Origin: Mucilaginibacter arboris
GTDB taxonomy: Bacteria; Bacteroidota; Bacteroidia; Sphingobacteriales; Sphingobacteriaceae
DNA: 64,000 nt
Direction: 5' to 3'
Assembly (NCBI RefSeq): GCF_009754915.1
Contig: NZ_WPIK01000016.1
Location: 1 to 64,000, forward strand
Shown here: one piece after another, positions 1 to 64,000 of the stretch
Position numbering within the stretch: position 1 is the first letter of the stretch
Layout: every line of letters begins with the position of its first letter
The notes under the pieces: generated by a model
What the model saw: the letters and a program-made list of their open reading frames with translations, nothing else
What the model was told of the DNA's origin: nothing
The model's database searches: none
Program-made: the position numbers and the translations under genes

Positions 1-69
1 CTCTGTTTTGTTGGTATTGTAGCTTACGCCGTTAAATGAACTTGAACTGTTTAGAATTTTCACTATCAT
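1..69 (-). CDS. Relaxase (MobB-like), N-terminal fragment cut by window edge
   Basis: An ATG at 67-69 opens a frame of 23 codons that runs off the left edge. The first residues read MIVKILNSSSSFNGVSYN, which matches the opening of Bacteroidota relaxases of mobilisable plasmids and transposons. Such relaxases nick oriT and pilot the strand into the recipient. The start lies one base after the stop of the upstream relaxosome gene, so the two are co-transcribed and probably translationally coupled. The catalytic tyrosine and histidine motifs lie outside the window, so the call rests on the N-terminus and the context. Confidence 0.75.
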   Translation of the reverse strand, partial: MIVKILNSSSSFNGVSYNTNKTE

Positions 70-70
70 G

Positions 71-466
71 TTATTTTTTCATGACCCTGTACATGCTTTT
101 GAATATTGCGTATATATTTGATTCAATTTGAAGGTGCTTTTCTAAAAGTTGCTCGAAATCCTGTATAACTTGCTGCGGTACCGGACCAGCTTTGAAAACT
201 GTATTGGCGTGCCTGGCCAACTGATTAATATTGTTGCCTACCCTGCCCATTTCTGCACCGGCATTTGAAAGCTCTTGGATCACGTCTTTGGTAATCAGAA
301 ATTCTCTATTTTCTATCACACGCAAAACGAAAAGATTTGATCGTTTAATCCCTGTTTCTTTTTCCAGGAGAATAAGTTTTTCTTTCTCTTTCTCGGTTAA
401 TCGAACCACTACCCTTTCGGATTTCTTTGTTTCTTTTTTCGGCGCTCCTCCTTTGTTTCTACTCAT
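71..466 (-). CDS. Plasmid mobilisation relaxosome protein (MobA/MobC-like, ribbon-helix-helix)
   Basis: A basic protein of 131 residues. The N-terminal part (about residues 15-50, RVVVRLTEKEKEKL) looks like a ribbon-helix-helix DNA-binding region. The C-terminal half contains the conserved AGAEMGRVGNNINQLARHAN stretch typical of accessory proteins that bind oriT and help the relaxase. It is immediately followed by the relaxase start (1-bp gap), the usual order in Bacteroidota mobilisation operons. Its upstream non-coding region (467-1013) is the natural place for oriT. The family call is confident; which named subfamily applies is not settled. Confidence 0.85.
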   Translation of the reverse strand: MSRNKGGAPKKETKKSERVVVRLTEKEKEKLILLEKETGIKRSNLFVLRVIENREFLITKDVIQELSNAGAEMGRVGNNINQLARHANTVFKAGPVPQQVIQDFEQLLEKHLQIESNIYAIFKSMYRVMKK

Positions 467-1013
467 ATTAAACTGGTCTTATGTTGGTTTTTAAATGGCG
501 AGTTGCAAGTCATTTTAGCTCCTATTTACCAAGTTTGAGAGTAGCGATGAAATTTGGAAATAGGTTTTTTAAGAGGTTTTGTGGCACACAAAAACACATC
601 TTGCAGTACCCTAAACGACATTTGAATTTGTACTCATTAAGAATGCTGGTTGTAGTTAAAAAACAGGTATAGGTTCTGGGCTTGTTTTAATGCTAGAATT
701 GACTGAATTGAGGGTTTGGTTTCTTCTTGGTTTGTTAATTAAACAGCAAAAGAAAAGAATATTACTAGTGGTACAGGCAGTGGATTTGACACCAAAAAGT
801 TAACTCATTAACTCTGCCTGTATGTGGTTCGGGAATACTCACGTCGGTAATTACATACCTGCCAAAACTGGCTGCCTATGGTTCATTAAGGATAAACAAT
901 CTTCCATACGCGTATGGTTCAATGGTTATCTTAACTGCTCTTTAATTTTCAACCGTTAATTGAAAATGCTTCTTCCCCAGATGTCAAAGATCGTAACCTG
1001 TATTGTCAATAGT
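467..1013. other. Non-coding region upstream of the mobilisation operon; candidate oriT
   Basis: No convincing gene is present. Structure is concentrated at 773-921. ACAGGCAG (773-780) pairs with CTGCCTGT (814-821), and the loop holds a second small stem, GTTAA with TTAAC (799-812). A perfect 14-bp palindrome CCATACGCGTATGG lies at 904-917. The word TATGGTTCA is directly repeated at 877-885 and 913-921. Inverted repeats just upstream of relaxosome genes are the usual form of an oriT, but no nic site can be assigned from sequence alone. Confidence 0.35.
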
Positions 1014-1061
1014 GATATATGTATATATACAGATATACAAATATACAGTTACGCTATAAAA
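1014..1061. repeat. Octamer-phased AT-rich array 1 (6 units)
   Basis: Six consecutive 8-bp units starting at 1014 fit loosely to NRTATAWN; the first two are GATATATG and TATATATA, and the last two are degenerate. The array lies between the relaxosome gene and the next array. It shares its strict 8-bp register with the arrays before parA and rep, which suggests a common binding protein. Confidence 0.55.
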
Positions 1062-1379
1062 AATAGTCGTTTTTTAATATTTTGCTATAATTTATAGATA
1101 AGCACCTGATATTTAAACTAATAAAATTATCAATTAATGCTTGTGTTTATGATTTAAAGGCCTTTTAGGAGTGTTTGCCGTTATGGATTTGCTTTTATAG
1201 AACGGATTTTCTTCCTTAAAAAGGAGGTTAAAAAAGTTTCTAAAAAGATTCGTTTTATTAACCTGTCCAAAGATGTGGTTTAAGAAAATCCGCTGAAATA
1301 CTTAATAAGTAGTATTATGGTTGCGGCCTAAAGAGTATTTTGGGTAGTACGTATAAAGGAGTAGTGGCTTTGATTTTGG

Positions 1380-1467
1380 CATATATACAGATATTCATAT
1401 AGTTATATATACGTATATCTGTATAAGCGTATAGAAGTATAGGTGTATATTTACATAGACGTATATC
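1380..1467. repeat. Octamer-phased AT-rich array 2 (11 units)
   Basis: Eleven uninterrupted 8-bp units from 1380 to 1467 keep perfect register, most with TATA at positions 3-6 of the unit (for example CGTATATC and TGTATAAG). It is the longest array in the window. Its right end runs into the last codons and stop codon (1451-1453) of the LuxR-type gene, so the repeat has been accommodated in coding sequence. Confidence 0.65.
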
Positions 1468-2428
1468 GCCTGAGTAAAACTTTGTCTGGTTCTTTATTAA
1501 GTTCTTTTATCAGCTCCGCTTTATTTTGTACTCCTGTTTTAAGAAAGATATTTTGCACATGTTTTGTAACTGTACTTTTTGCGATAAATAATTTTTGGGC
1601 AATGTCTTCATATCTTAATCCTTCGATGATAAGCAAAGCAACTTCTATTTCTCGTGGGCTTAATTTAAGGCGCTCAACGTTGTAGTCAAATCGGTTTGGG
1701 AATAGGGCTTCCATTTTCGGAAGCTGCTGTTCGGATTGCTTAATTAATGATTCCAGCCTCACGTTATCTTTTATAGATTCTTTGATCATTGTCCAGATGA
1801 ATAAGCCGGATATAATTAAGAAGCCGCCGTTCATGACCAGAACCTCTATTAGCTGGCTTAAGTTGAAAAATGAAATTATTGGCATACTTACCCAGGGTAC
1901 TACAGCGAAATAAGTTAAATACATTTCCGTACCCTGAGTGATATCTTCCTTGTACTTAATCCTTATTGAATTTAGTATGGCTGTAAGAGCAATGATGGCA
2001 TAAAAGAACGGTATAATTACTCCATGCTCGACGGCCAAGTGAATGTTTCCTTCAATTAGATATTCTGCAACAATGAAGAGTAGAAACGGGGTAAATAAAA
2101 ATAATAAAACGCCGTATGTCGCGTGGAACCTAAGCTTTGTTAAATCGAATGCTTTGTAAAAATAATATGGGAAGTAACAAGCCAGGACAAAGCCACTGCC
2201 GTAAGCAAGAATATTCTGTGTAACGATGGGGACTTTTAAACTTGGGTCTGGAAACAAACCTCCGCAGATATTATAAACGATGTAGAGCGTTAGTAGGATC
2301 ACATAATAGTATCTCTTTTTGTCGTATGGTTTTTGTAAGTAAAAAAGGATTTGGTATAAGAGCATTACTATTTCCAGGATGATAAAGACAAATGTCTCTA
2401 TGTCCATGTCTGTATTAAAGACTTTCAT
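1451..2428 (-). CDS. Membrane-anchored LuxR-family transcriptional regulator
   Basis: 325 residues. The first ~220 contain about six or seven hydrophobic segments. The C-terminus (about residues 255-315, with KLSPREIEVALLIIEGLRY and the recognition-helix region STVTKHVQNIF) is a clear LuxR/GerE helix-turn-helix. A membrane sensor joined directly to a LuxR output domain is a known Bacteroidota architecture; the signal is unknown. It lies 12 bp downstream of the acetyltransferase gene, so the two form an operon read leftward. The last codons lie inside an octamer array. Confidence 0.8.
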   Translation of the reverse strand: MKVFNTDMDIETFVFIILEIVMLLYQILFYLQKPYDKKRYYYVILLTLYIVYNICGGLFPDPSLKVPIVTQNILAYGSGFVLACYFPYYFYKAFDLTKLRFHATYGVLLFLFTPFLLFIVAEYLIEGNIHLAVEHGVIIPFFYAIIALTAILNSIRIKYKEDITQGTEMYLTYFAVVPWVSMPIISFFNLSQLIEVLVMNGGFLIISGLFIWTMIKESIKDNVRLESLIKQSEQQLPKMEALFPNRFDYNVERLKLSPREIEVALLIIEGLRYEDIAQKLFIAKSTVTKHVQNIFLKTGVQNKAELIKELNKEPDKVLLRRYTSM

Positions 2429-2440
2429 AAATTAGGAGAA

Positions 2441-3010
2441 TTAACCTCGTTTTAACATATACAGCTTATAGCCAAAGGATAGTTCCTTATAGGTGTAAAA
2501 GCCGAACTTTTTATACCAGGGTAGGTTTTTTAAGGTGGATGTTTCTAAGTAGATCGCACGGTTTTTAGCAATGCTTTCCTGAATAATTTCTGTTAGTAGT
2601 TTAGTGCCAATCCCTTTATTTTGTTCGTCTGGTGAAACGCCAAGGAACCATAGGTAGTAAAACGGCTTTTGCGGGTAGTTACTCTTAATGGCCTTTTCTC
2701 TGCTCATTGCTTTGCTGGCGTTACTTAGGCCAATTGATTTTAGCAGCAGCTTTATATCAAGAATGGCTGATTGTAATGTAAATTTCTTTAGATCCGGATA
2801 AAGGACCAGCGCACATCCTTTTTTGTCATTCGAAAGGAAAACTTCACCGAACGTTAAGCAGATGTCGAATGAATAATCCATTAAAAACGTAATTCTATCT
2901 TTTCTTTTTTTGTCCTGCTTTACTATATAATTAACACTTTGATTCTCATTAAAAGAATCTGTAAGGATTTTGATCACAAGAGCTTTGTCTTCTTTTGTAG
3001 CTTTTAACAT
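2441..3010 (-). CDS. GNAT-family N-acetyltransferase
   Basis: About 189 residues from the ATG at 3008-3010; a longer reading would need a GTG at 3055. The C-terminal half carries the acetyl-CoA loop (SPDEQNKGIGTKLLTEI) followed by the typical YKKFGFYTYKE ending of the fold. The N-terminal part is compatible with a small-molecule acceptor site. The acceptor cannot be named. It is first in a two-gene operon with the membrane LuxR regulator. Confidence 0.8.
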   Translation of the reverse strand: MLKATKEDKALVIKILTDSFNENQSVNYIVKQDKKRKDRITFLMDYSFDICLTFGEVFLSNDKKGCALVLYPDLKKFTLQSAILDIKLLLKSIGLSNASKAMSREKAIKSNYPQKPFYYLWFLGVSPDEQNKGIGTKLLTEIIQESIAKNRAIYLETSTLKNLPWYKKFGFYTYKELSFGYKLYMLKRG

Positions 3011-3191
3011 CGTAAAATTTTTATTTTTTAGTACTAGGCAATTACTTGGCAGCACATATGGGATGTACTTAGAGATGCTTTTTAAAATCCTATTGCCTTC
3101 TAAGGATTTAGCAGCGTTGTTATTCTTAAAGTAGTAGATGCCTGTTAGAACATTCTATTAAGATAATAACAAAAAAACTGCGTAAAAATTA

Positions 3192-3199
3192 TAGTTTTG
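3192..3199 (+). promoter_or_regulatory. Putative -7 promoter element for the XRE gene
   Basis: TAGTTTTG fits the Bacteroidota -7 consensus TAnnTTTG and lies about 45 bp before the ATG at 3245. No clear -33 TTTG is visible at the expected distance, so this is tentative. Confidence 0.35.
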
Positions 3200-3244
3200 C
3201 TATATTAATAACCTAAAAAAATTAGAAACTGATTTAATATATTC

Positions 3245-3658
3245 ATGGATCAAAGTGAAAATGAGCGCTTAAAGCTTATTAGAAAAACATTAGGTTATAA
3301 TCAGGAGGATTTCGCACCAACGATAGGTTTAACCCAAGGCGGGTACTCTGATATAGAGCGGGGTAAAAACGGTTTGTCAGGCAAAGTAAAACTATTGCTT
3401 GTTAATGTTCATAAAGTGAACCTGAGCTATTTGGAAAAAAATCAAGGTGGAATGTTTTACATAGATACACCTCCGGATGAACCGGAAGTGGAAACATTAA
3501 ACCTTGACCTGGGTGCTACACTAGACAAAAAAGACCGGACAATTGAGCTATTAAAAGCAGACATAAAACGGTTAAACGCCGAACGTCAACTTTATTTAGA
3601 TCTACTAGCAACAAAGGATAAAGCTATTGCTGCACTTGAACGGAGCTTAAAGAAGTAG
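3245..3658 (+). CDS. XRE-family helix-turn-helix regulator with coiled-coil tail
   Basis: 137 residues. Residues ~5-60 form a Cro/C1-type helix-turn-helix (RLKLIRKTLGYNQEDFAPTI, then SDIERGKNGLS). Residues ~92-137 are charged and heptad-like, consistent with a coiled coil for oligomerisation. It precedes parA by 70 bp, and that gap is filled by an octamer array. It could regulate partition or simply be adjacent; the separate array argues that parA has its own control. Its overall plan resembles the XRE genes at 14831 and 20079, though it is more diverged. Confidence 0.8.
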   Translation: MDQSENERLKLIRKTLGYNQEDFAPTIGLTQGGYSDIERGKNGLSGKVKLLLVNVHKVNLSYLEKNQGGMFYIDTPPDEPEVETLNLDLGATLDKKDRTIELLKADIKRLNAERQLYLDLLATKDKAIAALERSLKK

Positions 3659-3669
3659 ATTCCTTAGTT

Positions 3670-3725
3670 TATATGTTTATATATTTATATAAAAATATTT
3701 TTGTATAATTGTATAAATATATAGG
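3670..3725. repeat. Octamer array 3: candidate centromere (parS) and parA operator (7 units)
   Basis: Seven consecutive 8-bp units run from 3670 to 3725 (TATATGTT first, TATATAGG last), ending 3 bp before the parA start codon at 3729. Arrays of short phased repeats before parA are the usual form of centromere/operators bound by ribbon-helix-helix partition proteins (compare the heptads of the omega protein of pSM19035). The small protein encoded after parA is the natural ligand; that link is inferred. Confidence 0.65.
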
Positions 3726-3728
3726 GGC

Positions 3729-4472
3729 ATGAAGATTATTTCTATTTTAAACCACAAAGGCGGTACAGGAAAAACGACTTCGGCTCTGAATATAGGTGCA
3801 GGACTTGCACGACTTCAAAAAAAAACCCTACTTGTTGACCTTGACCCACAAACAAATTTAACAGAAGGTTTAGGCATACATAAAACTAAAGTATCGATTT
3901 ATAACAGTATAATGAATGGGAGCGATTTGCCCATACAGCATATATCTGAATATTTAGACCTTGTTCCTTCTTCAATCGATTTATTAGGTGCTGAGTTAGA
4001 ATTAGTATCTAGATCAAACCGGGAAACTGTTTTAAAAGACATACTGGATAAAGTCAAAGATCAATATGAATATATTATTATTGATTGTCCACCAGCTTTA
4101 GGTATGCTGACAATGAATGCCCTCGTTTGCACTGATACACTACTGATACCTTTAGAAGCAGAGTTTTACTCATATCGAGGTATTGATCGTATGGTATTCT
4201 TTATTACAGAAGTAAGAACGCACTTCAATGAACACCTTACAATTGGTGGCGTATTTATTACAAGATATAATTCTAGACGACTTTTAACTGACCAGATAAC
4301 TGGCAATGTTAAAAAGCACTTTAATGCGAAATTATTTGACACAAAGATCAGGGTAAATGTGTCATTGGCAGAAGCCCCGGCAAAAGGAAAAGACATTTTT
4401 GAATATGCACCTACTTCAAATGGTGCTATTGATTATGGGAATTTAGTAGATGAAATTTTAATTAAAATATAA
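3729..4472 (+). CDS. parA: ParA-family partition ATPase
   Basis: 247 residues without an N-terminal helix-turn-helix extension, so of the short ParA (type Ib / Soj) class. The deviant Walker A box is LNHKGGTGKTTSALN (residues 7-21), with the signature lysine (Lys10) and catalytic lysine (Lys15). The Walker A' region LLVDLDPQTNLT and the Walker B region IIIDCPPALG follow. It uses ATP-dependent DNA binding to segregate plasmid copies. It begins directly after an octamer array and is followed 4 bp later by the partner gene. Short ParA proteins rely on the partner, not themselves, for operator binding. Confidence 0.92.
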   Translation: MKIISILNHKGGTGKTTSALNIGAGLARLQKKTLLVDLDPQTNLTEGLGIHKTKVSIYNSIMNGSDLPIQHISEYLDLVPSSIDLLGAELELVSRSNRETVLKDILDKVKDQYEYIIIDCPPALGMLTMNALVCTDTLLIPLEAEFYSYRGIDRMVFFITEVRTHFNEHLTIGGVFITRYNSRRLLTDQITGNVKKHFNAKLFDTKIRVNVSLAEAPAKGKDIFEYAPTSNGAIDYGNLVDEILIKI

Positions 4473-4476
4473 GGTT

Positions 4477-4746
4477 ATGGCAAAGAGGTTTGAAATGGAA
4501 GACAATAGTAGTCATCTTGAAGGAGTTGGGGCGTTATTTAAAGGTTCCGTTAAGAAAGATGAACAGCAAAAAGAAAAGAAAGAGGAAGCTTTGGCGGATC
4601 TGGATGACGATAAGGAATTAGTAAATTATTTGTTTTCAATGGAGAGGGGATTACAAAAAAAACTTAAAAATATGAGTACTAATTCTAGGAAATCAATTAA
4701 AGAAATTATTCTAATTGCTATAAAAAGTCATTATAAAATTGAATAG
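4477..4746 (+). CDS. Putative ParA partner / centromere-binding protein (ribbon-helix-helix-like)
   Basis: 89 residues, starting 4 bp after parA. The N-terminal ~50 residues are acidic and lysine-rich and probably flexible. The C-terminal ~40 residues (MERGLQKKLKNMSTNSRKSI then KEIILIAIKSHY) match the strand-helix-helix pattern of ribbon-helix-helix plasmid proteins. Flexible tail plus RHH is the plan of ParG- and omega-type partners, whose tails stimulate the ATPase. It is the best candidate to bind the 8-bp arrays across the plasmid. No family name can be assigned with certainty. Confidence 0.6.
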   Translation: MAKRFEMEDNSSHLEGVGALFKGSVKKDEQQKEKKEEALADLDDDKELVNYLFSMERGLQKKLKNMSTNSRKSIKEIILIAIKSHYKIE

Positions 4747-4823
4747 TCCTTTAGCTTAAATTCACTGTGATCGTGGTAGTGATCTATAGGTAGATCTGGC
4801 GTATATACACTCTCTACAACCAC

Positions 4824-4843
4824 GGTCGAAATACTATAATGCT
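4824..4843 (+). repeat. Solitary replication iteron beside the partition locus
   Basis: The first 14 bases (GGTCGAAATACTAT) are identical to the iterons at 55.7-56.0 kb; the last six diverge. It lies between the partition partner and the serine recombinase, about 9 kb from the origin if the plasmid is circular. It could serve handcuffing or local regulation by the initiator. Confidence 0.6.
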
Positions 4844-4862
4844 TTTGTTTAATCTATTTTGC

Positions 4863-5507
4863 CTATTTGCTTTTGTCAGTTCCCTTGTTGTTAGCAGCAC
4901 CAGGTTTATAATTGATGTATTTGTAAACTGTTGCACTGCTGGCAATATCCAAAGTCTTTCTGATCTCCGAAATACTTATTCCGGAACCATAAAGCTTTTT
5001 AACGGCTTTCATCTTTCGCTCGCTTTCCTCCGTTAATCCCTTTGGCCTTCCGCCAACCCGGCCCCGTGCCCTGGCTGCCACAAGTCCTGCTCCGGATCTT
5101 TCCATCTGAACTGTCCTTTCGTTCTCCGCCATGATTGCATTCATGCTAAACCAAAGCTTTCCCATTGCTGTCGAAGTATCAATTCCTTCCGTAACCGATA
5201 CAAAGCGTATTTTTCGTTCGCTCAGTTCTGCCATGAGTTTGATCAATTCCCAGGCAGTCCTCCCCAAACGGTCGATCCGCCAGACAATAACGGTGTCCCC
5301 GTCCCGGAGCTGCTCATAAAGCGCATTCCATTCTTCACGGTATTTTACCCCGCTTTCTTTTTCAAAAAACAGTTTATCACAATGCTGCTTTTTCATCGCA
5401 TCTTCCTGCAGGTCGTAATTCTGAATTGTTTTTGATACCCGTATATAACCGAAAGTCATCCTATCTAAATTTCCTGTATTATTTCCTTTTGCAGTTTTGC
5501 TTTCCAA
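4863..5507 (-). CDS. Serine recombinase (resolvase/invertase family)
   Basis: About 199 residues of family core in a 214-residue frame. The catalytic serine lies in FGYIRVSKTIQN (Ser25). Further family motifs are WRIDRLGRTAWELIKLM and the long E helix region IMAENERTVQMERSGAG. The end is a resolvase helix-turn-helix (SGISISEIRKTLDIASS). The gene is next to parA, and its upstream region carries three copies of one recognition word, so a multimer-resolution role for the plasmid is likely. A transposon resolvase or an invertase are alternatives. Confidence 0.88.
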   Translation of the reverse strand: MESKTAKGNNTGNLDRMTFGYIRVSKTIQNYDLQEDAMKKQHCDKLFFEKESGVKYREEWNALYEQLRDGDTVIVWRIDRLGRTAWELIKLMAELSERKIRFVSVTEGIDTSTAMGKLWFSMNAIMAENERTVQMERSGAGLVAARARGRVGGRPKGLTEESERKMKAVKKLYGSGISISEIRKTLDIASSATVYKYINYKPGAANNKGTDKSK

Positions 5508-5515
5508 ATATAGCC

Positions 5516-5656
5516 AACCGTTACATTTAAACCTCCAAGAAATTTGATTAGGTGTAATAAGATAGGTGTAATAGTTTAATGTAACGGTTTAGGAAGTTAA
5601 GAAAGACTTTTTAATGGATGAACCCTGATTACAGAAATACGTTCGTTTAAATGTAA
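5516..5656. promoter_or_regulatory. Candidate res / recombinase-binding site and promoter region
   Basis: Three copies of GTTTAAATGTAAcgg lie just upstream of the serine recombinase: at 5516-5532 (inverted), 5574-5589 (direct, lacking one A) and 5645-5656 (direct, core only). The word TAGGTGTAATA is directly repeated at 5549-5559 and 5563-5573 between the first two. Several short inverted and direct sites beside a resolvase gene are the normal organisation of a res site with its own promoter. Which subsite holds the crossover point is not clear. Confidence 0.5.
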
Positions 5657-5873
5657 TAGCTAATTTAGCAGATACTAATAATTAGCCGAAATGATTAAGC
5701 AGATTCTCAAAAATGAATACTGCATTAGTAGATAGCTTTTATAGTCACTATACATTGGTAAACCGTACATAGAAAGCACGATCGTTTTCTAAATATAAGT
5801 TAAACAGGGTGTTAAAAGAAGGTAACTTTAAAGATTGAATTTCGTTATTTTGCCTGATATAGCCCCCAAATTA
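5657..5873. other. AT-rich spacer before the first histidine kinase
   Basis: No gene is seen. The right end carries a possible promoter for the kinase: a TTTTGC word at 5847-5852 close to the Bacteroidota -7 form, about 25 bp before the ATG at 5874. Nothing else stands out. Confidence 0.3.
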
Positions 5874-7067
5874 ATGGAAAAGAAAAAACGACGTTTAAGC
5901 AATCCTATTGAAACTATTAATTGTCTTACAGGAGAAAATGCCGCATTAAAAGAGGAAATACGCAACCTTGTTTCGTCTGCAAATTCAGCACGTTTTAACC
6001 CGACAGAAGAACCCGATTGCAAGGAAAGTGAAAACCGTTTTCAAACTATATTTGAGTCTTCCAGGTTTGGCAATAAAATCATAACGGCTGACCTTAAAAT
6101 TATACAAGTCAACCCGGCTTTAGTCGCGCTTTTAGGTTACAGTAATAAAGAAGATATCATCGGGACCAGGATATTAGATTATTCACCCGTTGATCAAAAG
6201 AAACACTGGCAAACACTTCAGGAAAAGTTGTGGAAAAAGGATAGTCCTTCTTTTAATTTAGAAACCGCTTTATTAAAAAAAGACGGTTCACTGGTTTGGT
6301 GCCATGTTACTTCAATTTTGTTTCAGGATAAGGGAGAAACTTTTGGCTATACAATTATAGAAGATATTACAGAACAGCGTGAACTGCGGGTGCAGAAGGA
6401 GGAATTTATTAATGTGGCAAGCCATGAGCTTAAAACCCCTCTAACCAGCTTAAAAGCAGGCTTACAATTACTAAACAGGAAGATTAAATCCGAAGCTGTA
6501 ATAACAGCTTCACATATCCAATTAGCCCAAAGTGCAGAAAATAATACCACAAGGTTAAGCAACTTAGTAGTTGATCTTTTGAATTCGACCAAAATTGAAC
6601 AAGGCCAATTAACTTTAAATAAAAGCAGGTTTAAGCTTTCAGATATATTAAATGAATGTTGTAACCATATTCTATTGGATAGAAAGTATTATTTAACAAC
6701 TAAGGGGGACCTTTCTCTTGAAGTAATTGCCGATCAGCAGAAAATAGAGCAGGTACTGGTGAATTTGGTTAACAACGCAGCTAAATATGCACCAGATTCT
6801 GAAGAAATAGTAATCCAGGTAGAAGGGTTGGAAGACCGGGTTAAAGTATCTGTAACAGACCGGGGAAATGGCATTTCGGCTGAAAATAAATCCCATCTTT
6901 TTGACCGTTATTATCGCGTAAACAATGATGGAAACCTGAATTCGGGGTTGGGGTTAGGCCTTTATATCTCCTCAGAAATTATAAGAAGGCACGGCGGGGA
7001 AATAGGCGTAGAAAGCAAACTTGGGCAAGGTTCTACATTTTGGTTTACCATTCCTGTTAAAAATTAA
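5874..7067 (+). CDS. PAS-domain sensor histidine kinase, soluble
   Basis: 397 residues from the ATG at 5874; an upstream TTG at 5835 would add 13 residues but lies ahead of the likely promoter element. Order: short coiled-coil start, one PAS domain (about 55-165), HisKA dimerisation helix with the phospho-accepting histidine in ASHELKTP (His184), then HATPase_c with N box NLVNNAAKYA, G1 DRGNGIS and G2 GLGLGLYI. No membrane segment, so it senses a cytoplasmic cue. There is no intact response regulator next to it, only the decayed receiver at 7464-7850. It is a close paralogue of the kinase at 8812. Confidence 0.88.
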   Translation: MEKKKRRLSNPIETINCLTGENAALKEEIRNLVSSANSARFNPTEEPDCKESENRFQTIFESSRFGNKIITADLKIIQVNPALVALLGYSNKEDIIGTRILDYSPVDQKKHWQTLQEKLWKKDSPSFNLETALLKKDGSLVWCHVTSILFQDKGETFGYTIIEDITEQRELRVQKEEFINVASHELKTPLTSLKAGLQLLNRKIKSEAVITASHIQLAQSAENNTTRLSNLVVDLLNSTKIEQGQLTLNKSRFKLSDILNECCNHILLDRKYYLTTKGDLSLEVIADQQKIEQVLVNLVNNAAKYAPDSEEIVIQVEGLEDRVKVSVTDRGNGISAENKSHLFDRYYRVNNDGNLNSGLGLGLYISSEIIRRHGGEIGVESKLGQGSTFWFTIPVKN

Positions 7068-7127
7068 ACGACGATGCTAAACGCTACTTTTAGCAACAAA
7101 GCTTAAACTGTGTTGCAAGACCTATAG

Positions 7128-7271
7128 TGGCTTAAAAAGCAAGAGGTTCTGCTATCCCGGAAAATCGGAAAGGAAGGTGAAAGGTTGGTGATTGAAGTTA
7201 AGGAAGATCCCTCACTTGTCATTAAGGTTTATAATGATGCCTTGGAAAAGGATAAAGCGGATAAGTTATAA
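7128..7271 (+). pseudogene. Start-less reading frame remnant
   Basis: A 47-residue frame directly follows a stop and contains no ATG; it reads like protein (RKIGKEGERLVIEVKEDPS) and ends at 7269-7271. It may be the tail of a lost gene. No family was recognised. The surrounding 7068-7463 shows no other gene. Confidence 0.25.
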
Positions 7272-7463
7272 CCTGTTCTAAGATAAGTCCCACTTTATAA
7301 GAAGTTTCAAGGACTTACGGCACTGAAGCCAGGGGGGAAGAAGCGGATGCCAGTCAGCCAAACCCGTGGCTGCACGTTTAGGTTACATTTATACAATTTT
7401 GGAAGACAGACGCCAGGTATATTTACTGGGGTTGGGCTAATTGAACTTTTACAAATAAAATAA

Positions 7464-7850
7464 ACAGCCGGGCGTGAAATTAAAATAATACTACTGGCGA
7501 GTTTACTGCTGATTGTTGCCCTTAACGGAAAAGCGGAAAGTAATTCCTCGCTGAAAAAGACCATTGACAGCCTGTATCAATCGGATCAGACAGTACAATT
7601 GAAATTAAAGGCACTTCACGAAATGCCGGACGTTTTGTTGTTAGACTTGTGGATGCCGGTCCTGCCGGGAGACGAGTTGGCCATTGCCATCTGTGCCACA
7701 CCGGAGCTTGCTCATCTGCTTATTATAATCTTTTCTGCGGCGGTGAATGTACGGGATCAAGCTATTCGGGCCGGTGCCGACTACTTTATCAGCAAGCCCT
7801 TTGATCCGGATGAACTGCTTCGAATAGTGGAGGCAGCGTTGGAAAAGTGA
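7464..7850 (+). pseudogene. Decayed response-regulator receiver with a foreign signal-peptide-like start
   Basis: The frame from 7599 gives the C-terminal two thirds of a CheY-type receiver: phospho-acceptor aspartate in VLLLDLWMPVLPGDEL, the switch serine region IIIFSAAVNV, and the conserved lysine in DYFISKPFDPDEL. The N-terminal strand with the acidic pair is missing. In the same open frame, upstream codons read IKIILLASLLLIVALNGKAE, which looks like a secretion signal, with ATT where an ATG would be expected. It appears to be a fusion of two gene ends left by deletion. A short functional receiver starting at the TTG at 7599 is possible but unlikely. Confidence 0.6.
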
Positions 7851-7992
7851 AAGGGTCACTTTGTACTACCTATAGTCTGATTGATCCGATACCTACTCCT
7901 AGCAGCAATGAGCGAGTAAGAGATAAAGTTTTTTAGACTGTTCAACACAAATAGTGTATATTTAATCCGTTTTTATCGCTCACGATCGTTTT

Positions 7993-8793
7993 ATGGACCC
8001 GCTTGCTGTATTAAAAAGAAATAATGTAAAAACTATTGGCAAGGGTTCCAAAACACTCCTTTTTGCGCATGGTTTCGGCTGTGACCAGAACGTATGGCAG
8101 TTCGTACTTGGCGCATTTACAGACGAATATAGGATCGTGCTTTTTGATTATACCGGTTCAGGAAATTCTGAGAAGAGCCGGTACGATTCAGCTAAATACG
8201 CCTCGATTGACGGTTACGTACAAGACGTACTGGATATCTGCGAGGCACTTGAATTAAAAGAGACGATATTCATCGGGCACTCGGTAAGTAGCATGGTGGG
8301 CCTGCTTGCTGCAATCAAAAATCCCGAGTATTTTGAAAAGCTAATTTTTATCGGACCCTCACCGCGTTACCTGAACGCGGAAAATTATGAAGGCGGTTTT
8401 GAGAAAGAAGACCTGGATAGTTTGTTTGAATTCATGGACAGCAACTACCTGGGCTGGTCGAGCGCGATGGCACCAGCCATTATGGGTAATGCTGACCGGC
8501 CCGAGCTGGGAACGTTGTTAACAAGTAATTTCTGTGCCACTGATCCGCAAATAGCCCGGGACTTTGCACGTGTTACCTTCTTTTCTGATAACCGTACCGA
8601 TTTGAAAAATTTGACAATCAAAAGCTTGACCCTGCAGTGCGCCCAGGATATTCTTGCTCCGCTCGAGGTTGGAAAATTCGTTCACGCCCACACGCCGGGA
8701 AACGAGATTGTGTTCTTAAAGGCAACAGGGCACTGCCCGCATATCTCTGCCCCGGATGAAACCATTAGGGCAATCAAAACATTTCTTAACTAA
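7993..8793 (+). CDS. RsbQ-like alpha/beta hydrolase
   Basis: 266 residues with an alpha/beta-hydrolase fold close to RsbQ of Bacillus and plant KAI2/D14 proteins: FAHGFGCDQNVWQ oxyanion region, nucleophile Ser97 in FIGHSVSSMVG, Asp219 in CAQDILAP, His247 in ATGHCPHISAPDE. RsbQ activates a PAS-domain phosphatase (RsbP) by processing an unknown small molecule. Here the next gene, 18 bp downstream, is a PAS histidine kinase, so the hydrolase probably makes or gates the ligand for that kinase. The catalytic triad is intact. Confidence 0.88.
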   Translation: MDPLAVLKRNNVKTIGKGSKTLLFAHGFGCDQNVWQFVLGAFTDEYRIVLFDYTGSGNSEKSRYDSAKYASIDGYVQDVLDICEALELKETIFIGHSVSSMVGLLAAIKNPEYFEKLIFIGPSPRYLNAENYEGGFEKEDLDSLFEFMDSNYLGWSSAMAPAIMGNADRPELGTLLTSNFCATDPQIARDFARVTFFSDNRTDLKNLTIKSLTLQCAQDILAPLEVGKFVHAHTPGNEIVFLKATGHCPHISAPDETIRAIKTFLN

Positions 8794-8811
8794 TTTATAA
8801 TAGATCAGCCT

Positions 8812-10281
8812 TTGCCTCAGCCCCCATATAAAGCAAGCCTCGACCCGCTTATTGACCTGGAGGCATTATATCAGCAGGCGCCCTGCGGCTACCTGTCCCT
8901 GTCTGCGGATGGAATCATTTTAAAAGTAAACCAAACGCTACAGCGCTGGCTTGGATTCAGCAATGACGGATTTATAGGGCAAAGTTTCATAACGCTTTTA
9001 ACGAAAGGCGGTAAGATGCATTACGAGATGTTTTTCCGGCCTATCCTTTCGTTAAAAAGCGAAGTGAAGGAACTGAGCTACGAATTGCGGAAGCATAACG
9101 GGCAGGTTCTTCCTGTTCTGCTAAGTGCGATAGCCATTAGGAATCAACAGGGCGAGATCACTCTCATTAACGTTGTTTTACTGGACATTACCGAGAGAAA
9201 GGTTTATGAGCGAGAAATCTTCCTATCGAAAAAAAGGGCTGAGAATGAAAAAAGGCATTTTCAGTTCATGGCTGACCAAGTCCCGGAGATGATCTGGCGG
9301 GCCTCGACCCGGGGCGAGCCGGAATATGTTAATGCCCGGTTTTGCCATTACTTCGCCTGCGGGCAGAATCAGGCCAGTTTTGCTTTCTTTGTCTCCAAAG
9401 TCCACCCGGAAGAAAAACGAAATCTGCTCAGACAGGTAAGTAAAAGCTTCCGCTTGGGAAAAGAACTATCGATAGCGTTACGACTGCTGAATACTTCTGG
9501 CAGCTACGAGTGGCACCTGTTGAAAGGAACTCTTTTTTTAAAGGAGGAAAACGACGATCAGGGCTGGTTTGGGACATGCACCAACACCGATTCTCATGTA
9601 TTGGCGTTGAAAGAAAAAGACGAATTTATCAATATTGCAAGTCATGAGTTAAAGACTCCTATTACAAGTCTGCTTGCGTCGATGCAGTTAATGGAGAAGC
9701 TTAAAGGTGATCCCCACTCGCCCATGCTACCCAGGTTAATTGGCCAGGTAGATAAAAACGTAAAACGGTTGAATGTTTTAGTGAGTGATCTGCTTAATGT
9801 TGGCCAGTTACGTGAAGGGCAGTTGGAACTCCATAAAGGCTTGTTTGATATTCGCAAACTGATCGAGGATTCTCTGGAACAGTTTCGCCTCAATGAAAAA
9901 GTCGAATTCATCGTACAGGGTGCCCAGGGGGCGTTAAAAGTGTTCGCCGACCCGGGGCGTACCGAGCAGGTCTTTGTGAATTTTGTCAATAATGCGCTCA
10001 AATATGCTTCCGGCAGTAAAACAATTATCATAAGTATAACGTACAGCTCAGCTGATGTCAAAGTTTCGGTATCAGATCATGGACCCGGTATCCCGGCTGA
10101 TAAACTGGATCAGCTATTTGACCGTTATTACCGCGTCAACCAGCCGGGAAGCAAGTACAAAGGCCTCGGCCTTGGCCTTTATATCTGTTCAGAAATCATC
10201 AAAAGACATAAAGGGCAAATTGGCGTAGAAAGCGAACTGGGTAAAGGTAGCACGTTTTGGTTCAGCCTTCCTTTACGATAA
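8812..10281 (+). CDS. Hybrid-less sensor histidine kinase with two PAS domains
   Basis: 489 residues from a TTG at 8812; the first ATG is at codon 69, inside PAS1, so a non-ATG start is required. Domains: PAS1 (about 18-130), PAS2 (about 145-262), HisKA with His278 in ASHELKTP, HATPase_c with N box VNFVNNALKYA, G1 DHGPGI and G2 GLGLGLYI. There are no membrane segments. It is closely coupled to the RsbQ-like hydrolase, which suggests that a PAS domain reads the hydrolase product. The C-terminal half is very similar to the kinase at 5874, pointing to duplication. Confidence 0.87.
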   Translation: MPQPPYKASLDPLIDLEALYQQAPCGYLSLSADGIILKVNQTLQRWLGFSNDGFIGQSFITLLTKGGKMHYEMFFRPILSLKSEVKELSYELRKHNGQVLPVLLSAIAIRNQQGEITLINVVLLDITERKVYEREIFLSKKRAENEKRHFQFMADQVPEMIWRASTRGEPEYVNARFCHYFACGQNQASFAFFVSKVHPEEKRNLLRQVSKSFRLGKELSIALRLLNTSGSYEWHLLKGTLFLKEENDDQGWFGTCTNTDSHVLALKEKDEFINIASHELKTPITSLLASMQLMEKLKGDPHSPMLPRLIGQVDKNVKRLNVLVSDLLNVGQLREGQLELHKGLFDIRKLIEDSLEQFRLNEKVEFIVQGAQGALKVFADPGRTEQVFVNFVNNALKYASGSKTIIISITYSSADVKVSVSDHGPGIPADKLDQLFDRYYRVNQPGSKYKGLGLGLYICSEIIKRHKGQIGVESELGKGSTFWFSLPLR

Positions 10282-10724
10282 AGACTGATCTCTCTATTAT
10301 TAAGTACAGTATCATTTTGCTCATGCTACCTCTTATGAGATTGCGAAAAGATGCTCTAAATCTCCTACTTAACATAACCCTAATTATAAGGCTGGTAGAA
10401 ATCACAGCACATTTTGAATTACATGAATTCCTTCGTTCTGATGCACGACTATATAATTTTTTAAAACGAATTACGCGAATAGGCACGGTGTCATGTAAAA
10501 CAGAGTAGCTGTATATTGTCTAATTTGAGAAAAAAAGCACTAATAATATTAATGATTTATTCTTTTTGCTGTAACATCAATAGCAAACCTAAGTTATAAT
10601 GTTTCCCTGTTTAACAATATTGCTGGATATATGTTGCTTTTGAGAAACATTCTTGCTTAAAGAAACATTATCGTTAAATGCACATTCTATTACAAAGGGG
10701 TTAATTAAAGTAAAAACTAAACGT
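10282..10724. other. Non-coding spacer holding a dif-like site
   Basis: No gene is supported on either strand. The notable element is the dif-like site at 10367-10394. The rest is AT-rich and shows no recognisable RNA or repeat. Confidence 0.5.
10367..10394 (+). repeat. dif-like XerC/XerD site 1
   Basis: An 11-bp arm ACTTAACATAA, a 6-bp spacer CCCTAA and an 11-bp arm starting TTATAAGG. The arm containing AACATAA is the complement of the well-conserved XerD half-site (TTATGTTAA) of bacterial dif sites. Three further copies in the window share both arms but differ in spacer, as expected for pdif sites. The similarity with site 2 extends beyond the core (TCTCCT before, GGTAGAAA after). Confidence 0.65.
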
Positions 10725-10940
10725 ATGAAAATGTCAGCTTTAAAGTTAATGATGATAGCAGGGGTAATGACGCTTGCTACCAGCTTCGCGGCAAACGCCA
10801 TTCCCGTAAAAGCATTTCCTTTCCAGGAGAGCCGGGATACCTTGAGAAAAGGTAAAACGGACACCACTAAAAAAGGTAAAAGAATGAAAAGAGATACTAC
10901 AGGTGAAAGAATAAAAACAGATACTGTAGCTAAAACCTAA
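10725..10940 (+). CDS. Small secreted basic protein of unknown function
   Basis: 71 residues from the ATG at 10725. Residues 1-30 form a signal peptide (MKMSALKLMMIAGVMTLATS then FAANAIPVKA). The mature part is short and made of Lys/Arg/Asp/Thr-rich near-repeats (KGKTDTTKKGK, KRDTTGERIKTDT). Such low-complexity exported peptides are frequent in Sphingobacteriaceae; no function is known. The reading frame could be extended to 10653 only by a non-ATG start. Confidence 0.6.
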   Translation: MKMSALKLMMIAGVMTLATSFAANAIPVKAFPFQESRDTLRKGKTDTTKKGKRMKRDTTGERIKTDTVAKT

Positions 10941-11073
10941 GCTTTATTTGAAAATTGTAACCTTGTAAAATCAATTGTAAAAAGGCGAAAAGGTTTGAAT
11001 TTAAACCGTTTGAATAGGTTTAGGCGTTTATAACAGCTGATAAAGAACGGTTTTTCAGGCACGCGCCCTGAAT

Positions 11074-12552
11074 TTATCTTTTGTCCTTTTTAAACCTGTT
11101 GAACTGCCAATGCACGCTAAGTAACCCACCAACATTGTTTGTGAAATTACCTGCATCGAGCGCAAACCCGGCAGAAACATTCAAACTTTTAGAAACGCTA
11201 TAATAGAGTTCTTGTAACGTATAATATTGCCCAAGAGACGGTCCGCTGTTTTGGAACTGGCCGTTTGTGTAAGTGAGCATGGTTTTGCCGGACAGCCTGT
11301 TTCCAAACCTGAGCAGAATGCCAATGTTTGCACCAACAATCTCATTATAAATGATATTGGAATTGCCGGGAAGGTTCGGACTGTTCCAGTTAAAGGGTTT
11401 AATCCCTCTTGCCTGGAAATACGGATAGAACTGCGCACGGTAGCGGTTGATAAATAGCGGCGTACCGATGATCCGGTTATCATATTCCCAGCCAGTTTTA
11501 TAATAACCATTGTTATAATAAGCCTGCCTTGCTGAAGCAGGCGTGTAGTTCTCCGCCTGTTTGGTATAAATAAATTCAAGCAATACTTTCTTTAAAATAG
11601 CATTTGGATTTTTGGTAGCAATGCTGAAACCGGATAGGTTATCGATGTTTTTAATGTTTACGCCCCAGGTTCCATCGAATGGGGTTTGGTGATAGAAATG
11701 CAGCAGCAAGTTCTTTGTTTCCAGGTCAAAGCCCAGTTCAACCAGGCCGCGCTCGTCCCCGGCACGATAAGATGCGGTTTTTGCATTTGGGTCAATGCCA
11801 GAACCATCATCAGCATTGTTTGTGGCGAATAATACGTTCGTAAACCCTTTAAACGAGCGGTCGAGCTGGATGCCGTCCCGTCTGCCACCCCATTCGACGT
11901 AATGTTGCGCCCCGACAAAGAATTTGAACTTCCTTTTTCCCGCACGCAGGTAAAGGTTTTTCTCGTGATAATAGGAATCCAAATAACGGTCCCGGCCTAA
12001 CCAACCGTGGCTCAATTCGCCTTTTACCTGTAACCATCCGTTCGTAAAAGGTACATCAACATAATCGGTAAGCGCAATACTGATTTGTGGGATCGGCAGG
12101 GCATTACCGCTTACACCCATTGACCCGGTAGATAAATCTTTATCAACTTCTCCTGGTATATCCTTGAAACGCCCGTACCTGATCTCCAGGTTTTTGTAAC
12201 CCGCTTTAATATACCCTTCCTGAAATACGATATCCTGAAAATGGTTGTTGTTAATCAGGTTAAGCCCGTATTTTACGTAAAAAGGGGCAGGTTTCATCGA
12301 AGCCACCGAATCCGTAGAAGTTCTGCGCCTTTTTCCAATCCAATGAATATTCGTAAACCCTGCATAGGTAGAAGCATCATACTGCTGGTCAGTAACCGCA
12401 CCCCATCGGTTTGATACCAGCCAAAGCGGTAGGTATCCTTGCTTCGCAGTTGTGCCGATAGAACCGGCGTTAAATTGTAGTGAGTCCAACAACTGACTGT
12501 AGCCAGGTATAGCAAAGAGGAACAGGATCAAAAAAAGTAGAAGTTTTCTCAT
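11074..12552 (-). CDS. Capsule assembly Wzi-family outer-membrane beta-barrel protein
   Basis: 492 residues with a cleavable signal peptide (MRKLLLFLILFLFAIPGYS). The body alternates short aromatic and polar strands typical of outer-membrane barrels and contains the family-like stretches QGYLPLWLVSNRWG, EIRYGRFKD and FVGAQHYVEWGG. Wzi proteins bind and organise capsular polysaccharide at the surface. No other capsule gene is in the window, so it may act on chromosomally encoded polysaccharide. The ending in strand plus Phe-rich residues fits barrel insertion. Confidence 0.75.
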   Translation of the reverse strand: MRKLLLFLILFLFAIPGYSQLLDSLQFNAGSIGTTAKQGYLPLWLVSNRWGAVTDQQYDASTYAGFTNIHWIGKRRRTSTDSVASMKPAPFYVKYGLNLINNNHFQDIVFQEGYIKAGYKNLEIRYGRFKDIPGEVDKDLSTGSMGVSGNALPIPQISIALTDYVDVPFTNGWLQVKGELSHGWLGRDRYLDSYYHEKNLYLRAGKRKFKFFVGAQHYVEWGGRRDGIQLDRSFKGFTNVLFATNNADDGSGIDPNAKTASYRAGDERGLVELGFDLETKNLLLHFYHQTPFDGTWGVNIKNIDNLSGFSIATKNPNAILKKVLLEFIYTKQAENYTPASARQAYYNNGYYKTGWEYDNRIIGTPLFINRYRAQFYPYFQARGIKPFNWNSPNLPGNSNIIYNEIVGANIGILLRFGNRLSGKTMLTYTNGQFQNSGPSLGQYYTLQELYYSVSKSLNVSAGFALDAGNFTNNVGGLLSVHWQFNRFKKDKR

Positions 12553-12681
12553 ATATCATTAAATAAAACCATCTTAAAAAATAACAGCATTCCCGGATTT
12601 TAGGAAGCACGGAAGCTTTAATCAATTCTTGCAACCAACAAATCCTGCTTTAAACGTTTAATAAAAAATCAACCATAAAAA

Positions 12682-13062
12682 ATGAGCTTACAAAGTAATT
12701 TAGAACGAGCAGCAAACGGCCTTGTCATGATGAGCGAGTCGGAATACCCCTTTGATTACATTAGCAGTGAGGAAACGGCGCTCAGCCCTGCTTTGGCCTT
12801 AAAATTAACAGGTAAGCCCGAAGGGACGCTCATTACAACGACTACCCTGGATTACCTGCTGCGCAACCTGACTGATCCTTCCTCGGGTTCGGTATCATCC
12901 GCTGAAGCCGAACAATACCAGCAAATGGCAGCGGCGCTAAAAGACAGTTTAAAGGAGCTGACCGTTTACCGTGTAGGCGATGTACAAGTGGATGTACTGA
13001 TCCTGGGACTTACTGCTGGAGGCAAAGTGGCTGGTATGCGTACTAAACTGATTGAAACATAA
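12682..13062 (+). CDS. NuiA-like nuclease inhibitor
   Basis: 126 residues resembling the Anabaena nuclease A inhibitor family (NuiA): the N-terminal SESEYPFDYIS and the C-terminal VYRVGDVQVDVLILGLTAGG ending in GMRTKLIET match the expected pattern and length. NuiA blocks NucA, a DNA/RNA non-specific endonuclease, by plugging its active site. The facing gene encodes just such an endonuclease, so this looks like a protective inhibitor kept in the cytoplasm (no signal peptide). Confidence 0.8.
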   Translation: MSLQSNLERAANGLVMMSESEYPFDYISSEETALSPALALKLTGKPEGTLITTTTLDYLLRNLTDPSSGSVSSAEAEQYQQMAAALKDSLKELTVYRVGDVQVDVLILGLTAGGKVAGMRTKLIET

Positions 13063-13080
13063 AAACTCATACACCTAATA

Positions 13081-13110
13081 AAAATCCTCCTGTTAAACCA
13101 GGAGGATTTT
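13081..13110. terminator. Bidirectional terminator between inhibitor and nuclease genes
   Basis: A perfect 12-bp stem, AAAATCCTCCTG with its complement, around a TTAAAC loop, with A-rich and T-rich flanks on both sides. It lies between two convergent genes and can end both transcripts. Confidence 0.85.
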
Positions 13111-13161
13111 TTGTTTGAATAGGTGCAGGAAGAGTCCGCGGATAACCAAAGCTGAACGCTC

Positions 13162-14586
13162 TTAGTTGCCCGAATCTTTTTTGGTTTCAATCGCATCCTG
13201 TACCGCTTGTGGCAGTGCTGAGAGTAGATTGTAGCCTGTTGCCGTTTCGATGTCCCTTACAGTTACGATATACTGCTTCCAATCTGAATTTATGCTATTT
13301 ATATTAGGGGTATTAACTGCAATAACACGCGTAGAAGATGTTACCCTTGATAAATCGCCGTTTCCAGTTGGCAAGATAACCGCCACTTTCCAAACATTGG
13401 ACGGCACGTTTACCTTTCCGCCATTGATGGTTGTAACCACATTGCTACTTGCAGAACCGACACCACCAGAACCATAAGAACCCATAATGATATAGACCTC
13501 GTTACCGGACAGCACCTGTGTCCTGAGATAGCTTTCCAGGTTTTCCCAGGTCTGCTGGTTATTTTGAGGCGCCTGCGGGATCATATTGGTCATCAGGAAA
13601 GTTGCCGAATTGGCATCCGTTGAACTCGTCCGGTCGCCGGAAGGGCAATTATGGCCCCGGTCAAAGCCCGAACCAGTATAACTGTTGTTCTGCACTTGAT
13701 ACCAACCCGTAGGCAGGCCGTTAAAGGCAGCAAAGTTGTCCTGGCGGGTAACAGCACCCGTAAAGTTGCTTGCATCCAAGTGCCAGCTCACCCAGTTTGG
13801 TTCTGCCCTCGACATACTGTAGCTTTCGATATAATAATGCTGGTCGATGAGGTAATTCTCCGGCGTTACGACCGTAGCTTGTGCACCTGATGGGTTACCC
13901 ATCAAAAGGTTACTGTTATCCCCGCTGACTGGAGGCGCATCAGCACCGGCAGTAGGTGTTCCCCTGCCTGGCGTTACACTGCCTGTACCGGTCGTATCTA
14001 CCGGGTTGGTATCCGTCCCGCCGATAATGATGCCGGAATCCCCGGTCCCTTTAAACGTAATATCGTCCAGGTTGATCCGGGTAGTTCCGGTCTTTTTGAT
14101 CTCGAAGCGGACTTTAGCCGTGGTGGTAACCTTAAAGGAATCGGTAACCAGTACCGTTCCTGTTTCGTTTATCGTTGAACCTAATTGCGTATAGGTTTTA
14201 CCGCCATCCGTTGACATAAGCAGTTGCCAGGTAGAATTCGCATCGTTACCAAACTTGGCATGCTTGATATAAAGTGTATTGAGGTTCATGACATCGAAAT
14301 CCATAGCCAGGTAGCCGGTACGCAAGCGTACTGATTTTGCGCCGTCTTTTGCATCTGTTGCCAGGTTACCAATCAGCGCGTCGTTAAACGTCCACTTACC
14401 AGTTGTCAGTTGTATGCTGTCAAGGGCATAAGCTGTTTTTGAACTGCTTTCAAAATCTTCAACAACAGAATAGGGCGTTGGGGGCGTTACTACCGGCGGG
14501 GGAGTAGGATCGGGAATGTCGTTTTGGATACACGAGGCAAGTGACAGGACAATTGCACTGTAAAAAAGTAAAAGTTTTGATTTCAT
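13162..14586 (-). CDS. Exported DNA/RNA non-specific endonuclease (NucA/NUC1 type), lipoprotein
   Basis: 474 residues from the ATG at 14586. A lipoprotein signal ends at LSLASC (Cys19), followed by a Pro-rich linker. Residues ~40-180 form a beta-sandwich-like adhesion or carbohydrate-binding type domain, then a Gly/Thr/Asp-rich linker. The C-terminal ~240 residues are the nuclease, with the catalytic DRGH motif in GFDRGHNCPSGDRT and the metal-binding asparagine region TFLMTNMIPQ. It would be anchored on the cell surface or periplasmic face and degrade DNA and RNA for nutrient or defence use. A NuiA-like inhibitor gene faces it. Confidence 0.87.
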   Translation of the reverse strand: MKSKLLLFYSAIVLSLASCIQNDIPDPTPPPVVTPPTPYSVVEDFESSSKTAYALDSIQLTTGKWTFNDALIGNLATDAKDGAKSVRLRTGYLAMDFDVMNLNTLYIKHAKFGNDANSTWQLLMSTDGGKTYTQLGSTINETGTVLVTDSFKVTTTAKVRFEIKKTGTTRINLDDITFKGTGDSGIIIGGTDTNPVDTTGTGSVTPGRGTPTAGADAPPVSGDNSNLLMGNPSGAQATVVTPENYLIDQHYYIESYSMSRAEPNWVSWHLDASNFTGAVTRQDNFAAFNGLPTGWYQVQNNSYTGSGFDRGHNCPSGDRTSSTDANSATFLMTNMIPQAPQNNQQTWENLESYLRTQVLSGNEVYIIMGSYGSGGVGSASSNVVTTINGGKVNVPSNVWKVAVILPTGNGDLSRVTSSTRVIAVNTPNINSINSDWKQYIVTVRDIETATGYNLLSALPQAVQDAIETKKDSGN

Positions 14587-14760
14587 AGAAAAAACCGGGG
14601 TAATGAACGTTTTTGCAAATAAAAGCATTATAGGTTAAGCCAGGGTTAACAAAGAAAGCCGGAGCGGAAAAATTTTCATACAAAAAGCAATCTATACAAA
14701 ACATAGGCCTGTCTGCGATATTAAATCTAACCACAGATTCGTGAAATTACTTCGTATGAG

Positions 14761-14794
14761 TTAACAATATTTCTAAATAATTAAATATTGTTAA
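14761..14794. promoter_or_regulatory. Perfect inverted repeat, candidate operator of the XRE gene
   Basis: TTAACAATATTT (14761-14772) and its exact complement AAATATTGTTAA (14783-14794) are separated by 10 bp, 36 bp before the XRE start at 14831. The spacing fits a dimeric regulator, most simply autoregulation. Confidence 0.5.
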
Positions 14795-14830
14795 TATATT
14801 TACTGCTCAAAAATAAGTTAGCGAGATAAT

Positions 14831-15154
14831 ATGGGCAATGTAAAGTTAAAGAAAAAGCTTAAAATGCTTCGCTATAACAATGGCTGGAGCCAGGAACAGG
14901 TCTCGACTGCCCTCGACATTTCAATACCGGCGTACTCTAAAATAGAAACAGGCATTACCGATATTAACCTTTCCCGATTAGAGCAGATCGCTGGGCTTTA
15001 CAACCTGAACGTCGTGCAGTTACTGACTGAAGAAGACCCGCAAGACTTCAAAGAGGTTGTCAAACTCAAAAACCAGCTTCGTCAGCGGGACGAAGAAATC
15101 ATGGCCTTACAGCGCGAACTGATCCGGTTTTATCGGTGGGAAAAGCAACTATAG
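14831..15154 (+). CDS. XRE-family regulator with coiled-coil tail (paralogue of 20079 gene)
   Basis: 107 residues: helix-turn-helix at about 5-60 (KLKMLRYNNGWSQEQVSTAL, then ISIPAYSKIETGITDINLS) and a C-terminal coiled coil (LKNQLRQRDEEIMALQREL). The block SIPAYSKIETGITD is also present in the protein encoded at 20079-20423, so these are duplicates. It has a perfect inverted repeat upstream. It sits directly before a dif-like site. Confidence 0.82.
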   Translation: MGNVKLKKKLKMLRYNNGWSQEQVSTALDISIPAYSKIETGITDINLSRLEQIAGLYNLNVVQLLTEEDPQDFKEVVKLKNQLRQRDEEIMALQRELIRFYRWEKQL

Positions 15155-15213
15155 CCAAAGTTGCTTTACAATAAAAACATTATCCGGTTATGAGAAAGGG
15201 TAGAAAACCTTTA

Positions 15214-15241
15214 ATTAAACATAACTCTAATTATCAGACAA
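15214..15241 (+). repeat. dif-like XerC/XerD site 2 (left edge of the defence block)
   Basis: Arm ATTAAACATAA, spacer CTCTAA, arm starting TTATCAGAC. The core AACATAA-N6-TTAT is identical to the other three sites; the outer bases are the most diverged of the four. It lies between the XRE gene and an unknown small gene. Confidence 0.5.
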
Positions 15242-15272
15242 ATTAATGAGGTAAATTAATGACAATTATCCA

Positions 15273-15530
15273 ATGGAAAAAGAACCTGGAGAATTTACAA
15301 GTTCGCGATTTTTAAACGAGCCGGTTACACAACTACTTTTAAAGTACGATGTTAATTATACAACAATTATGTGTGTTAGGGCACAATCAGAAACACACAA
15401 AATAAGTATTGAAGAATATATAAAAACATATAAAGTTCGCGATATGCTTAAATGGAGGAATTTAGGCATGAAAAAAGTGTATGCAATAGCTGAGGCATTA
15501 GAAAAAGAAGGCTACTGTCTATTTTTTTAA
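15273..15530 (+). CDS. Small protein of unknown function
   Basis: 85 residues, start at the ATG at 15273 about 30 bp after the dif-like site. The C-terminal 40 residues (LKWRNLGMKKVYAIAEALEK) have a helix-hairpin-helix look comparable to the C-terminal domain of RNA polymerase alpha, but the match is too short to name. The codon pattern and lack of an opposing frame make it plausible as a real gene. Confidence 0.45.
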   Translation: MEKEPGEFTSSRFLNEPVTQLLLKYDVNYTTIMCVRAQSETHKISIEEYIKTYKVRDMLKWRNLGMKKVYAIAEALEKEGYCLFF

Positions 15531-15740
15531 ATGCTTGATGGGCAACTTGTTTTCCTGCAAATTTCCGGTATTCACGATTTGATTATCATCGAGCCATTTT
15601 TCAAATAAAATAGGATCTGTAGGCGTATGATGTAATATTCTGCTATAATAAAGTAAAATAGTAAACAATGGCCGCCAGGACAGATCAAATAGGTAACCGC
15701 CGAAGGCGACAATTTTTGTTATATGCTAAAAATTTATTTT

Positions 15741-15773
15741 AAACAGGGTTAGCCATAATGGCTAACCCTGTTT
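15741..15773. terminator. Terminator of the ssb operon
   Basis: A perfect 14-bp stem (AAACAGGGTTAGCC and complement) with an ATAAT loop starts 7 bp after the ssb stop codon on the minus strand and is followed by T-rich sequence on that strand. Confidence 0.8.
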
Positions 15774-15780
15774 AAATTGG

Positions 15781-16116
15781 TCAACTGTTTTCCGCCTTTT
15801 CTTTACCATCAGCCAAAACAACAAGCTTGTCGGCAACAATCTTATAATTGTAGCTTTTGGTCTCGGCTTTTTCATAGTTGTCATTTCTTAAACCGCCTTC
15901 GATTAAAACCAAACTGCCTTTTTTAATAAGGTTGCCTGCAATTGTGGCAAGGCCGTTCCAGGCCACAATGTTGTGCCAGTCTGTAACTTCTTTTTCCTTG
16001 CCCACTTTTTCAGTGGTTGCAATAGGGAAGTTGACTACCGAACCGTTGTCAAGTGCTTTAACTTCTAAATCCTGGCCTACACGGCCGATTAGGGTAACTT
16101 TGTTGTAAGATTTCAT
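15781..16116 (-). CDS. ssb: Single-stranded DNA-binding protein, short form
   Basis: 111 residues forming one OB fold: NKVTLIGRVGQDLEVK at the start, then WHNIVAWNGLATIAGNLIKK, then KGSLVLIEGGLRNDNYE. The usual acidic C-terminal tip that recruits repair proteins is missing; it ends KEKAENS. It lies downstream of a small gene (16152-16370), and the pair shares an upstream palindrome with the XRE-like gene. A second SSB at 21197 has the normal tip. Confidence 0.9.
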   Translation of the reverse strand: MKSYNKVTLIGRVGQDLEVKALDNGSVVNFPIATTEKVGKEKEVTDWHNIVAWNGLATIAGNLIKKGSLVLIEGGLRNDNYEKAETKSYNYKIVADKLVVLADGKEKAENS

Positions 16117-16151
16117 TTCTTTAAAAATTTAGCTATAAATAAACTGGTGGA

Positions 16152-16370
16152 TTATGCGACTAATGACAGGGTAAGATTACCGGACTTTTTCTTGTTTAAG
16201 TGTGTGTTGTTTTTGTTTGAATAGCGTTCTACAAGATAAAAAACAGTAATATTTGAGTTTTGCACGATTGCCCATGCGGCCGTTAAAGCTTTGCGCCTGG
16301 TTATGTGTTTATCTTTTTGGATTTCATGGCTCAGTTTCATCAACCGGGTTTTGTTAGCTTGATTTTTCAT
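16152..16370 (-). CDS. Small conserved-looking protein in the ssb operon, function unknown
   Basis: 72 basic residues. The central part (MKLSHEIQKDKHITRRKALT then AAWAIVQNS) looks like a short helical DNA- or RNA-binding protein of the kind found beside ssb in Bacteroidota mobile elements. It is 35 bp ahead of ssb and shares its promoter. No domain is recognised. Confidence 0.55.
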   Translation of the reverse strand: MKNQANKTRLMKLSHEIQKDKHITRRKALTAAWAIVQNSNITVFYLVERYSNKNNTHLNKKKSGNLTLSLVA

Positions 16371-16879
16371 GTTTTAAAGATTAAATGTTCCTTGTTTCTT
16401 TCGTTATGTAAATATACAAATTTGTATATTAATATACAAGTATGATTATCATTTATTTTGATATTTTTCATTTTATTTTTTAAAAAAAATTTGTCGGAAA
16501 AGGGGCATTCCCACCTAAGCAACTTCTTCATCGGGCGCAGCAGATAAGCAACGAATGAGCGGAGGGATGAAATAATGGATCAGTTAACGGGCTATATTAC
16601 CTGTAGGCATTCTTTGATAAACAATGTTACTTCCAGGAAAAAGCAAGGGTTCAAACGTGCCAGGTTTAGCGGTAATTTATATCTTTTTTTTTGCTGTAAC
16701 TATAGTTTAACTACAATCTTTTTTTAGCAAAGCAACTCCTAAGCAAGCAGAGCCGTCAAGGGAATATGAAATAAATAGGGACGGGGGAAACGATGGGGAA
16801 TTTTTTTGTGAAAGCTTTTTACTGATGTAACAAAGCGGGGGAACATTGCTTTTAAAAAAGAATGCGATATGATCACATC
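16371..16879. other. Non-coding stretch upstream of the ssb operon
   Basis: Apart from the palindrome at 16411-16430, nothing recognisable is seen in these ~500 bases; no frame resembles a protein. Confidence 0.4.
16411..16430. promoter_or_regulatory. Perfect 20-bp palindrome, operator of the ssb operon
   Basis: AATATACAAATTTGTATATT is fully self-complementary and is followed by another half copy (AATATACAAG, 16431-16440). The same AATATACA / TGTATATT arms recur at 17226-17245 before the XRE-like gene, which suggests one repressor acts at both. Confidence 0.6.
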
Positions 16880-17209
16880 TTAAAGGTGGCCAGGCAGGCC
16901 ATTAGTAGGTTTTTCTGTGGAACTTTGTAATATTTTCCTCTTTTTATAGATTGAGTTTAGGAAAATATCAATAATCAGTTTTACATCGATGTCGAGCCAT
17001 TCGGCCAGTTTAATTAATTCATCTAACTGAAAGGTCTCGGGATGATTGGATTTGGTGTTGCTAAACCGGGTTATGTTATGGCCTAAGCCACCGGCAATGG
17101 TTTTTTTTGATACACGGGAAAACAATTCAGTTAAGTCCTGAACTTCACCTTTTTCAATAATTGCTTTTATTTCCCCGGCACTTTTTACTTTAGGTAAATC
17201 CTCGTCCAT
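16880..17209 (-). CDS. XRE/Cro-C1-like regulator
   Basis: 109 residues from the ATG at 17209; the longer frame to 17299 runs through the probable operator and is unlikely. Residues ~20-85 read as a helix-turn-helix (LFSRVSKKTIAGGLGHNITR then QLDELIKLAEWLDIDVKLI). The Bacteroidota-style spacing fits a Cro/C1 fold with an atypical helix 2. It is divergent from the DUF3800 gene and has an upstream palindrome shared with the ssb operon. Confidence 0.6.
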   Translation of the reverse strand: MDEDLPKVKSAGEIKAIIEKGEVQDLTELFSRVSKKTIAGGLGHNITRFSNTKSNHPETFQLDELIKLAEWLDIDVKLIIDIFLNSIYKKRKILQSSTEKPTNGLPGHL

Positions 17210-17225
17210 TTTCTTTAATAAATTT

Positions 17226-17245
17226 AATATACAAATATGTATATT
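17226..17245. promoter_or_regulatory. Operator-like inverted repeat before the XRE-like gene
   Basis: AATATACA (17226-17233) and TGTATATT (17238-17245) with a 4-bp spacer lie 17 bp before the chosen start at 17209. The arms equal those of the palindrome at 16411-16430. Confidence 0.6.
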
Positions 17246-17477
17246 ATTGGTCAAGATAGCAAGAGGCAGTGTCCCTGGATAAAGATAGTATTGGTTCACC
17301 TGCTAAACAGGCCTATAATTACAAGCTAATAAGATTATCGCTTTGTCCGATAATTGTTCTACCGGCCCGATTATAATTACTTAGTTCGGTTTTGTTCTAA
17401 GGACTATAGCTGCAAAAACATACTATTATTTCAGCTTAAATTAAAAAAGTACCCTATATTGGTTTTTAAAATAGCCA

Positions 17478-18632
17478 ATGATTAAAGAACCTGCACTGAT
17501 CCTGATAGACGAATTTGGTAATGCCCATACAGATCTTTCTAAAGAAGGGACTTTTTCTCATTTTATTTATTGCTCGCTCATTGTCCCCTTATCAAAAAAA
17601 GAGGAGGCCTATGCCATGAGGGAACAGCTAAGCAAGAACTACTTTTTCGGACAGGCATTAAAATCGAGAAACCTGGGGGCAAAATATTTTGAAAGAAGGC
17701 TTGCAGCTATCAAAGAACTTACCTCCGGCCTGGATTTTACCATAGACATTCTGGTTATTGACAAATCAAAAATTGAACATGCAGAAGGACTGAAATACAA
17801 AAGCGTTTTCTATAAGTATTTTCAGAGCCTGTTTGTAGGTAAATATAATCAGCGTTATCAATCTTTTGAAATTACCTGCGACGAGGTAGGAGAAAAGTTT
17901 CGTAATGAATTAGAACAGTACGTTCGTACGAACGGTATCCAGGCCGATCTGTTCAATCCCGACCGGACTTTTTACTTGAAAGAGGATGTCAAAGAAGAAC
18001 CGCTCATTCAACTTGCTGATCTCGTATGCGGTTGTGCCGGTAAGATTTTTTGTTCCAGTCATGCAGATGTCAGGGCAAAAGAGCTGTTTAACGTATTACA
18101 TGGCCGGATGTCCGTAAGTTACTTTCCCAACCACCTCAAAGGAATGTTCCTGCTTGCTGAAAAAGATAGTACAGTCGATGCTGAGATTGCAGAAGTTAAT
18201 TTAAGCCTGATCCAAGACTTTTACCAGAATAATCATTTAAGGCATCAAAATGAATATTTAAGGCTGATTGATTACCTGGTGCTGTATAACCGGATCGACA
18301 ATACTAAACTGATTTCTACCTACGAAATTGTGAACTACCTGCAACAGTTTTCACCAGATATGACGGAAGAAAAAGTAAGGTTACTGGTCAGAAATTTACG
18401 TTATGAAGGCCTGTTTATCGTTAGTCATTCCGGAAAAACCGGGTACAAGCTTGCAGTGAACTACCAGGACATTAAAGAGTATTTTAACCACTTTAGTAAA
18501 TATGTGATCCCTATGCTTAGGAAAATCCAAATCTTCAATGAAACACTGTCTGCTAACACATTTAATAAAATCAATCCATTAGAAAAAGATTCTTCCCTTT
18601 TACAACTTAAAGAGTTGTTGAGTGCCTTATAG
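17478..18632 (+). CDS. DUF3800 (RNase H-like) domain protein
   Basis: 384 residues. The N-terminal LILIDEFGNAHTD corresponds to the acidic first strand of DUF3800 (usually DESG), and EEPLIQLADLVCGCAGKIF is the typical C-terminal family signature with a conserved aspartate. DUF3800 proteins have an RNase H-like fold and occur in phage-defence and mobile contexts. The last ~130 residues (RLIDYLVLYNRIDNTKLIST then EEKVRLLVRNLRYEGLFIVS) resemble a winged helix. It may be a nucleic-acid-targeting defence enzyme; substrate unknown. Confidence 0.7.
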   Translation: MIKEPALILIDEFGNAHTDLSKEGTFSHFIYCSLIVPLSKKEEAYAMREQLSKNYFFGQALKSRNLGAKYFERRLAAIKELTSGLDFTIDILVIDKSKIEHAEGLKYKSVFYKYFQSLFVGKYNQRYQSFEITCDEVGEKFRNELEQYVRTNGIQADLFNPDRTFYLKEDVKEEPLIQLADLVCGCAGKIFCSSHADVRAKELFNVLHGRMSVSYFPNHLKGMFLLAEKDSTVDAEIAEVNLSLIQDFYQNNHLRHQNEYLRLIDYLVLYNRIDNTKLISTYEIVNYLQQFSPDMTEEKVRLLVRNLRYEGLFIVSHSGKTGYKLAVNYQDIKEYFNHFSKYVIPMLRKIQIFNETLSANTFNKINPLEKDSSLLQLKELLSAL

Positions 18633-18842
18633 TTAAAATAGTGCGGTTTTATCGTGATTATCACCTGCAAAACTCTAATTACAGCAATGGACGAACTGAT
18701 TTGTTCCTGTTATAAGCTGATTAAGGAGATCTAATCTTAAAATTGATTCGGGGAGTTTTTAAATAGGACAGACTTCCCGAAAAATATTTCAATGCGTACG
18801 TCTAATTTTATCCCGGTTAACAGCCTGTTAATTTTGGCCGCT

Positions 18843-18850
18843 TATCTTTG
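18843..18850 (+). promoter_or_regulatory. -7 promoter element of the S1/P1 nuclease gene
   Basis: TATCTTTG matches TAnnTTTG exactly. It ends only 5 bp before the ATG at 18856, so the transcript would be leaderless or nearly so. Confidence 0.5.
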
Positions 18851-18855
18851 TTCCT

Positions 18856-19980
18856 ATGATTAAAAAGAATTTCCTTGTTTTTCTAATTGGTGCATTTGCC
18901 CTTGCGCTTGTTTCCTGGGGCTATGTAGGGCACCAGACCGTTGCGCGAATTGCTGAAAACCACTTGTCGCCCCAGGCAAAGGTAGCAGTAAAAAGCTTAC
19001 TTGGCAGCGAAGCGATCACGGACGTTGCCTCCTGGGCCGATGAAGTCAGGAACGACCCGGCGTATAAAAATACGGCCCCCTGGCATTTTCTGAACCTGCC
19101 TTTGGGTCTGGATTATGCAGCCTTTGAAAAAGCGGTCAAAGGACAAAGACAGGAAAACGTGTATAGCGCAATTTTGGCGCAGGAAAAAGTACTGAAAAAC
19201 GAAAGCAGCACCAGGGAACAAAAAGTAATCTCCTTAAAGTTCCTGGTCCATTTTATAGGGGACGCCCATCAGCCCATGCACATTTCGCGGGCGGAAGACA
19301 AAGGCGGCAATACTATACAATTGCAATACGATAACAAGGGAACAAACCTGCATTCCCTTTGGGATTCAAGGCTCATAGACCAGGAAGGTTTGAGTTATCG
19401 TGAACTTGCTGGTAAGGTAGATCAGGCGACGCCTCAAATAGTGAAGCAAGCTGAAAATACAGACCCCATGGCCTGGGTTTGGGAAAGTTACCAGATCAGC
19501 TCCAAACTATATCCTGAAATAGAGAAAAACAATAAGCTGGGCGAAGATTATTATAAGGCGCATATCGAAATCGTAAACGAGCGGCTGGAACTGGCAGGGC
19601 TGCGCCTTGCTGCTGTATTGAATGCCTTATTTAAAAATGCGGTTATCCCAGCTGCTTCAACGGCTTCCGCGAGCACTATTGCAAAAGAAGAAACTGTTCC
19701 GGCAGTGGGAATCGACGCGAAAGATGCTGCCGGTTATACCGGGAAACTCGTTAAACTCACGAGCAAAGCTTATAGCCATAGCGATAAAGGCAGTTTTGTC
19801 CTGGTTAACCTGGGTGCGGAATTTCCCAATGCCCTGCTTACGCTTGTACTTCGCGGCCCCGCCAAAACGCTTGCCGAAAATATCGATGGAAAAATGGTCA
19901 CCGTGACCGGAAAAGTGATAGACTATAAAGGACGTCCGGAAATTGAGGTCAGGGATACTGCCGGGATTAGCTTGAAGTAA
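18856..19980 (+). CDS. Exported S1/P1-type nuclease with C-terminal OB-fold-like domain
   Basis: 374 residues. A signal peptide of ~20 residues ends just before WGYVGHQTVARIAE; in this family the mature N-terminal Trp is a zinc ligand. Further zinc ligands are visible in SWADEVR, APWHFLNLP, LVHFIGDAHQPMHISRAED and NLHSLWDSRL, so the trinuclear zinc site looks intact. The family cleaves single-stranded DNA and RNA and removes 3' phosphates. Residues ~290-374 form an added beta-rich domain resembling an OB fold (YTGKLVKLTSKAY, MVTVTGKVIDYKGRPEIEV), which could bind nucleic acid. The usual family length is ~260-280. Confidence 0.9.
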   Translation: MIKKNFLVFLIGAFALALVSWGYVGHQTVARIAENHLSPQAKVAVKSLLGSEAITDVASWADEVRNDPAYKNTAPWHFLNLPLGLDYAAFEKAVKGQRQENVYSAILAQEKVLKNESSTREQKVISLKFLVHFIGDAHQPMHISRAEDKGGNTIQLQYDNKGTNLHSLWDSRLIDQEGLSYRELAGKVDQATPQIVKQAENTDPMAWVWESYQISSKLYPEIEKNNKLGEDYYKAHIEIVNERLELAGLRLAAVLNALFKNAVIPAASTASASTIAKEETVPAVGIDAKDAAGYTGKLVKLTSKAYSHSDKGSFVLVNLGAEFPNALLTLVLRGPAKTLAENIDGKMVTVTGKVIDYKGRPEIEVRDTAGISLK

Positions 19981-20063
19981 AGAATGAGCATTCGTTTTCG
20001 AAATTGCTGCCTACTTCGCTGATCTGTCTTTTATTATTAATTTTAATTAATAATTAATAATAT

Positions 20064-20071
20064 TATCTTTG
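20064..20071 (+). promoter_or_regulatory. -7 promoter element of the second XRE gene
   Basis: TATCTTTG, identical to the element at 18843, ends 7 bp before the ATG at 20079. It is preceded by an AT-only stretch with imperfect dyad symmetry (20036-20063) that may be the operator. Confidence 0.5.
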
Positions 20072-20078
20072 GCGAGAT

Positions 20079-20423
20079 ATGCGAATTCAAGCCAAACTTA
20101 AACTGCTAAGGCACGACCGGGGCTACAACCAGGAGGATGTAGCCAGGCTCACAGGGATTTCCATCCCTGCTTATTCCAAAATAGAGACCGGCATTACCGA
20201 CCTGAACTATTCACGGATCGAGCAGTTAGCAGCCTTGTACGAGTTGACGCCTGTGCAGTTACTCGACCCGGAGTATGACCCGCTCCAAAAAAACGATGCC
20301 TTGCTGCTGAAAATTCTTCAGGAACAGCTTGCTAAAAAAGAACAACAGGTGTCGGAAATGCAAAATAAAATGATTGCACTTTTTGAGCAGCTTAACGCGA
20401 ATGTTATAAAGAAAACAGCCTGA
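20079..20423 (+). CDS. XRE-family regulator with coiled-coil tail (paralogue of 14831 gene)
   Basis: 114 residues, helix-turn-helix at about 3-58 (KLLRHDRGYNQEDVARLTG, ISIPAYSKIETGITDLNYS) and a coiled coil at ~80-108. The shared SIPAYSKIETGITD block and the same tail layout mark it as a duplicate of the protein at 14831. Its promoter places it as a near-leaderless transcript. A target is not evident; the gene is downstream of the S1/P1 nuclease. Confidence 0.82.
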   Translation: MRIQAKLKLLRHDRGYNQEDVARLTGISIPAYSKIETGITDLNYSRIEQLAALYELTPVQLLDPEYDPLQKNDALLLKILQEQLAKKEQQVSEMQNKMIALFEQLNANVIKKTA

Positions 20424-20616
20424 AAAACTGCAGACCATCTTGCCGGGTATAAAATGAACAACAAAAAGAGAAAAATATCCCTGATCAGAAAGGCTGAAGT
20501 TTGATCATCAGTAATGTGAGGATGTTTAGTCTTACATCTTCCTTTCAAATTAAGACATACTGCGGCAGGCTATGGCCTGCCGCAGTCGCTATTTAACCGC
20601 TCCCACCTGCGCTGCT
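20424..20616. other. Short non-coding stretch with a GC-rich inverted repeat
   Basis: ACTGCGGCAGGC (20560-20571) and GCCTGCCGCAGT (20575-20586) form a strong hairpin between convergent genes; it probably terminates one or both transcripts. Confidence 0.6.
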
Positions 20617-20760
20617 TTACAGCAGCAGCAGCTTTTCAAAAATGTCCTGCCAGTAGGCCTGCAGGTATTTGTCCCGGTTTTCATGCGCCGGGTCTTGGTG
20701 GCTTAACTGGCGGAAGTCATCCGCCTGGGTTATCGCCTTATTTAAATCAGTAATTTCTAT
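20617..20760 (-). CDS. Small protein lacking an ATG start (47 residues)
   Basis: An open frame ends in TAA at 20617-20619 and reads IEITDLNKAITQADDFRQ then LSHQDPAHENRDKYLQAYW and DIFEKLLLL. The composition is convincingly protein-like and resembles short proteins seen beside ssb and radC on Bacteroidota mobile elements. The codon where a start is expected is ATA (20758-20760). Either ATA is used, or the start was lost by one base change and this is a pseudogene. It lies downstream of the 20812-21084 gene. Confidence 0.5.
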   Translation of the reverse strand: MEITDLNKAITQADDFRQLSHQDPAHENRDKYLQAYWQDIFEKLLLL

Positions 20761-20811
20761 CTGCTGTTTCTAATTTTTGTGTTTTGTTTCGGCGTGTTAA
20801 TTCTGTCCCCG

Positions 20812-21084
20812 TTATTTTACCCTCCCGGCTTTCTTGCGGTAATAGTCCTGTAATATGCCCGCCTGCTCCCTGCTGCTCTGGGTATAAAGCATACATTGTT
20901 CTGCCATTTCCAGCAGCATCGCGTGCCAGATGATCTTGGCTAAGCGGTAGCCTTCCTCCGTGTCCCCTGCAATATCAAGTACCGGGCAGTCCAGGGCCTG
21001 CTCAAACAAAACAGTTATTTCGTTCAGCGGCTGGTTGTAAGCCATCAATTCTTTAAAACGCACTTTTAATTCTTCATTAGTCAT
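20812..21084 (-). CDS. Small protein of unknown function in ssb/radC cluster
   Basis: 90 residues, mostly helical (ELKVRFKELMAYNQPLNEIT, RLAKIIWHAMLLEMAEQCM). No domain is recognised. It follows the second ssb gene by ~110 bp on the same strand. Confidence 0.55.
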   Translation of the reverse strand: MTNEELKVRFKELMAYNQPLNEITVLFEQALDCPVLDIAGDTEEGYRLAKIIWHAMLLEMAEQCMLYTQSSREQAGILQDYYRKKAGRVK

Positions 21085-21196
21085 AAGTTGGGGTTGGTTG
21101 ATGTTTGAATAATTTTGCTCTGTAAGCAGGTGATTGATGTTTGTAAACCATCACCCGGTTGCTCTCCGGGTGATGATGGCTTTGTTTAAACGGGCT

Positions 21197-21601
21197 TTAG
21201 AACGGCAGGTCGTCGTCATCTACATTGCCCTGCTGAACTTCGATTTCTGTCTGCTTTAGGGCTTTAGGACTTGCTACATGTTCTTTGATGGGACTTGCAA
21301 GGATTTTCAGGTTAAAAACGGTGCAAGTAAGTGTGGCCACGGCCTTTCCTTCTTTGTTTGTCCAAGCACTTGCGCCTATCCTTCCGTTTAAGGTTACAAC
21401 AGTCCCTTTTTTCAGGTATGGGGCTACTTTCTGGCTTCCCCAGTAACTGCACTGGTAAAAGGTGGAAAGCTGCACGCGCTCGTCCTGGCCTTTCGGGCGG
21501 TAGCTGTCATTAAGCACTACAGTAAATTCGGTTACTTTTTTTCCTGATTTGGTTTCTTTGGTTTTGGCCTCTCCGGTCAATCTTCCTGTGATGGTCTGCA
21601 T
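21197..21601 (-). CDS. ssb: Single-stranded DNA-binding protein with acidic tip
   Basis: 134 residues with an OB fold (ITGRLTGEAKTKETKSGKKV, FTVVLNDSYR, YLKKGTVVTLNGRIGASAW) and a canonical acidic C-terminus ending DDDDLPF, the peptide that docks replication and repair proteins. It is diverged from the SSB at 15781 and differs in spacing between the strands. Together with radC it forms an anti-stress/establishment cluster commonly carried by plasmids. Confidence 0.88.
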   Translation of the reverse strand: MQTITGRLTGEAKTKETKSGKKVTEFTVVLNDSYRPKGQDERVQLSTFYQCSYWGSQKVAPYLKKGTVVTLNGRIGASAWTNKEGKAVATLTCTVFNLKILASPIKEHVASPKALKQTEIEVQQGNVDDDDLPF

Positions 21602-22058
21602 GATGCTTTGTTTTTTTGGGGTGAACTTTTTGGTTTGTTTCCCTTTTTTTAGCCGTCTGCCCCGAAAAGCTAATTTTTAAAAGAAAAAACGGTAAAAAAG
21701 AAAGCCCTTAAAAGGTCGCCCGGTAACCGGTTGCCAAAAGGAAACGGAATAAGTGCCGCAGGCTGGAAAAGCTTGGAGGATACCAGCTTTTATCATTATG
21801 CCGTAGTCTTTTTGCTGCCGGTTTAGTCCCTTCCTCAAAAAGGGACTAAGGGTGCCACCTTCGCTGCCCTTTTTATCCGTTTCGTTAAAAAATTTGCGGC
21901 TGGTAATCATTCATGCCCTGGTACTCCTGCTCCCGAAGGAGAATTGTGGGGACACGCCACTGGGGGCATTATCCAAAATGAAATGCCTTGTTCCCGGTTC
22001 TGTTAATTCGGATATTTGGTTTCTTTGCAGTTCTTATGTACCAATCCGCAGGCAAATA
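21602..22058. other. Non-coding region between ssb and radC
   Basis: About 450 bases without a convincing gene; relatively GC-rich compared with neighbours. Open frames here lack protein-like composition. Confidence 0.4.
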
Positions 22059-22097
22059 AAAAACCCCGAAGGGTTTTTAAAGGGCTAAATAAGCCCT
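22059..22097. terminator. Double hairpin terminator of radC
   Basis: AAAAACCC-CGAA-GGGTTTTT at 22059-22078 is directly followed by AAGGGCT-AAAT-AAGCCCTT, the second overlapping the radC stop codon at 22085. On the minus strand the outer stem ends in a T run. Confidence 0.7.
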
Positions 22098-22555
22098 TCA
22101 TCAGCAAACGACAGGTATGCTTCTTCCGTTAAGATTAGGTGGTCCAGTATTGCAATATCGAGTAGCAGCCCACCTTTTTTTAATTTCTCGGTCAGCTTTA
22201 AATCTGCATCACTTGGTTTTAAGTTTCCGGAAGGATGGTTGTGGGCTAGGATAATGGAACTGGCATTTGCTTTCAGTGCTGCCTGAAAAACCACTTTCGG
22301 ATCGCATACGGTGCCTGCAAACCCGCCTACAGACACTAAGAAAATCCCGATAACTTTATTTCCCCTGTTTAGGAGCATGATCCGCATTTCCTCGCGGTGT
22401 TCGATGCTGCCTTCGTTCCAGTTATCGCGCATGATTTCGTAGGCATCCCGGCTGCTGGCAATTTTAGGTCTTTGTGAAGGTTTTACAATACTGGAATAAC
22501 TGATGCTAATTTCTGCTACCTGCAATAAGGGTGTTGTTTGAATTGTGCTTTTCAT
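22085..22555 (-). CDS. RadC-like JAB-domain protein
   Basis: 156 residues with the MPN/JAB metal motif HNHPSGNLKPSDAD near residues 100-113 and the conserved upstream block EEMRIMLLNRGNKVIGIF. It lacks the N-terminal helix-hairpin-helix of chromosomal RadC and so belongs to the short plasmid/ICE class. The catalytic role is unclear; these proteins are widespread on mobile elements and are thought to help in single-strand DNA processing or anti-restriction. Confidence 0.88.
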   Translation of the reverse strand: MKSTIQTTPLLQVAEISISYSSIVKPSQRPKIASSRDAYEIMRDNWNEGSIEHREEMRIMLLNRGNKVIGIFLVSVGGFAGTVCDPKVVFQAALKANASSIILAHNHPSGNLKPSDADLKLTEKLKKGGLLLDIAILDHLILTEEAYLSFADEGLI

Positions 22556-23384
22556 GTTTTTAAGCTGTTTTTGAGGAAATGATTGATGAAAGCACTCATC
22601 ACGCTATCCTCGGGCAATAAGGTCAAGGTGGAGGCACGGAAAAAATGCGGAGGCTCCCGTAACCAGAGTGGAGGGATACCCATTTTTTTCGGGTACTACC
22701 TTGCAGGGCGAACGCCACAGGAGGGTAAAGGCCACCGTTTGCCGGAGGATAGCGACCTTTGCTTGCCATCTGTCATGGCCTGCTCTCTCTGCTTTGTTTC
22801 TTTTTTTTGCAGGTTTTATTTCAAACAGTTTTCCCGAAATGGAAAACAAAAGATCAAAACGCGGAGATGGATCAGGGAAAACGATTAAAGTATTTTGGCC
22901 TATCGTTTCGCATTTTTATTTATGTATTTGCATGAATGATTTTACACCATCTATATATTTATATATTAATATATTTATATAAGATGATAGGCACTTGGTG
23001 TACGTTTATATCCACCTAAACATTGATGGCCTATACCGGCGTATCCCTAACTGGTTTGAGATAGACCTCTCAGGCGATAAGTAGGTATTGGGTAAGTCTC
23101 ATAAACTTTAATTGTGGTTTAATAAGTTTGTATCACAAATACAAAGACAAAATCCTTTCTGAACCTAATTTTTGGACTACGTTTTTTAGAGGTATGATAT
23201 CGTGAGGTTGAAAAACAGGTAAGCTCAAAAAGTTATGACTTAATGGACTATGCCTGTCACTCTTTGGGGCAACCCAGATTATTTTAATTTGATATTATAT
23301 GTATTAAAAGAAATGGCCAAGTCTAATTAAATGACTTTGCTTTAGTTTTTAATTAGGAGGCACCAATTATTATGAATTCCGTTA
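22556..23384. other. Long non-coding stretch with an octamer array
   Basis: About 830 bases without a supported gene; frames at 22583-22982 overlap on both strands and look spurious. It contains array 4 (22952-22983) and a small inverted repeat TTTGTAT/ATACAAA at 23127-23145. Confidence 0.4.
22952..22983. repeat. Octamer-phased AT-rich array 4 (4 units)
   Basis: Four consecutive 8-bp units (TATATATT twice, then two variants) in strict register at 22952-22983. It is the only array inside the large accessory block. Confidence 0.55.
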
Positions 23385-24533
23385 TTACCTATAAGTAAGA
23401 GCCAAACATTGTGCGTTTTGAATGCGATCAACACGAAAGTTTCTTTTGTCAGATCTCAATAAACAGAAACCAATCATATAAGCAACATCTTTAGCATCTT
23501 CCTTTATCGTTACCAATTGCATGTTTTTAATCGTTCTTTGAGTTAACTGGTTATTCTTGTTTAGATACTTGATCCTAATATAGGATTTTTGAGTAATTGC
23601 TTTATTAAGTAAAACTTGAATTTCATTCGTAATAAACTTCGATGTTGCAGCTTCTGGCTGCGTTAATATGTCGAATTTAGGTGCCTCTTCAGTAAACGGC
23701 GTAGTTACTGATCTGACACTGGTTGATGCTTTCAAATTATACTCTTCCATTCTATTTGTAAGATAATTGAAGCCTCTCAAGTAGTAGTAGCCACCTTTGT
23801 GTGAAATATTTTTTGGCTGAATTAGGGTCTTTTTAAGAGAATTTCCAACCATTAAATAACCTGACTTCTGAATTATTTTTTGAATTTCAACAAGTCTCTT
23901 ATCTGGTATTTTTTCTATTAATTCAAGTACCTCTACTGGTAAAGGGTATTCTGAGATGCAGTTGTTAATAGTATCAAAATAATTGACCACTACAGCAGTT
24001 ACTGGTATAAGTCGAATCACTTTACCCTTATCATTTAAAGGATGTTTTGATTTGTATGGCACATTTCCAACAAATTGAAGAACAGGTGGCAAAAAGGCAA
24101 GCAAAGTATTTATAGTAGTATTGGGCGCACCACCATTTACTGAATTATCATCATAGCTAAGTGTGGATTTCTTTTTTCCAAGTTCTAATGAAACTGTTTT
24201 AAAGTTAAGCCTTGCACCACGTTCTATACTTTTTGGATCAATCGCTAAAGCGGATTTTTTAATTAATTTTAACTGATCTTCATAAACATCAGCTGTCTCA
24301 AACTTGAAAGTTTTGGGAGAAAACCAGATACACTCATATCTGAAAGTATCAACCTTTTTTTCATCTGCCTTAAAGGTGGATTTAGATATTTCTGTAACGA
24401 CCATCAGTGGAGGCAATGTTAAATGATCCCCACTAACGATAATAGAAGTGTTTTCGGAAACGTAAGGATGAGACTTTAATGTAACAATATCACCAATACT
24501 AAAAAATTTAGATTCCATGCCTAAACTTAGCAT
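23385..24533 (-). CDS. Protein with C-terminal WYL-like domain, next to a reverse transcriptase
   Basis: 382 residues. Residues ~305-380 (VLLNKAITQKSYIRIKYLNK, then GFCLLRSDKRNFRVDRIQNA) have the WYL pattern: a basic N-terminal strand, then an LRxDKRxFRxDRI ending. WYL domains sense nucleic acids or nucleotides and often control defence operons. The N-terminal 300 residues show no helix-turn-helix I can recognise and are of unknown fold. It is divergent from the reverse transcriptase gene and could regulate or assist it. An alternative ATG lies five codons in. Confidence 0.5.
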   Translation of the reverse strand: MLSLGMESKFFSIGDIVTLKSHPYVSENTSIIVSGDHLTLPPLMVVTEISKSTFKADEKKVDTFRYECIWFSPKTFKFETADVYEDQLKLIKKSALAIDPKSIERGARLNFKTVSLELGKKKSTLSYDDNSVNGGAPNTTINTLLAFLPPVLQFVGNVPYKSKHPLNDKGKVIRLIPVTAVVVNYFDTINNCISEYPLPVEVLELIEKIPDKRLVEIQKIIQKSGYLMVGNSLKKTLIQPKNISHKGGYYYLRGFNYLTNRMEEYNLKASTSVRSVTTPFTEEAPKFDILTQPEAATSKFITNEIQVLLNKAITQKSYIRIKYLNKNNQLTQRTIKNMQLVTIKEDAKDVAYMIGFCLLRSDKRNFRVDRIQNAQCLALTYR

Positions 24534-24552
24534 ATTACTGCAACAACTTTTT

Positions 24553-24900
24553 TATATTTGTGAGCCTTGCAGCGAGAGGGGGATAAGACATTTAGTTAGG
24601 CCGTAAAGTTTTTCAAGAATAACTATTTTATCTGTGTTCTCGAAAGATTGACTGATTATCTATAGGATAACAGGTAAGCGATTGCCATGTACAGCGGCTA
24701 TTTGAGCATTTATAGCCTTCACAGATTCAACGGCTCGTCCGAGCAATTGAATAAATGAGGTTACTATAAGGTGTTCTGTGGTGCTGATACAGCATATCAC
24801 TAATATGTGAATAAAGATATTAATTATCAATAGCATTTCCATTGTTGTTGAATTATATGTCAGTTTATGTATAACATTGAATTAATAGTGTGACTCATTA
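24553..24900 (+). ncRNA. Candidate long leader or non-coding RNA ahead of the reverse transcriptase
   Basis: TATATTTG (24553-24560) is an exact Bacteroidota -7 box and would start a transcript ~340 nt before the reverse transcriptase gene. The stretch has no reading frame of note. It contains a hairpin around TGCTG-ATA-CAGCA (~24780-24800) and an ATGTATAACAT dyad near 24865. Several defence reverse transcriptases use an RNA template encoded just upstream; that this is one is an inference from position only. Confidence 0.3.
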
Positions 24901-24901
24901 G

Positions 24902-26566
24902 ATGGGTACTGGCCTTATATCGCAAGAGAAGTTATGTTTATCAATCAACCCGTTACACCCGTTGCAAGGCTTTTTTATGATTCCGCCATTTGACAAACGT
25001 CCAGAATGGTTTAAAGGCCGCGGCTACCTACATATCACCCCTAAAATTGATATTCGAGAAAGGTATATTGAACTCTACGCTTTAATTAACAATCCTGATT
25101 TCGTAGCTAAGCACGCTTTCTTTCCACTTATTCATTCTATAATTAAAGAAAGAAAATACAAAAAGAAACCTGATGGAACCGGAAGGGCACATTCTTTTAT
25201 TAAAGAAGGTAAGCTTACCCGAACTGAAAAAAAACGTCCACTCCACTATGCAACGCATATAGACGCTTTGATTTTTGGTTGCTATGCTACAAAATTATCC
25301 AAATTATATGAGGAAAACTTACAAGCTGATAAAGAACTAAACGACTGTGTCATTGCTTACCGGAAGATTCCTATTGAAGACCCTGATGGCGATAACAAAG
25401 AAGTCATAGGCAAAAGCACTATTCATTTTGCACGTGAAGCATTTAATGAAATTAAAGAAAGAGGGAAGGCAGGGTGTACAGTTTTAATGTTTGACATTAA
25501 AAGCTTTTTTAGTGAGCTTAATCATCAAAAATTGAAAGAAGCATGGTGTAGCTTACTAAACGTAGAAAGACTAGATCCTGCAAATTTTAATGTGTTTAAA
25601 GCTGCAACGGAATTCAGATATATTTTAAAGGACGATTTAAGATTAAACCCTAAAAAGCATGGTAAACGAAGCGGATTTGATGAGAGAAAACTTTCGGTTA
25701 TTCGTAAGTATCACGGGATTGAATCTTTCTTTTCATCTATTGAAGAATTTAAAGAGGCAATTAAACACAAAAGAATTAGGGTGTACAAGCATCCATTTGT
25801 AAAAGATAAAAAAGCTGTTGGGATTCCACAAGGTCTTCCTGTTAGCGCAGTCCTTGCAAACCTATATCTATTAAGTTTTGATAAAAAGGTACTAGAAGTG
25901 GTGGTAGATGGGTACAAAGGATTTTATCGAAGGTACTCGGATGACATTATGATTATTTGCGAGCCGGAGCATACAAACGAAATAGAAAAGTTCATGCTTG
26001 CTGAAATACAGAAAAGCAAGGTAAAAATTAGCCCTGATAAGACTGAAAAGTATCTATTTCAGTATGAACAAATTAGCTCGCGCATAAACAGACTAACATC
26101 AACACTTATCAGTGGTGAGAAAAAAATTATAGGAAAACCATTGACTTATCTCGGTTTTGAGTTTTATGGTTATAAAACACTAATTAAGTCAGCGAATATT
26201 GCCAAATATTATCGTAGGATGATAAGTGCTGTTAGGAGGCATGCTCACCGGGCGGGTAACAATCACCATCTTATAGGTTCAAGACCCGCGATTTTTCCAC
26301 GCCAGTTAAGAAAGCTTTATAATGATATCGATCTAAGTAGAGATAAAGAACGTCCAGAACGAAAAGTATTAATAAAAAACGATAAAGGTTATTTCCATTT
26401 TGTAAAAGTTAAGGCTACACCAAGGCCTAAAAGTAATTACTTTGCTTACTCCAGGCGATCTGGTGATATTATGAGCGAGCCTAAGGTCAAAGATCAATTA
26501 AATAAACATCGTAGTATATTTCATGCAGCAATGTCTCGACATCTAAAAAAAATCAAAAATCAATAA
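24902..26566 (+). CDS. Reverse transcriptase, probable defence-associated (unknown-group type)
   Basis: 554 residues (a second ATG at 24977 is equally possible). Polymerase motifs are intact: motif A LMFDIKSFFSELNH (Asp198), motif B GIPQGLPVSAVLANLYL (307-323), motif C YRRYSDDIMIIC (YSDD 345-348), and motif D region KVKISPDKTEKYLF. There is no maturase or endonuclease domain as in group II introns and no intron structure nearby. The N-terminal RPEWFKGRGYLHITPK and ~150 C-terminal residues of unknown fold fit stand-alone antiviral (DRT/UG) reverse transcriptases. The exact class cannot be assigned by eye. Confidence 0.8.
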   Translation: MGTGLISQEKLCLSINPLHPLQGFFMIPPFDKRPEWFKGRGYLHITPKIDIRERYIELYALINNPDFVAKHAFFPLIHSIIKERKYKKKPDGTGRAHSFIKEGKLTRTEKKRPLHYATHIDALIFGCYATKLSKLYEENLQADKELNDCVIAYRKIPIEDPDGDNKEVIGKSTIHFAREAFNEIKERGKAGCTVLMFDIKSFFSELNHQKLKEAWCSLLNVERLDPANFNVFKAATEFRYILKDDLRLNPKKHGKRSGFDERKLSVIRKYHGIESFFSSIEEFKEAIKHKRIRVYKHPFVKDKKAVGIPQGLPVSAVLANLYLLSFDKKVLEVVVDGYKGFYRRYSDDIMIICEPEHTNEIEKFMLAEIQKSKVKISPDKTEKYLFQYEQISSRINRLTSTLISGEKKIIGKPLTYLGFEFYGYKTLIKSANIAKYYRRMISAVRRHAHRAGNNHHLIGSRPAIFPRQLRKLYNDIDLSRDKERPERKVLIKNDKGYFHFVKVKATPRPKSNYFAYSRRSGDIMSEPKVKDQLNKHRSIFHAAMSRHLKKIKNQ

Positions 26567-26891
26567 TGTAACCGTTTGATGTAATCACTTTTTAAGGAAA
26601 CATATTGATAAAAACACTATAGACAAAAATTGGCAATAACTTAATAGAAAAAATAACTACTTTCCTTTGATTTATTAATTATTTTCAATATTGTCCTATG
26701 CTCTTTTTGTTTAATTTAACTTATCCCGCATTTAATATTTTTAACATTAAATATATATTTTAGTGCAAAGTATATGTAGTCATACGTCCCGGAGTTTCAA
26801 TCAACTGTCAATTTATTTCTAATAGTTTTTTCTTCGAAATCATCTAAATTTAAAAGAAATATTAATGATTTTGCAACCAGTTAGATTTTCA
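26567..26891. other. AT-rich spacer after the reverse transcriptase
   Basis: No gene seen. Just after the stop the words ATGTAACCGTTTGATGTAAT resemble half-sites of the recombinase-binding repeats at 5.5 kb, but only weakly. Confidence 0.3.
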
Positions 26892-26975
26892 AACAAAGTC
26901 TACTAATTTGTCATTGCTGTCTTTTGTTGGATCACAAACAAAGTCCAATAGTTTGCGTTTGCTGTCTTTTGTTGG
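26892..26975. repeat. Two 39-bp direct repeats: operator of the AbiE-like operon
   Basis: Copies at 26892-26930 and 26937-26975 (45-bp period) share AACAAAGTC at the left and TTGCTGTCTTTTGTTGG at the right with a variable middle. Each copy is itself a partial dyad (AACAAAG against CTTTTGTT). AbiEi-type antitoxins repress by cooperative binding to paired repeats before their gene, so this matches the expected operator. The second copy overlaps the promoter. Confidence 0.7.
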
Positions 26976-26989
26976 AAAGTGTACTTTTG
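26958..26989 (+). promoter_or_regulatory. Promoter of the AbiE-like operon
   Basis: TTTG at 26958-26961 and TACTTTTG at 26982-26989 are separated by 20 bp, an ideal -33/-7 pair of the Bacteroidota type. The -33 element lies within the second 39-bp repeat. Confidence 0.65.
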
Positions 26990-27005
26990 TAAAAAACAAG
27001 AAAAA

Positions 27006-27761
27006 GTGGCTAAGGATTTAATTGTCGAACAGTTAAAGAGGAAATTTGAAGGAAAGGAAACTTTTTCCAGAAAGGAACTATTTGATTTTTATTTGCGCTT
27101 CGATCCTGATTTAAAGGAAACGACTTTCAGGTGGCGGATATATGATCTTCGTGAAAAAAAAATTATTAATCCGATCTCGAGAGAATTATTTTCATTTACT
27201 TACAAGCCCACTTTCAAACCAGAATTTAACGATTCCGAAAAAAAGATAATTACTAAAATAATTAAGCAATTTCCAGAAATGAAGTTATGTATCTGGTCAA
27301 CGCGGATATTAAATGAATTCATGCTACATCAGGTGGTAAAATTCATTACCATTATAGAAGTGGAAAAAGATGCTCTTGTACCAGTATTTCATTTTCTAAA
27401 GGACATCAACGTAAGGGATGTTTATTTGCAACCTGAAGAAAAGGAGTTAGAATGGTACGTATATGAAGGTGGCTCAGCACTTATTATCGAATCCCTTGTT
27501 TCTAAAGCTCCTGTCCAAAAATTTAGAAACATACCGGTACCTACTATTGAAAAGATTATTGTAGACATTTTTACAGATCAGAGATTATTTAATACATATC
27601 AGGGAAGTGAGTTGGGTCAAATTATAAATACAGTTTATAGCAGGTATCAGCTTGATTTTACCAAACTATTTAGTTACGCAAAAAGGAGAAGAAAAGAAAG
27701 TGATTTGATGGAATACCTATCACATTATACTGATATACCTCAAACCATTTTATATGATTGA
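27006..27761 (+). CDS. AbiEi-like antitoxin (type IV toxin-antitoxin)
   Basis: 251 residues from a GTG at 27006; an earlier GTG at 26979 lies ahead of the -7 box and is unlikely. Residues 1-85 look like a winged helix (FSRKELFDFYLRFDPDLKET then RWRIYDLREKKIINPIS). The rest (CIWSTRILNEFMLHQ, ALIIESLVSKAPVQ) fits AbiEi/DUF6577 antitoxins that repress transcription and neutralise the toxin. It overlaps the toxin start by 8 bp, typical of coupled toxin-antitoxin genes. Confidence 0.75.
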   Translation: MAKDLIVEQLKRKFEGKETFSRKELFDFYLRFDPDLKETTFRWRIYDLREKKIINPISRELFSFTYKPTFKPEFNDSEKKIITKIIKQFPEMKLCIWSTRILNEFMLHQVVKFITIIEVEKDALVPVFHFLKDINVRDVYLQPEEKELEWYVYEGGSALIIESLVSKAPVQKFRNIPVPTIEKIIVDIFTDQRLFNTYQGSELGQIINTVYSRYQLDFTKLFSYAKRRRKESDLMEYLSHYTDIPQTILYD

Positions 27762-28905
27762 CCTGAAGTCGTTATCACCAGAATGGATTGATGAGAAAAG
27801 GGAAAAATACAATAAAGATCCTGGGCTAATAGAAAACATGATCTATGCTTTGCATTTGCTGGAACACTTAAAACTATCAGGTTTAGATTTCATATTTAAA
27901 GGCGGTACGAGCCTAATATTAATGTTGGAAGAACCACAACGTTTTTCCGTAGATATCGATATTATTGTTCGACCCGATATGACAAGGGGCAAGTTAGAAT
28001 CTCACATATCAAAAATTTTAGAATCAAGCAATTTTACCGGCATACGGCTGGATGAGCGTAGAAGCTACAAGGAGGGAGTACCCAAAGCACATTATGCCTT
28101 TTCGTTTCAATCGAATGTTTCAACTAAAAATCAGAAGGGCGAAGTAATAGCGAAGCCACAAAAAGAAATTTTGCTTGACATATTATTTGCAGATAGCCAT
28201 TATGCAGTCATTATAGAAAAACCGGTAGAAACAGAGTGGTTAACGACAGAAGGTGAAATTGTTACAGTCAAAATGCCGGACATTTGCTCTATTGCAGGTG
28301 ATAAATTAACCGCGTTTGCTCCAAATACAACAGGGGTGCCTTATCATAGGGAAGGTATCAACAACAAAGGTGAGACCATCAGGTCAGAAATGTTCATGGA
28401 AATAATGAAACAGGCATTTGACGTGGGTTGCTTGTTCAACCTTATCGAAGACTTGGACACGTTCAAACAGTCTTATAGAGCTACTGCAAGGGCTGAAATC
28501 GAATACCGGTCCGAACGCGGGATTATTTCGGTCGATGAAGTCGCTAAAGATACAATTGCTACGGCCTTAGTGTTAGCAAGGAACAATACACAAATCAATG
28601 CTGATGATAGAGTTATATATAGTTATCTCCAAAAAGGTATAGGGCAATTTGGTCATTATGTTTATGCAGCAAATTTTCGAATCGAACAGGCCCAGGTCGC
28701 CGTTGCAAAAGCAGCATATCTGGCGGCAATTGTATTAACTAACGCGGATGTTTTAGAAAGATTTGATAGTAAAATACCAGTAAAAGAATATATAATCAAC
28801 CATCCAGACCACAATTTTTTAAATAAACAATTGAAGTTTGTAGCTAAAGGAGAAGCCCTTTTTTATTGGAAGCGAACAGTAGCATTGCTATTTGATGGTG
28901 AGTAA
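27754..28905 (+). CDS. AbiEii-family nucleotidyltransferase toxin
   Basis: 383 residues. The nucleotidyltransferase core is visible as FIFKGGTSLILMLEEPQRFS followed by VDIDIIV (metal-binding DxD), with the downstream aspartate in EILLDILFAD and the lysine region SIAGDKLTAFAP. AbiEii toxins transfer nucleotides to tRNA or other targets and cause abortive infection by growth arrest. It is co-translated with the upstream antitoxin. Motifs are intact, so the toxin is likely active. Confidence 0.87.
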   Translation: MIDLKSLSPEWIDEKREKYNKDPGLIENMIYALHLLEHLKLSGLDFIFKGGTSLILMLEEPQRFSVDIDIIVRPDMTRGKLESHISKILESSNFTGIRLDERRSYKEGVPKAHYAFSFQSNVSTKNQKGEVIAKPQKEILLDILFADSHYAVIIEKPVETEWLTTEGEIVTVKMPDICSIAGDKLTAFAPNTTGVPYHREGINNKGETIRSEMFMEIMKQAFDVGCLFNLIEDLDTFKQSYRATARAEIEYRSERGIISVDEVAKDTIATALVLARNNTQINADDRVIYSYLQKGIGQFGHYVYAANFRIEQAQVAVAKAAYLAAIVLTNADVLERFDSKIPVKEYIINHPDHNFLNKQLKFVAKGEALFYWKRTVALLFDGE

Positions 28906-29193
28906 ATGATGAAAAAATCTCTCAAAATGAGTCTTAAATAAATAATAGCAGCCTTTTTTTAAGCTGATTGAAATAATAAACGACATTGTATTGTAACCCT
29001 GCCTTAGTTTGAATATTTTATTTAATGGAAATGGGTATTTGGCTTTTGGAAGTTAGAATACAATTGTTTTTTTAATCTATCTTAAGTTTCATATGGTCTG
29101 TTGGATTTAAAGACTTTTCGCTTTTTAAGCAGGGCCGAATTTCGCGAGGGGTTATCAGTGGAAGAAAGAGGTAGTTGATACCGACTATTACAG

Positions 29194-29904
29194 TTAAATC
29201 AAGTTTGTATGCTTTATCAATCCATTTTTACGCAGCCATTCGAAGGAGTTCAGAATTTCTTGTTCAGAAAATTTCCGTTTGCTTTCCGCCCAGTTATAGA
29301 ACAAGTCAATCATCGATGATTGATTTATGATCCTATTTTGATTCTTCAATTCGAGAAAACAAGCGAAAACAGTAGTCGCAAGTTCAGTAAATTCAGTTTT
29401 TTGCTTTCTAAATAACTCGATGATAAACTGTATTCTGTCATTAAGGTCTCCAAAATAACTATTATAATAACCTTTATAATTTTCATGTTTTTCAAGAGGC
29501 ACAAATTTATAACGAGTATAATTATCCACCTTTGATTGTTCTATCGCAAACCATTTTTGTTTACGGAATTCTTTACCGATAGAATACATAAATTTGTTAT
29601 CGAAGGGACCAGCAGCCTGTTTATCGTAACGGTTGGTAATTCGCATTTCTGCCATATGTTCACATATATAGACCAGTTTCTGAAATTTTACCCTGCCTAA
29701 TGAAGGCTCATTGTGCAAACGTTCAACGATTTCAGCAGCTAAAACAACCCTTTTAAAATAGGTTTGGCGGTCCTTTTCTTTTAATGATTTTTCATATGCC
29801 TGCACGCTTGCAAGTTCCTGATATTCTTGTAGCGACGAGGGCGTAACAAGACCCGCTAGCATCAAGCCTTTTTCAAAATCTTCGAGGGAAAAATTTTTAT
29901 TCAT
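29194..29904 (-). CDS. Panacea (SocA/DUF4065-like) domain protein
   Basis: 236 residues from the ATG at 29904, one base after the stop of the upstream gene; an ATG at 29934 would overlap it. Residues ~60-120 hold the Panacea pattern GRVKFQKLVYICEHMAEMRI and DKQAAGPFDNKFMYSIG. Panacea domains are found in antitoxins and restriction-associated proteins and act as chaperones or adaptors. The long C-terminal part is helical and unassigned. It forms a tight operon with a sigma-like protein, possibly as a toxin-antitoxin or regulator pair next to CBASS. Confidence 0.65.
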   Translation of the reverse strand: MNKNFSLEDFEKGLMLAGLVTPSSLQEYQELASVQAYEKSLKEKDRQTYFKRVVLAAEIVERLHNEPSLGRVKFQKLVYICEHMAEMRITNRYDKQAAGPFDNKFMYSIGKEFRKQKWFAIEQSKVDNYTRYKFVPLEKHENYKGYYNSYFGDLNDRIQFIIELFRKQKTEFTELATTVFACFLELKNQNRIINQSSMIDLFYNWAESKRKFSEQEILNSFEWLRKNGLIKHTNLI

Positions 29905-29905
29905 T

Positions 29906-30571
29906 TCAGTTGGCATTGAACTCATTGATAGCATTTTTTACCTTCTCTATCGCGCGTTCACGAATCTTACGTATAGTATCTTTCTTAACATTCAATTGCT
30001 CGCATAGTTGTTCAGTTATATCATCCGGTAAGTATTTTTGAAATCTTTTATGTTCAATATCCATCAGGATCACCGCCTGTTCCTTTTTATTCAATTTGTT
30101 AAATATAAAAATCGCAAAATCCTTCTTGTCTTTAAGGTTGATAACGCTAGTGTTTTTCCCTGCTGACTCAAGGATTTCATCAAAATAGGTCTTATGTGCA
30201 ACGGATTTCTTTTTATTATTGTTATGATGATTGTTAAATAAGCTAAACGAAATGCGTTTAAGGTAAACCAGGACCGCTGTGTGCTGATCCGGTATCTTAA
30301 TTTCATCGGTTTTAAATGATTTATACTGGCGAACCTTCGCACAGGTTTCGTGGGCGATTTGCTTTCCAATATGTGGGTCGAGATTTCTTTTTTTGCAAAC
30401 ATCAGTACAATGTGTTGTAAGCTCAGTGATAAACCGATTAACGAATTCCTTATAGAGTTCGCTGTCATCCTCAATTGAGCATAATTGCTCAAGCAGAGCC
30501 ACATCAGTTAAGTGAATCAGTGTAGGTTTAAGGTTCAACAGCTCTATATTACTTACTATCAAGCGTGACAA
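29906..30571 (-). CDS. Sigma-70-like transcription factor
   Basis: About 221 residues with a TTG start at 30571 (no in-frame ATG nearby). The C-terminal ~60 residues (FNKLNKKEQAVILMDIEHKR, then EQLCEQLNVKKDTIRKIRERA) match sigma region 4 with a helix-turn-helix. The N-terminal part (FITELTTHCTDVCKKRNLD, AVLVYLKRISFSLFNNH) is region-2-like but diverged. It may direct transcription of its own operon or the divergent CBASS genes. A perfect 10-bp inverted repeat covers its start codon. Confidence 0.55.
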   Translation of the reverse strand: MSRLIVSNIELLNLKPTLIHLTDVALLEQLCSIEDDSELYKEFVNRFITELTTHCTDVCKKRNLDPHIGKQIAHETCAKVRQYKSFKTDEIKIPDQHTAVLVYLKRISFSLFNNHHNNNKKKSVAHKTYFDEILESAGKNTSVINLKDKKDFAIFIFNKLNKKEQAVILMDIEHKRFQKYLPDDITEQLCEQLNVKKDTIRKIRERAIEKVKNAINEFNAN

Positions 30572-30598
30572 ATATTCTAAAAATATAATGTCACGCTT
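30561..30598. promoter_or_regulatory. Inverted repeat in the sigma-like / CBASS divergent promoter region
   Basis: AAGCGTGACA (30561-30570) and its complement TGTCACGCTT (30589-30598) are separated by 18 bp. The left arm covers the TTG start of the sigma-like gene and the right arm faces the CBASS operon, so a bound protein could control both. Confidence 0.55.
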
Positions 30599-30668
30599 CG
30601 AAGTATATGGGTTAGCACTAACAGTGTAAATATATTATTTCGCTTTCATATTAAACAAAAATCATATC

Positions 30669-31625
30669 ATGGCAACAGATAGAAATAAACATCTTAATGA
30701 TGTGCTTACTTCCCACAAGGTAAGCAAAGAACAAGACCTGCTAGATAAACATAAACGTAAACGAGACGAGATATTTGACGCTTTAGTAGCAAAATATAGT
30801 GGCGATATTTACTCCCCTTTCAACTCGGGTTCATTTGCAAAAAATACGGCCGTTAACAAAAAATTTGATTTCGATTTAATGATTCCATTTAAAAGAAATT
30901 CTTTTAGCACACTGGAAGAGATGTTTACAGATTTGTATAATTACTTATTAGAGAAATACGGCAGCATTGCGCATGTCCGTAAACAAAAAGTGTCAATAGG
31001 AACTGAATTCTTTGCTGATGATAATGGGGATGTGGTGAAGATTGATGTGGTGCCCGGCAGGGAATTAAATCAAAATCAGTATAAAGAAGATGATAAACTG
31101 AATTTATATGTGTATTCGCAGTTTGGTAAACTGCAAGGTGGTAGCGACTATATCCGCAGTAATATAAAGGCACAGGTGCAAAATATTAGAGACAATGCAG
31201 ATAAAGTTAATTTAAGGCAGAATGTAAGATTATTGAAAGTTTGGAAGATTTATAATAGCAAAACACCGAAATCTTTTTTTTTGGAACTAATAACTATTAA
31301 AGCATTTGATAAAGTAGAAATAACAGGCGGTATGTGGGATAGGCTGAAATCTGTTATGGAATATATACGTGATAATGTAAAAACTGTATCATTACCAGAT
31401 CCGGGTAATAGCAATAACGAGGTTGCAGATTCTATGTCGGATTATGAAAAATCTGCACTAAGCGATGATATGAAAAACATGATAAACCGGATAGAAGAAA
31501 ACAGCGATTATATTAAGGTATATTTTCCTCTTAATGAAAAATTTCCGATTGAGGATACGAGTAGCAATAAGTACGACGAGCGTAAATCTGGACCATCTAT
31601 TCCACCACCAACACGCTTTGGTTAA
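30669..31625 (+). CDS. CBASS cyclic-oligonucleotide synthase (CD-NTase)
   Basis: 318 residues. The nucleotidyltransferase signature is complete: GSFAKNTAVNKKFDFDL (Gly54-Ser55, Asp67 and Asp69) and the third aspartate in VVKIDVVPG (Asp126). The enzyme makes a cyclic nucleotide signal upon phage infection. The C-terminus is a flexible, Pro-rich tail ending PTRFG; in type II CBASS the terminal residue is the one joined to targets by Cap2. It starts a four-gene operon with cap2, cap3 and a membrane effector. The clade is not assignable by eye. Confidence 0.9.
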   Translation: MATDRNKHLNDVLTSHKVSKEQDLLDKHKRKRDEIFDALVAKYSGDIYSPFNSGSFAKNTAVNKKFDFDLMIPFKRNSFSTLEEMFTDLYNYLLEKYGSIAHVRKQKVSIGTEFFADDNGDVVKIDVVPGRELNQNQYKEDDKLNLYVYSQFGKLQGGSDYIRSNIKAQVQNIRDNADKVNLRQNVRLLKVWKIYNSKTPKSFFLELITIKAFDKVEITGGMWDRLKSVMEYIRDNVKTVSLPDPGNSNNEVADSMSDYEKSALSDDMKNMINRIEENSDYIKVYFPLNEKFPIEDTSSNKYDERKSGPSIPPPTRFG

Positions 31626-33266
31626 ATGAAAAGTAGAACAGATTATATTACCGATGCAATGGAGAAAGTTGAGTGCGTAAAAATTACTCAACCTTTTGTG
31701 CCGGATAATTTGATTGTGAAAGGTGCTATCGAGATAACTGTTAATTTGTTAACTCTGAATTTTGAGGTTGAGGTATATTCTCCGTACCCTTTTCAATATC
31801 ACGATCTTGAGACTATACGATTTGTCAATAAAGCTTTGATCAAATATGATCATGTCAATGGAGATGGTTCTATCTGTGTTCACACATTACACAGCCCCGA
31901 TCTTGCTACTAAAATTGCTCTTGATTTAAACTCGCTGAAACACTGGATCAATAAATACTTCATCAATAGACAGAAGGATGTTCATTATGAACACATCGTC
32001 GTTTCTCCTTCTGGAACAGGCAAGAGCCAGGCGCTTTGGTTTACCGACGTTAACTACCTGTTTAGTAAGGGTGAATTTGGCCAGTTTCATTTTTCAATGT
32101 TGAGTACGGGAAATGTCAACAATGAAGTAGTTCAAACTTTTATATTGCAGGAATTTAGGTTTAAAAATCAAGAGGTAAAATCTTTATGGAATAAAAACTA
32201 TAAACAGTTAAATCAGTCCACTGGAATATTTCTATTTATAGGAAATCCACCGGTTACAAACCGTCGGTTTGCTGTTTCTAACTGGCAAGACCTTGAACCG
32301 TTTGTAGGGCAAGACTTCTTTAAATATCTACATCACTTTGAAGTAAACCTAAAGAAAAATTCTTCGAAAACTTCTGAACTAAAGTTAATTCTAGGTTACC
32401 ACATCGAAAAAAACGAAATCCACTGGCAATGCATTAATCTCCCAGTGGGTAATTTTCCAAATTATGCCGAAAAAACAGGCCCTAAAACCTATCAAGGCCG
32501 TTTTAAGGACAAGTTGATCGATTGGATGCACACCAAGAACTGTTCGCCTAAGTATTTTTTTGGACGTGGAACATTATCAAAAAAGCTTACAGATAGCAGA
32601 ATTTTAGTAATTGGTATAGGAGCAATTGGCAGTATGTTATGTACCACGCTCATCCGCGGTGGTTGTCTTAATTTATTTCTAAATGATCATGACGTTAAAG
32701 AAGCAGACAACGTTTGCCGATCAGAATATCAGTTTTCAAGCGGTATGGTTTCGAAGGTATATGAACTTCGAAATCAGCTTTTGCTCATTTCGCCATTTGC
32801 AGAAATCAACGGTAACGAAGAACTCACTGATATTATCAAAAGGTACAGCAAAGAGGACAACTGGCAGGCAGCCTTGCAGGAAGCACTTAATAATTTCGAT
32901 TATATTTTTGACTGTACCACGGATAATGATCTGGCATATATATTTAGTCAATTAACTATCAAGCCGGAGGTTATAAATATTTCAATTACCAATCATGCAA
33001 AGGAATTGGTTTGTGTATTTAAACAAAATCAATATGACTGGTTAATGGAGATATTTAAAAGTCTTAATAACGATATTATGGACTTATATAATCCTACAGG
33101 TTGCTGGAGTCCGACTTTTAAAGCTAGCTATAACGATATTTCCGTATTGATACAGTTTGCACTTAAGCAAATAAACCAAGCGTTGACCAAAGAACGACCT
33201 TTAAAGAATTTTTACCTTTCTACGTCTGAAGAAGATGGCTTTGAAATTAAATTAAACCAGTTTTGA
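31626..33266 (+). CDS. cap2: CBASS Cap2: fused E2-E1 ubiquitin-transfer-like enzyme
   Basis: 546 residues, ATG directly after the stop of the CD-NTase. The N-terminal E2-like domain carries a candidate active cysteine in GDGSICVHT (Cys84). The C-terminal adenylating E1 domain has the nucleotide-binding loop VIGIGAIGSM (residues 328-337) and the DNVCRSEYQF arginine region. Cys493 in TGCWSPTF is a candidate E1 cysteine. Cap2 activates the CD-NTase C-terminus and conjugates it to cellular targets, which primes the synthase. Architecture and length are standard for type II CBASS. Confidence 0.9.
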   Translation: MKSRTDYITDAMEKVECVKITQPFVPDNLIVKGAIEITVNLLTLNFEVEVYSPYPFQYHDLETIRFVNKALIKYDHVNGDGSICVHTLHSPDLATKIALDLNSLKHWINKYFINRQKDVHYEHIVVSPSGTGKSQALWFTDVNYLFSKGEFGQFHFSMLSTGNVNNEVVQTFILQEFRFKNQEVKSLWNKNYKQLNQSTGIFLFIGNPPVTNRRFAVSNWQDLEPFVGQDFFKYLHHFEVNLKKNSSKTSELKLILGYHIEKNEIHWQCINLPVGNFPNYAEKTGPKTYQGRFKDKLIDWMHTKNCSPKYFFGRGTLSKKLTDSRILVIGIGAIGSMLCTTLIRGGCLNLFLNDHDVKEADNVCRSEYQFSSGMVSKVYELRNQLLLISPFAEINGNEELTDIIKRYSKEDNWQAALQEALNNFDYIFDCTTDNDLAYIFSQLTIKPEVINISITNHAKELVCVFKQNQYDWLMEIFKSLNNDIMDLYNPTGCWSPTFKASYNDISVLIQFALKQINQALTKERPLKNFYLSTSEEDGFEIKLNQF

Positions 33267-33733
33267 AACTAAAAAATGAAGAAATAGGGCTGTATCTGGA
33301 AATAACGGACGGCCTGCTTAACATCATTAAAGATTTAGGATTAAAACATTACCCCAAAGAATTTGGGGGAGTACTCGTAGGTTATTATTCAATAGACAAG
33401 AAAACAGTTAACATAATTGATACCCTATTGCCTGTTTCTTATAAATCTTCCAAGATTCATTTTGAAAGAGGATCTGAAGGATTGAAAGAACAACTGATAG
33501 AACTCTTTAATGCCGAGCAGCCTCTTATTTATCTTGGCGAATGGCACATTCATCCAGATGCACGACCCTTGCCAAGCGGGACCGACGTTGAAGGAATAAC
33601 AGAAATTGCAAAACATAAGGATGTCAATATTACCAGTCCAATACTTTTGATAGTTGGTCTAACCACAACCGAGATGGAGCTAGGATTTTACGTTTATTTT
33701 AAAAATAAAATTTATAAATATGAAACCTACTAA
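33263..33733 (+). CDS. cap3: CBASS Cap3: JAB/JAMM isopeptidase
   Basis: 156 residues, starting with TTG overlapping the cap2 stop by 4 bp. The JAMM zinc motif is complete: Glu33 in PKEFGGVLVGY and GEWHIHPDARPLPSGTD (His95, His97, Asp108). Cap3 cleaves the conjugates made by Cap2 and so resets or limits signalling. Its placement between cap2 and the effector is as expected for type II CBASS. Confidence 0.9.
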   Translation: MKLKNEEIGLYLEITDGLLNIIKDLGLKHYPKEFGGVLVGYYSIDKKTVNIIDTLLPVSYKSSKIHFERGSEGLKEQLIELFNAEQPLIYLGEWHIHPDARPLPSGTDVEGITEIAKHKDVNITSPILLIVGLTTTEMELGFYVYFKNKIYKYETY

Positions 33734-34502
33734 CAAAATATTTACCGTAGTCTTAATTATGCTTTTTCCTATTATTGGAATCAGTAAGCCAATTCAAAAT
33801 CAAAAGTCCAAATCTGATGCACGTATTGAAACATTAGAAAAACGAGTTCAGCAACTGGAAAATTATAAGGGTAATATAGATAACTTATCAAAAATTCAGA
33901 GTGAGAATTTAAGAAAGTATGTCGATGACGAAATAAAGAAGGGCATGGGTAAGATCGACGATGCTAAAACTATGATCACATGGATACTTTGGTTCGGTTT
34001 ACCTGTGACACTAATTTCAATAGCAGTAGGATATTTTTCAGCTATTAAAAAAGCTAAAAAATTTGTGCTTGATAAAATCGAAACAGTTGTGGAGGGAAAT
34101 CGGGATGAAATAATCCGATTGATTGAGACTGAAGCTTTTGACACAAGATTGAGAAATACTAAACATTTATTGGTAGTTAGTGGTGATGAAGAGTCAGAGG
34201 AAAGTTTAAAAAAGTTTATGACAAAGCTTAACTTCAAAAATGTTAAATATAGGAGAGCAGAATCAGTTGACAATATTCCTGATCACGATCTAATGATTTT
34301 TAACACACCGAAAGGCAATCTTAGTCAAGAAACAATAGATCTATTTATGCAGAATACTGAAGATGAAGATATTTGCTATGTCGCATATACAACTATGCAA
34401 CTTAATCGTGACCCAAGATTAAATTTTTCTAATTCTAGATTTACGTTATATCACAGTATATTATCAACTTTAAAATTTTCTGAAAGTGCACGGTTAAATT
34501 GA
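33720..34502 (+). CDS. Probable CBASS effector: membrane protein with cytosolic Rossmann-like domain
   Basis: 260 residues, start overlapping cap3 by 14 bp. A hydrophobic N-terminus (7-22) resembles a signal peptide or first membrane helix. A coiled coil (~33-80) and a strong membrane helix (~86-107, ITWILWFGLPVTLISIAVGY) follow. The C-terminal part (~145-260) begins with a Rossmann-like strand-turn (KHLLVVSGDEESEESLKKFM) and continues VDNIPDHDLMIFNT and DEDICYVAYTT. The effector position plus membrane helices suggest ligand-triggered membrane disruption. It does not match the common phospholipase, endonuclease, TIR-SAVED or Cap15-type effectors. Confidence 0.6.
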   Translation: MKPTNKIFTVVLIMLFPIIGISKPIQNQKSKSDARIETLEKRVQQLENYKGNIDNLSKIQSENLRKYVDDEIKKGMGKIDDAKTMITWILWFGLPVTLISIAVGYFSAIKKAKKFVLDKIETVVEGNRDEIIRLIETEAFDTRLRNTKHLLVVSGDEESEESLKKFMTKLNFKNVKYRRAESVDNIPDHDLMIFNTPKGNLSQETIDLFMQNTEDEDICYVAYTTMQLNRDPRLNFSNSRFTLYHSILSTLKFSESARLN

Positions 34503-34779
34503 ATGATAAAGCCTTGACATTCTTTGTAAATTTTATGAATTCATGCTCCCTAGAACGTTATTTTGTCTTATAATAAGATTTTGTATAGATAAATCTGTAC
34601 ACCATAAACAACTCTAAAACACCGGGTCGGTAGGCCACAAATGTCGGTAGGACTAATCTATTAGCTGATTAAGTAATTCTATGCCGGTAACGGAGGTTTT
34701 AGTCACTAAAAATATTTCAGGAAAGAACTATTTAATCTTACATTATCCGTCAATTATAAAATTACCCTTATACTGTTAA

Positions 34780-36360
34780 ATGTCTGAAGATCAGAAAAAA
34801 CAATTGGAGCAGCAACTCTGGAATGTAGCTAATACATTGCGCGGCAAGATGAATGCAGATGAATTTCGAGATTATATATTAGGATTCATCTTTTACAAAT
34901 ACCTCTCTGAGCGGATGGAAATCTACGCCAATGAAATTCTTGAAACTGATGGAATCAAATACAAAGAAATTAATGAAAACGCCGAAGATGGCAAAGCTTA
35001 TTTAGAGGCGATAAAAGAAGCATCTGTAGAAAAATTGGGTTACTTTCTAAAGCCTTCCGAACTGTTTAGCGAGGTGGCCAAACGTGGTAATGGTGATAAA
35101 GACGAAGATGAAAGCAATTTCATTTTGGAAGACCTGCAAAAGATCCTGACCAACATTCAGCAAAGTACAATGGGCACGGAAAGTGAAGAGGATTTTGACC
35201 ATTTGTTTGAAGATATGGATTTAAACAGCACTAAGCTGGGCAAAACGCCGGAAGCGAGGAATAGCATCATTGCGAAAGTGTTAGCCCACCTGGATAAGAT
35301 CGATTTTAAACTAGAACAAAGCGAACTGGATGTGTTGGGTGATGCTTACGAATATCTGATCGGTCAGTTTGCCAGTGGCGCAGGAAAAAAAGCAGGTGAG
35401 TTCTACACACCACAACAAGTAAGTACGATTTTGGCAAAACTGGTAACTACCGGCAAGAAAAAACTAAAGTATGCTTATGACCCAACCTTTGGTTCTGGTT
35501 CGCTAATACTACGCGTGGCAAAAGAAGTAGAGGTAACACAGTTTTTTGGACAGGAGTTAAATCGTACCACTTATAACTTGGCGCGGATGAACATGATCTT
35601 ACATGGTATCAATTATCGTCGGTTCAATATCAAGCAAGAAGACACGCTGGAGCATCCACAGCATTTGGGAATGGAATTTGAAGCTATTGTAGCCAATCCA
35701 CCCTTTTCTGCCCAGTGGAGCGCAAACCCTTTATTTACGAGCGATGACCGATTTAGTCAATATGGTAAACTGGCACCAAGCAGCAAAGCTGATTTTGCTT
35801 TTGTACAGCACATGATTCATCATCTGGCAGAAAATGGAACAATGGCTATTGTACTTCCGCACGGCGCGCTGTTTCGTGGCGGTGCAGAGCAGCATATCCG
35901 CCGGTATCTCATCGAAAATCGGAATTACCTGGATGCAGTAATAGGTTTACCGGCTAACATTTTTTATGGTACCAGTATTCCTACCTGTATTATGGTGTTT
36001 AAAAAATGCCGGGAACAGCCGGACGATATTCTGTTTATTGATGCCAGCAAAGGTTACGAAAAAGTAAAAACGCAGAATGTTTTACGAACAGAACATATAG
36101 AAAAGATTGTAAATACTTACCGAAACCGGCAGGAAATACCGAAATTTAGTAAAAGAAGTACGCTAAAAGAAGTAGCGGAAAACGATTACAATCTGAATAT
36201 TCCGCGCTATGTAGATACGTTTGAAGCAGACGACCAACTGGATATCAACGCCATTGCGCTGGAACTGCAAACTTTGGAGAAGGATATGAAAAATACGGAT
36301 ACTGAACTGGCTACTTTTTGTACAGCATTAGGTATTGAAACACCTTTTTCATTAATATGA
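34780..36360 (+). CDS. hsdM: Type I restriction-modification methyltransferase subunit
   Basis: 526 residues. An N-terminal helical HsdM domain (KKQLEQQLWNVANTLRGKMN) is followed by the N6-adenine methyltransferase core: motif I DPTFGSGSLILRVAKE and catalytic motif IV EAIVANPPFSAQW. The targeted adenine methylation protects host DNA. It overlaps hsdS by 4 bp (ATGA). Full length and intact motifs indicate an active enzyme. Confidence 0.95.
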   Translation: MSEDQKKQLEQQLWNVANTLRGKMNADEFRDYILGFIFYKYLSERMEIYANEILETDGIKYKEINENAEDGKAYLEAIKEASVEKLGYFLKPSELFSEVAKRGNGDKDEDESNFILEDLQKILTNIQQSTMGTESEEDFDHLFEDMDLNSTKLGKTPEARNSIIAKVLAHLDKIDFKLEQSELDVLGDAYEYLIGQFASGAGKKAGEFYTPQQVSTILAKLVTTGKKKLKYAYDPTFGSGSLILRVAKEVEVTQFFGQELNRTTYNLARMNMILHGINYRRFNIKQEDTLEHPQHLGMEFEAIVANPPFSAQWSANPLFTSDDRFSQYGKLAPSSKADFAFVQHMIHHLAENGTMAIVLPHGALFRGGAEQHIRRYLIENRNYLDAVIGLPANIFYGTSIPTCIMVFKKCREQPDDILFIDASKGYEKVKTQNVLRTEHIEKIVNTYRNRQEIPKFSKRSTLKEVAENDYNLNIPRYVDTFEADDQLDINAIALELQTLEKDMKNTDTELATFCTALGIETPFSLI

Positions 36361-37595
36361 TGGTTACAGAAAATACAGATTTAGCACTTGAGCCGGTTTT
36401 GCGGTTTCCTGAATTTGAAGGAGAATGGGAGCAGAAGAAGTTGGGAGAAATTACACAATACGTAGATTATAGAGGAAAAACTCCTCAGAAAAGCGAACAA
36501 GGTGTATTTTTGGTTACGGCAAAAAATATAAAGCAAGGATACATTGATTATGAAGTTTCAAGAGAATTTATTCTTTTGAAAGATTATGAAAATGTCATGA
36601 GAAGAGGTAAGCCTCTTATTGGTGATGTTCTTATTACAACAGAAGCACCATTAGGTAATGTTGCATCTATTGACATTGAAGGAATTGCTTTAGCTCAACG
36701 AGTTATTAAGTTAAGAGGAAAAGAAAATATTTTACAAAATGGTTTCCTTAAATTTAGACTTATTAGTCCTCAATTTCAAAAACCTTTAGATGATAAATCA
36801 AGTGGAACAACAGCTAAAGGTATAAAAGGAAGTGAATTGCATAAAATGGCAATTTCTTTCCCCACACTTCCCGAACAAAAACGCATTGCATCTTTCTTCA
36901 CTGTTTTAGATCAAAAGCTAAACCAACTCAAACAAAAGAAAAACCTGTTGGCGCAATATAAAAAAGGTGTTAGGCAGCAGCTCTTTTCGCAGAAATTGCG
37001 GTTTAAGGACGATGAAGGAAATGAGTTTCCGGATTGGGAGGAGAAAAAGTTGAATCAAATTACAGAAATTTTTGACGGAACACACCAAACGCCGACGTAT
37101 TTACCAATTGGTATTCCTTTTTATAGTGTTGAACACGTTACTGCAAATAATTTTGAAAATACCAAATTCATATCTATTGATGTTTTTGAAAAAGAAAACA
37201 AAAGAGTAAAATTAGAAAAGGGCGATATTTTAATGACTCGTATTGGTGATATAGGTACAGCAAGACTTATTGATTGGGATGTTAAAGCTTCATTTTATGT
37301 TAGTTTAGCCTTAATCAAACAATCATCAGAATTTTATTCAGCCTACCTAAATCATTATATTTCTACCAAAGATTTTCAAAATGAATTATGGCAGAGAACC
37401 ATTCACGTAGCATTTCCTAAGAAAATAAATTTAGGTGAAATTGGTAATTGTATTGTTATGCTTCCTGTAATTGCAGAACAAACCAAAATCGCCAACTTCC
37501 TTTCAGCAATTGATGAAAAAATAAATCAAACGCAAATCCAGATAAAAAAAACCGAACAATACAAAAAAGGGCTGATGCAAAAAATGTTCTGCTAA
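36357..37595 (+). CDS. hsdS: Type I restriction-modification specificity subunit
   Basis: 412 residues with two target-recognition domains, each opening with WE-K-KL (EWEQKKLGEITQYVDYRGKT and DWEEKKLNQITEIFDGTHQT), separated and followed by the conserved spacer helices (PTLPEQKRIASFFTVLDQKL, EQTKIANFLSAIDEKINQ). Each domain recognises half of a bipartite DNA site. The two halves are near-repeats, as expected. The ATG overlaps the hsdM stop. Confidence 0.93.
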   Translation: MMVTENTDLALEPVLRFPEFEGEWEQKKLGEITQYVDYRGKTPQKSEQGVFLVTAKNIKQGYIDYEVSREFILLKDYENVMRRGKPLIGDVLITTEAPLGNVASIDIEGIALAQRVIKLRGKENILQNGFLKFRLISPQFQKPLDDKSSGTTAKGIKGSELHKMAISFPTLPEQKRIASFFTVLDQKLNQLKQKKNLLAQYKKGVRQQLFSQKLRFKDDEGNEFPDWEEKKLNQITEIFDGTHQTPTYLPIGIPFYSVEHVTANNFENTKFISIDVFEKENKRVKLEKGDILMTRIGDIGTARLIDWDVKASFYVSLALIKQSSEFYSAYLNHYISTKDFQNELWQRTIHVAFPKKINLGEIGNCIVMLPVIAEQTKIANFLSAIDEKINQTQIQIKKTEQYKKGLMQKMFC

Positions 37596-37645
37596 AAGAA
37601 GTATTCAAATTAAAGCCTTCATCATTCAAAGCTTCTACCAAACCA

Positions 37646-40495
37646 ATGAGTAAACAGCCCGAACAAATACTGGAAGAACAACTGGTAGCACAATTGCAAA
37701 AGCTGGGTTACGCTTTTGTTCAACTGAAAGATGAACAGGATTTGTTAGCCAACTTAAAAGCACAGTTAGAGCAGCACAACAACATTCATTTTACAGAAAA
37801 AGAATTTGAACGGGTTCTTAATCTGCTAAGCAAAGGTTCTGTATTTGAGAAGGCCAAAATGCTGCGCGAAATGCAGCATCTGGTTAGAGATAATGGCGAT
37901 AACCTGTATTTCGAGTTTCTACAAACCGAGCACTGGTGCCAGAACCGTTTCCAGGTAACCCAGCAGGTAAGCATGGAAGGCAAATACAAAAACCGATACG
38001 ATGTTACGCTGCTAATAAATGGTTTGCCTTTGGTACAGATAGAACTGAAACGGCGCGGACTGGAACTGAAAGAAGCTTTTAACCAGATTAACCGTTACCA
38101 ACGCCACTCGTTTGGTGCAGGTGCGGCACTGTTTCAATATGTGCAGGTATTTGTCATCAGCAACGGTGTAAATACCAAGTATTACGCCAACAACAAAACG
38201 CAGACCTTTAAGCAAACCTTTTACTGGACTGACCGGGAAAACCAGCGTTTAACCAATATCCTCAACGGTTTTACAACAGATTTTTTAGAGCCTTGCCATA
38301 TCAGTAAAATGATATGTAAATATATCGTGCTAAACGAAGCATACAAGGTCTTAATGGTGTTGCGCCCGTACCAGTATTATGCGGTAGAAGCTTTAATAGA
38401 CCGGGTTAAAAACAGCAACAAAAACGGTTACATCTGGCATACTACCGGTTCGGGCAAAACTTTGACTGCTTTTAAAGCCAGTCAGATTTTAACTGGCTTG
38501 CCGCAGATTAAAAAGGTAGTTTTTGTAGTTGACCGGAAAGATTTGGATTATCAAACCACTAAAGAGTTTAACAGCTTTAGCAAAGGCAGCATAGACGGAA
38601 CAGACAATACAAAAGCATTGGTTAAACAGTTTACAGACGATACCAAACTGATTGTAACGACCATCCAAAAACTAAATACAGCTATCAGCAAAAAGCAGTA
38701 TCTGGATCAGATGGAAAAGCTAAAGGATGAACGCATCGTTTTTATTTTTGACGAATGCCACCGCAGTCAGTTCGGCGAAACACATAACCGGATTAAAGCT
38801 TTTTTTAACAATATTCAGCTGTTCGGTTTTACCGGTACGCCCATTTTTGCTGATAATGCTGTAAAAAACGAACTGGGCAAAAGAACCACTAAAGAACTGT
38901 TTGGTGAATGCTTGCACAAATACGTGATCACGGACGCCATCAGGGACGAAAACGTATTGAAGTTTGCGGTTGAATATGTAGGCAGGTACAAACGGAAAGA
39001 TACTGCGACCGAAGTAGATATTGAAGTAGAAGACATTGACACCAAAGAGTTAATGGATTCGCCATTGCGATTGGAAAAAATAGCAGATTATATTATTGCC
39101 AATCATCACCGTAAAACGCATAGTCAGGCATTTACGGCCATGTTCTGCATTAACAGCGTTGATACGCTGATTAAATATTACGACATCTTCCAGCGTAAAA
39201 AAGAAGCAGGCGAACACAGTTTAAAAGTTGCAACCATTTTTAGTTATGCAGCAAATGAAGACGATGCCGATGCGAATGGCTTTATTCCCGAAGAACTTTC
39301 GGTTGCAGAAGAACCAAAGGTTTTATACGGACTGAACGTACACACCCGCGAAAAGCTGGATGAGTTTATTACTCATTATAATCAGTTGTTTGACACCAAG
39401 TTTTCGACGAGAGATAGCGAAACTTTCTACAACTATTACAACGATATTTCCAAGAAGGTAAAGGAAAAGAAGATCGATATCCTGTTTGTGGTCAACATGT
39501 TTTTAACAGGCTTTGATAGCCCTGGTTTAAATACGCTTTATGTAGATAAGAACTTGCAGTACCATGGTTTGATTCAGGCCTATTCGCGCACCAATCGTAT
39601 TCTGGATGAAAAGAAATCTCAGGGCAACATTGTGGTTTTTCGGAACTTGAAAGATGCTACGGATGAAGCGATCACTTTATTTTCTAATAAAGAAGCGATT
39701 GAAGAAATCATCATGGCTCCTTTTGAAGACTACGTAGAGAAATTCAATACTGCTTATAATGAACTGCTGAAAATAACACCTACCGTAAACAGTGTTAATG
39801 ATTTGCAAAGCGAAGATGAGGAACTGGCCTTTGTTAAAGCATTCCGCGAATTGATGCGTATCAAAAATATTCTGTCTGCTTTTGCCGATTTTGACATGGA
39901 TAGCGTGGAAATGCCCGAACAGCTTTTTGAGGACTACAAAAGCAAGTATTTGGATTTATACGACAAGGCAAAAAGCAATGACCAGAAAGAAAAGGTTTCT
40001 ATTTTAGAAGATGTGGACTTTGAACTGGAGCTGATTCATCGTGATGAAATTAACGTTAATTACATTATCCAGCTGCTTATCAAGCTCAAAGCAAACTCCA
40101 AAAAAGATACAACCCAGGTTGAAAAGGAAATATTTAACTTGTTAAATACAGAAGCACCTTTAAGAAGCAAACGAGAACTGATCGAAAAGTTTATTCAGGA
40201 TAATTTACCTGTTTTGCAAAACACCGACGATATACCGGAAGCATTTGAAAAGTTTTGGAACAAGGAACAACAAAAAGCTTTTGAGCAACTAGTAGAAGAA
40301 GAAAACCTTTCCGCAGATAGAACCGAAAAAATAATTGAAGATTATCTTTATGCAGAACGGGAACCTTTGCGTGATGAAGTGCTGGAGCTGCTGAAAGGAG
40401 ATAAACCTTCAATTTTACTGCGCAAAAAAACCGGAGACCGGATTTTAGGAAAGGTCATAAGTTTCGTGGAAAAGTTTATTAATGGAATGAGATGA
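37646..40495 (+). CDS. hsdR: Type I restriction endonuclease/translocase subunit
   Basis: 949 residues. The N-terminal nuclease domain is seen in NGLPLVQIELKRRG (PD-(D/E)XK catalytic Glu and Lys). The motor has Walker A HTTGSGKTLTAFKA, Walker B / DEAH-type IFDECHRSQFG, motif III FGFTGTPIF and the motif VI region QAYSRTNRI. The C-terminus is helical for HsdM docking. It starts 50 bp after hsdS and completes the RM operon. A dif-like site lies 64 bp downstream. Confidence 0.95.
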   Translation: MSKQPEQILEEQLVAQLQKLGYAFVQLKDEQDLLANLKAQLEQHNNIHFTEKEFERVLNLLSKGSVFEKAKMLREMQHLVRDNGDNLYFEFLQTEHWCQNRFQVTQQVSMEGKYKNRYDVTLLINGLPLVQIELKRRGLELKEAFNQINRYQRHSFGAGAALFQYVQVFVISNGVNTKYYANNKTQTFKQTFYWTDRENQRLTNILNGFTTDFLEPCHISKMICKYIVLNEAYKVLMVLRPYQYYAVEALIDRVKNSNKNGYIWHTTGSGKTLTAFKASQILTGLPQIKKVVFVVDRKDLDYQTTKEFNSFSKGSIDGTDNTKALVKQFTDDTKLIVTTIQKLNTAISKKQYLDQMEKLKDERIVFIFDECHRSQFGETHNRIKAFFNNIQLFGFTGTPIFADNAVKNELGKRTTKELFGECLHKYVITDAIRDENVLKFAVEYVGRYKRKDTATEVDIEVEDIDTKELMDSPLRLEKIADYIIANHHRKTHSQAFTAMFCINSVDTLIKYYDIFQRKKEAGEHSLKVATIFSYAANEDDADANGFIPEELSVAEEPKVLYGLNVHTREKLDEFITHYNQLFDTKFSTRDSETFYNYYNDISKKVKEKKIDILFVVNMFLTGFDSPGLNTLYVDKNLQYHGLIQAYSRTNRILDEKKSQGNIVVFRNLKDATDEAITLFSNKEAIEEIIMAPFEDYVEKFNTAYNELLKITPTVNSVNDLQSEDEELAFVKAFRELMRIKNILSAFADFDMDSVEMPEQLFEDYKSKYLDLYDKAKSNDQKEKVSILEDVDFELELIHRDEINVNYIIQLLIKLKANSKKDTTQVEKEIFNLLNTEAPLRSKRELIEKFIQDNLPVLQNTDDIPEAFEKFWNKEQQKAFEQLVEEENLSADRTEKIIEDYLYAEREPLRDEVLELLKGDKPSILLRKKTGDRILGKVISFVEKFINGMR

Positions 40496-40559
40496 GATTA
40501 TGAACACGGTATTATTATGCAATTTGTCACTTTTGAAAAAAGACGTCTAAATTTCTCCT

Positions 40560-40587
40560 ACTTAACATAAGATAAATTATAAGGCAG
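40560..40587 (+). repeat. dif-like XerC/XerD site 3 (right edge of the defence block)
   Basis: Arms ACTTAACATAA and TTATAAGGCAG around the spacer GATAAA. It is nearly identical in both arms and in flanks (TTTCTCCT before, GTAGAAAA after) to site 1 at 10367 and lies just behind hsdR. Confidence 0.65.
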
Positions 40588-40620
40588 GTAGAAAAAGGCA
40601 TCAGTTGCCCTCTAAGCAAT

Positions 40621-41118
40621 TCATTTTCCAAGTATCTTTAGACTTCTTTCTTGTCCATCGAGAATAGCTACGTTAGGAAGTGTTGCCCAATCTTCAAAGC
40701 CAAAATGTTTAAACAGCTTTAAACTTGGTTCGTTATGTGAAAAAATAGATCCAAGCAATGTTTTGATACCAAGCAGGGTTGAATTCTCAATACAATATCG
40801 AAGGATTTCTTTACCTAAGCCCCTGCCTCGCTCGGTTGCTTCCAGATAAATGCTTATTTCAACAGTTGAATCATATGCAGGTCTTCCGTAAAACGATTGA
40901 AAACTTACCCAACCTATAATTTGATTAAACGTGTTTTCCATAACCCAAAGAGGTCTTTTCTCGGAACTATGTTCGTCAAACCATTTTTGCCTGCTGCCAA
41001 CAGTTACAGGTTCTGTGTCGGCCGTCACCATCCGTGATGGTATTGTTGAATTATAAATCTCAACAATCTTTATTAGTTCAGCCTGTGTAGCATTTCGATA
41101 ATTCAACTTTGCCATCAT
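40621..41118 (-). CDS. Phosphinothricin-type GNAT acetyltransferase
   Basis: 165 residues from the ATG at 41118. The PAT-like N-terminus (LNYRNATQAELIKIVEIYNS, then TADTEPVT), the middle IIGWVSFQSFYGRPAYDSTV, and the acetyl-CoA loop ERGRGLGKEILRYCIE are all present, followed by NEPSLKLFKHFGFE. Such enzymes acetylate phosphinothricin, methionine sulfone or related toxic amino acids. It is the first cargo gene of the short block between dif-like sites 3 and 4. Confidence 0.82.
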   Translation of the reverse strand: MMAKLNYRNATQAELIKIVEIYNSTIPSRMVTADTEPVTVGSRQKWFDEHSSEKRPLWVMENTFNQIIGWVSFQSFYGRPAYDSTVEISIYLEATERGRGLGKEILRYCIENSTLLGIKTLLGSIFSHNEPSLKLFKHFGFEDWATLPNVAILDGQERSLKILGK

Positions 41119-41205
41119 TTTTTTACTGTTAAACGTCCTGAATTTACCGCCAACAAACAGATATTGAAGTCGGCCTGATAATACTATCTTATCAACCGAT
41201 ACCAA

Positions 41206-41572
41206 AGCTAAGTTAATGATGGATTGCTGATAATTATATTACTGCCCGATAATGTTCAATCACGCTGGAACTGAAGCTGAGTAGATTTACAACTGCTGAT
41301 GCTGCGTGCTGTCTGCCCACTTGCAGCAATGCTTTTGTTGTAGGCTGTATTTCTAAAATTTGCAACGCTAAGCTTTTTTCATGTAGGCTCCTGTTGAAAA
41401 GTGAAAAGCTTTGAACAGCAGAACTTGAAAATAGTACCTTCCGGAAATAAGCAAGTATCCTTATCGTCTGATGTAAATAATTTACCTCTACTTAAAACCG
41501 AGAACAAGTTATACGCGTAACTCATGCATCTGTTTACATGCCCCTTGGCATATTACTTAAACCGCTACTGAC
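41206..41572. other. Non-coding spacer
   Basis: About 370 bases without a gene or a recognised repeat. Confidence 0.35.
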
Positions 41573-42148
41573 GTGTCTATTGCAAAAAAGTTAAGTTTAC
41601 TCGAACTGAGAATGGTTTCCTGGAAAGTCAGGAATGGGCTGACCATTCTGCGCATTGCCCTTGGCATCATTTTCTTCTGGTTCGGTATCCTGAAATTTTT
41701 TCACGGGTTAAGCCCAGCAGAAGAACTCGCGTCGCGGACGATTTATAAACTTACTTTCGGGCTTGTTCCCCCCGGTATTTCTGTTTATGTTCTGGCCACT
41801 TGGGAAACACTGATCGGCATCGGCCTGCTTACCGGCTGGCTGCTGGATACCACCCTGCTGCTGCTTTACTTCCAAATGGCAGGCACATTTTTACCCATGC
41901 TGTTCTTTCCTAATGAAATATTTGCGCATTCCGTTTTTATACCTACGATGGAAGGACAATACATTATCAAAAACCTGGTGCTGATCAGCGCAGGGATCGT
42001 GATTGGTTCTACCGTAAAAGGCGCAGGCATTATTGCAGGACCGGATGCGAGGAACCTGGCCGAAAAGTACAACTCAAGGTTTTTTACCAAACAGCAGCTT
42101 GCTGAATCTACGCCATTGGAACTTATACCGGAGAACGGATTAGAATGA
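41573..42148 (+). CDS. DoxX-like membrane protein
   Basis: 191 residues from a GTG; the ATG at 41624 is an alternative that keeps the whole fold. Four membrane segments (about 28-45, 70-90, 97-117, 140-160) and the family-like stretch FGILKFFHGLSPAEEL and VLATWETLIGIGLLTGW. DoxX-like proteins are integral membrane partners in redox or stress functions; the specific role here is unknown. Its stop overlaps a possible downstream ATG. Confidence 0.72.
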   Translation: MSIAKKLSLLELRMVSWKVRNGLTILRIALGIIFFWFGILKFFHGLSPAEELASRTIYKLTFGLVPPGISVYVLATWETLIGIGLLTGWLLDTTLLLLYFQMAGTFLPMLFFPNEIFAHSVFIPTMEGQYIIKNLVLISAGIVIGSTVKGAGIIAGPDARNLAEKYNSRFFTKQQLAESTPLELIPENGLE

Positions 42149-42288
42149 CTAGCAATATTGTTTTCTGTTATTTGTGTTGGCCCTGTTCTGACACGGGGAT
42201 TAAAAAAACCAGAAACTTTCAATTAATATTTGTAACCGGGTGTTTTTGTTTCCGTATCCAGTTGATAGCCTATTTATCTGTCCCATTA

Positions 42289-42609
42289 GTGCGTACCGAA
42301 ACTATTTCCCTATCTGACACCGAAATAATAAGCCTGCTGGAAGCGGATTCTATCGCCGGAACGATGGCGCTTTATGACCGGTACGTTGCCCCGCTGATAC
42401 TTGCCATTTTCCGTATTGTTCGGGAAAAGGAACGGGCAGATGAAATACTGGTTAAAACGCTCGTCATTGTCAGTAAAACCTATAGCACGAACTTAAAGCA
42501 AAAAGAAAACCTTTTACCCTGGGTCATGGCTATTGCCCGAGAGCAGGCGAACCTTTTTAGGTTGGAAAAGACTGCGGCAATCATAGATGCAGCGGGCGTA
42601 GCTAGCTAA
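42289..42609 (+). CDS. Short sigma-70 region 2-like protein, truncated
   Basis: 106 residues from a GTG at 42289; a frame from the ATG at 42145 would add 48 cysteine-rich residues that do not look like sigma factor. Region 2 is recognisable (SIAGTMALYDRYVAPLILAI, VREKERADEILVKTLVIV, LLPWVMAIAREQANLFR), but the region 4 helix-turn-helix is absent. It could be a remnant or a sigma-interacting regulator. It precedes a DUF4142 gene, a common neighbourhood for stress sigma factors. Confidence 0.5.
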   Translation: MRTETISLSDTEIISLLEADSIAGTMALYDRYVAPLILAIFRIVREKERADEILVKTLVIVSKTYSTNLKQKENLLPWVMAIAREQANLFRLEKTAAIIDAAGVAS

Positions 42610-42750
42610 CTGCTGGTTTTGATAAAAGGTCGAGCAAATTTGCATCAAATCTATAAATATGAATTTCAAGAGAGAAGATACTAATATTCCTTCTATCAAA
42701 CATTCTCCCGGGAAACCTATTGTAACTATACAAATTATTAAACCGATAAA

Positions 42751-43350
42751 ATGAACAAAAACTCAACTTCGTCTCAAAGACGTGATTTCGTCAAAAAATC
42801 CCTAACCGGTACCTTGGCCTTGACAGCAGGCCTGTCTGGTGTCACCAGCTTGTTATCTTCTTTTAGCACAGATAACGATAACGGACCAATGCTATTGACT
42901 GAGGTTCCTACAGCAGCAAATGAAAAGGAATTTCGGATGAAGGTGCTCGGCCCTGCTGAACTTTCACTCGCTACCAGCCAGATTGCAGTAAGTAAAGCTG
43001 CCCAGAAAAACGCCAAAGAATTTGCCGGATTTGAACTGACAGAAGCAATCGCTGTAACGGGTGTTTTAAAGGATTTGGGCACGCCGGTACCACCAATGGA
43101 CGCCAAAGCAAAAGCCACACTCGCTAAAATTAAAGCAGCTCCGGCAGGGTCAGCTTTTGATAAAGCCTATATAGGCGCACAGCTGGAAAACCATGAATTT
43201 TTACGTGACCTTGCCCAGGATTACTTAGGTAAAGGGAAAATGGCAGGCGCAGCAGAGGCTCAGACAAGGCACCTGGCAACACTTGCATTAGCTGTTTTTA
43301 AAGAGCATGTGGCTATAACAACGAGGATCCTTCATGAGTTAGGAGCTTAA
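42751..43350 (+). CDS. DUF4142 ferritin-like protein with Tat-type signal
   Basis: 199 residues. The N-terminus has a twin-arginine pattern (SSQRRDFVKKSLTG) followed by a hydrophobic stretch, so export by Tat is likely. The mature part is four-helical (EFRMKVLGPAELSLATSQIA, ENHEFLRDLAQDYLG, TRHLATLALAVFKEHVAI), matching DUF4142 proteins with a ferritin-like bundle. Roles in oxidative or envelope stress are suggested for the family; not proven. Confidence 0.75.
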   Translation: MNKNSTSSQRRDFVKKSLTGTLALTAGLSGVTSLLSSFSTDNDNGPMLLTEVPTAANEKEFRMKVLGPAELSLATSQIAVSKAAQKNAKEFAGFELTEAIAVTGVLKDLGTPVPPMDAKAKATLAKIKAAPAGSAFDKAYIGAQLENHEFLRDLAQDYLGKGKMAGAAEAQTRHLATLALAVFKEHVAITTRILHELGA

Positions 43351-43418
43351 CAAAAGCCAAGTTGAAAAATGATGTGCCTTAAAATACAATATTCTTAATT
43401 TTCCAAAAACTGATACCA

Positions 43419-44222
43419 ATGAATAGCACAATTGTATTTATCCACGGTATGTTTCAGAATCCAAAAAGCTGGGCAAAATGGATCACTTATTTCGAAGCAA
43501 AGGAGTACAACTGCCTGGCACCGGCCTGGCCGTTGCACGAAGGAGAGCCAGCTGACCTGCGCGCCAACCCGCCGGCAGGACTGGGGGACCTGGAACTGAA
43601 CGACATTATCGTAAAGATTGAAGAAATGATTTTGAAGCTGGACGACAAGCCAATCGTGGTAGGACATTCCGTTGGCGGACTAATCGTACAACTACTGGTG
43701 AACCGGAAAATGGTCAAAGCCGGTGTTGCGATCGATTCTGTTGCACCCAATGCGATGCTAGATTTTGACTGGGGCTTTTTTAAAAATAGTGCAGCTATTG
43801 CCAATCCTTTTAAAGGCAATGAGCCGTTTGAAATGGACGGGCAAACCTTTCAGGAAACCTTCTGCAATACCATGGACCCAGAAGAAACCAAATTGGCTTA
43901 CCAGGAGTTTGCTACACATGACAGCAGGAATGTATTGCGCGATTGCATGGGAGAAGCGGGACAACTTGATGTAGAACTGGCGCATGCTCCATTGCTTCTG
44001 ATCGCCGGAGAAAAGGACCAGATCATTCCGGCCTCACTGACAGAGAAAAATGCCAAGGCTTATACGGACGAGGGCAGCATAACCAGCTTCAAAGAATTTC
44101 CAAACCGAGGACACTATATCTGCGGAGAGCCTGGATGGGAGGAAGTCGCCGCGTACGCTTATAACTGGCTGGAAGATAACAAGACGGCTTTTCAAGAAGA
44201 ACAAAAAGGGTTTTTTAAATAG
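43419..44222 (+). CDS. Alpha/beta hydrolase
   Basis: 267 residues with FIHGMFQNPKSWAKW (oxyanion region), nucleophile elbow VVGHSVGGLIVQLL (Ser84), Asp200 in LIAGEKDQIIP and His232 in PNRGHYICGE. The catalytic triad is complete; no signal peptide. It is not close to the RsbQ-like protein at 7993. Substrate unknown; the family includes esterases, haloperoxidase-like and lipase-like enzymes. It is followed by a strong terminator. Confidence 0.82.
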   Translation: MNSTIVFIHGMFQNPKSWAKWITYFEAKEYNCLAPAWPLHEGEPADLRANPPAGLGDLELNDIIVKIEEMILKLDDKPIVVGHSVGGLIVQLLVNRKMVKAGVAIDSVAPNAMLDFDWGFFKNSAAIANPFKGNEPFEMDGQTFQETFCNTMDPEETKLAYQEFATHDSRNVLRDCMGEAGQLDVELAHAPLLLIAGEKDQIIPASLTEKNAKAYTDEGSITSFKEFPNRGHYICGEPGWEEVAAYAYNWLEDNKTAFQEEQKGFFK

Positions 44223-44247
44223 TATTTTAAGAGAAATCTGAAACAGT

Positions 44248-44278
44248 AAAAAGGGAAAGCAATATGCTTTCCCTTTTT
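44248..44278 (+). terminator. Rho-independent terminator
   Basis: A 13-bp stem AAAAAGGGAAAGC with its complement around AATAT, ending in a T run, 26 bp after the alpha/beta hydrolase stop. Confidence 0.88.
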
Positions 44279-44339
44279 TATTTCTTAAATTTTATGTGGT
44301 AAAAAGGTGTAATCTTAGCTTTAACTAGAATATCAGCTT

Positions 44340-44367
44340 ACTTAACATAAAGGTAATTATAAGTCTA
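44340..44367 (+). repeat. dif-like XerC/XerD site 4
   Basis: Arms ACTTAACATAA and TTATAAGTCTA around spacer AGGTAA. It follows the terminator of the preceding cargo block, and the left arm is identical to sites 1 and 3. Confidence 0.65.
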
Positions 44368-44501
44368 TTTGTCGTTTTGCTGTTTGATACTATTCTAAAT
44401 ATCCATTATACTTACCAGGTTACTTCAATTAAGAACTAAAATATAAAGGTTCGCATTCATGCTTTAGTCCTCAATTAATTTTTCGTTTCTACCTTCGTTG
44501 T

Positions 44502-44759
44502 ATGATTTCAACCTTTGTCAAGGAAATAAACGGCGTAACGTTTACCTTTAATACCATGAACTCAGAAAGGCTTCAGCTTTACCAGGTATATGTAATGTAT
44601 GAGGGGGTTAAAAAGCGTTTCCATATGCAGGTAAACGAGGAAAACAGATTCAAAATCATGGACAGAGCTGCCTGTCCTGAATTCTGCCTTCCTTTGGAAA
44701 ATGCCCTGCATGATGCCATTCTTGAAAATCATAACCGGAGCCTTAATACAGCTGGTTAG
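44502..44759 (+). CDS. Small protein of unknown function upstream of xseA
   Basis: 85 residues with alternating hydrophobic pattern (VTFTFNTMNSERLQLYQVYV) and a C-terminal helix. It lies 35 bp before the exonuclease VII genes and shares their direction. A weak -7-like element (TACCTTCG) lies just before its ATG. No domain is recognised. Confidence 0.5.
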   Translation: MISTFVKEINGVTFTFNTMNSERLQLYQVYVMYEGVKKRFHMQVNEENRFKIMDRAACPEFCLPLENALHDAILENHNRSLNTAG

Positions 44760-44794
44760 CAGCAAAAAGAAAAATAAACAACGTCGTCCTTAAT

Positions 44795-46258
44795 TTGGAA
44801 GCAAGCAACCGTTACCCTGTAGCCACGCCTGGCAGCATCCGCCTTTCCGAACTATCGGCAAGGGTAAGCCGTGCGATAGAAGAAGCTTTTAGCTATACTT
44901 CCTTCTGGGTGATTGCAGATGTCACTAACCATACTTATAAATCCCAGAAAGACTACCACTACTTTGAGCTGGTTGAAAAAGCGGAAGGAACAAGCGTGCT
45001 CCTGGCCAAGTTTTCGGGCAGCGCCTGGGGAACCGGATCACAAAAGATCGCCGAATTTGAAAAGGCAACCGGGCAGCGGTTTACCGGCGGGTTAAACGTG
45101 CTGGTTAAAGTAACGGTCAAATATCAGGCAGCTTACGGCCTACAGCTTACTTTGCAGGATATTGATATTAACTTTACACTCGGTGTGCTCGAACAGCAAA
45201 GGCAGGCAACCCTGCTTCGCCTGGTCAGGGACAACCCGGAGCACATCAGGATCGAGGACGGCAGGTTAAAAACCAGCAACCAGGGCCTTGTTTTAAACCG
45301 CGTTATTCAGCGAATTGCAGTTATATCTTCCAGCACTTCTGCCGGTTTTCAGGACTTTCAGCATACGCTGGAAAATAATGGGTGGGGGTACCGCTTTAGT
45401 GTAGATCCTTACTTTGCACTCATCCAGGGAGATCATAATGCCGGGCAATTAGTAGATAAAATTGTTGCTGTGTACCAGTCAGGCGTAGCTTATGATGCTT
45501 TGGTTATTATCAGAGGTGGAGGTGCGCAAACAGACTTTCTGATTTTTGACCATTATGCTATAGCAAGGGCTATTGCTCGTTTCCCCATTCCGGTGATTAC
45601 CGGTATTGGCCACCAAAAGAACGAAACTCTGACAGATTTGGCGGCCCACACGGCTACCAAAACGCCGACTAAAGCTGCTGAATTTATTATTGCCCATAAC
45701 CGGGGGTTTGAACAGGAGCTGCTGCAACTGCAAAAAAACATGGTGATTAAATCCCAGCAGCTGCTTTCAGCCGAAAACAGGAAGCTCAGCATGATCCGGA
45801 CAAGCCTGGTAAATAACACGCGAAGCATGATCACTGGCCACAAGGATGCACTGGTCAGAAATAACCAAATTACGATCAATACCACGAAAAGCATTTTATA
45901 CAGGCACAGGACTGGATTGAACAATCTATATAGCAAACTTTCCATTCAGCCCAAAGGAATGCTTTACAAGCATCAGGCAGAGCTATCCATAATTTGCCGG
46001 AACTTAAAGACTTTTAGCAATTTATACTCAAAAAGCCAGGAGAACAAGCTTTCGCACTACGCCTCACTGATTAAACTGATGTCTCCTGAAAACATCCTAT
46101 CAAAAGGCTTTGCCATCGTAAAGGCTAAAGGAAAAATCAGGGGTAATGCGGACGGGATTAACTTAGGAGAAGAAATAACTGTTATCCTTGCAAAGCAGCA
46201 ACTGGTTGCAACAGTAACCTCAAAAGAAAACCATGACGGAACTGAATTTAACATATGA
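44795..46258 (+). CDS. xseA: Exodeoxyribonuclease VII large subunit
   Basis: 487 residues from a TTG. OB-fold N-terminus (IRLSELSARVSRAIEEAFSY, FWVIADVTNHT), central nuclease core (RIAVISSSTSAGFQDFQHTL, ALVIIRGGGAQTDFLIFDH, PVITGIGHQKNETLTDLAAH, TKTPTKAAEFI) and a long helical C-terminal region ending with LSKGFAIVKAKGKI. It degrades single-stranded DNA with the small subunit in the next gene. The catalytic motifs are typical and intact; a plasmid-borne copy is unusual. Confidence 0.92.
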   Translation: MEASNRYPVATPGSIRLSELSARVSRAIEEAFSYTSFWVIADVTNHTYKSQKDYHYFELVEKAEGTSVLLAKFSGSAWGTGSQKIAEFEKATGQRFTGGLNVLVKVTVKYQAAYGLQLTLQDIDINFTLGVLEQQRQATLLRLVRDNPEHIRIEDGRLKTSNQGLVLNRVIQRIAVISSSTSAGFQDFQHTLENNGWGYRFSVDPYFALIQGDHNAGQLVDKIVAVYQSGVAYDALVIIRGGGAQTDFLIFDHYAIARAIARFPIPVITGIGHQKNETLTDLAAHTATKTPTKAAEFIIAHNRGFEQELLQLQKNMVIKSQQLLSAENRKLSMIRTSLVNNTRSMITGHKDALVRNNQITINTTKSILYRHRTGLNNLYSKLSIQPKGMLYKHQAELSIICRNLKTFSNLYSKSQENKLSHYASLIKLMSPENILSKGFAIVKAKGKIRGNADGINLGEEITVILAKQQLVATVTSKENHDGTEFNI

Positions 46259-46448
46259 AGCAGCTTTCGAGGAACTCTCGCAAATAGCAAAAGAAATAGA
46301 AACGGAATCAGTCAGCGTAGATGTGCTGGCGGAAAAAGTAAAACGAGCAGCAGAGCTGGTTTCTTTCTGCCAGTCAAAGCTGAAAGCCACTGAAACAGAG
46401 GTGGGTAAGATCATTTCCCAGATGGAACAGAAAACGGGGGAAGGTTAA
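46233..46448 (+). CDS. xseB: Exodeoxyribonuclease VII small subunit
   Basis: 71 residues with the standard small-subunit sequence YEAAFEELSQIAKEIETESV and LAEKVKRAAELVSFCQSKL. It forms the helical bundle wrapping the large subunit. It overlaps the end of xseA by 26 bp. Confidence 0.92.
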   Translation: MTELNLTYEAAFEELSQIAKEIETESVSVDVLAEKVKRAAELVSFCQSKLKATETEVGKIISQMEQKTGEG

Positions 46449-46615
46449 AAGAATTAGCTATGGAAAAATTTAAGAAGCAGCCGTGTTTAGAGGTAAAAGC
46501 TGTTGTTTTTGAATTTGATTTGTGAGGGAAACCGGTTCAAGAAAACTTGTTTGCTGATTGAGCTGTATAAAGGTAAAAATTCAACTAATCATAAACGGCA
46601 GAATATGATCCTTCA

Positions 46616-46840
46616 ATGATGACTACTGATTCTTTAGGCTTTATTTTAGAATACCAGGACAGGAACATTTACTGCGAAGTGTTTGATGATGATGGGCACT
46701 ATATGGTGCTGTTTGATAGTAAGTACGAATGCGAGGTGGAAATGGACGAATCCACTTTTTGGATACAGGCAGACGGCAATCATCTTCCTGAAGCTATAAT
46801 TTTGGAGATCGGGTTTCATATTGAAAAAAAATACAACTAA
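46616..46840 (+). CDS. Small protein of unknown function in repair operon
   Basis: 74 residues, acidic and beta-rich (LEYQDRNIYCEVFDDDGHYM, then MDESTFWIQADGNHLP). It begins an apparent three-gene run with the next small gene (23 bp gap) and the SRAP gene (3 bp gap). No domain was recognised. Confidence 0.55.
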   Translation: MMTTDSLGFILEYQDRNIYCEVFDDDGHYMVLFDSKYECEVEMDESTFWIQADGNHLPEAIILEIGFHIEKKYN

Positions 46841-46863
46841 TTTCACAAGGATAATTTGGTTGT

Positions 46864-47097
46864 ATGCAAAAAGGTGAAGCTTTTAAAATTGAGGTTAATG
46901 AACTTGCGCTGGAAGTTACCAGCCATATCGTTAATTCGAGTGAAATTTTTAGAATTGTATTCTCCGATACACGGCCACCTCTTGTGGTTATAGAATCATT
47001 AACGAACGGCCGCCCGTTTTGGACCTCTGTTCCCCAAGGAAGACAAAAAGAAGCCGAATTTTTTGGAAAGCTTATTGAGGAGAAATTAAAAAAGTAA
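46864..47097 (+). CDS. Small protein of unknown function before the SRAP gene
   Basis: 77 residues, beta-rich (AFKIEVNELALEVTSHIVNS, IESLTNGRPFWTSVPQGRQ). Tight spacing to the SRAP gene suggests a shared transcript and function. Confidence 0.55.
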   Translation: MQKGEAFKIEVNELALEVTSHIVNSSEIFRIVFSDTRPPLVVIESLTNGRPFWTSVPQGRQKEAEFFGKLIEEKLKK

Positions 47098-47100
47098 ATT

Positions 47101-47910
47101 ATGTGCTACTACAACGGACAAAAGGTATCGAAGACAGAGTTTTTAAAGCTGCTGCAACTGGAAAAAGCGCTCAAGGATTTTGACTTTTTAAACAAGGAGC
47201 TAAGTACGGGATTTGACTACAGCCTGAATGCCGTAGTGAGACCAAAAGAGGGCGAAATAGATTTCGATATTGTGCAGATGGAATGGGGCTTTGTTCCTGC
47301 TTATATCCGGAACCGGGAGCAGCTTGGTAAAATGCGGCTCGGTTATAAAGACAGCGCAGGGAAATTTCATCCGCCCCTCACCACGCTTAACTCAACAGCA
47401 GAAGAAATGCTCAAGCCAGGTAAAATATACCGGGAAGCAGCCTTGAAAAGGCGTTGCCTGGTGCTTTCTTCCGGCTTTTTTGAGTGGCGCCATGTGAACC
47501 CTTTAAGCAAGAAAACGGGCCTGCCTTTAAAAGCGACCATTAACTACCCTTACCACATCACGATTAAGGAACACGAATACTTTTACATGGCGGGCATCTG
47601 GCAACCCTTCATAGATACCCAAACAGGGGAAACAGTAGATACTTTCGCTATCGTAACAACCAAGGCGAACCCATTGATGGAACAGATCCACAATAGCAAA
47701 AAGCGGATGCCAACCATCCTGCCGGACGAGCTTGCCTACGAGTGGATTTTTGGCGAGCTAAGCGAAGAGCGTATTCAGCAGATCGGGTCTTACCAGTACG
47801 ATTACCGGGAAATGGATGCCTGTACGATTTCTAAAGAATTCAGGGCCTCCCTTGATCCGACCGCGCCTTTTGCCTATGAAGACCTGCCCGCCTTCGAGCT
47901 AAGTTTGTAA
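47101..47910 (+). CDS. SRAP-domain protein (HMCES/YedK family)
   Basis: 269 residues starting MCYYN; Cys2 becomes the catalytic N-terminal cysteine after Met removal and crosslinks to abasic sites in single-stranded DNA. Family residues follow: CLVLSSGFFEWRHVN with the catalytic glutamate, and MEQIHNSKKRMPTILPDE with the histidine. It protects abasic sites in ssDNA, relevant during conjugative transfer or SOS stress. It faces the dnaE2 gene and the whole cluster is repair-related. Confidence 0.92.
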   Translation: MCYYNGQKVSKTEFLKLLQLEKALKDFDFLNKELSTGFDYSLNAVVRPKEGEIDFDIVQMEWGFVPAYIRNREQLGKMRLGYKDSAGKFHPPLTTLNSTAEEMLKPGKIYREAALKRRCLVLSSGFFEWRHVNPLSKKTGLPLKATINYPYHITIKEHEYFYMAGIWQPFIDTQTGETVDTFAIVTTKANPLMEQIHNSKKRMPTILPDELAYEWIFGELSEERIQQIGSYQYDYREMDACTISKEFRASLDPTAPFAYEDLPAFELSL

Positions 47911-47924
47911 TTGGTCGTAAGGGG

Positions 47925-50900
47925 CTACTTAAAGTTCCGGGCGGTAGGATAGCTTTCTTTGCTCAACTCTTTGGGCAGGCTTTCCTTGTTTACCTCTATA
48001 TCTGCTGTAAATAGTGATGGCTCCTCTTTCAGCGGAAGCTTAATTCCTTTGAAAAGCTTCGCCAGGTTAAAACAGCGGGTAACAATGACATGGGTAACGC
48101 CGCTTTCGCGCTGCAGCTTGCCTTCTACCAGAAGCACAGGCGAACCATTAATTTCTTTGCGGTATTTCTCGAACAGGTTTGCAAAAACAACCAGGTTCGA
48201 GACCCCTGTTTCGTCCTCTAAAGTAATAAAACACACACCCTTGGCTGTCCCCGGACGCTGCCGGACGGTTACTAACCCCGCCGTTTTGATGAGCGTGCCT
48301 TCTTTGATTTCGGTGATCTCTTTGCTGGACAGCGCATGAAGCAGTCTTAACTTTTCCCGCATAAAGCTGAGCGGATGGGCTTTGAGCGATAGCGCGGTAC
48401 TGGCATAATCCTGCGCCACATGTTCGCCCAAAGTCATCAGCGGTAAGGACACCTGGGTTTCCAGCACACTTTCTGAGGGTTGTCCGGTAAAGGCCCCGGT
48501 CGGCCTGTCCTGCAATGCCGATACTTCCCATAAAGCCTGTCTGCGGTCAAGGCCCAGGGACCTGAAAGCATCTGCATCAGCTAATTTTTCCAGCGCCGCG
48601 AGCGAAACACCAGCCTCGCAAAGTGCCGAAATACTCGGGTAACCTTTTAACCTGCCAGCAACCAGTGTTTCCATGTCTTCCTCCCTGATACCCGAGATCT
48701 GGCGAAAGCCCAAGCGGATGGCCCTGGTTTTTCCTGGTTTCTCTTCCAGCAGGTTGTCCCAGTGGGAATGGTTGATGTCTATGGCCCTGACTTCAACTTC
48801 GTGATTCCGGGCATCAATAATGAGCTGTGCAGGCTGATAAAAACCCATGGGCATACTGTTTAAAAGGGCAGTTGTGAAAACATCCGGGTGATAGCATTTC
48901 AGCCAGCACGAAACGTAAACCAATAATGCGAAACTGGCCGCATGAGATTCCGGAAAACCATAACTACCGAAGCCTTCGAGCTGCTTGAATATCCTTCTTG
49001 CAAAGTCCTCCTCGTAGCCTTTTGCAACCATGCCATCCACTAACTTTTGCTCAAAGCGGTTGACCATGCCCTTGAACTTAAAGGTGGCCATGCTCCTGCG
49101 CAGTTCGTCAGCTTCAGCGGGCGTAAACCCTGCGGCAACAATGGCGATTTTCATCACCTGCTCCTGAAAAAGAGGAATGCCTAATGTTCTACCCAGGATT
49201 TCTTCCAGCTCTTTAGAAGGATACACTACTGGCTCTTCTCCATTACGCCTGCGCAAATAAGGATGCACCATGTTTCCTACAATCGGCCCCGGTCGGACAA
49301 TCGCCACTTCAATCGTGAGGTCATAAAAGCATTTGGGTTTCATTCGTGGCAGCATGGACTGCTGCGCCCTGCTTTCGATTTGGAAAACGCCGATGGTATC
49401 AGCAGCAGTGACCATTACGTAAACTTTTGGGTCATCCTGCGGGATATTCGCAAGGGTAAGGTCAAGCCCGTAATGCTGTTTGCATAAATCAAAAGCTTTC
49501 CGGATACAGGTCAACATTCCAAGCGCCAGCACATCCACTTTCAAAAAGCCAAGTGCATCTATATCGTCCTTGTTCCACTCGATATTCGTCCGGTTTTCCA
49601 TCCTGGCATTCATGACCGGGCATAAATCAGAGAGCTTACCTTCCGTGACAACAAAACCTCCGGTATGTTGCCCTAACTGTCTTGGGAAACCCAGCATTTG
49701 CGCTGTTAGTTCCAGCGTTTTCCGTAACAAGGGATCGTCCGGGTTCAGCCCTTGCTCCAGAAGCCGCTCTGGTGAAAACCACTCGTCCGTAAAATGTCCC
49801 AGGGAAGCAGAAAGACGGCTAATGGTATCCAGTGATAGCCCCATTACTTTACCCACGTCCCTGATTGCGCCTTTCTGGTGCTGGGTGGTAACGGTCGCAA
49901 CGATGGCAGCGCGGTCCCGGCCGTATTTTTCGTAAACATATTGCATGATTTCTTCCCTGCGCGAATGTTCGAAATCTATGTCAATGTCCGGCGGTTCGTT
50001 ACGGGCAGAGGAAATAAAACGCTCAAAAAGCAAATCAAATTTGGTAGGATCAACCGAAGTGATGCCCAGGCAATAACAAACGGCAGAATTCGCCGCTGAT
50101 CCACGTCCCTGGCAAAGGATTCCCCTGATTCTTGCTTCCCTGACAATATCATGCACAAACAAAAAGTAATTGGCATAGTCCATTTCTGCAATGAATTTTA
50201 GCTCATGCTTTAGGGTCGCGACTATTTTCTCGGGCGTATTTCCGCCAAAAGCAGTTTTTGCGCCTTCCCAGGTAAGATGGATAAGTTCTTCCATTGGAGT
50301 TCGGCCATTACCGTATATTTCCTCAGGATAAACGTATTTCAGCTCATCCAGGGAAAATGTACAGGCATCAGCAATTTCCTGGGTATTATCCGTTGCTTCC
50401 GGGTATTGCTGGAACAAGCGGAGCATCTCCTCTATTGGTTTCAGGTGCCGCTCCGCGTTTTGGTGGAGCAGAAAGCCGGCTTCGTAGATGGTGCATTTTT
50501 CCCTTACGCAGGTCAGTACGTCCTGCAACTCCCTTCGGTCATGCTGATGGTAATGCACATCGTTCAAGGCAACCAGGGGGACATGAAACCGCCTACTCAA
50601 CTGCGCAGAACGGTGCAGTTTTTTATGGTCGTTTCCCTGGTAGCCGCGCGTAGTACCCAAATATAGGTCTGTCCCTAAATGATCATGGTACTCTTTGACG
50701 GCCAGTTTGAACGAATCGTCAAAATCAAACCGGGAACCAAGTTCATCGGGCGGCAGGACAATAAATTTGATACCTGCCGCATGTTCGTAAACGTCCGCTT
50801 TATACAGTTCACATTTCCCTTTTTCTGTCCGGAGGTTTCCTTTGGTCAGCAGGGCCGATAACCTGCTGTAAGCATCTTTATTTGTTGGATAAGCAAGCAG

Positions 50901-51122
50901 GCTAACCCCGTCCACGAGGTCAAGCCTGCAACCCGGGATAAGGGTAATCCCTTTTGCTTTTGCTGCAACATGTGCCCGGACAATTCCGGATAATGTATTT
51001 CGGTCTGTTATGGCAATTTTCTGATATCCAAGTGCTGCTGCCTGTTCTACCAGTTCCTCCGGATGTGAAGCGCCCCTGAGAAAGCTAAAGTTGGATGTTA
51101 CCTGTAATTCTGTATAACCCAT
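47925..51122 (-). CDS. dnaE2: Error-prone DNA polymerase DnaE2 (ImuC)
   Basis: 1065 residues. The N-terminal PHP domain starts ELQVTSNFSFLRGASHPEEL; the polymerase core carries PPDIDIDFEHSRREEIMQYV with metal-binding aspartates, then palm, thumb and a C-terminal OB fold (GLVTVRQRPGTAKGVCFITL). DnaE2 performs translesion synthesis together with ImuB. The length fits ImuC rather than replicative DnaE. It is the last gene of the leftward imuA-imuB-dnaE2 operon (19 bp after imuB). Confidence 0.94.
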   Translation of the reverse strand: MGYTELQVTSNFSFLRGASHPEELVEQAAALGYQKIAITDRNTLSGIVRAHVAAKAKGITLIPGCRLDLVDGVSLLAYPTNKDAYSRLSALLTKGNLRTEKGKCELYKADVYEHAAGIKFIVLPPDELGSRFDFDDSFKLAVKEYHDHLGTDLYLGTTRGYQGNDHKKLHRSAQLSRRFHVPLVALNDVHYHQHDRRELQDVLTCVREKCTIYEAGFLLHQNAERHLKPIEEMLRLFQQYPEATDNTQEIADACTFSLDELKYVYPEEIYGNGRTPMEELIHLTWEGAKTAFGGNTPEKIVATLKHELKFIAEMDYANYFLFVHDIVREARIRGILCQGRGSAANSAVCYCLGITSVDPTKFDLLFERFISSARNEPPDIDIDFEHSRREEIMQYVYEKYGRDRAAIVATVTTQHQKGAIRDVGKVMGLSLDTISRLSASLGHFTDEWFSPERLLEQGLNPDDPLLRKTLELTAQMLGFPRQLGQHTGGFVVTEGKLSDLCPVMNARMENRTNIEWNKDDIDALGFLKVDVLALGMLTCIRKAFDLCKQHYGLDLTLANIPQDDPKVYVMVTAADTIGVFQIESRAQQSMLPRMKPKCFYDLTIEVAIVRPGPIVGNMVHPYLRRRNGEEPVVYPSKELEEILGRTLGIPLFQEQVMKIAIVAAGFTPAEADELRRSMATFKFKGMVNRFEQKLVDGMVAKGYEEDFARRIFKQLEGFGSYGFPESHAASFALLVYVSCWLKCYHPDVFTTALLNSMPMGFYQPAQLIIDARNHEVEVRAIDINHSHWDNLLEEKPGKTRAIRLGFRQISGIREEDMETLVAGRLKGYPSISALCEAGVSLAALEKLADADAFRSLGLDRRQALWEVSALQDRPTGAFTGQPSESVLETQVSLPLMTLGEHVAQDYASTALSLKAHPLSFMREKLRLLHALSSKEITEIKEGTLIKTAGLVTVRQRPGTAKGVCFITLEDETGVSNLVVFANLFEKYRKEINGSPVLLVEGKLQRESGVTHVIVTRCFNLAKLFKGIKLPLKEEPSLFTADIEVNKESLPKELSKESYPTARNFK

Positions 51123-51141
51123 GGCTTACCCCCCTCTCCTA

Positions 51142-52647
51142 TTAAGCAAAAAAACCATGTAAAAACCAGTCATTCGTTTTATCTCCTGAATAATGTCCTA
51201 AGCGGAAAAGCCAGAAGCGTTGCCCGTCCTCGTCCTCCACGATGTAATAGTCCCGATGCTCGCCTTCGTCCATCCACCATTCCCGTTCGATCCGCTCTGG
51301 GCCGTCCGTTTTTTTGATGGCGTGAACCTTATCTTTATACCGGAACACGATAGGCGGGTAATCGGGAATCGGCGCGGCTACAAAAACAGGTTCCGGACGG
51401 GGCAATAGCTGCACAGGACGTGGCTTGGACGTTTGCCAGCTAATTGCTGTTTTCGCTTGCAAGGATGTTTCGTGCTTAACGCTTCGTTCCGGCCAAAAGT
51501 GCTTATCGGGTAGATACCGATGAATACTTTTTGCTCCTAGTTTACCTGCTAACCGGTCGAGTAGCTCGGTCAGTTCCTGATCGTCGAGGCCAGGGCTTCC
51601 TGCCCACAAGGCCTCCTGTACCGGTTCCGAATCTTCTACCTCCGGCGCTTCCAGGACAAACAGTTCGATTCCCAGGGCAGGCGTAATAGAAGCTATTTTC
51701 AGTTCAAACAGTTTAAAAAGGTGTTCGATTTGATTTGCTGCCTTGTTCGTTCCGATCTCTACCTGCTCTATATGGCCATCCATCCGATAACCGGTCAATT
51801 TTGCTGTCCGCAGACCTTTTCCTTCTTTGCATAGACGCTGGCAGAGTGCTTCCAGCAGCCTTCTAATCGCAATTTCGATCCCTTTCTTTGTCCGTATGGG
51901 TTCCAGGCAGGGCAGGCGTTCCTGAAAAGGTACGGCAATTTGCAAGGGTTTGATGACCTCCTCTTCCTGGCCCATGGCCTGGCTCAAGCGAAGCAGGAAG
52001 GCTTCTCCAAAACGCCTGCGCAGTGCTGAACGGGAAATCTTTATAAAATCTTTAATCTGGTAAAACCCCAGCTTTTTAAGACGCTGCAAAACGGGTTCTT
52101 CCAGACGCAGGGCAGCAGGCGGCAAAGGGAGCAAGGCCGAAATATGGGCACTGGTATCAATGATTGTTATTTGCTGCCGTCCAAAATGCGAAACGCCCCA
52201 GGCGGCACCTATCGTATCTGCTATGGCGGCGCGGGTTTCATAACCTTTACCTTTTAGCCTGCTTACCAAATCTTTCAGGTAATCGTGCTCTGTGCCCCAC
52301 AAATGGGTACACCCGGTTATATCCAAAATAAGGCCATCCGGAAGGTGGGTTGCAACGATGGGTGAATACCGGATGCACCACTCGCCAAGTCCTTTTAATA
52401 ATTTTGCCGCACGTTCCGGTTTGTCATCAAATACCTGTAGACCGGTACAAATAGCTTTAGCATCTGCCGCACCCATTCCTAACGCTATCCCCTCTGCTGC
52501 TGCTACTTTGCTTACCGCTGTTACGCTCATCCGCCCGCGATCCGGCAAGGCAAAGACAAAAGGCACGGCCTTTAGTTCAGGTTTACGGATCACCATCCAG
52601 TCAGTGGTTAAATGAGAAAACCATATTGCAGCAAATCGTCTGGCCAT
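51142..52647 (-). CDS. imuB: ImuB, Y-family polymerase-like mutasome hub
   Basis: 501 residues with a Y-family fold (FAAIWFSHLTTDWMVIRKPE, MSVTAVSKVAAAEGIALGMG, GLILDITGCTHLWG, LRRRFGEAFLLRLSQAMGQ). The first catalytic acidic motif of active Y-family enzymes is absent, as in known ImuB, which is a scaffold linking DnaE2 to the sliding clamp. The clamp-binding peptide cannot be pinpointed. It starts one base after the stop of imuA. Confidence 0.88.
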   Translation of the reverse strand: MARRFAAIWFSHLTTDWMVIRKPELKAVPFVFALPDRGRMSVTAVSKVAAAEGIALGMGAADAKAICTGLQVFDDKPERAAKLLKGLGEWCIRYSPIVATHLPDGLILDITGCTHLWGTEHDYLKDLVSRLKGKGYETRAAIADTIGAAWGVSHFGRQQITIIDTSAHISALLPLPPAALRLEEPVLQRLKKLGFYQIKDFIKISRSALRRRFGEAFLLRLSQAMGQEEEVIKPLQIAVPFQERLPCLEPIRTKKGIEIAIRRLLEALCQRLCKEGKGLRTAKLTGYRMDGHIEQVEIGTNKAANQIEHLFKLFELKIASITPALGIELFVLEAPEVEDSEPVQEALWAGSPGLDDQELTELLDRLAGKLGAKSIHRYLPDKHFWPERSVKHETSLQAKTAISWQTSKPRPVQLLPRPEPVFVAAPIPDYPPIVFRYKDKVHAIKKTDGPERIEREWWMDEGEHRDYYIVEDEDGQRFWLFRLGHYSGDKTNDWFLHGFFA

Positions 52648-52648
52648 C

Positions 52649-53380
52649 TTATCCGAACTTTAATATTTGTTCCTCTGTTATGGCTTCAGCTGCCGGCAAA
52701 ACGTTAAACCCTTCTTCCGACCATTCCACCGTCCAGGTGCCAGGGTTTCCGTTTCGTACTTTGAGCAGCTCTACCTGCCAGCGCGGGTAGCCCACGCCTG
52801 GCAAATCGTCCTCGGTTTCGCTCGGCAGGGGCTTTACCTGCCATCGGGCAACGCAGGCGGTCGGACTAATTTTGAGTGGGTCATGGCGCAAAATAAAACC
52901 TGTTACGCGGCTTTCTTCTACTGCTAACTGCAAACGCCTGGACTGGGTAAAGCTGAGTTCCCGGAGTTCGGCTACAACGGCTGCAAGTCCCTTGTACTTT
53001 AAAGCTTCTTCCACCGCCCACAAAACATCTTTTTCCCTATCTATGTCAATAAAAATAATGCGCTCCGGTTCTACGCCAAAAGCTTTTAATGCAGGAGGAA
53101 AAAGCTTCCGGCAGGTACTGATCCACAGGCAGGGGCCGCCCGAACGCATCAGGACGCTTAGCAACCCTGCAATAAACCCACCTGTTGCCCCGGTATGTTC
53201 CGCTTCCAGGTTTAATACTTCGTGGACCGAACCTGCAGGGAAAACGCCGTTTGGAAAAGCGGCTTCAATAGGGCCAAGGCCAAAGGCACTTGTAGCGCCT
53301 TCCGTAGCTGGCTTAAAGCCTTCCATCAGTAAAATGTCCTTCCGGAGTTGGGCAATAATATCCCTTTTTGCCTGTTCCAT
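52649..53380 (-). CDS. imuA: ImuA (RecA-like mutasome protein)
   Basis: 243 residues of RecA-like fold (FGLGPIEAAFPNGVFPAGSV, EVLNLEAEHTGATGGFIAGL, PCLWISTCRKLFPPALKAFG, IIFIDIDREKDVLWAVEEAL). ImuA assists damage-induced mutagenesis with ImuB and DnaE2. It is first in the operon, with a small palindrome upstream that may respond to DNA damage. Confidence 0.87.
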   Translation of the reverse strand: MEQAKRDIIAQLRKDILLMEGFKPATEGATSAFGLGPIEAAFPNGVFPAGSVHEVLNLEAEHTGATGGFIAGLLSVLMRSGGPCLWISTCRKLFPPALKAFGVEPERIIFIDIDREKDVLWAVEEALKYKGLAAVVAELRELSFTQSRRLQLAVEESRVTGFILRHDPLKISPTACVARWQVKPLPSETEDDLPGVGYPRWQVELLKVRNGNPGTWTVEWSEEGFNVLPAAEAITEEQILKFG

Positions 53381-53393
53381 AGCCTTATAATTA

Positions 53394-53406
53394 CTAATAA
53401 TATTAG
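53394..53406. promoter_or_regulatory. Palindrome before the imuA-imuB-dnaE2 operon
   Basis: CTAATAATATTAG, arms of 6 bp around one base, 14 bp before the imuA start codon; a partial second copy (ATACTAAC) follows. It is a plausible SOS or repressor operator; no repressor for it is known from the window. Confidence 0.4.
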
Positions 53407-53729
53407 CAATTATACTAACTATTTTATCAAAAGGTTTGAAATGTGGAAAAAAAGTATTTGGGGTAAGGGAGCGTAATTCAGCGACGGGAGGGTAAAACGA
53501 TCAGTATGAGCAGGAGAAAAAGATGAGTAATGGGCTGTTAGAAGAGATGCTTACTTGCTTTTCCTCCAACTTCTTTTTACATACTTTTGCGGCAACCACC
53601 TTTACATTAAACTCAAGCCGGTATTGATTTCAATAAGATGACTAAACACCTTACTATAAATTACGGCCGAATACAATCAATGTTAAACTGGGTCGGTTAA
53701 GTTATACTGCTCTTTATTGTTGTAGGAAT
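53407..53729. other. Non-coding spacer between imuA and the primase gene
   Basis: About 320 bases with no convincing gene; a 22-codon frame near 53523 is too short to support. Confidence 0.35.
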
Positions 53730-53758
53730 CTGTCAAAAAAAATGTACTTTTTTGACAG
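53730..53758 (-). terminator. Hairpin after the Toprim primase gene
   Basis: CTGTCAAAAAA pairs with TTTTTTGACAG around TGTAC-type loop sequence, 16 bp after the stop codon of the gene at 53775. It probably ends that transcript. Confidence 0.6.
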
Positions 53759-53774
53759 GGATTTTAAATCAAGA

Positions 53775-54716
53775 TCATATTTTTCTCTTATCGCCGCTGC
53801 CTTGCTGGAAAAGTAAAAAGTCGTTCACATCGTTAAGCCCTTTTTCTGCGTAGAAAGCACTTTTATCTTCTGCTCCTTTTATTAGTTGAAGGCCTCTTTT
53901 CGTGGCATGTTTCCCTCCTACTCCTTCACGTCCACAATCGAAATATAAATGAACTGGAAGATTTTCAGAAATAGATTTTACATCTATCTTTTTGCAAAGT
54001 TTTTCTGTTAGGTTACCAGTACCATTTAAAATTACAACGTAAAAACTTTCTTCTGGTTTAATATGCCTATAGCTTGCAAAGTCCATAGATCCCTCAAATA
54101 GCTTTATGCTTTCTGGCTTACCTCCAATTGTGTAGGCGCAAATCCCTCCTGCCTTTAAATTACCTTTATACACCTTTGACCTTACTGCATAACCACCGTT
54201 TAGATTATTAAAGCCTATTGCAAAAAAAACGTCTTTGCCATTTGACCAATGTACTTCTTTAGCGGTGTCTATTATATCAGCAATATCTAATCCTCGGCTT
54301 TTTAAATAAGTAATAAGTGCTGGATGTTGAACCTTATTTTTTACCTCAATGATTTCGATTTCAAGATTTGTTTCACCGTTCTTCTTTAGGAAAGATTTGT
54401 AAGCATCAATTACAATATCCGAGTTAATACTTAATCTTTGGACTGCTTCAACAAAAGATTTGTTCTCGAATTTTTGAACAGCTTTTATAATATCACCTCC
54501 ATCACCTATGGCATGATCATACCATAAATTTGTTGTCTCTCTTATGCTAATGGAGCCGGTCTTTTGGTTATCAAAACCAAAGAAATGTTCTTTACCTTTC
54601 TTCCCTTCATACCGCAAGGCCCCTTTACTTTCAAGCTGAAAAAAATAATCCAAAATCGGAATTTCTTCTTTTATCCTGCTTGCCTCAGCTATCAGTTTTG
54701 AATAGTTGTTTCCCAT
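53775..54716 (-). CDS. Toprim-domain DNA primase (plasmid type)
   Basis: 313 residues from the ATG at 54716. The N-terminal ~95 residues resemble the DnaG CHC2-like fold (PILDYFFQLESKGALRYEGK, FFGFDNQKTGSISIRETTN, HAIGDGGDIIKAVQKFENK), though no zinc-binding Cys/His set is visible. The Toprim part is seen as IKLFEGSMDFASYRH with catalytic Glu, then YVVILNGTGNL and VHLYFDCGREGVGGKHAT with the acidic residue. Such primases initiate plasmid lagging strands or complementary strands after transfer. Confidence 0.75.
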   Translation of the reverse strand: MGNNYSKLIAEASRIKEEIPILDYFFQLESKGALRYEGKKGKEHFFGFDNQKTGSISIRETTNLWYDHAIGDGGDIIKAVQKFENKSFVEAVQRLSINSDIVIDAYKSFLKKNGETNLEIEIIEVKNKVQHPALITYLKSRGLDIADIIDTAKEVHWSNGKDVFFAIGFNNLNGGYAVRSKVYKGNLKAGGICAYTIGGKPESIKLFEGSMDFASYRHIKPEESFYVVILNGTGNLTEKLCKKIDVKSISENLPVHLYFDCGREGVGGKHATKRGLQLIKGAEDKSAFYAEKGLNDVNDFLLFQQGSGDKRKI

Positions 54717-54892
54717 TGTCAAGAGTACATTCAAATGCTATCGATAATAAAAAGTGTAACGTGTTTTGTATAAAGGCAAAAAGAAAATAAACCAGAATAA
54801 ACCTCTAATTCCAGACATCAGGTTTTAACGAGCTTATTAATGTAATAACTATAAACCTACCGTGCTCAAAAACATATTAAACAACTCTTATT

Positions 54893-54932
54893 TATACAAA
54901 TATATAAATATATGTTTATATAAACATATAAA
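54893..54932. repeat. Octamer-phased AT-rich array 5 (5 units)
   Basis: Five consecutive 8-bp units (TATACAAA first, CATATAAA last) in strict register. It lies between the lipoprotein gene and the upstream side of the primase gene, 180 bp before its start. Confidence 0.65.
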
Positions 54933-54937
54933 TTTAG

Positions 54938-55168
54938 TTATTTTATTGATTTTTTCTTTTTCAAAATATTGTTCATAATATCCATGTCAGTTTGATCTTC
55001 GTTTTTATTTTTATGAATTGGTTTTTTATGGAATTTCGGAGTATCTGTTTTCTTGATGGAATCAGCAATGGTTAATGAATTTGGCTTTTTAATTATTCCT
55101 GTGGATGTACCATTGCAGGAGCACAAAAAACACAGCACTATTAAAGCGCCAATTGTAAATTCTTTCAT
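54938..55168 (-). CDS. Small lipoprotein
   Basis: 76 residues from the ATG at 55168. A lipoprotein signal MKEFTIGALIVLCFLCSC ends at the lipobox cysteine (Cys18). The mature part is short, Lys-rich and probably disordered (KKTDTPKFHKKPIHKNKNE). Small lipoproteins of this kind on plasmids can act in entry exclusion or lysis release, but no evidence points to one role here. It lies between two octamer arrays. Confidence 0.6.
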   Translation of the reverse strand: MKEFTIGALIVLCFLCSCNGTSTGIIKKPNSLTIADSIKKTDTPKFHKKPIHKNKNEDQTDMDIMNNILKKKKSIK

Positions 55169-55251
55169 GTAGCAAATTTTTGATTGTTTAAATGGATACC
55201 TGTTCATAACGAGGAATGATTAGTTTGATAAAAAACCTATAATAAGCAATA

Positions 55252-55299
55252 TATATAATTATATAATTATATATTTATATTTTCATATAATTGTATAAT
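55252..55299. repeat. Octamer-phased AT-rich array 6 (6 units)
   Basis: Six consecutive 8-bp units (TATATAAT twice at the start, TGTATAAT at the end), about 84 bp upstream of the lipoprotein start. Consensus and register equal those before parA and rep. Confidence 0.65.
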
Positions 55300-55375
55300 A
55301 GTTGAAATAACGCAATAGATTATTAATAGGTGTCGTTTAGTACTAAATTTATAATCACTACTAAAGAAGTAAAAT

Positions 55376-55540
55376 ATGACAGGCTTTGGAAAATTCTTAT
55401 TAGCTGTAACGGTAAGTTTCTTCTTAATGATCGGTGCATTAGGATCCAAACATCCGACGTTTTTAATTGCTCTCGCAATTGGGATATGGATTTTGTTTGT
55501 TTCAATAATTTCTCCTGGGCTTTCAAAAAAGAAACGGTAA
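55376..55540 (+). CDS. Short two-helix membrane protein (54 residues)
   Basis: An ATG at 55376 opens a frame of 54 codons ending TAA at 55540. It reads MTGFGKFLLAVTVSFFLMIG for the first helix and PTFLIALAIGIWILFVSIIS for the second, with a basic tail LSKKKR. Two clear membrane helices with a positive C-terminus suggest a real small membrane protein. It is oriented toward the iteron origin and lies between array 6 and the iterons. Function unknown. Confidence 0.55.
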   Translation: MTGFGKFLLAVTVSFFLMIGALGSKHPTFLIALAIGIWILFVSIISPGLSKKKR

Positions 55541-55724
55541 AAACATCAGTTTTAATCCTTAATAACTGAGTGTAATAAAATATTTTAACCAGGGAACTAC
55601 CGGTATATAAATACCCATGTATCAGATAAGACTAAAACTTTAGTTATTTTTTTCTTTTTGCTGTTTGTTGAATTTTCATAGAAGCTTGCTATATATAGAT
55701 TATGTTATTAATATATAGTAATAT
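55541..55724. other. AT-rich stretch flanking the origin
   Basis: Strongly AT-rich sequence just outside the iteron cluster, consistent with a DNA-unwinding element; no gene seen. Confidence 0.45.
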
Positions 55725-55993
55725 GGTCGAAATACTATTAGGGTCCTCAAAAAAAAGAACCTTTTTAGCTGTAAAAAAGGCTCTTTCATATTAGTTGCAG
55801 TCGGAATACTATTAAGGTTGCAAGATCGGTCGAAATAATATTAAGGTAGGTCGAAAAGTTATAATGGTTTTTGGGCTGCGGTCGAAATATTATTAAGGTA
55901 AGTCGAAAAGAAATTAGGCTTTTTACTTCGCGGTCGGCATACCATTAAGGTGGGTCGAAATACTATTATCGTCAGTCGAAATACTATTAGGGT
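55725..55993 (+). repeat. Iteron cluster: replication origin (oriV)
   Basis: At least seven near-identical 20-bp iterons with consensus GGTCGAAATACTATTAAGGT, starting at 55725, 55799, 55828, 55880, 55932, 55953 and 55974, plus two degenerate copies at 55849 and 55901. Spacings are 21 bp (two helical turns) or 31 bp within the right part. The initiator gene ends inside the cluster and carries the last three copies in its coding sequence. This is the layout of an iteron-controlled plasmid origin. Confidence 0.9.
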
Positions 55994-57191
55994 GTATGCC
56001 AATAAAGCCCTCATGAATCATTCTCAATGCTTCACTATCTTTTAACTGGTTTTTTTTGTCCCATCCATTGGCTTTAAAATAGATATTTTTAATGATTTCT
56101 ACTTTCTTTTCTACATCGGCCTTACTGTTGTTAAGCCATCTTTGGAAGCTATCTTTCTCATTCTCCAAGTCGGTAATTTTACTTAACCGTTCAATAGGAT
56201 AGGTGAAATCAAAGAAGTTTCGTAGCTCCCTTAAAAGAAGAATTTTTAAGTTATGGTTAGTTTTCAGCTGCTTTACAATTGAAGGATGCAGGTTTGTTTT
56301 AAAATCAAATTCAACAAAGTAATCTTCCAGATATTTATTGTCAGAATGACCGCTAACAAATTTGTAATCAAATGAGAAGTGAACTTTACTTTTATCAGCA
56401 TTAATGTTTTTATGGATGGATTTAAGAATATTACTTACAGCCTCTTTTTTATGTTTAGGTTCTTTTTCAATAGGCATCCCCTTTTTATCAGGCTCTTTCA
56501 TAAACCTAACGCCGGCTAGATCTGCTAAAAAATCTACAGAATACAATGGGATTTCTTCTTTGCCACCCTGGGAAGAAAACACATGGAAAATTTTATTGAG
56601 CCAAACATAAACCTTCTTCCTGCTATGGCCACCTTTCCCTTTAGCTATCTGCGGTAGTTTAGCGGTGTCAAGGTTGTAGTATCGGCCCACAAAGCCATCA
56701 ATAATAACATCTGAAAGCCTTACTTCATATACTTTTTTTGTCCCAAGAATATTACCACTCTGCAGATAGATGTCTTTTAAAATTGGAAAGTTTTCGAGTT
56801 TAAGAATATTACCATCATCCCTGTAACTAATAACCTTTGAAAAAATAATATTTTCTTTAAGCATCCTGAATAATGTATAATCCAAAACACTTTCAAATTT
56901 ATGTCCTTCGTAAACTGGAGCTTTAGCTAAGCCATTTGCTATATCCGGATGCATACAACAAAGGTTAGCCGGATTCATTCCTGTGAAGTCGCAATACTCC
57001 TTAATCGTGAATTTAGTGTATCCGAACAGGTTACTATTAAGCTTTTTACTAATGAAAAGTATGAAATCTAAAACGTTTTGAGCATCACCTCCAAAGCTTT
57101 TGTCAATATCCATTAGGTTATCAGCAATACTTCTGTCAACTCTGGATAGATTGTAACTAAGGTCTTCTTTATGAACTGTGGTATTATTCAT
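55923..57191 (-). CDS. Plasmid replication initiator protein (Rep, iteron-binding)
   Basis: 422 residues. The central part (about 180-220, GHSRKKVYVWLNKIFHVF; then about 300-330) is consistent with tandem winged helices of iteron-type initiators; the N-terminal half (DFILFISKKLNSNLFGYTKF, TIKEYCDFTGMNPANLC) is also initiator-like. Context is strong: an iteron cluster overlaps its 3' end and an octamer array and a lone iteron lie upstream. The last residues NSISTDDNSISTHLNGMPTAK are iteron DNA read as protein. Upstream iterons imply autoregulation. Confidence 0.85.
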   Translation of the reverse strand: MNNTTVHKEDLSYNLSRVDRSIADNLMDIDKSFGGDAQNVLDFILFISKKLNSNLFGYTKFTIKEYCDFTGMNPANLCCMHPDIANGLAKAPVYEGHKFESVLDYTLFRMLKENIIFSKVISYRDDGNILKLENFPILKDIYLQSGNILGTKKVYEVRLSDVIIDGFVGRYYNLDTAKLPQIAKGKGGHSRKKVYVWLNKIFHVFSSQGGKEEIPLYSVDFLADLAGVRFMKEPDKKGMPIEKEPKHKKEAVSNILKSIHKNINADKSKVHFSFDYKFVSGHSDNKYLEDYFVEFDFKTNLHPSIVKQLKTNHNLKILLLRELRNFFDFTYPIERLSKITDLENEKDSFQRWLNNSKADVEKKVEIIKNIYFKANGWDKKNQLKDSEALRMIHEGFIGIHPNSISTDDNSISTHLNGMPTAK

Positions 57192-57201
57192 ATACTTGTT
57201 T

Positions 57202-57241
57202 TATATAAACATATAATTATATAAAGATATAATTATATGTT
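57202..57241. repeat. Octamer-phased AT-rich array 7, upstream of rep (5 units)
   Basis: Five consecutive 8-bp units (TATATAAA, CATATAAT and variants) run from 57202 to 57241, starting 11 bp before the rep start codon at 57191. Position in the promoter region mirrors the parA array. Confidence 0.7.
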
Positions 57242-57351
57242 AAGAAAAGTAAATCTAAAAACTAAAACTAAAAATTAAATGTACGTTTTTTCTTTTTGCT
57301 GATCTGGAATGATAAAAATGGGTTCAAACGCTTATAGATTAAGCCTAATAA

Positions 57352-57371
57352 ACCTTAATAGTATTTCGACC
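57352..57371 (-). repeat. Iteron in inverse orientation upstream of rep
   Basis: A perfect copy of the 20-bp iteron on the minus strand, 160 bp before the rep start. Initiators often repress their own gene through such a copy. Confidence 0.8.
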
Positions 57372-57459
57372 GGGAAGTGTATTTTCTTAAAAGGAGGGCG
57401 AATGGTGTACGTCTCGTCCTGGTTTTAAAACAGCAAAAAGAAAAAAGGAGTGAACCTTA

Positions 57460-58944
57460 TTAACGGCTTTTTTGAAAGTTTTCGTTGGCTTGATCTCCTG
57501 CCTTTTTTTCTGCTGGCTTTTCAATTATGGGTTTTAAATCCTTGTCAAAAAGGCTTAAATTTTTGTATTGGGGATTGGCAGCTACAAATACTTTTTCTTC
57601 GGCACCGTTCCTCTCAATCGTTACGGATTGAAGGTTTCCTCTTCGTAAAGAAGATAGTAACCTGTCTTTTTTCTCCGGATCAGTTAGTTCCTTTATAGGT
57701 TGGAGGCTTAACGATTTTTCCAGGTCAAAGCCGTAGGTTTGAAAATAAGTCTTGAGTGGGAAGTTTCCTTGTTCATTTCTCTTTTCAAAATCCAGTTTAA
57801 CCCAAACATCTTCTTTTCGTGTTGTAGGTTCTAAGTCAACCTCTTTACCGGCTGCATCAAATTTCATAACAGGAACACCATTATCTACTATTGTAACGTT
57901 TTGCGTGTTCTTATCTTTCATTAAATCTTTAACGATTGCAGGAACGGCTTTTAGATCATCAATTTCATAAGCAGCTCCGTTCGTAGGAACACGGCTTCCA
58001 TCTTCTGTTTTCCTGGATAAATAATGAATCGCTTGTAGGTTATTATCGGTGGTGGTTATCGGTAATTCGTTGCCGGTTTTATCAAAGTTCCGTGAAACTG
58101 AATGGTCTTTTGCCTTGACTGTGTAAGTCGTTTGATTGTCCAGCTTAACCTGTTCCTGTATTTTAGCTTTAGCTTCTGAGATTTTGAAAACTTTTGCTAT
58201 TTCATTAGTACCGGAAAAGACTGATAACTTATTAGGAATGTCTGCTTTCTTTTGTATTGACCTTCCTGAAAGTAAATTGTATGCTTCTTTAGCCGTGATA
58301 TCATTTCCTTTATTCAACTCGAATACCTGACTGATCGGCTTGTAGGCCTTGCCGGTCGTCGATCCTTTTTCAAGTACAGCCTGGTAATTGTTTAGAAAAT
58401 AATTATCAGTGGTAGAGCTTTTGCTAAAACGTAATTCGTAGTTTACAATATCCTTTGTTGCGACTGTATCAAATACAGCAGAGGCACCAAGCGTAAATTT
58501 GTCTTTGCCTTCTTTTAGTCTAGCCTCTAAGGCAGAACTGAGATTTTCACCAAAACCAAGGTATTTTAACGTTCTTTTAAGGTATTCAAAATTTTCTTGG
58601 TTTGGGATAGTTTTCTTCATATCAAATTTAACATCGTCAAATTTAATAAATCTCTTTTCCTTATCTGTTTCCTTGCTTAGAAAATGCCGGTTAATAAAGC
58701 CATTTTCATCAACAAAATAGGATACTTCTGCATTAGGGGTAAAAGAGTTTAACAGGAGATTCGCTTTATCCTGCTTATTTAGGTTTAGATTATCAATCAC
58801 ACTGGGTATTGACTGTTCTTGTAAATCGCTTAATTGAAAGTGATTTGAAGCCAGTTTTCCCTTTTGTTCTAAAGATGCTTTAAACATCGCTTTTTGTTCG
58901 GGAGTCCCTTGAATAACGTGAACCGGATTAGAAATTATTTCCAT
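57460..58944 (-). CDS. Transfer-region protein of unknown function (DUF3945-like pieces)
   Basis: 494 residues without signal peptide or membrane segment. The stretch NFEYLKRTLKYLGFGENLSS followed by a beta-rich part (VNYELRFSKSSTTDNYFLNN) resembles repeated blocks seen in Bacteroidota conjugative-element proteins. Two further repeated-looking segments occur (WVKLDFEKRNEQGNFPLKTY). No enzymatic motif was seen. It lies between the initiator and the ArdC-like cluster, on the transfer-region strand. A possible role in DNA processing is only inferred. Confidence 0.5.
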   Translation of the reverse strand: MEIISNPVHVIQGTPEQKAMFKASLEQKGKLASNHFQLSDLQEQSIPSVIDNLNLNKQDKANLLLNSFTPNAEVSYFVDENGFINRHFLSKETDKEKRFIKFDDVKFDMKKTIPNQENFEYLKRTLKYLGFGENLSSALEARLKEGKDKFTLGASAVFDTVATKDIVNYELRFSKSSTTDNYFLNNYQAVLEKGSTTGKAYKPISQVFELNKGNDITAKEAYNLLSGRSIQKKADIPNKLSVFSGTNEIAKVFKISEAKAKIQEQVKLDNQTTYTVKAKDHSVSRNFDKTGNELPITTTDNNLQAIHYLSRKTEDGSRVPTNGAAYEIDDLKAVPAIVKDLMKDKNTQNVTIVDNGVPVMKFDAAGKEVDLEPTTRKEDVWVKLDFEKRNEQGNFPLKTYFQTYGFDLEKSLSLQPIKELTDPEKKDRLLSSLRRGNLQSVTIERNGAEEKVFVAANPQYKNLSLFDKDLKPIIEKPAEKKAGDQANENFQKSR

Positions 58945-59112
58945 TTTTTTAAATGTTTTATGTTTGAGAACCCTTTAAAATGTGCATCAGGGATAGGAGT
59001 GGTTATCCTTTTTGCGACGTGGTGATGTTGTGGGAAAAAGATATGAACGGATAGCCCGTAAAGGCCAACGAGCATAGGGATGCCCAAAGAACGGCTTGGA
59101 AAGAAATGCTTT

Positions 59113-59152
59113 TATATATGAAAATATATTTATATGATTATATAGATATATA
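59113..59152. repeat. Octamer-phased AT-rich array 8 (5 units)
   Basis: Five 8-bp units read on the minus strand (TATATATC, TATATAAT and variants). It overlaps the last codons of the 59138-59848 gene and lies about 170 bp before the start of the 57460-58944 gene. Confidence 0.65.
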
Positions 59153-59848
59153 ATTGTTGATTCTTTTTATGGATTCAAAAAAGGAGTTGTCTAAAGGATT
59201 TTTAGGTTTGTGAACACCTATGTTATGCCTCTTTCCAAAAGCGCGACAAAAAGAAGAATAGCAGAACTCGCGCCGTTCAATAACTGTAACCTTTTGGTTT
59301 TTTATATCATCAGGCGCAGTAAATTTGAAAAAACCCTTTTCAAGATAAAACACGCAATCCTTATTTGATAGCCACAATGAAACCTTGCAATCGTATAAGC
59401 GGCCTATAATATCATTCCCGAAAACGGTGTGGAAATTAGCATTCTTATAAGTTGATTTAAGGAATAAGATCTGGGATTTTGAAGGTTTAACCCCCAACGA
59501 AACCAATAAACAGTGATCGGTAAAATTGTACTTAGAATAAGAAAAGGCCGTGAAAGCAATAGCTTCAATACCAGAAAAGAAAAGGAATATTTCTTTTGGG
59601 ATGATCGGGTTACCAGCAATCCAAATACCTGCAGAGCACGCTAATTTGTAGGTACTAAACCCTATTTTTTCAGTATCAGCTACTAGACAGTCAGGATCTG
59701 AATAATCAAAAACAAGCCTGCTGGCATTGTCAATACTTATGTAAGAAACAAAAAAGCGCTGGATATTATATCCAACGCCTATGTTATTCAAAAACGGAGA
59801 TGAAAAATTATCTTGTTCTTCCGGTTTTTTCTGCAGGCTGCTTATCAT
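59138..59848 (-). CDS. Protein of unknown function in transfer cluster
   Basis: 236 residues. Segments FLFFSGIEAIAFTAFSYSKY and FHTVFGNDIIGRLYDCKVSL have a faint Toprim-like look, with acidic positions only partly matched. It overlaps the upstream DUF4099/DUF3945 gene by 41 bp, so the pair is co-translated. Confidence in a functional name is low. Confidence 0.45.
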   Translation of the reverse strand: MISSLQKKPEEQDNFSSPFLNNIGVGYNIQRFFVSYISIDNASRLVFDYSDPDCLVADTEKIGFSTYKLACSAGIWIAGNPIIPKEIFLFFSGIEAIAFTAFSYSKYNFTDHCLLVSLGVKPSKSQILFLKSTYKNANFHTVFGNDIIGRLYDCKVSLWLSNKDCVFYLEKGFFKFTAPDDIKNQKVTVIERREFCYSSFCRAFGKRHNIGVHKPKNPLDNSFFESIKRINNYISI

Positions 59849-60749
59849 CTTTTAACAAGTCTTTCTTGTGAAGTTCATTATCAGTTTCAAAAAGCACATT
59901 TTTTATTTCCTCTGTATGGTTTTCGCTTAATTGATCTAGCTCAACAGGGGACGAGTGAGAAGCTTTACTGAATTCATGTTTTACCTGGTTGATCCCCTTT
60001 GTAATTGTAGGATCGTTTGGAAAGCTCTTTTTTCTACTTTCTAGCTGTTTTTCCACTTCGTTTAGAGCTGTTAGGTAACCTTTTGAATAATTCTTCTCTT
60101 CCGGTGTTTCTTTACCTATAAGCCTGCCAACTCCTGTAATTAAAAGGTAGCTTAAACCACTGTCCAATAAAAGCGATAAAACCATAGCGTTGCGGTTTGA
60201 TCGGAAGCCGTTTTGATCTGAGGAACGAAACTGAACTTCGGTGCCGTCCGATAATACAATAGCTTCACCTTCTCTTAATTTCCTTTTTTTGTCCGGAGAG
60301 AGAGTTTCGTTATTGATAGCTTCCGGAAGTTTTATTTTTCGCGGGTCGTAACTAATAAACTGGTTGGTTAGCCCGTCAAACTCGATAACCTCTGTAACAG
60401 AGTTTCCTTCCTTGTCAAGCTTTTCTTTCTTGACGTTTGGTACTTCGCCATTTGTTAGTTGATCGTGCTCTTTAGGCGATAAAAGAGGATGCGGCTGCAC
60501 ATCCTTATATACGGGGTCGATGCGAAGTTTATTAGTCCCGTTTTCATCTACAACCGAAAGACGGGCATTCATAGCATCAATATTAAAGCCGTAATCCCCT
60601 TTGATGTTCTTTAATTCTACAAGGTTGGTCATATTGCCTCGTTTCAGGGCATTTACGTTTTCCCACTCCATAGTTAAAGTGCCTTCGGTTACTAATCCTA
60701 CTCTTTTAAGATCCTCTAAGGGTAACTGTTTGTTTAAATCCTGTTTCAT
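59808..60749 (-). CDS. DUF4099/DUF3945-type protein of Bacteroidota mobile elements
   Basis: 313 residues. The N-terminus (LPLEDLKRVGLVTEGTLTME) matches the DUF4099 opening. The middle (HPLLSPKEHDQLTNGEVPNV, EFDGLTNQFISYDPRKIKLP, INNETLSPDKKRKLREGEAI) matches the DUF3945 pattern. These proteins occur in conjugative elements near topoisomerase and antirestriction genes; the function is not known. The C-terminal part is helical and charged. Confidence 0.65.
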   Translation of the reverse strand: MKQDLNKQLPLEDLKRVGLVTEGTLTMEWENVNALKRGNMTNLVELKNIKGDYGFNIDAMNARLSVVDENGTNKLRIDPVYKDVQPHPLLSPKEHDQLTNGEVPNVKKEKLDKEGNSVTEVIEFDGLTNQFISYDPRKIKLPEAINNETLSPDKKRKLREGEAIVLSDGTEVQFRSSDQNGFRSNRNAMVLSLLLDSGLSYLLITGVGRLIGKETPEEKNYSKGYLTALNEVEKQLESRKKSFPNDPTITKGINQVKHEFSKASHSSPVELDQLSENHTEEIKNVLFETDNELHKKDLLKDDKQPAEKTGRTR

Positions 60750-60765
60750 AAAATTAAGCTGGTTT

Positions 60766-61995
60766 TTAAGGTTTACGGTATAAATTGGTACTCTTTACTG
60801 GTGTTATTTCGCTTTCGGTCGAAATACTATTAAGGTTTCTTGATATAAGGTTTGTGCTGGTTTGCTCTGCAACCAATTCTTGTTCCGACGATGCTTTAAT
60901 TAAAGATTTAAATAAGCCGTCTTTGTCGGTTAGCTGGATTTTATGCAAATTTTGGAGATTGATAACGAGAAAATTTTGTTCATCAGCTTTCAGCACTTCA
61001 TAGGTATCGGGACCGTAGTTAATCTTTTGGCCAGCAATTAAACTGTTTGAACCAAGTGTCTTATCACCTGCCCTTTCAATGCTTATTTCCTGCTTTTGCT
61101 CTAAACCTATTACATAATCATATATCCTCTGTGCATCGGAGGCGGCGGCATGTATTTCATAAGGCGTATCAGTTAAGACTTTGATCCAGCTATCTACATA
61201 AGCAATATGCTGTTTTGGATCATGGCCTATTTTAAGTTCGTTGCCCAAGATCATGGAAGCGATCTCTGCACGTAATTCTTCCCTTGCATAGTCTGGCGTG
61301 CCAAACTTGTTTACTAACTCTCTATCAAGTCGCGAAGGATGGCCTGTCCAGTGCCCCAGTTCATGTAACAGTGTGGAGTAATACCGATCAGAGCTTTCAA
61401 ATTGATTTCGCTTGGGCATTTGAATTTTATCGTGAAGTGGCGTATAAAATGCAGCATCACCGGGAACGTGGTCGATTTTAGCGCCGGATGCTTTGAAGAT
61501 GTTTTCTGCCCTGATAAGCTTTTCCCATAAACTGTTCTTTTCTTCATTAACTATCGGCTGCGGCCCGATACCCTTAATTTGTTCTGCGTTGAAAACCCAG
61601 GCTTTTTGAACAATAGGAAACTTTAATTCTATTTGAATTTTAACGGGCTTTCCTGAAGTGTCCAGTACCGGCTTTTTGTTTTCGTCTAACTTCTGCTTTA
61701 GCACATGAGTTTTAACAAAGTTGATCATAAAGCCTTTTGCGCCTTTTTGGATTTGCCAACCTTGGCCTTCTGCTTGTTTGAAAGTTGCCCAGCGCGGATC
61801 ATCAAAGGGACTAAACAGGTTTAAGTATAGCGCATTCAAACCTTGGTAGGCCTTATTAGTAACAGCGTTATAAGGAGCTTTGTAATCAGTTCCTGTACTA
61901 TTCCACGGCTTTTGCCAAGGCGCTATTCCTTCTTTTAATTGCTCGATTATTTTATCGGCAACCAACTCATGGAGTTTTTTAGTTTCTGTTGCCAT
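60766..61995 (-). CDS. ArdC-like antirestriction protein (ssDNA-binding plus zincin)
   Basis: 409 residues. The N-terminal ArdC domain (KLHELVADKIIEQLKEGIAP, then YQGLNALYLNL) binds single-stranded DNA. The C-terminal metallopeptidase-like domain carries the HExxH-type motif STLLHELGHWTGHPSRLD and the distal acidic helix REELRAEIASMILGNEL. Such proteins enter the recipient with the transferred strand and counter restriction. The last ~30 residues are variable and include NSIST, which is iteron DNA read as protein (60817-60836). It starts directly after the stop of a small gene. Confidence 0.87.
   Translation of the reverse strand: MATETKKLHELVADKIIEQLKEGIAPWQKPWNSTGTDYKAPYNAVTNKAYQGLNALYLNLFSPFDDPRWATFKQAEGQGWQIQKGAKGFMINFVKTHVLKQKLDENKKPVLDTSGKPVKIQIELKFPIVQKAWVFNAEQIKGIGPQPIVNEEKNSLWEKLIRAENIFKASGAKIDHVPGDAAFYTPLHDKIQMPKRNQFESSDRYYSTLLHELGHWTGHPSRLDRELVNKFGTPDYAREELRAEIASMILGNELKIGHDPKQHIAYVDSWIKVLTDTPYEIHAAASDAQRIYDYVIGLEQKQEISIERAGDKTLGSNSLIAGQKINYGPDTYEVLKADEQNFLVINLQNLHKIQLTDKDGLFKSLIKASSEQELVAEQTSTNLISRNLNSISTESEITPVKSTNLYRKP
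60817..60836 (+). repeat. Perfect iteron inside the ArdC-like coding region
   Basis: GGTCGAAATACTATTAAGGT, identical to the origin consensus, lies within the 3' end of the antirestriction gene, about 4.8 kb from the origin. It may serve initiator binding or be a site of past recombination. Confidence 0.85.
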
Positions 61996-62154
61996 TTATA
62001 CCTCGCTTTCTTCGATATCCTCGTCCGGAAGTAGGTCGGCTACATCAACACCGTAAATAATAGCCTCTTCTTTTGTTAATTCTACTTTTTCACCCTCAGC
62101 AACACGTTGTAACTTTAGGAGCAAAGATGTTTCGGGTTTTTGTTCTGTTGACAT
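61996..62154 (-). CDS. Small acidic protein (52 residues) in transfer operon
   Basis: An ATG at 62154 opens a frame reading MSTEQKPETSLLLKLQRVAE, then KVELTKEEAIIYGVDVAD, ending at a TAA whose last base abuts the ArdC ATG. Tight spacing on both sides (2 bp to the M23 gene stop, 0 bp to ArdC) supports a real gene. No domain was recognised. Confidence 0.6.
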   Translation of the reverse strand: MSTEQKPETSLLLKLQRVAEGEKVELTKEEAIIYGVDVADLLPDEDIEESEV

Positions 62155-62156
62155 TT

Positions 62157-62789
62157 CTATTTGTTAAAGGTTAATAATTCAATTAATTGGTTTCTTTCTT
62201 TAATCAGCAAAATCTCTGACAAAAAGGGTAGGGGATTTATAGTTTGTCCTTTATATCTTACAATAAAATGCAGGTGCTCGCCGGTTACAAGGCCTGATTG
62301 GCCGCTAATTCCGATAACAGAACCAGCCTTCACTAATTCACCGACATTTACCAACCGTTCCGACAGATGCCCATAAGTAGTTTCGTAGTAACCGTGGTTT
62401 ATAGTTACGTAATTACCTATCGCATGATCGTAATTTGAGGCAATGACTGTTCCGTGCAGGACTGAATAAATCATGGCGTGGCGCGCTGAAAGATCAATGC
62501 CGTTATGAAACTTTATGCTTTTAACAATAGGGTGAATACGGTAACCATATCCTGATGTGAGACGAATATTATCAAGCGGTAAACTTGCAAGCCGCAGCAT
62601 TTCTTTTCCCGGCAGATAGTTTGATCCGTAGATCGTGTCTTTGTGGAACACCAGACTTGCTGCGGTATCTTTTTTAAGGGAGACAGAGTTGGTTGCCTCG
62701 AATGGCTTTATAGAATTAAACTCTTGTGAAAAACCAGATACAGCAAAAAGATAAAAAACAATAAAGGGGAATAATGATAACTTCATCAT
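62157..62789 (-). CDS. M23-family peptidoglycan endopeptidase (LytM-like), exported
   Basis: 210 residues with a signal peptide (MMKLSLFPFIVFYLFAVSGF). The LytM zinc motifs are present: FHNGIDLSA (His, Asp) and the later ETTYGHLSERL and GEHLHFIVRY (His-x-His). It cuts peptidoglycan cross-links and in this position probably opens the wall for transfer machinery. The catalytic set is intact. Confidence 0.85.
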   Translation of the reverse strand: MMKLSLFPFIVFYLFAVSGFSQEFNSIKPFEATNSVSLKKDTAASLVFHKDTIYGSNYLPGKEMLRLASLPLDNIRLTSGYGYRIHPIVKSIKFHNGIDLSARHAMIYSVLHGTVIASNYDHAIGNYVTINHGYYETTYGHLSERLVNVGELVKAGSVIGISGQSGLVTGEHLHFIVRYKGQTINPLPFLSEILLIKERNQLIELLTFNK

Positions 62790-62801
62790 TTGAATCTGGC
62801 T

Positions 62802-64000
62802 TTAGGAATAATGATGGATGATTTCTTCTACATCTTTTCTGATTTTCATGAAATTATCTTTGAGGATTTTGGCTTTTTCGCCGTTGAAATTGTAAAAAGT
62901 AGGCAGATCCCTATAGTTCTCTTCCTCTTTTTTAAGTTCAGTCATATCTAACTTAACCCGGCAGTGAATATTGGAGCTGGTATATTTTCCGGTATAATCA
63001 CCGCCAACGTCTGTTGCAAGTAAGCCGACAAGCTCACCCGTACCCAAAGAGGCTATTTTACCAGATGGTATAAGTGGTTCGTATCTCTCGTTTAGAGAGA
63101 TAGAGGTTTTGGTTCTATCAATACTTAATCCTTCGCCAATTTGCTTTTTCTTACCGAAAAGTCTTTCTAGCCATTCTAACGTTTCTTTATTTCTGGCAGA
63201 TCCTGAAATAACATTACCGATAACCGCCGTGATAGTTGCTGCGGTATCTTTACCCTGTAATTGTTTTAATTGAGGAAGCTCTTGCAAGCCAAGTAACACC
63301 GCAACCTTATTGCTACGGGCCGTGGAAATTAAATTTTCAATTTTATGAATGAAAAGGGTAGGGGCTTCATCGGCAATTATAGCTGTCGGTAAATTGCCCT
63401 TTGTATTGATTAGGCGTGTTAAACGGTTTACCACAACAGAGTAGCAGGTAGAATTGATATTTTGCGTGGCGGGGCTGTTTGCAAGGATTAAAATTGAGGG
63501 ATTTTTGGGATCGCTTATTTTAAGATTAAAGTCATCACCAGAGAATACCCATGCAGTTTCTTCTGTATTCAGCCTGGATATAAAAATCTTCAATGTTCCT
63601 ATTTGTCCTTCAAGTTGGTCAAACGCCTTCTTCTGTAGCGCGGATGCGAACGGAGAAAGTAAACTTTCAAGCAGTGGAAACTTATTTAAACAGGTGAAGA
63701 TTTCTTCATAAGTCCGGTTTAAAAAAGCCAGTAAGTGAGCAAATGTTGAATACTTTCCATTTTCATGCCTTGAAATAAAGAAAATACATGATGATAAGAA
63801 GTTGACCGCTGATTGGGTAAAGAACTTATCACTTCCACCGGAACTATCGCTTTTTTGAAGGCTTTCTACAATAGCCTCAGCCGTTTCGGATGCATCGGCC
63901 AATGTTTCAATGTAATCTGCCCTTAATGGGTTTATCCTCCTGCTTTTCTCTACTTTATCCAAGTTGATCACATTAAATTTATAATTCTTGTACTTGCCAT
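62802..64000 (-). CDS. Type IV coupling protein (TraG/VirD4-like), 5' end beyond the window
   Basis: At least 398 codons; the frame remains open to the right edge (GKYKNYKFNVINLDKVEK precedes the first internal start). This is the C-terminal part of a coupling ATPase: AIIADEAPTLFIHKIENLIS is the Walker B/DEAP-type region, then ARSNKVAVLLGLQELPQLKQ and NVISGSARNKETLEWLERLF. The Walker A box lies outside. It links the relaxosome to the secretion channel. Right-to-left order coupling protein, peptidase, small protein, ArdC suggests one operon. Confidence 0.88.
   Translation of the reverse strand, partial: GKYKNYKFNVINLDKVEKSRRINPLRADYIETLADASETAEAIVESLQKSDSSGGSDKFFTQSAVNFLSSCIFFISRHENGKYSTFAHLLAFLNRTYEEIFTCLNKFPLLESLLSPFASALQKKAFDQLEGQIGTLKIFISRLNTEETAWVFSGDDFNLKISDPKNPSILILANSPATQNINSTCYSVVVNRLTRLINTKGNLPTAIIADEAPTLFIHKIENLISTARSNKVAVLLGLQELPQLKQLQGKDTAATITAVIGNVISGSARNKETLEWLERLFGKKKQIGEGLSIDRTKTSISLNERYEPLIPSGKIASLGTGELVGLLATDVGGDYTGKYTSSNIHCRVKLDMTELKKEEENYRDLPTFYNFNGEKAKILKDNFMKIRKDVEEIIHHYS

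Follow-up and report, generated by a model that had tools for sequence, protein, structure and literature searches.

Described systems related to the octamer arrays

In pSM19035 the delta/omega pair forms a type Ib ParAB system with the ribbon-helix-helix (RHH) protein omega and heptad arrays (PMC9499535). In the ParF-ParG system of TP228, the par genes are preceded by an array to which the RHH partner binds, combining repressor and centromere functions (PMC7308502, PMC5016525). In the StbA/StbB system of R388, a protein that binds repeats (the stbDRs) balances plasmid stability and transfer, alongside a ParA-like ATPase (PMC3098194). In Agrobacterium, the ParA-like and RHH pair VirC1/VirC2 stimulates DNA transfer (PMC8406263).

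The stretch analyzed here (the window) comprises 64,000 nucleotides of a Mucilaginibacter arboris plasmid contig. Type Ib partition features are present: a Walker-type ParA, a small predicted RHH partner (RHH1) directly downstream, and a tandem array at the par promoter. As in pSM19035, ParA is accompanied by a small predicted RHH protein, and at least four contiguous short repeats overlap the partition and copy-control promoters, here those of parA and rep. Unlike the nonpalindromic 7-bp WATCACW repeats of pSM19035, however, the boxes here are palindromic and 8 bp long, and a separate second array class is found at the transfer region. Runs of 7 bp were absent from the window and the related plasmids, where the box is WKATATMW at 8 bp. 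A resemblance to omega had been proposed in an earlier note on this DNA; it held for function, but in pitch and box symmetry a MetJ-like tandem 8-bp palindrome is closer.

MetJ, a metabolic repressor without a ParA, binds met boxes as cooperative RHH dimers on palindromic boxes at 8-bp pitch, and the arrays described here are likewise tandem, palindromic, and 8 bp in register. The box of one related plasmid, G080 (TGACGTCA), is close to the met box, and no MetJ match was obtained for RHH1 and its homologues in Pfam. In contrast to the strict octamers, the boxes of TP228 are degenerate tetramers separated by AT-rich spacers, and we know of no plasmid-wide array set at its other promoters. R388 likewise has a ParA-like ATPase, and its repeats lie by oriT and at other R388 promoters, where the class B arrays here lie by an oriT-like block; its 9-bp repeats with 2-bp spacing in sets of five differ from strict 8-bp arrays of up to ~50 units. 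VirC1/VirC2 is similar by gene type to the ParA-like protein and its predicted RHH partner here; to our knowledge, its overdrive sequence is not a long strict 8-bp array.

Reality and register of the octamer arrays

All eight arrays listed in the earlier note were recovered at the given positions as contiguous octamers (Table 1). For the one listed at 1014-1061, the octamers were refined to 1007-1046, and the final bases were assigned to another palindromic site, of which a further copy precedes the HTH gene. Exact TATA runs of at least three units occurred 10 times in the 64-kb window at 8-bp spacing, once each at 10 and 12 bp, and not at all at 5, 6, 7, 9, 11, 13, 14, or 15 bp; the 16-bp spacing, a multiple of 8, gave six. 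Order-1, -3, and -5 Markov controls yielded 0 to 0.02 TATA runs per window. The 8-bp periodicity therefore stood far above both the controls and the other spacings, and the view that the arrays are not random AT richness was borne out. The motif TATA-N4-TATA-N4-TATA was found 20 times in the whole 4.16-Mb genome, with 18 of these on the 78-kb plasmid contig, inside the window. A scan of the plasmid with the class A matrix (see below) returned seven arrays scoring 33 bits or more, whereas shuffled sequence reached at most 18.4. One of the seven is the class B array at 1379. A weak array at 16404-16435 was regarded as doubtful. At 14 bits, shuffled plasmids still yielded 0-5 arrays each, so that some of the counts at this cut-off are false positives, and 20 bits was used later. 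The reversed-sequence control was uninformative for register, because a reversed near-palindromic tandem retains it.

A search of related plasmids for octamers before parA and rep showed that the 8-bp register is common to six further plasmids. In Dyadobacter and Pontibacter plasmids with a distant rep, the portions examined contained no 8-bp arrays. At the junction corresponding to 59114-59153, a topoisomerase C-terminal-repeat gene with its promoter there follows in the other six plasmids and is absent here. Being tandem and AT-rich, the arrays might be a neutral satellite made by slippage. However, the units are degenerate outside the core while the 8-bp register is maintained over up to 50 units, orthologous junctions carry arrays on plasmids with almost no common 21-mers, only 5% of array sequence is coding compared with 84% expected, and the 7- or 9-bp registers looked for in such plasmids were absent. 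A slippage origin can practically be dismissed.

Table 1. Positions of the arrays and of neighboring features (window coordinates unless a contig is named)
Feature	Coordinates	Strand	Remarks
mobC, NikA/MobC-like, RHH type	71..466	-	
Putative oriT-like conserved block	772..876	+	near class B arrays; exact core in 6/7 plasmids
Class B array, 5 octamers	1007..1046		luxR-mobC intergenic region
HTH-operator-like site (TATACAGTTACGCTATA)	1042..1058		abuts class B array
Class B array, 11 octamers	1381..1468		overlaps 3' end of luxR-type gene; 70.9 bits vs shuffled maximum 16.0
luxR/GerE-type regulator gene	1451..2428	-	
XRE-type HTH gene	3245..3658	+	own separate candidate operator at 3190-3204
Class A array, 7 octamers (dyad frame)	3669..3724	+	HTH gene-parA gap; ends 4 bp from parA ATG
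TAnnTTTG, -7-like element	3696-3703		within parA class A array
parA, Walker-type ATPase	3729..4472	+	KGGTGKT motif; Pfam AAA_31, 3.9e-56
RHH1, 89-residue predicted RHH partner of ParA	4477..4746	+	proposed class A reader
Class A array, 4 octamers	22951..22982		intergenic, ~395 bp before radC-like gene 22085-22555
Class A array, 5 octamers	54892..54931	-	~160-177 bp upstream of toprim/CHC2 gene 53775-54734
Class A array, 6 octamers	55251..55298	-	~43 bp upstream of small lipoprotein-like gene 54938-55207
rep, probable replication initiator	55923..57191	-	homologous to genes at same place in sister plasmids; no Pfam match
Class A array, 5 octamers	57201..57240	-	~10 bp upstream of rep
Class A array, 5 octamers	59114..59153	-	overlaps ORF end
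RHH2, predicted RHH protein	contig C8, 76042-76389		just outside window; directly after ParA-like TraA

Two palindromic array classes

The single consensus NRTATAWN proposed earlier described true octamers, but it pooled two palindromic classes, class A with the box WKATATMW and class B with RNATATNY. The classes were told apart correctly in 76/80 cases when one plasmid was left out. A start codon followed within 150 bp for 50/62 class A arrays (median distance 22 bp; 19% for random placement), although promoter proximity by itself is no proof of a centromere. For class B the corresponding numbers were 1/18 and a median of 635 bp. Of the upstream regions that carry a class A array, 16/31 contained the element TAnnTTTG, compared with 35/220 of those lacking one. 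Class A varies by lineage, from WTATATAW on the M. arboris plasmid to WKA[TC][AG]TMW on G080; class B sequence is unchanged among the plasmids where class A diverges.

Candidate reader of the class A arrays

In 7/7 plasmids compared, class A arrays occupied the promoters of both parA and rep; for rep this holds even in two plasmids with a Rep that is no BLAST homologue. Upstream of parA they were present in 23/23 loci. In each of the seven plasmids an XRE-type HTH gene lies next to the array of parA, and the protein it encodes could be considered as the class A reader. Yet a separate palindrome precedes the HTH gene and is also present in the mob region, and 18 of the parA-RHH1 loci retain their class A arrays without an HTH gene. 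The HTH protein was rejected as reader and appears very improbable in this role. Because class A persists before parA-partner pairs lacking the HTH gene, RHH1 is the likely reader, as judged from sequence. The earlier proposal of the 89-residue ParA partner as ligand is thereby retained for class A and given up for class B.

Pfam RHH_10 was matched by 16/22 RHH1 homologues with a best E value of 2.8e-4. The RHH1 model contains two C-terminal helices with a pLDDT of about 90, and only a weak match to CopG-type structures was obtained. In RHH1 of the M. arboris plasmid, Ser replaces Arg54, alongside the class A shift to WTATATAW.

Class B arrays and the transfer region

The class B arrays are situated away from promoters and adjoin mobC and the oriT-like block, which contains the inverted repeats TACAGGCAG...CTGCCTGTA and GGTAATTACATACC as well as CAAAACTGGCTGCC. 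The earlier note had envisaged one regulon of replication, partition, and transfer genes, with RHH1 alone reading every array. Both classes do have the same 8-bp pitch and the same TA-centered core, and one plasmid carries both. Against a single reader, the classes separate when a plasmid is left out, class A changes are not followed by class B, and class B occurs in integrated chromosomal elements of genomes without a detectable 89-residue RHH1 homologue. The single-reader explanation was rejected as improbable. A regulon probably exists at the partition and replication promoters; it fails for the transfer region, because class B is separate and has a likely second reader, with a different box where the RHH2 strand differs.

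This second candidate, RHH2, is encoded next to TraA, a ParA-like protein of the tra operon (NCBIfam ParA_partition, 3.6e-16, below the family cut-off). The transfer genes thus encode a ParA-like ATPase and a separate predicted DNA-binding protein, as in Stb/VirC-type systems. No named family was assigned to RHH2 in Pfam or NCBIfam, and its structure search gave no informative match. Sequence searches against solved structures were likewise uninformative. The RHH1 and RHH2 profiles aligned in register, but not significantly.

All seven plasmids have the RHH2 strand KMLIR[IF] without variation, whereas the MobC strand differs among them. Class B arrays were located upstream of mobC in 32/33 chromosomal-element loci with an LIR-type RHH2 strand, the strand grouping being set by hand (33 LIR and 14 VHVR loci; MLIRL strands include L080 and L100). 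No array was detected in the remaining LIR locus, L082. Arrays of LIR loci reach 48 octamers and 211 bits. In 17 loci taken as VHVR-type, with the strand read directly in 15 (L114 and L115 not among them), another 8-bp box, NGWTMNNN, occupies the mobC-relaxase gap with up to 50 octamers. The VHVR matrix was refined on the loci that it scores; the matrix-free identity of these arrays, which avoids such circularity, reached 0.355 and 0.358 at lags 8 and 16, respectively, compared with 0.225-0.263 at other lags. Most mobC loci outside the family had no clear array.

MobC was the other candidate for class B. It is an RHH-type relaxosome accessory protein whose gene adjoins the arrays, which would then form part of oriT and not a ParA-linked site. 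MobC was dropped as the favored reader and retained as a rival: its strand varies among plasmids and among elements with the same class B box, and the box type tracks the RHH2 strand type instead. A reading by MobC is therefore considered unlikely. RHH2 is the likely reader of class B from the sequence comparison, where the link between strand and box is confounded with an apparent division of the elements into two clades, the loci not being independent.

Proposed mechanism and significance

The register, the two classes, their positions, and their conservation and divergence were observed in the sequences. From these we infer the assignment of readers to classes, repression, centromere function, and the role in transfer. 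The arrangement that we consider probable comprises two ParA-RHH pairs that use separate codes of head-to-tail 8-bp palindromic boxes, RHH1 with class A and RHH2 with class B. RHH1 dimers, one per octamer, would occupy the class A arrays that cover the parA and rep promoters, and those of several further backbone genes, and repress these promoters. Together with RHH1 and ParA, the same arrays may also serve as partition sites, like those of omega on pSM19035. RHH2 would coat the class B arrays around oriT and connect the element with the machinery for transfer or positioning.

A further proposal, for and against which we find the case evenly balanced, is a dedicated conjugation centromere in the conjugative elements of this Bacteroidota family. 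Here a tra-operon ParA-RHH pair would coat a strict 8-bp array of up to ~50 boxes by oriT. The box would co-evolve with the beta strand of the RHH protein (RNATATNY upstream of mobC for LIR strands, NGWTMNNN between mobC and relaxase for VHVR strands) and be orthogonal to the partition/replication octamer code on the same plasmid.

If correct, these assignments would identify the partition site for Bacteroidota plasmids and integrated elements, and would define a replication/partition regulon together with a candidate transfer-positioning site for Bacteroidota elements. They would also provide a natural data set of joint changes in RHH strand residues and in the 8-bp DNA box. Small proteins and short DNA would then suffice to test the recognition code of RHH proteins and how partition is linked to conjugation.

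An 8-bp Register and Two Box Classes

All eight AT-rich arrays described in the earlier note were present where it had placed them, and their 8-bp periodicity held against controls. The register was assessed from exact TATA runs at fixed spacing, which is independent of array choice. The window contained 10 runs of at least three TATA at 8-bp spacing, one each at 10 and 12 bp, and none at 5, 6, 7, 9, 11, 13, 14, or 15 bp; in Markov sequences of orders 1, 3, and 5 the count was 0 to 0.02. TATA-N4-TATA-N4-TATA was found 20 times in the 4.16-Mb genome, and 18 of these were on C8, the 78,466-bp contig from which bases 1-64,000 were taken. The register is therefore real and, within the M. arboris genome, nearly confined to the plasmid. 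A tandem repeat scan also returned a 45-bp duplication (85% match).

The backbone is shared by the Mucilaginibacter plasmids NZ_CP155082, NZ_CP155080, and NZ_CP051683, by Pedobacter NZ_MN657144, and by G394 contig 13 and G080 contig 14. Almost no 21-mers were common among the plasmids, the CP155082/CP155080 pair excepted. Each relative matched itself locally at lag 8 and mostly not at other odd or neighbouring lags, and de novo fitting at a lax threshold yielded between 12 and 18 candidates on each plasmid.

Two classes were fitted: class A (WKATATMW) on arrays that lie beyond the mob region, class B (RNATATNY) on those between luxR and mobC. The matrix fit was strand-symmetric and the boxes are therefore palindromic by construction; a symmetry-free fit again gave nearly the same palindrome for class A. 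A palindromic box is expected if one two-fold RHH dimer occupies each box. In leave-one-plasmid-out assignment, 76 of 80 arrays were placed in the correct class; the four exceptions were one upstream of the HTH gene on the Pedobacter plasmid, one clearly B-like on CP051683, and two weak arrays. Class A has drifted, losing its G on C8 (WTATATAW) and acquiring a CG centre in about half of the G080 boxes (TGACGTCA). These changes have no counterpart in class B.

Coordinates of features on C8 and at comparison loci
Feature	Position	Remark
Conserved luxR-mobC block	window 772-876	inverted repeats; candidate oriT/nic region
Palindrome beside class B array	window 1042-1058	TATAG-N5-CTATA-like
Palindrome before HTH gene	window 3190-3204	TATAG-N5-CTATA-like
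-7-like element in parA array	window 3696	TATTTTTG
Tandem duplication	window 26890-26976	
Direct repeats, rep 3' end	window 55827-55994	52 bp and 21 bp (GGTCGAAATAATATTAAGG...)
RHH2	C8 76042-76389	115 residues; after ParA-like gene; KMLIRIDD-helix-helix
Second ParA-like ATPase (TraA)	C8 76405-77022	tra operon, just outside window
Array upstream of mobC, another family	L165:2343-2470	CTTTTACC CTTTTATA GTTTTACG
Pontibacter kalidii pls1 repeats	L047:5208-6400	7-bp and 14-bp pitch
GC-rich repeats	L169 near 4972; L173 near 4879	about 11-bp pitch

Class A Arrays at Promoters and Their Likely Reader

Both classes are intergenic (5% coding versus 84% under random placement). Class A arrays lie near promoters: their median distance to a start codon is 22 bp, and 50 of 62 are no more than 150 bp away. 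Among class B arrays, which are not promoter-proximal, the median is 635 bp and 1 of 18 falls within that distance. Upstream regions were also compared for TAnnTTTG, the -7 element of Bacteroidota, which occurred in 16 of the 31 that carry a class A array versus 35 of the 220 that do not. The octamers noted earlier before parA and rep recurred in the relatives: class A arrays preceded both genes in all seven plasmids, although two of the Reps are not BLAST homologues of C8 Rep. The topoisomerase-domain gene junction carried class A in all seven, even where the gene is missing, as on C8. The direct repeats at the rep 3' end are iteron-like and possibly mark oriV.

RHH1, the 89-residue ParA partner, aligned with 21 homologues that conserve a C-terminal strand-helix-helix (YPLR[ML]...). 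Pfam RHH_10 matched 16 of these 22 sequences (best E 2.8e-4) and Omega_Repress matched 2 weakly. The RHH1 model had two confident C-terminal helices, and its weak structural matches include the RHH proteins CopG, AvtR, and MatP.

The HTH protein encoded before parA was considered as an alternative reader. Its candidate site is a palindrome (TATAGTTTTGCTATA and variants) before its own gene and in the mob region; conserved variants occur in most sister plasmids, and the site is probably its operator, tying the protein to the mob region. In 18 genomes, mostly on large chromosomal contigs, parA-RHH1 pairs lack the HTH gene and class A octamers before parA are kept; the HTH protein is thus excluded as general class A reader. 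Octamers before parA exceeded 200 shuffles each at 23 of 23 loci. Where nearly all RHH1 homologues have Arg54, a strand residue, C8 RHH1 has Ser; the joint Ser change and G loss, a single event, is consistent with Arg54 reading the class A G.

At L013-L027 and L029-L031, parA-RHH1 pairs that lack plasmid context keep the promoter array; most are on large chromosomal contigs from a single genus, and they may be orphan or domesticated partition modules.

A Second, Predicted ParA-RHH Pair and Class B

RHH2, a predicted RHH protein for which a model was made, has a strand conserved in all seven plasmids, unlike MobC. Of 401 family genomes, 103 encode relatives of RHH2; most of these lie within integrated elements, and they adjoined a ParA wherever checked. 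Using a class B matrix trained on plasmids, we found class B arrays adjoining mobC in such elements (e.g. 27 octamers, 82 bits versus a shuffled maximum of about 12).

Grouping 47 elements by strand gave 33 LIR-type and 14 VHVR-type (hand-corrected counts). A class B array of 27 to 211 bits and up to 48 octamers lay upstream of mobC in 32 of the 33 LIR-type elements, and class B exceeded 25 bits in 1 of the 14 VHVR-type. In VHVR elements the gap between mobC and relaxase, roughly 300-480 bp long and up to 1 kb in two, contains a different box, NGWTMNNN, in arrays of 11 to 50 octamers (17 loci taken as VHVR, strand read in 15). Matrix-free identity in this gap reached 0.355 (lag 8) and 0.358 (lag 16), versus 0.225-0.263 at all other lags from 4 to 17. 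MobC strands vary within the LIR group. These comparisons point to a strong association of RHH2 strand type with box type, which probably coincides with two clades. The luxR-mobC block is strongly conserved in 6 of 7 plasmids.

Distribution and Proposed Mechanism

The second pair is seldom found beyond the family: among 396 phylum genomes there were 8 with matches, five of which are family members. At least one further family has an 8-bp array near mobC (L165; also L138, 44 bits); at most mobC loci outside the family none was seen. On plasmid pls1, AACACAT repeats lie upstream of mobC and ATTAATAAGTAAGA fills the stretch from mobC to relaxase; these repeats may be a heptad equivalent of the octamer arrays. 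The GC-rich repeats belong to loci of more distant Bacteroidota that also contain mobC.

Arrays of the ParA-RHH type and ParA pairs linked to transfer both have precedents. Full-text searches of open-licence papers turned up no title or abstract describing such arrays, an absence that argues weakly for novelty.

Judging from position and conservation, and with alternatives falling away, RHH1 most likely coats class A octamers, where it would repress the promoters of parA, rep, and further backbone genes and, together with ParA, partition the plasmid, as omega does. From the comparative association, RHH2 and TraA would coat class B octamers at oriT and may tie the element to transfer or positioning, as do Stb or VirC1/VirC2.

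What the first reader, a model, noticed from the sequence alone, without database searches (positions are those of the whole stretch)
23385..26566. Reverse transcriptase and WYL-like protein, divergent, with a possible structured upstream RNA
An intact polymerase (YSDD) without maturase or endonuclease parts sits divergent from a protein ending in a WYL-like domain. A perfect -7 box at 24553 would start an RNA ~340 nt before the reverse transcriptase. Known antiviral reverse transcriptases of this size can use an adjacent non-coding RNA as template. The pairing with a 300-residue unknown domain joined to WYL is not one I recognise.
Basis: partly seen in the sequence, partly recalled or inferred. 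Interest (0 to 1): 0.65.

Follow-up and report, generated by a model that had tools for sequence, protein, structure and literature searches.

The report
Variant gene-assembling antiviral reverse transcriptase
Next to a bacterial antiviral reverse transcriptase lies an untranslated RNA that appears to hide, on its opposite strand, a gene that becomes readable only after the enzyme copies the RNA into tandem DNA repeats; this extends a recently discovered defence trick to a branch with a different design and an extra sensor-like protein.

Summary
The reverse transcriptase (RT; true start 24977, not 24902) belongs to the DRT2 (UG2) family. Between the perfect Bacteroidota -7 box (24553) and the RT start codon lies a ~405-nt structured RNA, conserved in relatives: 94% of cells paired, 17 of 35 pairs with compensatory changes, a pseudoknot, and a helix joining its ends. 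A ~195-nt segment of this RNA is stop-free in exactly one antisense frame in 11/11 relatives. Every gap there is a multiple of three, and substitutions preserve amino-acid similarity. This is the signature of a DRT2 'neo' gene, readable only from tandem cDNA repeats. It differs from studied DRT2: a longer repeat (62-66 versus 37-43 codons); AUU(G), not ACA, edges shared; no junction promoter found; and a YodC-like/WYL partner present in 34/34 relatives and none of 20 other DRT2 loci. The partner was already in PADLOC as an RT-associated protein, so the pairing is not new. This clade's hidden neo gene was not found described in the library searched; a 2024 preprint called Neo annotation in divergent DRT2 clades 'more challenging'. 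Nothing was tested at the bench; the partner's role is inferred.

The parts
23385..24533 (-). Divergent partner gene: YodC-like/tandem SH3-Tudor-like N-terminal region plus C-terminal WYL domain; conserved start at about Met6 (24518)
   Evidence: PADLOC RTasWYL-YodC 4.1e-109; Pfam WYL 3.4e-13; AlphaFold pLDDT 88.8; Foldseek matches to PafBC, BrxR, CapW and SAWADEE/Tudor folds
24553..24560 (+). -7 box TATATTTG of the ncRNA promoter
   Evidence: TAnnTTTG ahead of the RNA 5' end in 11/11 close relatives and in most of the more distant loci tested
24566..24971 (+). Structured non-coding RNA; ends inferred from the -7 box and the closing helix
   Evidence: z = -5.3; covariation
24563..24574 (+). 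Helix P1, 5' strand (joins the two ends of the RNA)
   Evidence: 9 of 12 pairs with compensatory change; different but complementary sequences in other groups
24960..24971 (+). Helix P1, 3' strand, followed by a run of T and then the RT start codon (terminator-like)
24598..24603 (+). Helix P2, 5' strand (AGGCCG)
   Evidence: 4 of 6 pairs with compensatory change
24910..24915 (+). Helix P2, 3' strand (UGGCCU)
24652..24673 (+). Hairpin H1 directly 5' of the template (5'-handle-like)
   Evidence: 94.8% paired in 11 sequences, with compensatory change, e.g. L015 ACTATTAT/AATAATAG
24888..24892 (+). Helix P3, 5' strand (GUGUG), crossing P2: pseudoknot
   Evidence: 94.5% paired; UA to CG compensatory change in 3 sequences
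24954..24958 (+). Helix P3, 3' strand (UACAC)
24893..24907 (+). Hairpin H2 (ACUCA/UGGGU) of the 3' scaffold
   Evidence: 100% paired
24681..24875 (-). Predicted cDNA repeat unit (195 nt, 65 codons) with AUU edges at 24681-24683 and 24876-24878; with ACA edges the unit would be 24670-24873 (204 nt, 68 codons), same frame
   Evidence: 0 stops in this frame in 11/11 relatives, stops in all five other frames; tree simulation
24840..24842 (-). Predicted neo start codon (ATG)
   Evidence: In-frame ATG in this region in 34/34 loci
24800..24819 (-). Weak -7-like sequences on the neo strand inside the template (CATATTAG, TATCTTTA); better matches in relatives
   Evidence: Perfect TAnnTTTG on this strand in 12/34 loci, shuffle mean 4.0, max 9 of 200
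24977..26566 (+). DRT2-family reverse transcriptase, 529 aa, YSDD at 25934-25945
   Evidence: PADLOC Drt2 3.9e-130; best fold match DRT2 9c0i, E 2.8e-25

Best explanation
This is a divergent DRT2 defence system. Shown by sequence: a DRT2-family RT; a ~405-nt pseudoknotted RNA in front of it; inside the RNA a variable ~195-nt template whose antisense strand is kept open in one frame; and a YodC-like/WYL partner found in every relative of this clade. Inferred: the RT binds the RNA and, on phage infection, copies the template from its 3' edge to the base of hairpin H1. It then uses a 3-4-nt repeat at the two edges (AUU(G); ACA also fits in the window) to jump back, and so builds tandem cDNA repeats. 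Second-strand synthesis and transcription of the antisense strand give a repetitive hydrophobic 65-residue-repeat protein (Neo) that stops growth of the infected cell. The partner most likely senses single-stranded cDNA through its WYL domain and either licenses transcription of the repeats or restrains the RT; this last step is the weakest.
For: RT: PADLOC Drt2 433 bits versus 85 for the next family; best fold match DRT2-ncRNA complex 9c0i, E 2.8e-25 versus 1.7e-9 for the next. RNA. Hidden gene: 0 stops in one antisense frame in 11/11, stops in all other frames. Neutral evolution on the tree from an open ancestor leaves 0.7-0.9 of 11 open, never more than 6 in 4000 runs per tree. All 24 alignment gaps in the template are multiples of 3, gaps elsewhere are mixed. 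Substitutions conserve residues, P 0.002-0.05 in 9 of 10 pairs. Three of four more distant groups are also open beyond neutral expectation at P <= 0.003; group B2 is weak, P 0.02 with 3 loci. Reading through the junction: the frame is also open for 10 codons upstream of the start ATG in 34/34, combined P 2.7e-4. Partner: 34/34 in the clade, 0/20 outside, clade support 1.0. WYL resembles PafBC, CapW, DriD, which bind ssDNA (PMC11804915; PDB titles).
Against: No transcript, cDNA or phenotype is available. The window alone is not significant (antisense run P 0.08 against shuffles); the case rests on comparison. No junction-spanning promoter like that of Klebsiella DRT2 was found. The ACA rule holds at both edges in only 4 of 11 relatives. 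The RT misses NCBI's Drt2 cut-off (340 versus 390 bits). The partner lacks an HTH domain like those of PafBC, DriD and BrxR, and Flavobacteriaceae-like relatives lack WYL altogether, so WYL sensing cannot be essential to the whole clade.
Confidence: 0.8

Rival explanations
1. The antisense frame is an ordinary small hydrophobic-protein gene (24660-24842, 60 aa with its own ATG and TAG), transcribed directly from the chromosome, and the RNA is its antisense partner, as in type I toxin-antitoxin pairs; the RT does something else.
For: The ORF has a conserved ATG and a hydrophobic product; -7-like boxes occur on that strand.
Against: The frame is also kept open upstream of the ATG to the template edge (34/34, P 2.7e-4), which an ordinary gene does not need. 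Unit length is kept at a multiple of 3. Stop positions beyond the unit drift freely. The -7-like boxes lie downstream of the ATG. The RNA has a DRT2-like layout joined to the RT.
Confidence: 0.1
2. The RNA is the RT's template but the cDNA acts as DNA (as in DRT9, DRT10 or retrons); the open antisense frame is a by-product of composition or RNA structure.
For: Per-locus ORF length is only modestly unusual against shuffles (P 0.004-0.11 in the window's group).
Against: Tree simulation, frame-preserving gaps, residue-conserving substitutions, and stops in all five other frames.
Confidence: 0.08
3. The WYL partner is a conventional transcriptional regulator of the locus, not a sensor of the cDNA. 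(Concerns the partner only; compatible with the hidden gene.)
For: It is divergent in most loci, and WYL proteins control other defence operons, e.g. CapW and BrxR (PMC9122588, PMC9122589).
Against: It lacks an HTH domain like CapW/BrxR; the N-terminal part resembles SAWADEE/Tudor barrels. In L108 and L109 it is co-directional.
Confidence: 0.35

Closest known systems
Klebsiella pneumoniae DRT2 (Tang et al. 2024, PMC11100668; Wilkinson et al. 2024, PMC12039810)
   Same: RT family and fold; ncRNA directly upstream of the RT with a central variable template, hairpin 5' of it and pseudoknotted scaffold 3' of it; antisense stop-free frame of unit length divisible by three; hydrophobic predicted product; start codon shortly after the junction
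   Different: RNA ~405 versus 280 nt; unit 186-198 nt versus 111-129 nt; shared edges AUU(G) rather than ACA; no junction promoter found; helix joining RNA ends; RT 529 versus 425 aa; YodC/WYL partner
PADLOC DRT models RTasWYL-YodC and RTasYodC
   Same: The partner proteins themselves match (4e-109; 1.6e-89 for a Flavobacteriaceae-like relative)
   Different: PADLOC records only the protein models; I found no description in the papers searched of the ncRNA, the neo gene or the partner's function in this clade
DRT9 and DRT10 (PMC12483538, PMC12632851)
   Same: Class 2 DRT with ncRNA-templated repetitive cDNA
   Different: Different RT families; short or homopolymer templates; no hidden coding frame reported
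WYL regulators PafBC, DriD, CapW, BrxR
   Same: WYL fold and the terminal R-x-F-R-x-x-R pattern (R364, R367, R370 in the partner)
   Different: Those carry HTH domains; here the N-terminal part is SAWADEE/Tudor-like

Membership tests
DRT2 (UG2) reverse transcriptase | Match to the DRT2 RT profiles, far above other RT families | tested here: met
   PADLOC PDLC03757 433 bits, next RT_UG17 85 bits
DRT2 (UG2) reverse transcriptase | NCBIfam NF041746 equivalog cut-off (390 bits) | tested here: not met
   340 bits; relatives 325-361 bits; annotated Drt2 controls 489 and 567 bits
DRT2 (UG2) reverse transcriptase | DRT2 fold | tested here: met
   9c0i first, E 2.8e-25, TM 0.74 by target, 24% identity; model confidence moderate, pLDDT 74
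DRT2 system | Structured, pseudoknotted ncRNA upstream of the RT | tested here: met
   P2 and P3 cross
DRT2 system | ACA-1/ACA-2 at the template edges | tested here: inconclusive
   Present and in frame in the window, L001, L002, L008; absent at the 3' edge in the other seven; AUU(G) shared in 11/11
DRT2 system | Antisense stop-free frame across repeat junctions, unit divisible by three | tested here: met
DRT2 system | Promoter formed across the repeat junction | tested here: not met
   No sigma70-type or TTTG/TAnnTTTG pair at the junction better than shuffles
DRT2 system | Concatemeric cDNA, Neo toxicity and phage defence | not testable with these tools
   Needs bench work
Group II intron RT | Maturase domain, intron RNA, cut-off of TIGR04416 | tested here: not met
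   59 bits versus 300; no Rfam intron match at gathering threshold
Retron | Retron RT models and msr/msd RNA | tested here: not met
   St85 50 bits versus 235; no credible Rfam match at this locus
WYL ssDNA-sensing regulator (PafBC/DriD/CapW type) | WYL domain with conserved arginines | tested here: met
   R333 and R364 22/22, R360 19/22, R370 16/22 in WYL-bearing relatives; alignment to PafBC and CapW WYL
WYL ssDNA-sensing regulator (PafBC/DriD/CapW type) | HTH DNA-binding domain | tested here: not met
   N-terminal part is beta-rich, SAWADEE/Tudor-like in the model

The most novel reading that the evidence does not exclude
A whole clade of DRT2 systems assembles its hidden gene by a different design. 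The neo strand of the template carries its own Bacteroidota promoter, but downstream of the start codon, so only tandem repeats place the gene behind a promoter. A dedicated WYL partner reads the single-stranded cDNA and licenses the next step, so production of the toxic protein would be under the control of a sensor of the RT's own product.
Probability: 0.25. Interest if true: 0.85.

Novelty: new variant of a known kind. Interest (0 to 1): 0.68.

Why it matters
Genes that exist only after reverse transcription are invisible to annotation. The DRT2 authors reported that Neo annotation in divergent clades was 'more challenging', suggesting possible alternative mechanisms (PMC11100668). Here sequence comparison alone places such a gene, to within a few codons, in a clade seen in 34 distinct loci, mostly in relatives of the window's family. 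The variation in edges, promoter arrangement and partner shows which parts of the DRT2 mechanism may be essential and which can change. It also supplies a testable candidate for how cDNA synthesis might be sensed.

Tried and rejected
A junction promoter (sigma70 or TTTG/TAnnTTTG) was sought and not found. Single-locus shuffle tests of the antisense ORF are weak (window P 0.08), so I used comparative tests instead. The ACA rule as a general edge rule fails in seven of 11 relatives. As a control, the ACA rule applied to two annotated Drt2 plasmid loci gave one clean open unit in L088 (105 nt, 35 codons) and none in L089, so the rule is incomplete there too. Viral contigs gave only weak, distant RTs. 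Rfam, even at a permissive threshold, has nothing credible here. No paper held links DRT2 with WYL or YodC; the UG/Abi classification paper is not held. A covariance-model search was not run: the full alignment exceeds the 400-column limit. In several loci more than one ATT lies near the 3' edge; I took the one in the aligned column, but edge assignment is uncertain by a few nucleotides. The gap, simulation and residue tests do not depend strongly on it.

Full report
What is in the sequence. The window lies in a Bacteroidota genome (G000, contig C8; named relatives are Mucilaginibacter, Olivibacter, Chitinophaga, Dyadobacter). The RT open frame 24902-26566 is real, but its first 25 codons overlap conserved RNA. 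Relatives start at the equivalent of the ATG at 24977. The RT scores 433 bits against PADLOC's Drt2 model and 85 against the next family. It matches the solved DRT2 RT by sequence (6e-38). Its AlphaFold model (pLDDT 74) has the DRT2-ncRNA complex 9c0i as best fold match, E 2.8e-25 against 1.7e-9 for the next. It is below NCBI's Drt2 cut-off (340 versus 390 bits), as are the relatives tested (325-361 bits), while annotated Drt2 proteins reach 489-567. So it belongs to a divergent branch of DRT2.

The RNA. The -7 box TATATTTG (24553) is followed by an RNA that ends at the RT start codon. In 11 relatives (alignment A3; the window is one of the 11) a hand-written structure of five helices has 93.8% of cells paired, 17 of 35 pairs with a change on both sides and a covariation score of 0.307. 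No shuffle of 500 was as high, and slid versions pair 35-45% of cells. Helix P1 joins the two ends (24563-24574 with 24960-24971). P2 (24598-24603 with 24910-24915) and P3 (24888-24892 with 24954-24958) cross, so there is a pseudoknot. H1 (24652-24673) stands just before the template. The window RNA folds better than 100 of 100 shuffles, z = -5.3. More distant relatives have different but complementary P1 strands. P1 followed by a run of T directly before the RT ATG looks like a terminator; that role is inference.

The hidden frame. Between H1 and the 3' scaffold lies a variable stretch. Bounded by AUU on both sides it is 186-198 nt long, always a multiple of three. Its antisense strand has no stop in one frame in 11 of 11 relatives, while each of the five other frames has stops in every one of them. 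Simulating neutral evolution on the tree from an already open ancestor left 0.7-0.9 of 11 sequences open on average and at most 6 in 4000 runs per tree. All 24 alignment gaps in the template are multiples of three; gaps outside are of all lengths (many are shared by descent). In 9 of 10 pairs among the five closest sequences, substitutions conserve residue similarity better than the same substitutions placed at random, P 0.002-0.05. Three further groups (B, C, F) are open in all members, P 0.003 or less; group B2 (3 loci) is weak, P 0.02. Every one of 34 loci has an in-frame ATG in the same region.

Why repeats rather than an ordinary antisense gene. The frame is also kept open for at least 10 codons upstream of the ATG in 34 of 34 loci (Fisher-combined P 2.7e-4). 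An ordinary gene does not need this; a frame read across repeat junctions does. Beyond the unit the frame closes at varying places. The edge word AUUG is shared in 9 and AUU in 2 of 11 relatives, which would allow template jumping as ACA does in Klebsiella DRT2 (PMC11100668). In the window ACA also works, in the same frame (unit 204 nt, 68 codons). I cannot decide between the two.

Differences from studied DRT2. The Klebsiella unit is 120 nt, most relatives' 117 nt, with a sigma70 promoter formed across the junction (PMC12039810). Here the unit is longer and no junction promoter was found. A perfect TAnnTTTG box occurs on the neo strand inside the template in 12 of 34 loci, against 3 on the sense strand and a shuffle mean of 4.0, maximum 9. 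It lies downstream of the start codon, so tandem repeats would still be needed to put the gene behind it. In the window itself the matches are imperfect. This is a lead only.

The partner. The divergent protein matches PADLOC's RTasWYL-YodC (4e-109), so the association was already known. It is present beside all 34 loci of the clade (same-strand in a few Flavobacteriaceae-like loci, WYL missing in that group). It is absent within the ~1.5 kb searched in 18 other DRT2 loci, and from the stretches fetched around two annotated Drt2 plasmid loci. The RTs with the partner form one clade with support 1.0. Its model (pLDDT 88.8) matches WYL regulators PafBC, BrxR, CapW and DriD at the C-terminus and SAWADEE/Tudor folds at the N-terminus, with modest scores. 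Arginines R364, R367 and R370 align with the R-x-F-R-x-x-R end of PafC and PafBC WYL domains. Mutation of such arginines abolishes ssDNA binding in PafBC (PMC11804915). That the partner reads the cDNA is therefore a reasoned guess, not a result.

Setting and verdict. The locus sits in a defence island: AbiE, a CBASS-like cyclase with E1-E2 protein and a type I restriction system follow. The system is best described as a new variant of DRT2 with a predicted neo gene and a clade-specific partner.

Noticed in passing
26979-28905 (+): AbiEi/AbiEii-type toxin-antitoxin pair (PADLOC 1e-83 and 1.7e-115) directly downstream of the RT.
   Followed up: no
30669-34502 (+): CBASS-like genes: oligonucleotide cyclase, E1-E2 fusion (5.8e-194) and a protein with a NARF domain.
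   Followed up: no
34780-40495 (+): Type I restriction-modification operon (M, S, R subunits), completing a defence island with the DRT2, AbiE and CBASS loci.
   Followed up: no
58982-59065 (+): Flavo-1 sRNA (Rfam RF01705, 45 bits).
   Followed up: no
L066, L074-L080: Flavobacteriaceae-like DRT2 branch with a YodC-only partner (no WYL), its own distinct 3' scaffold (e.g. GTGAACCGAGAATTCGGTTAGTGGT) and a conserved open antisense frame.
   Followed up: partly
L013, L022, L023, L027, L029 (RT matches): Several related RT matches contain an in-frame stop within the matched stretch, possibly upstream RNA read as protein or decayed genes.
   Followed up: no
29194-29934 (-): Protein matching only the C-terminal part of type I methyltransferase and specificity models, next to an unrelated 221-aa protein.
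   Followed up: no
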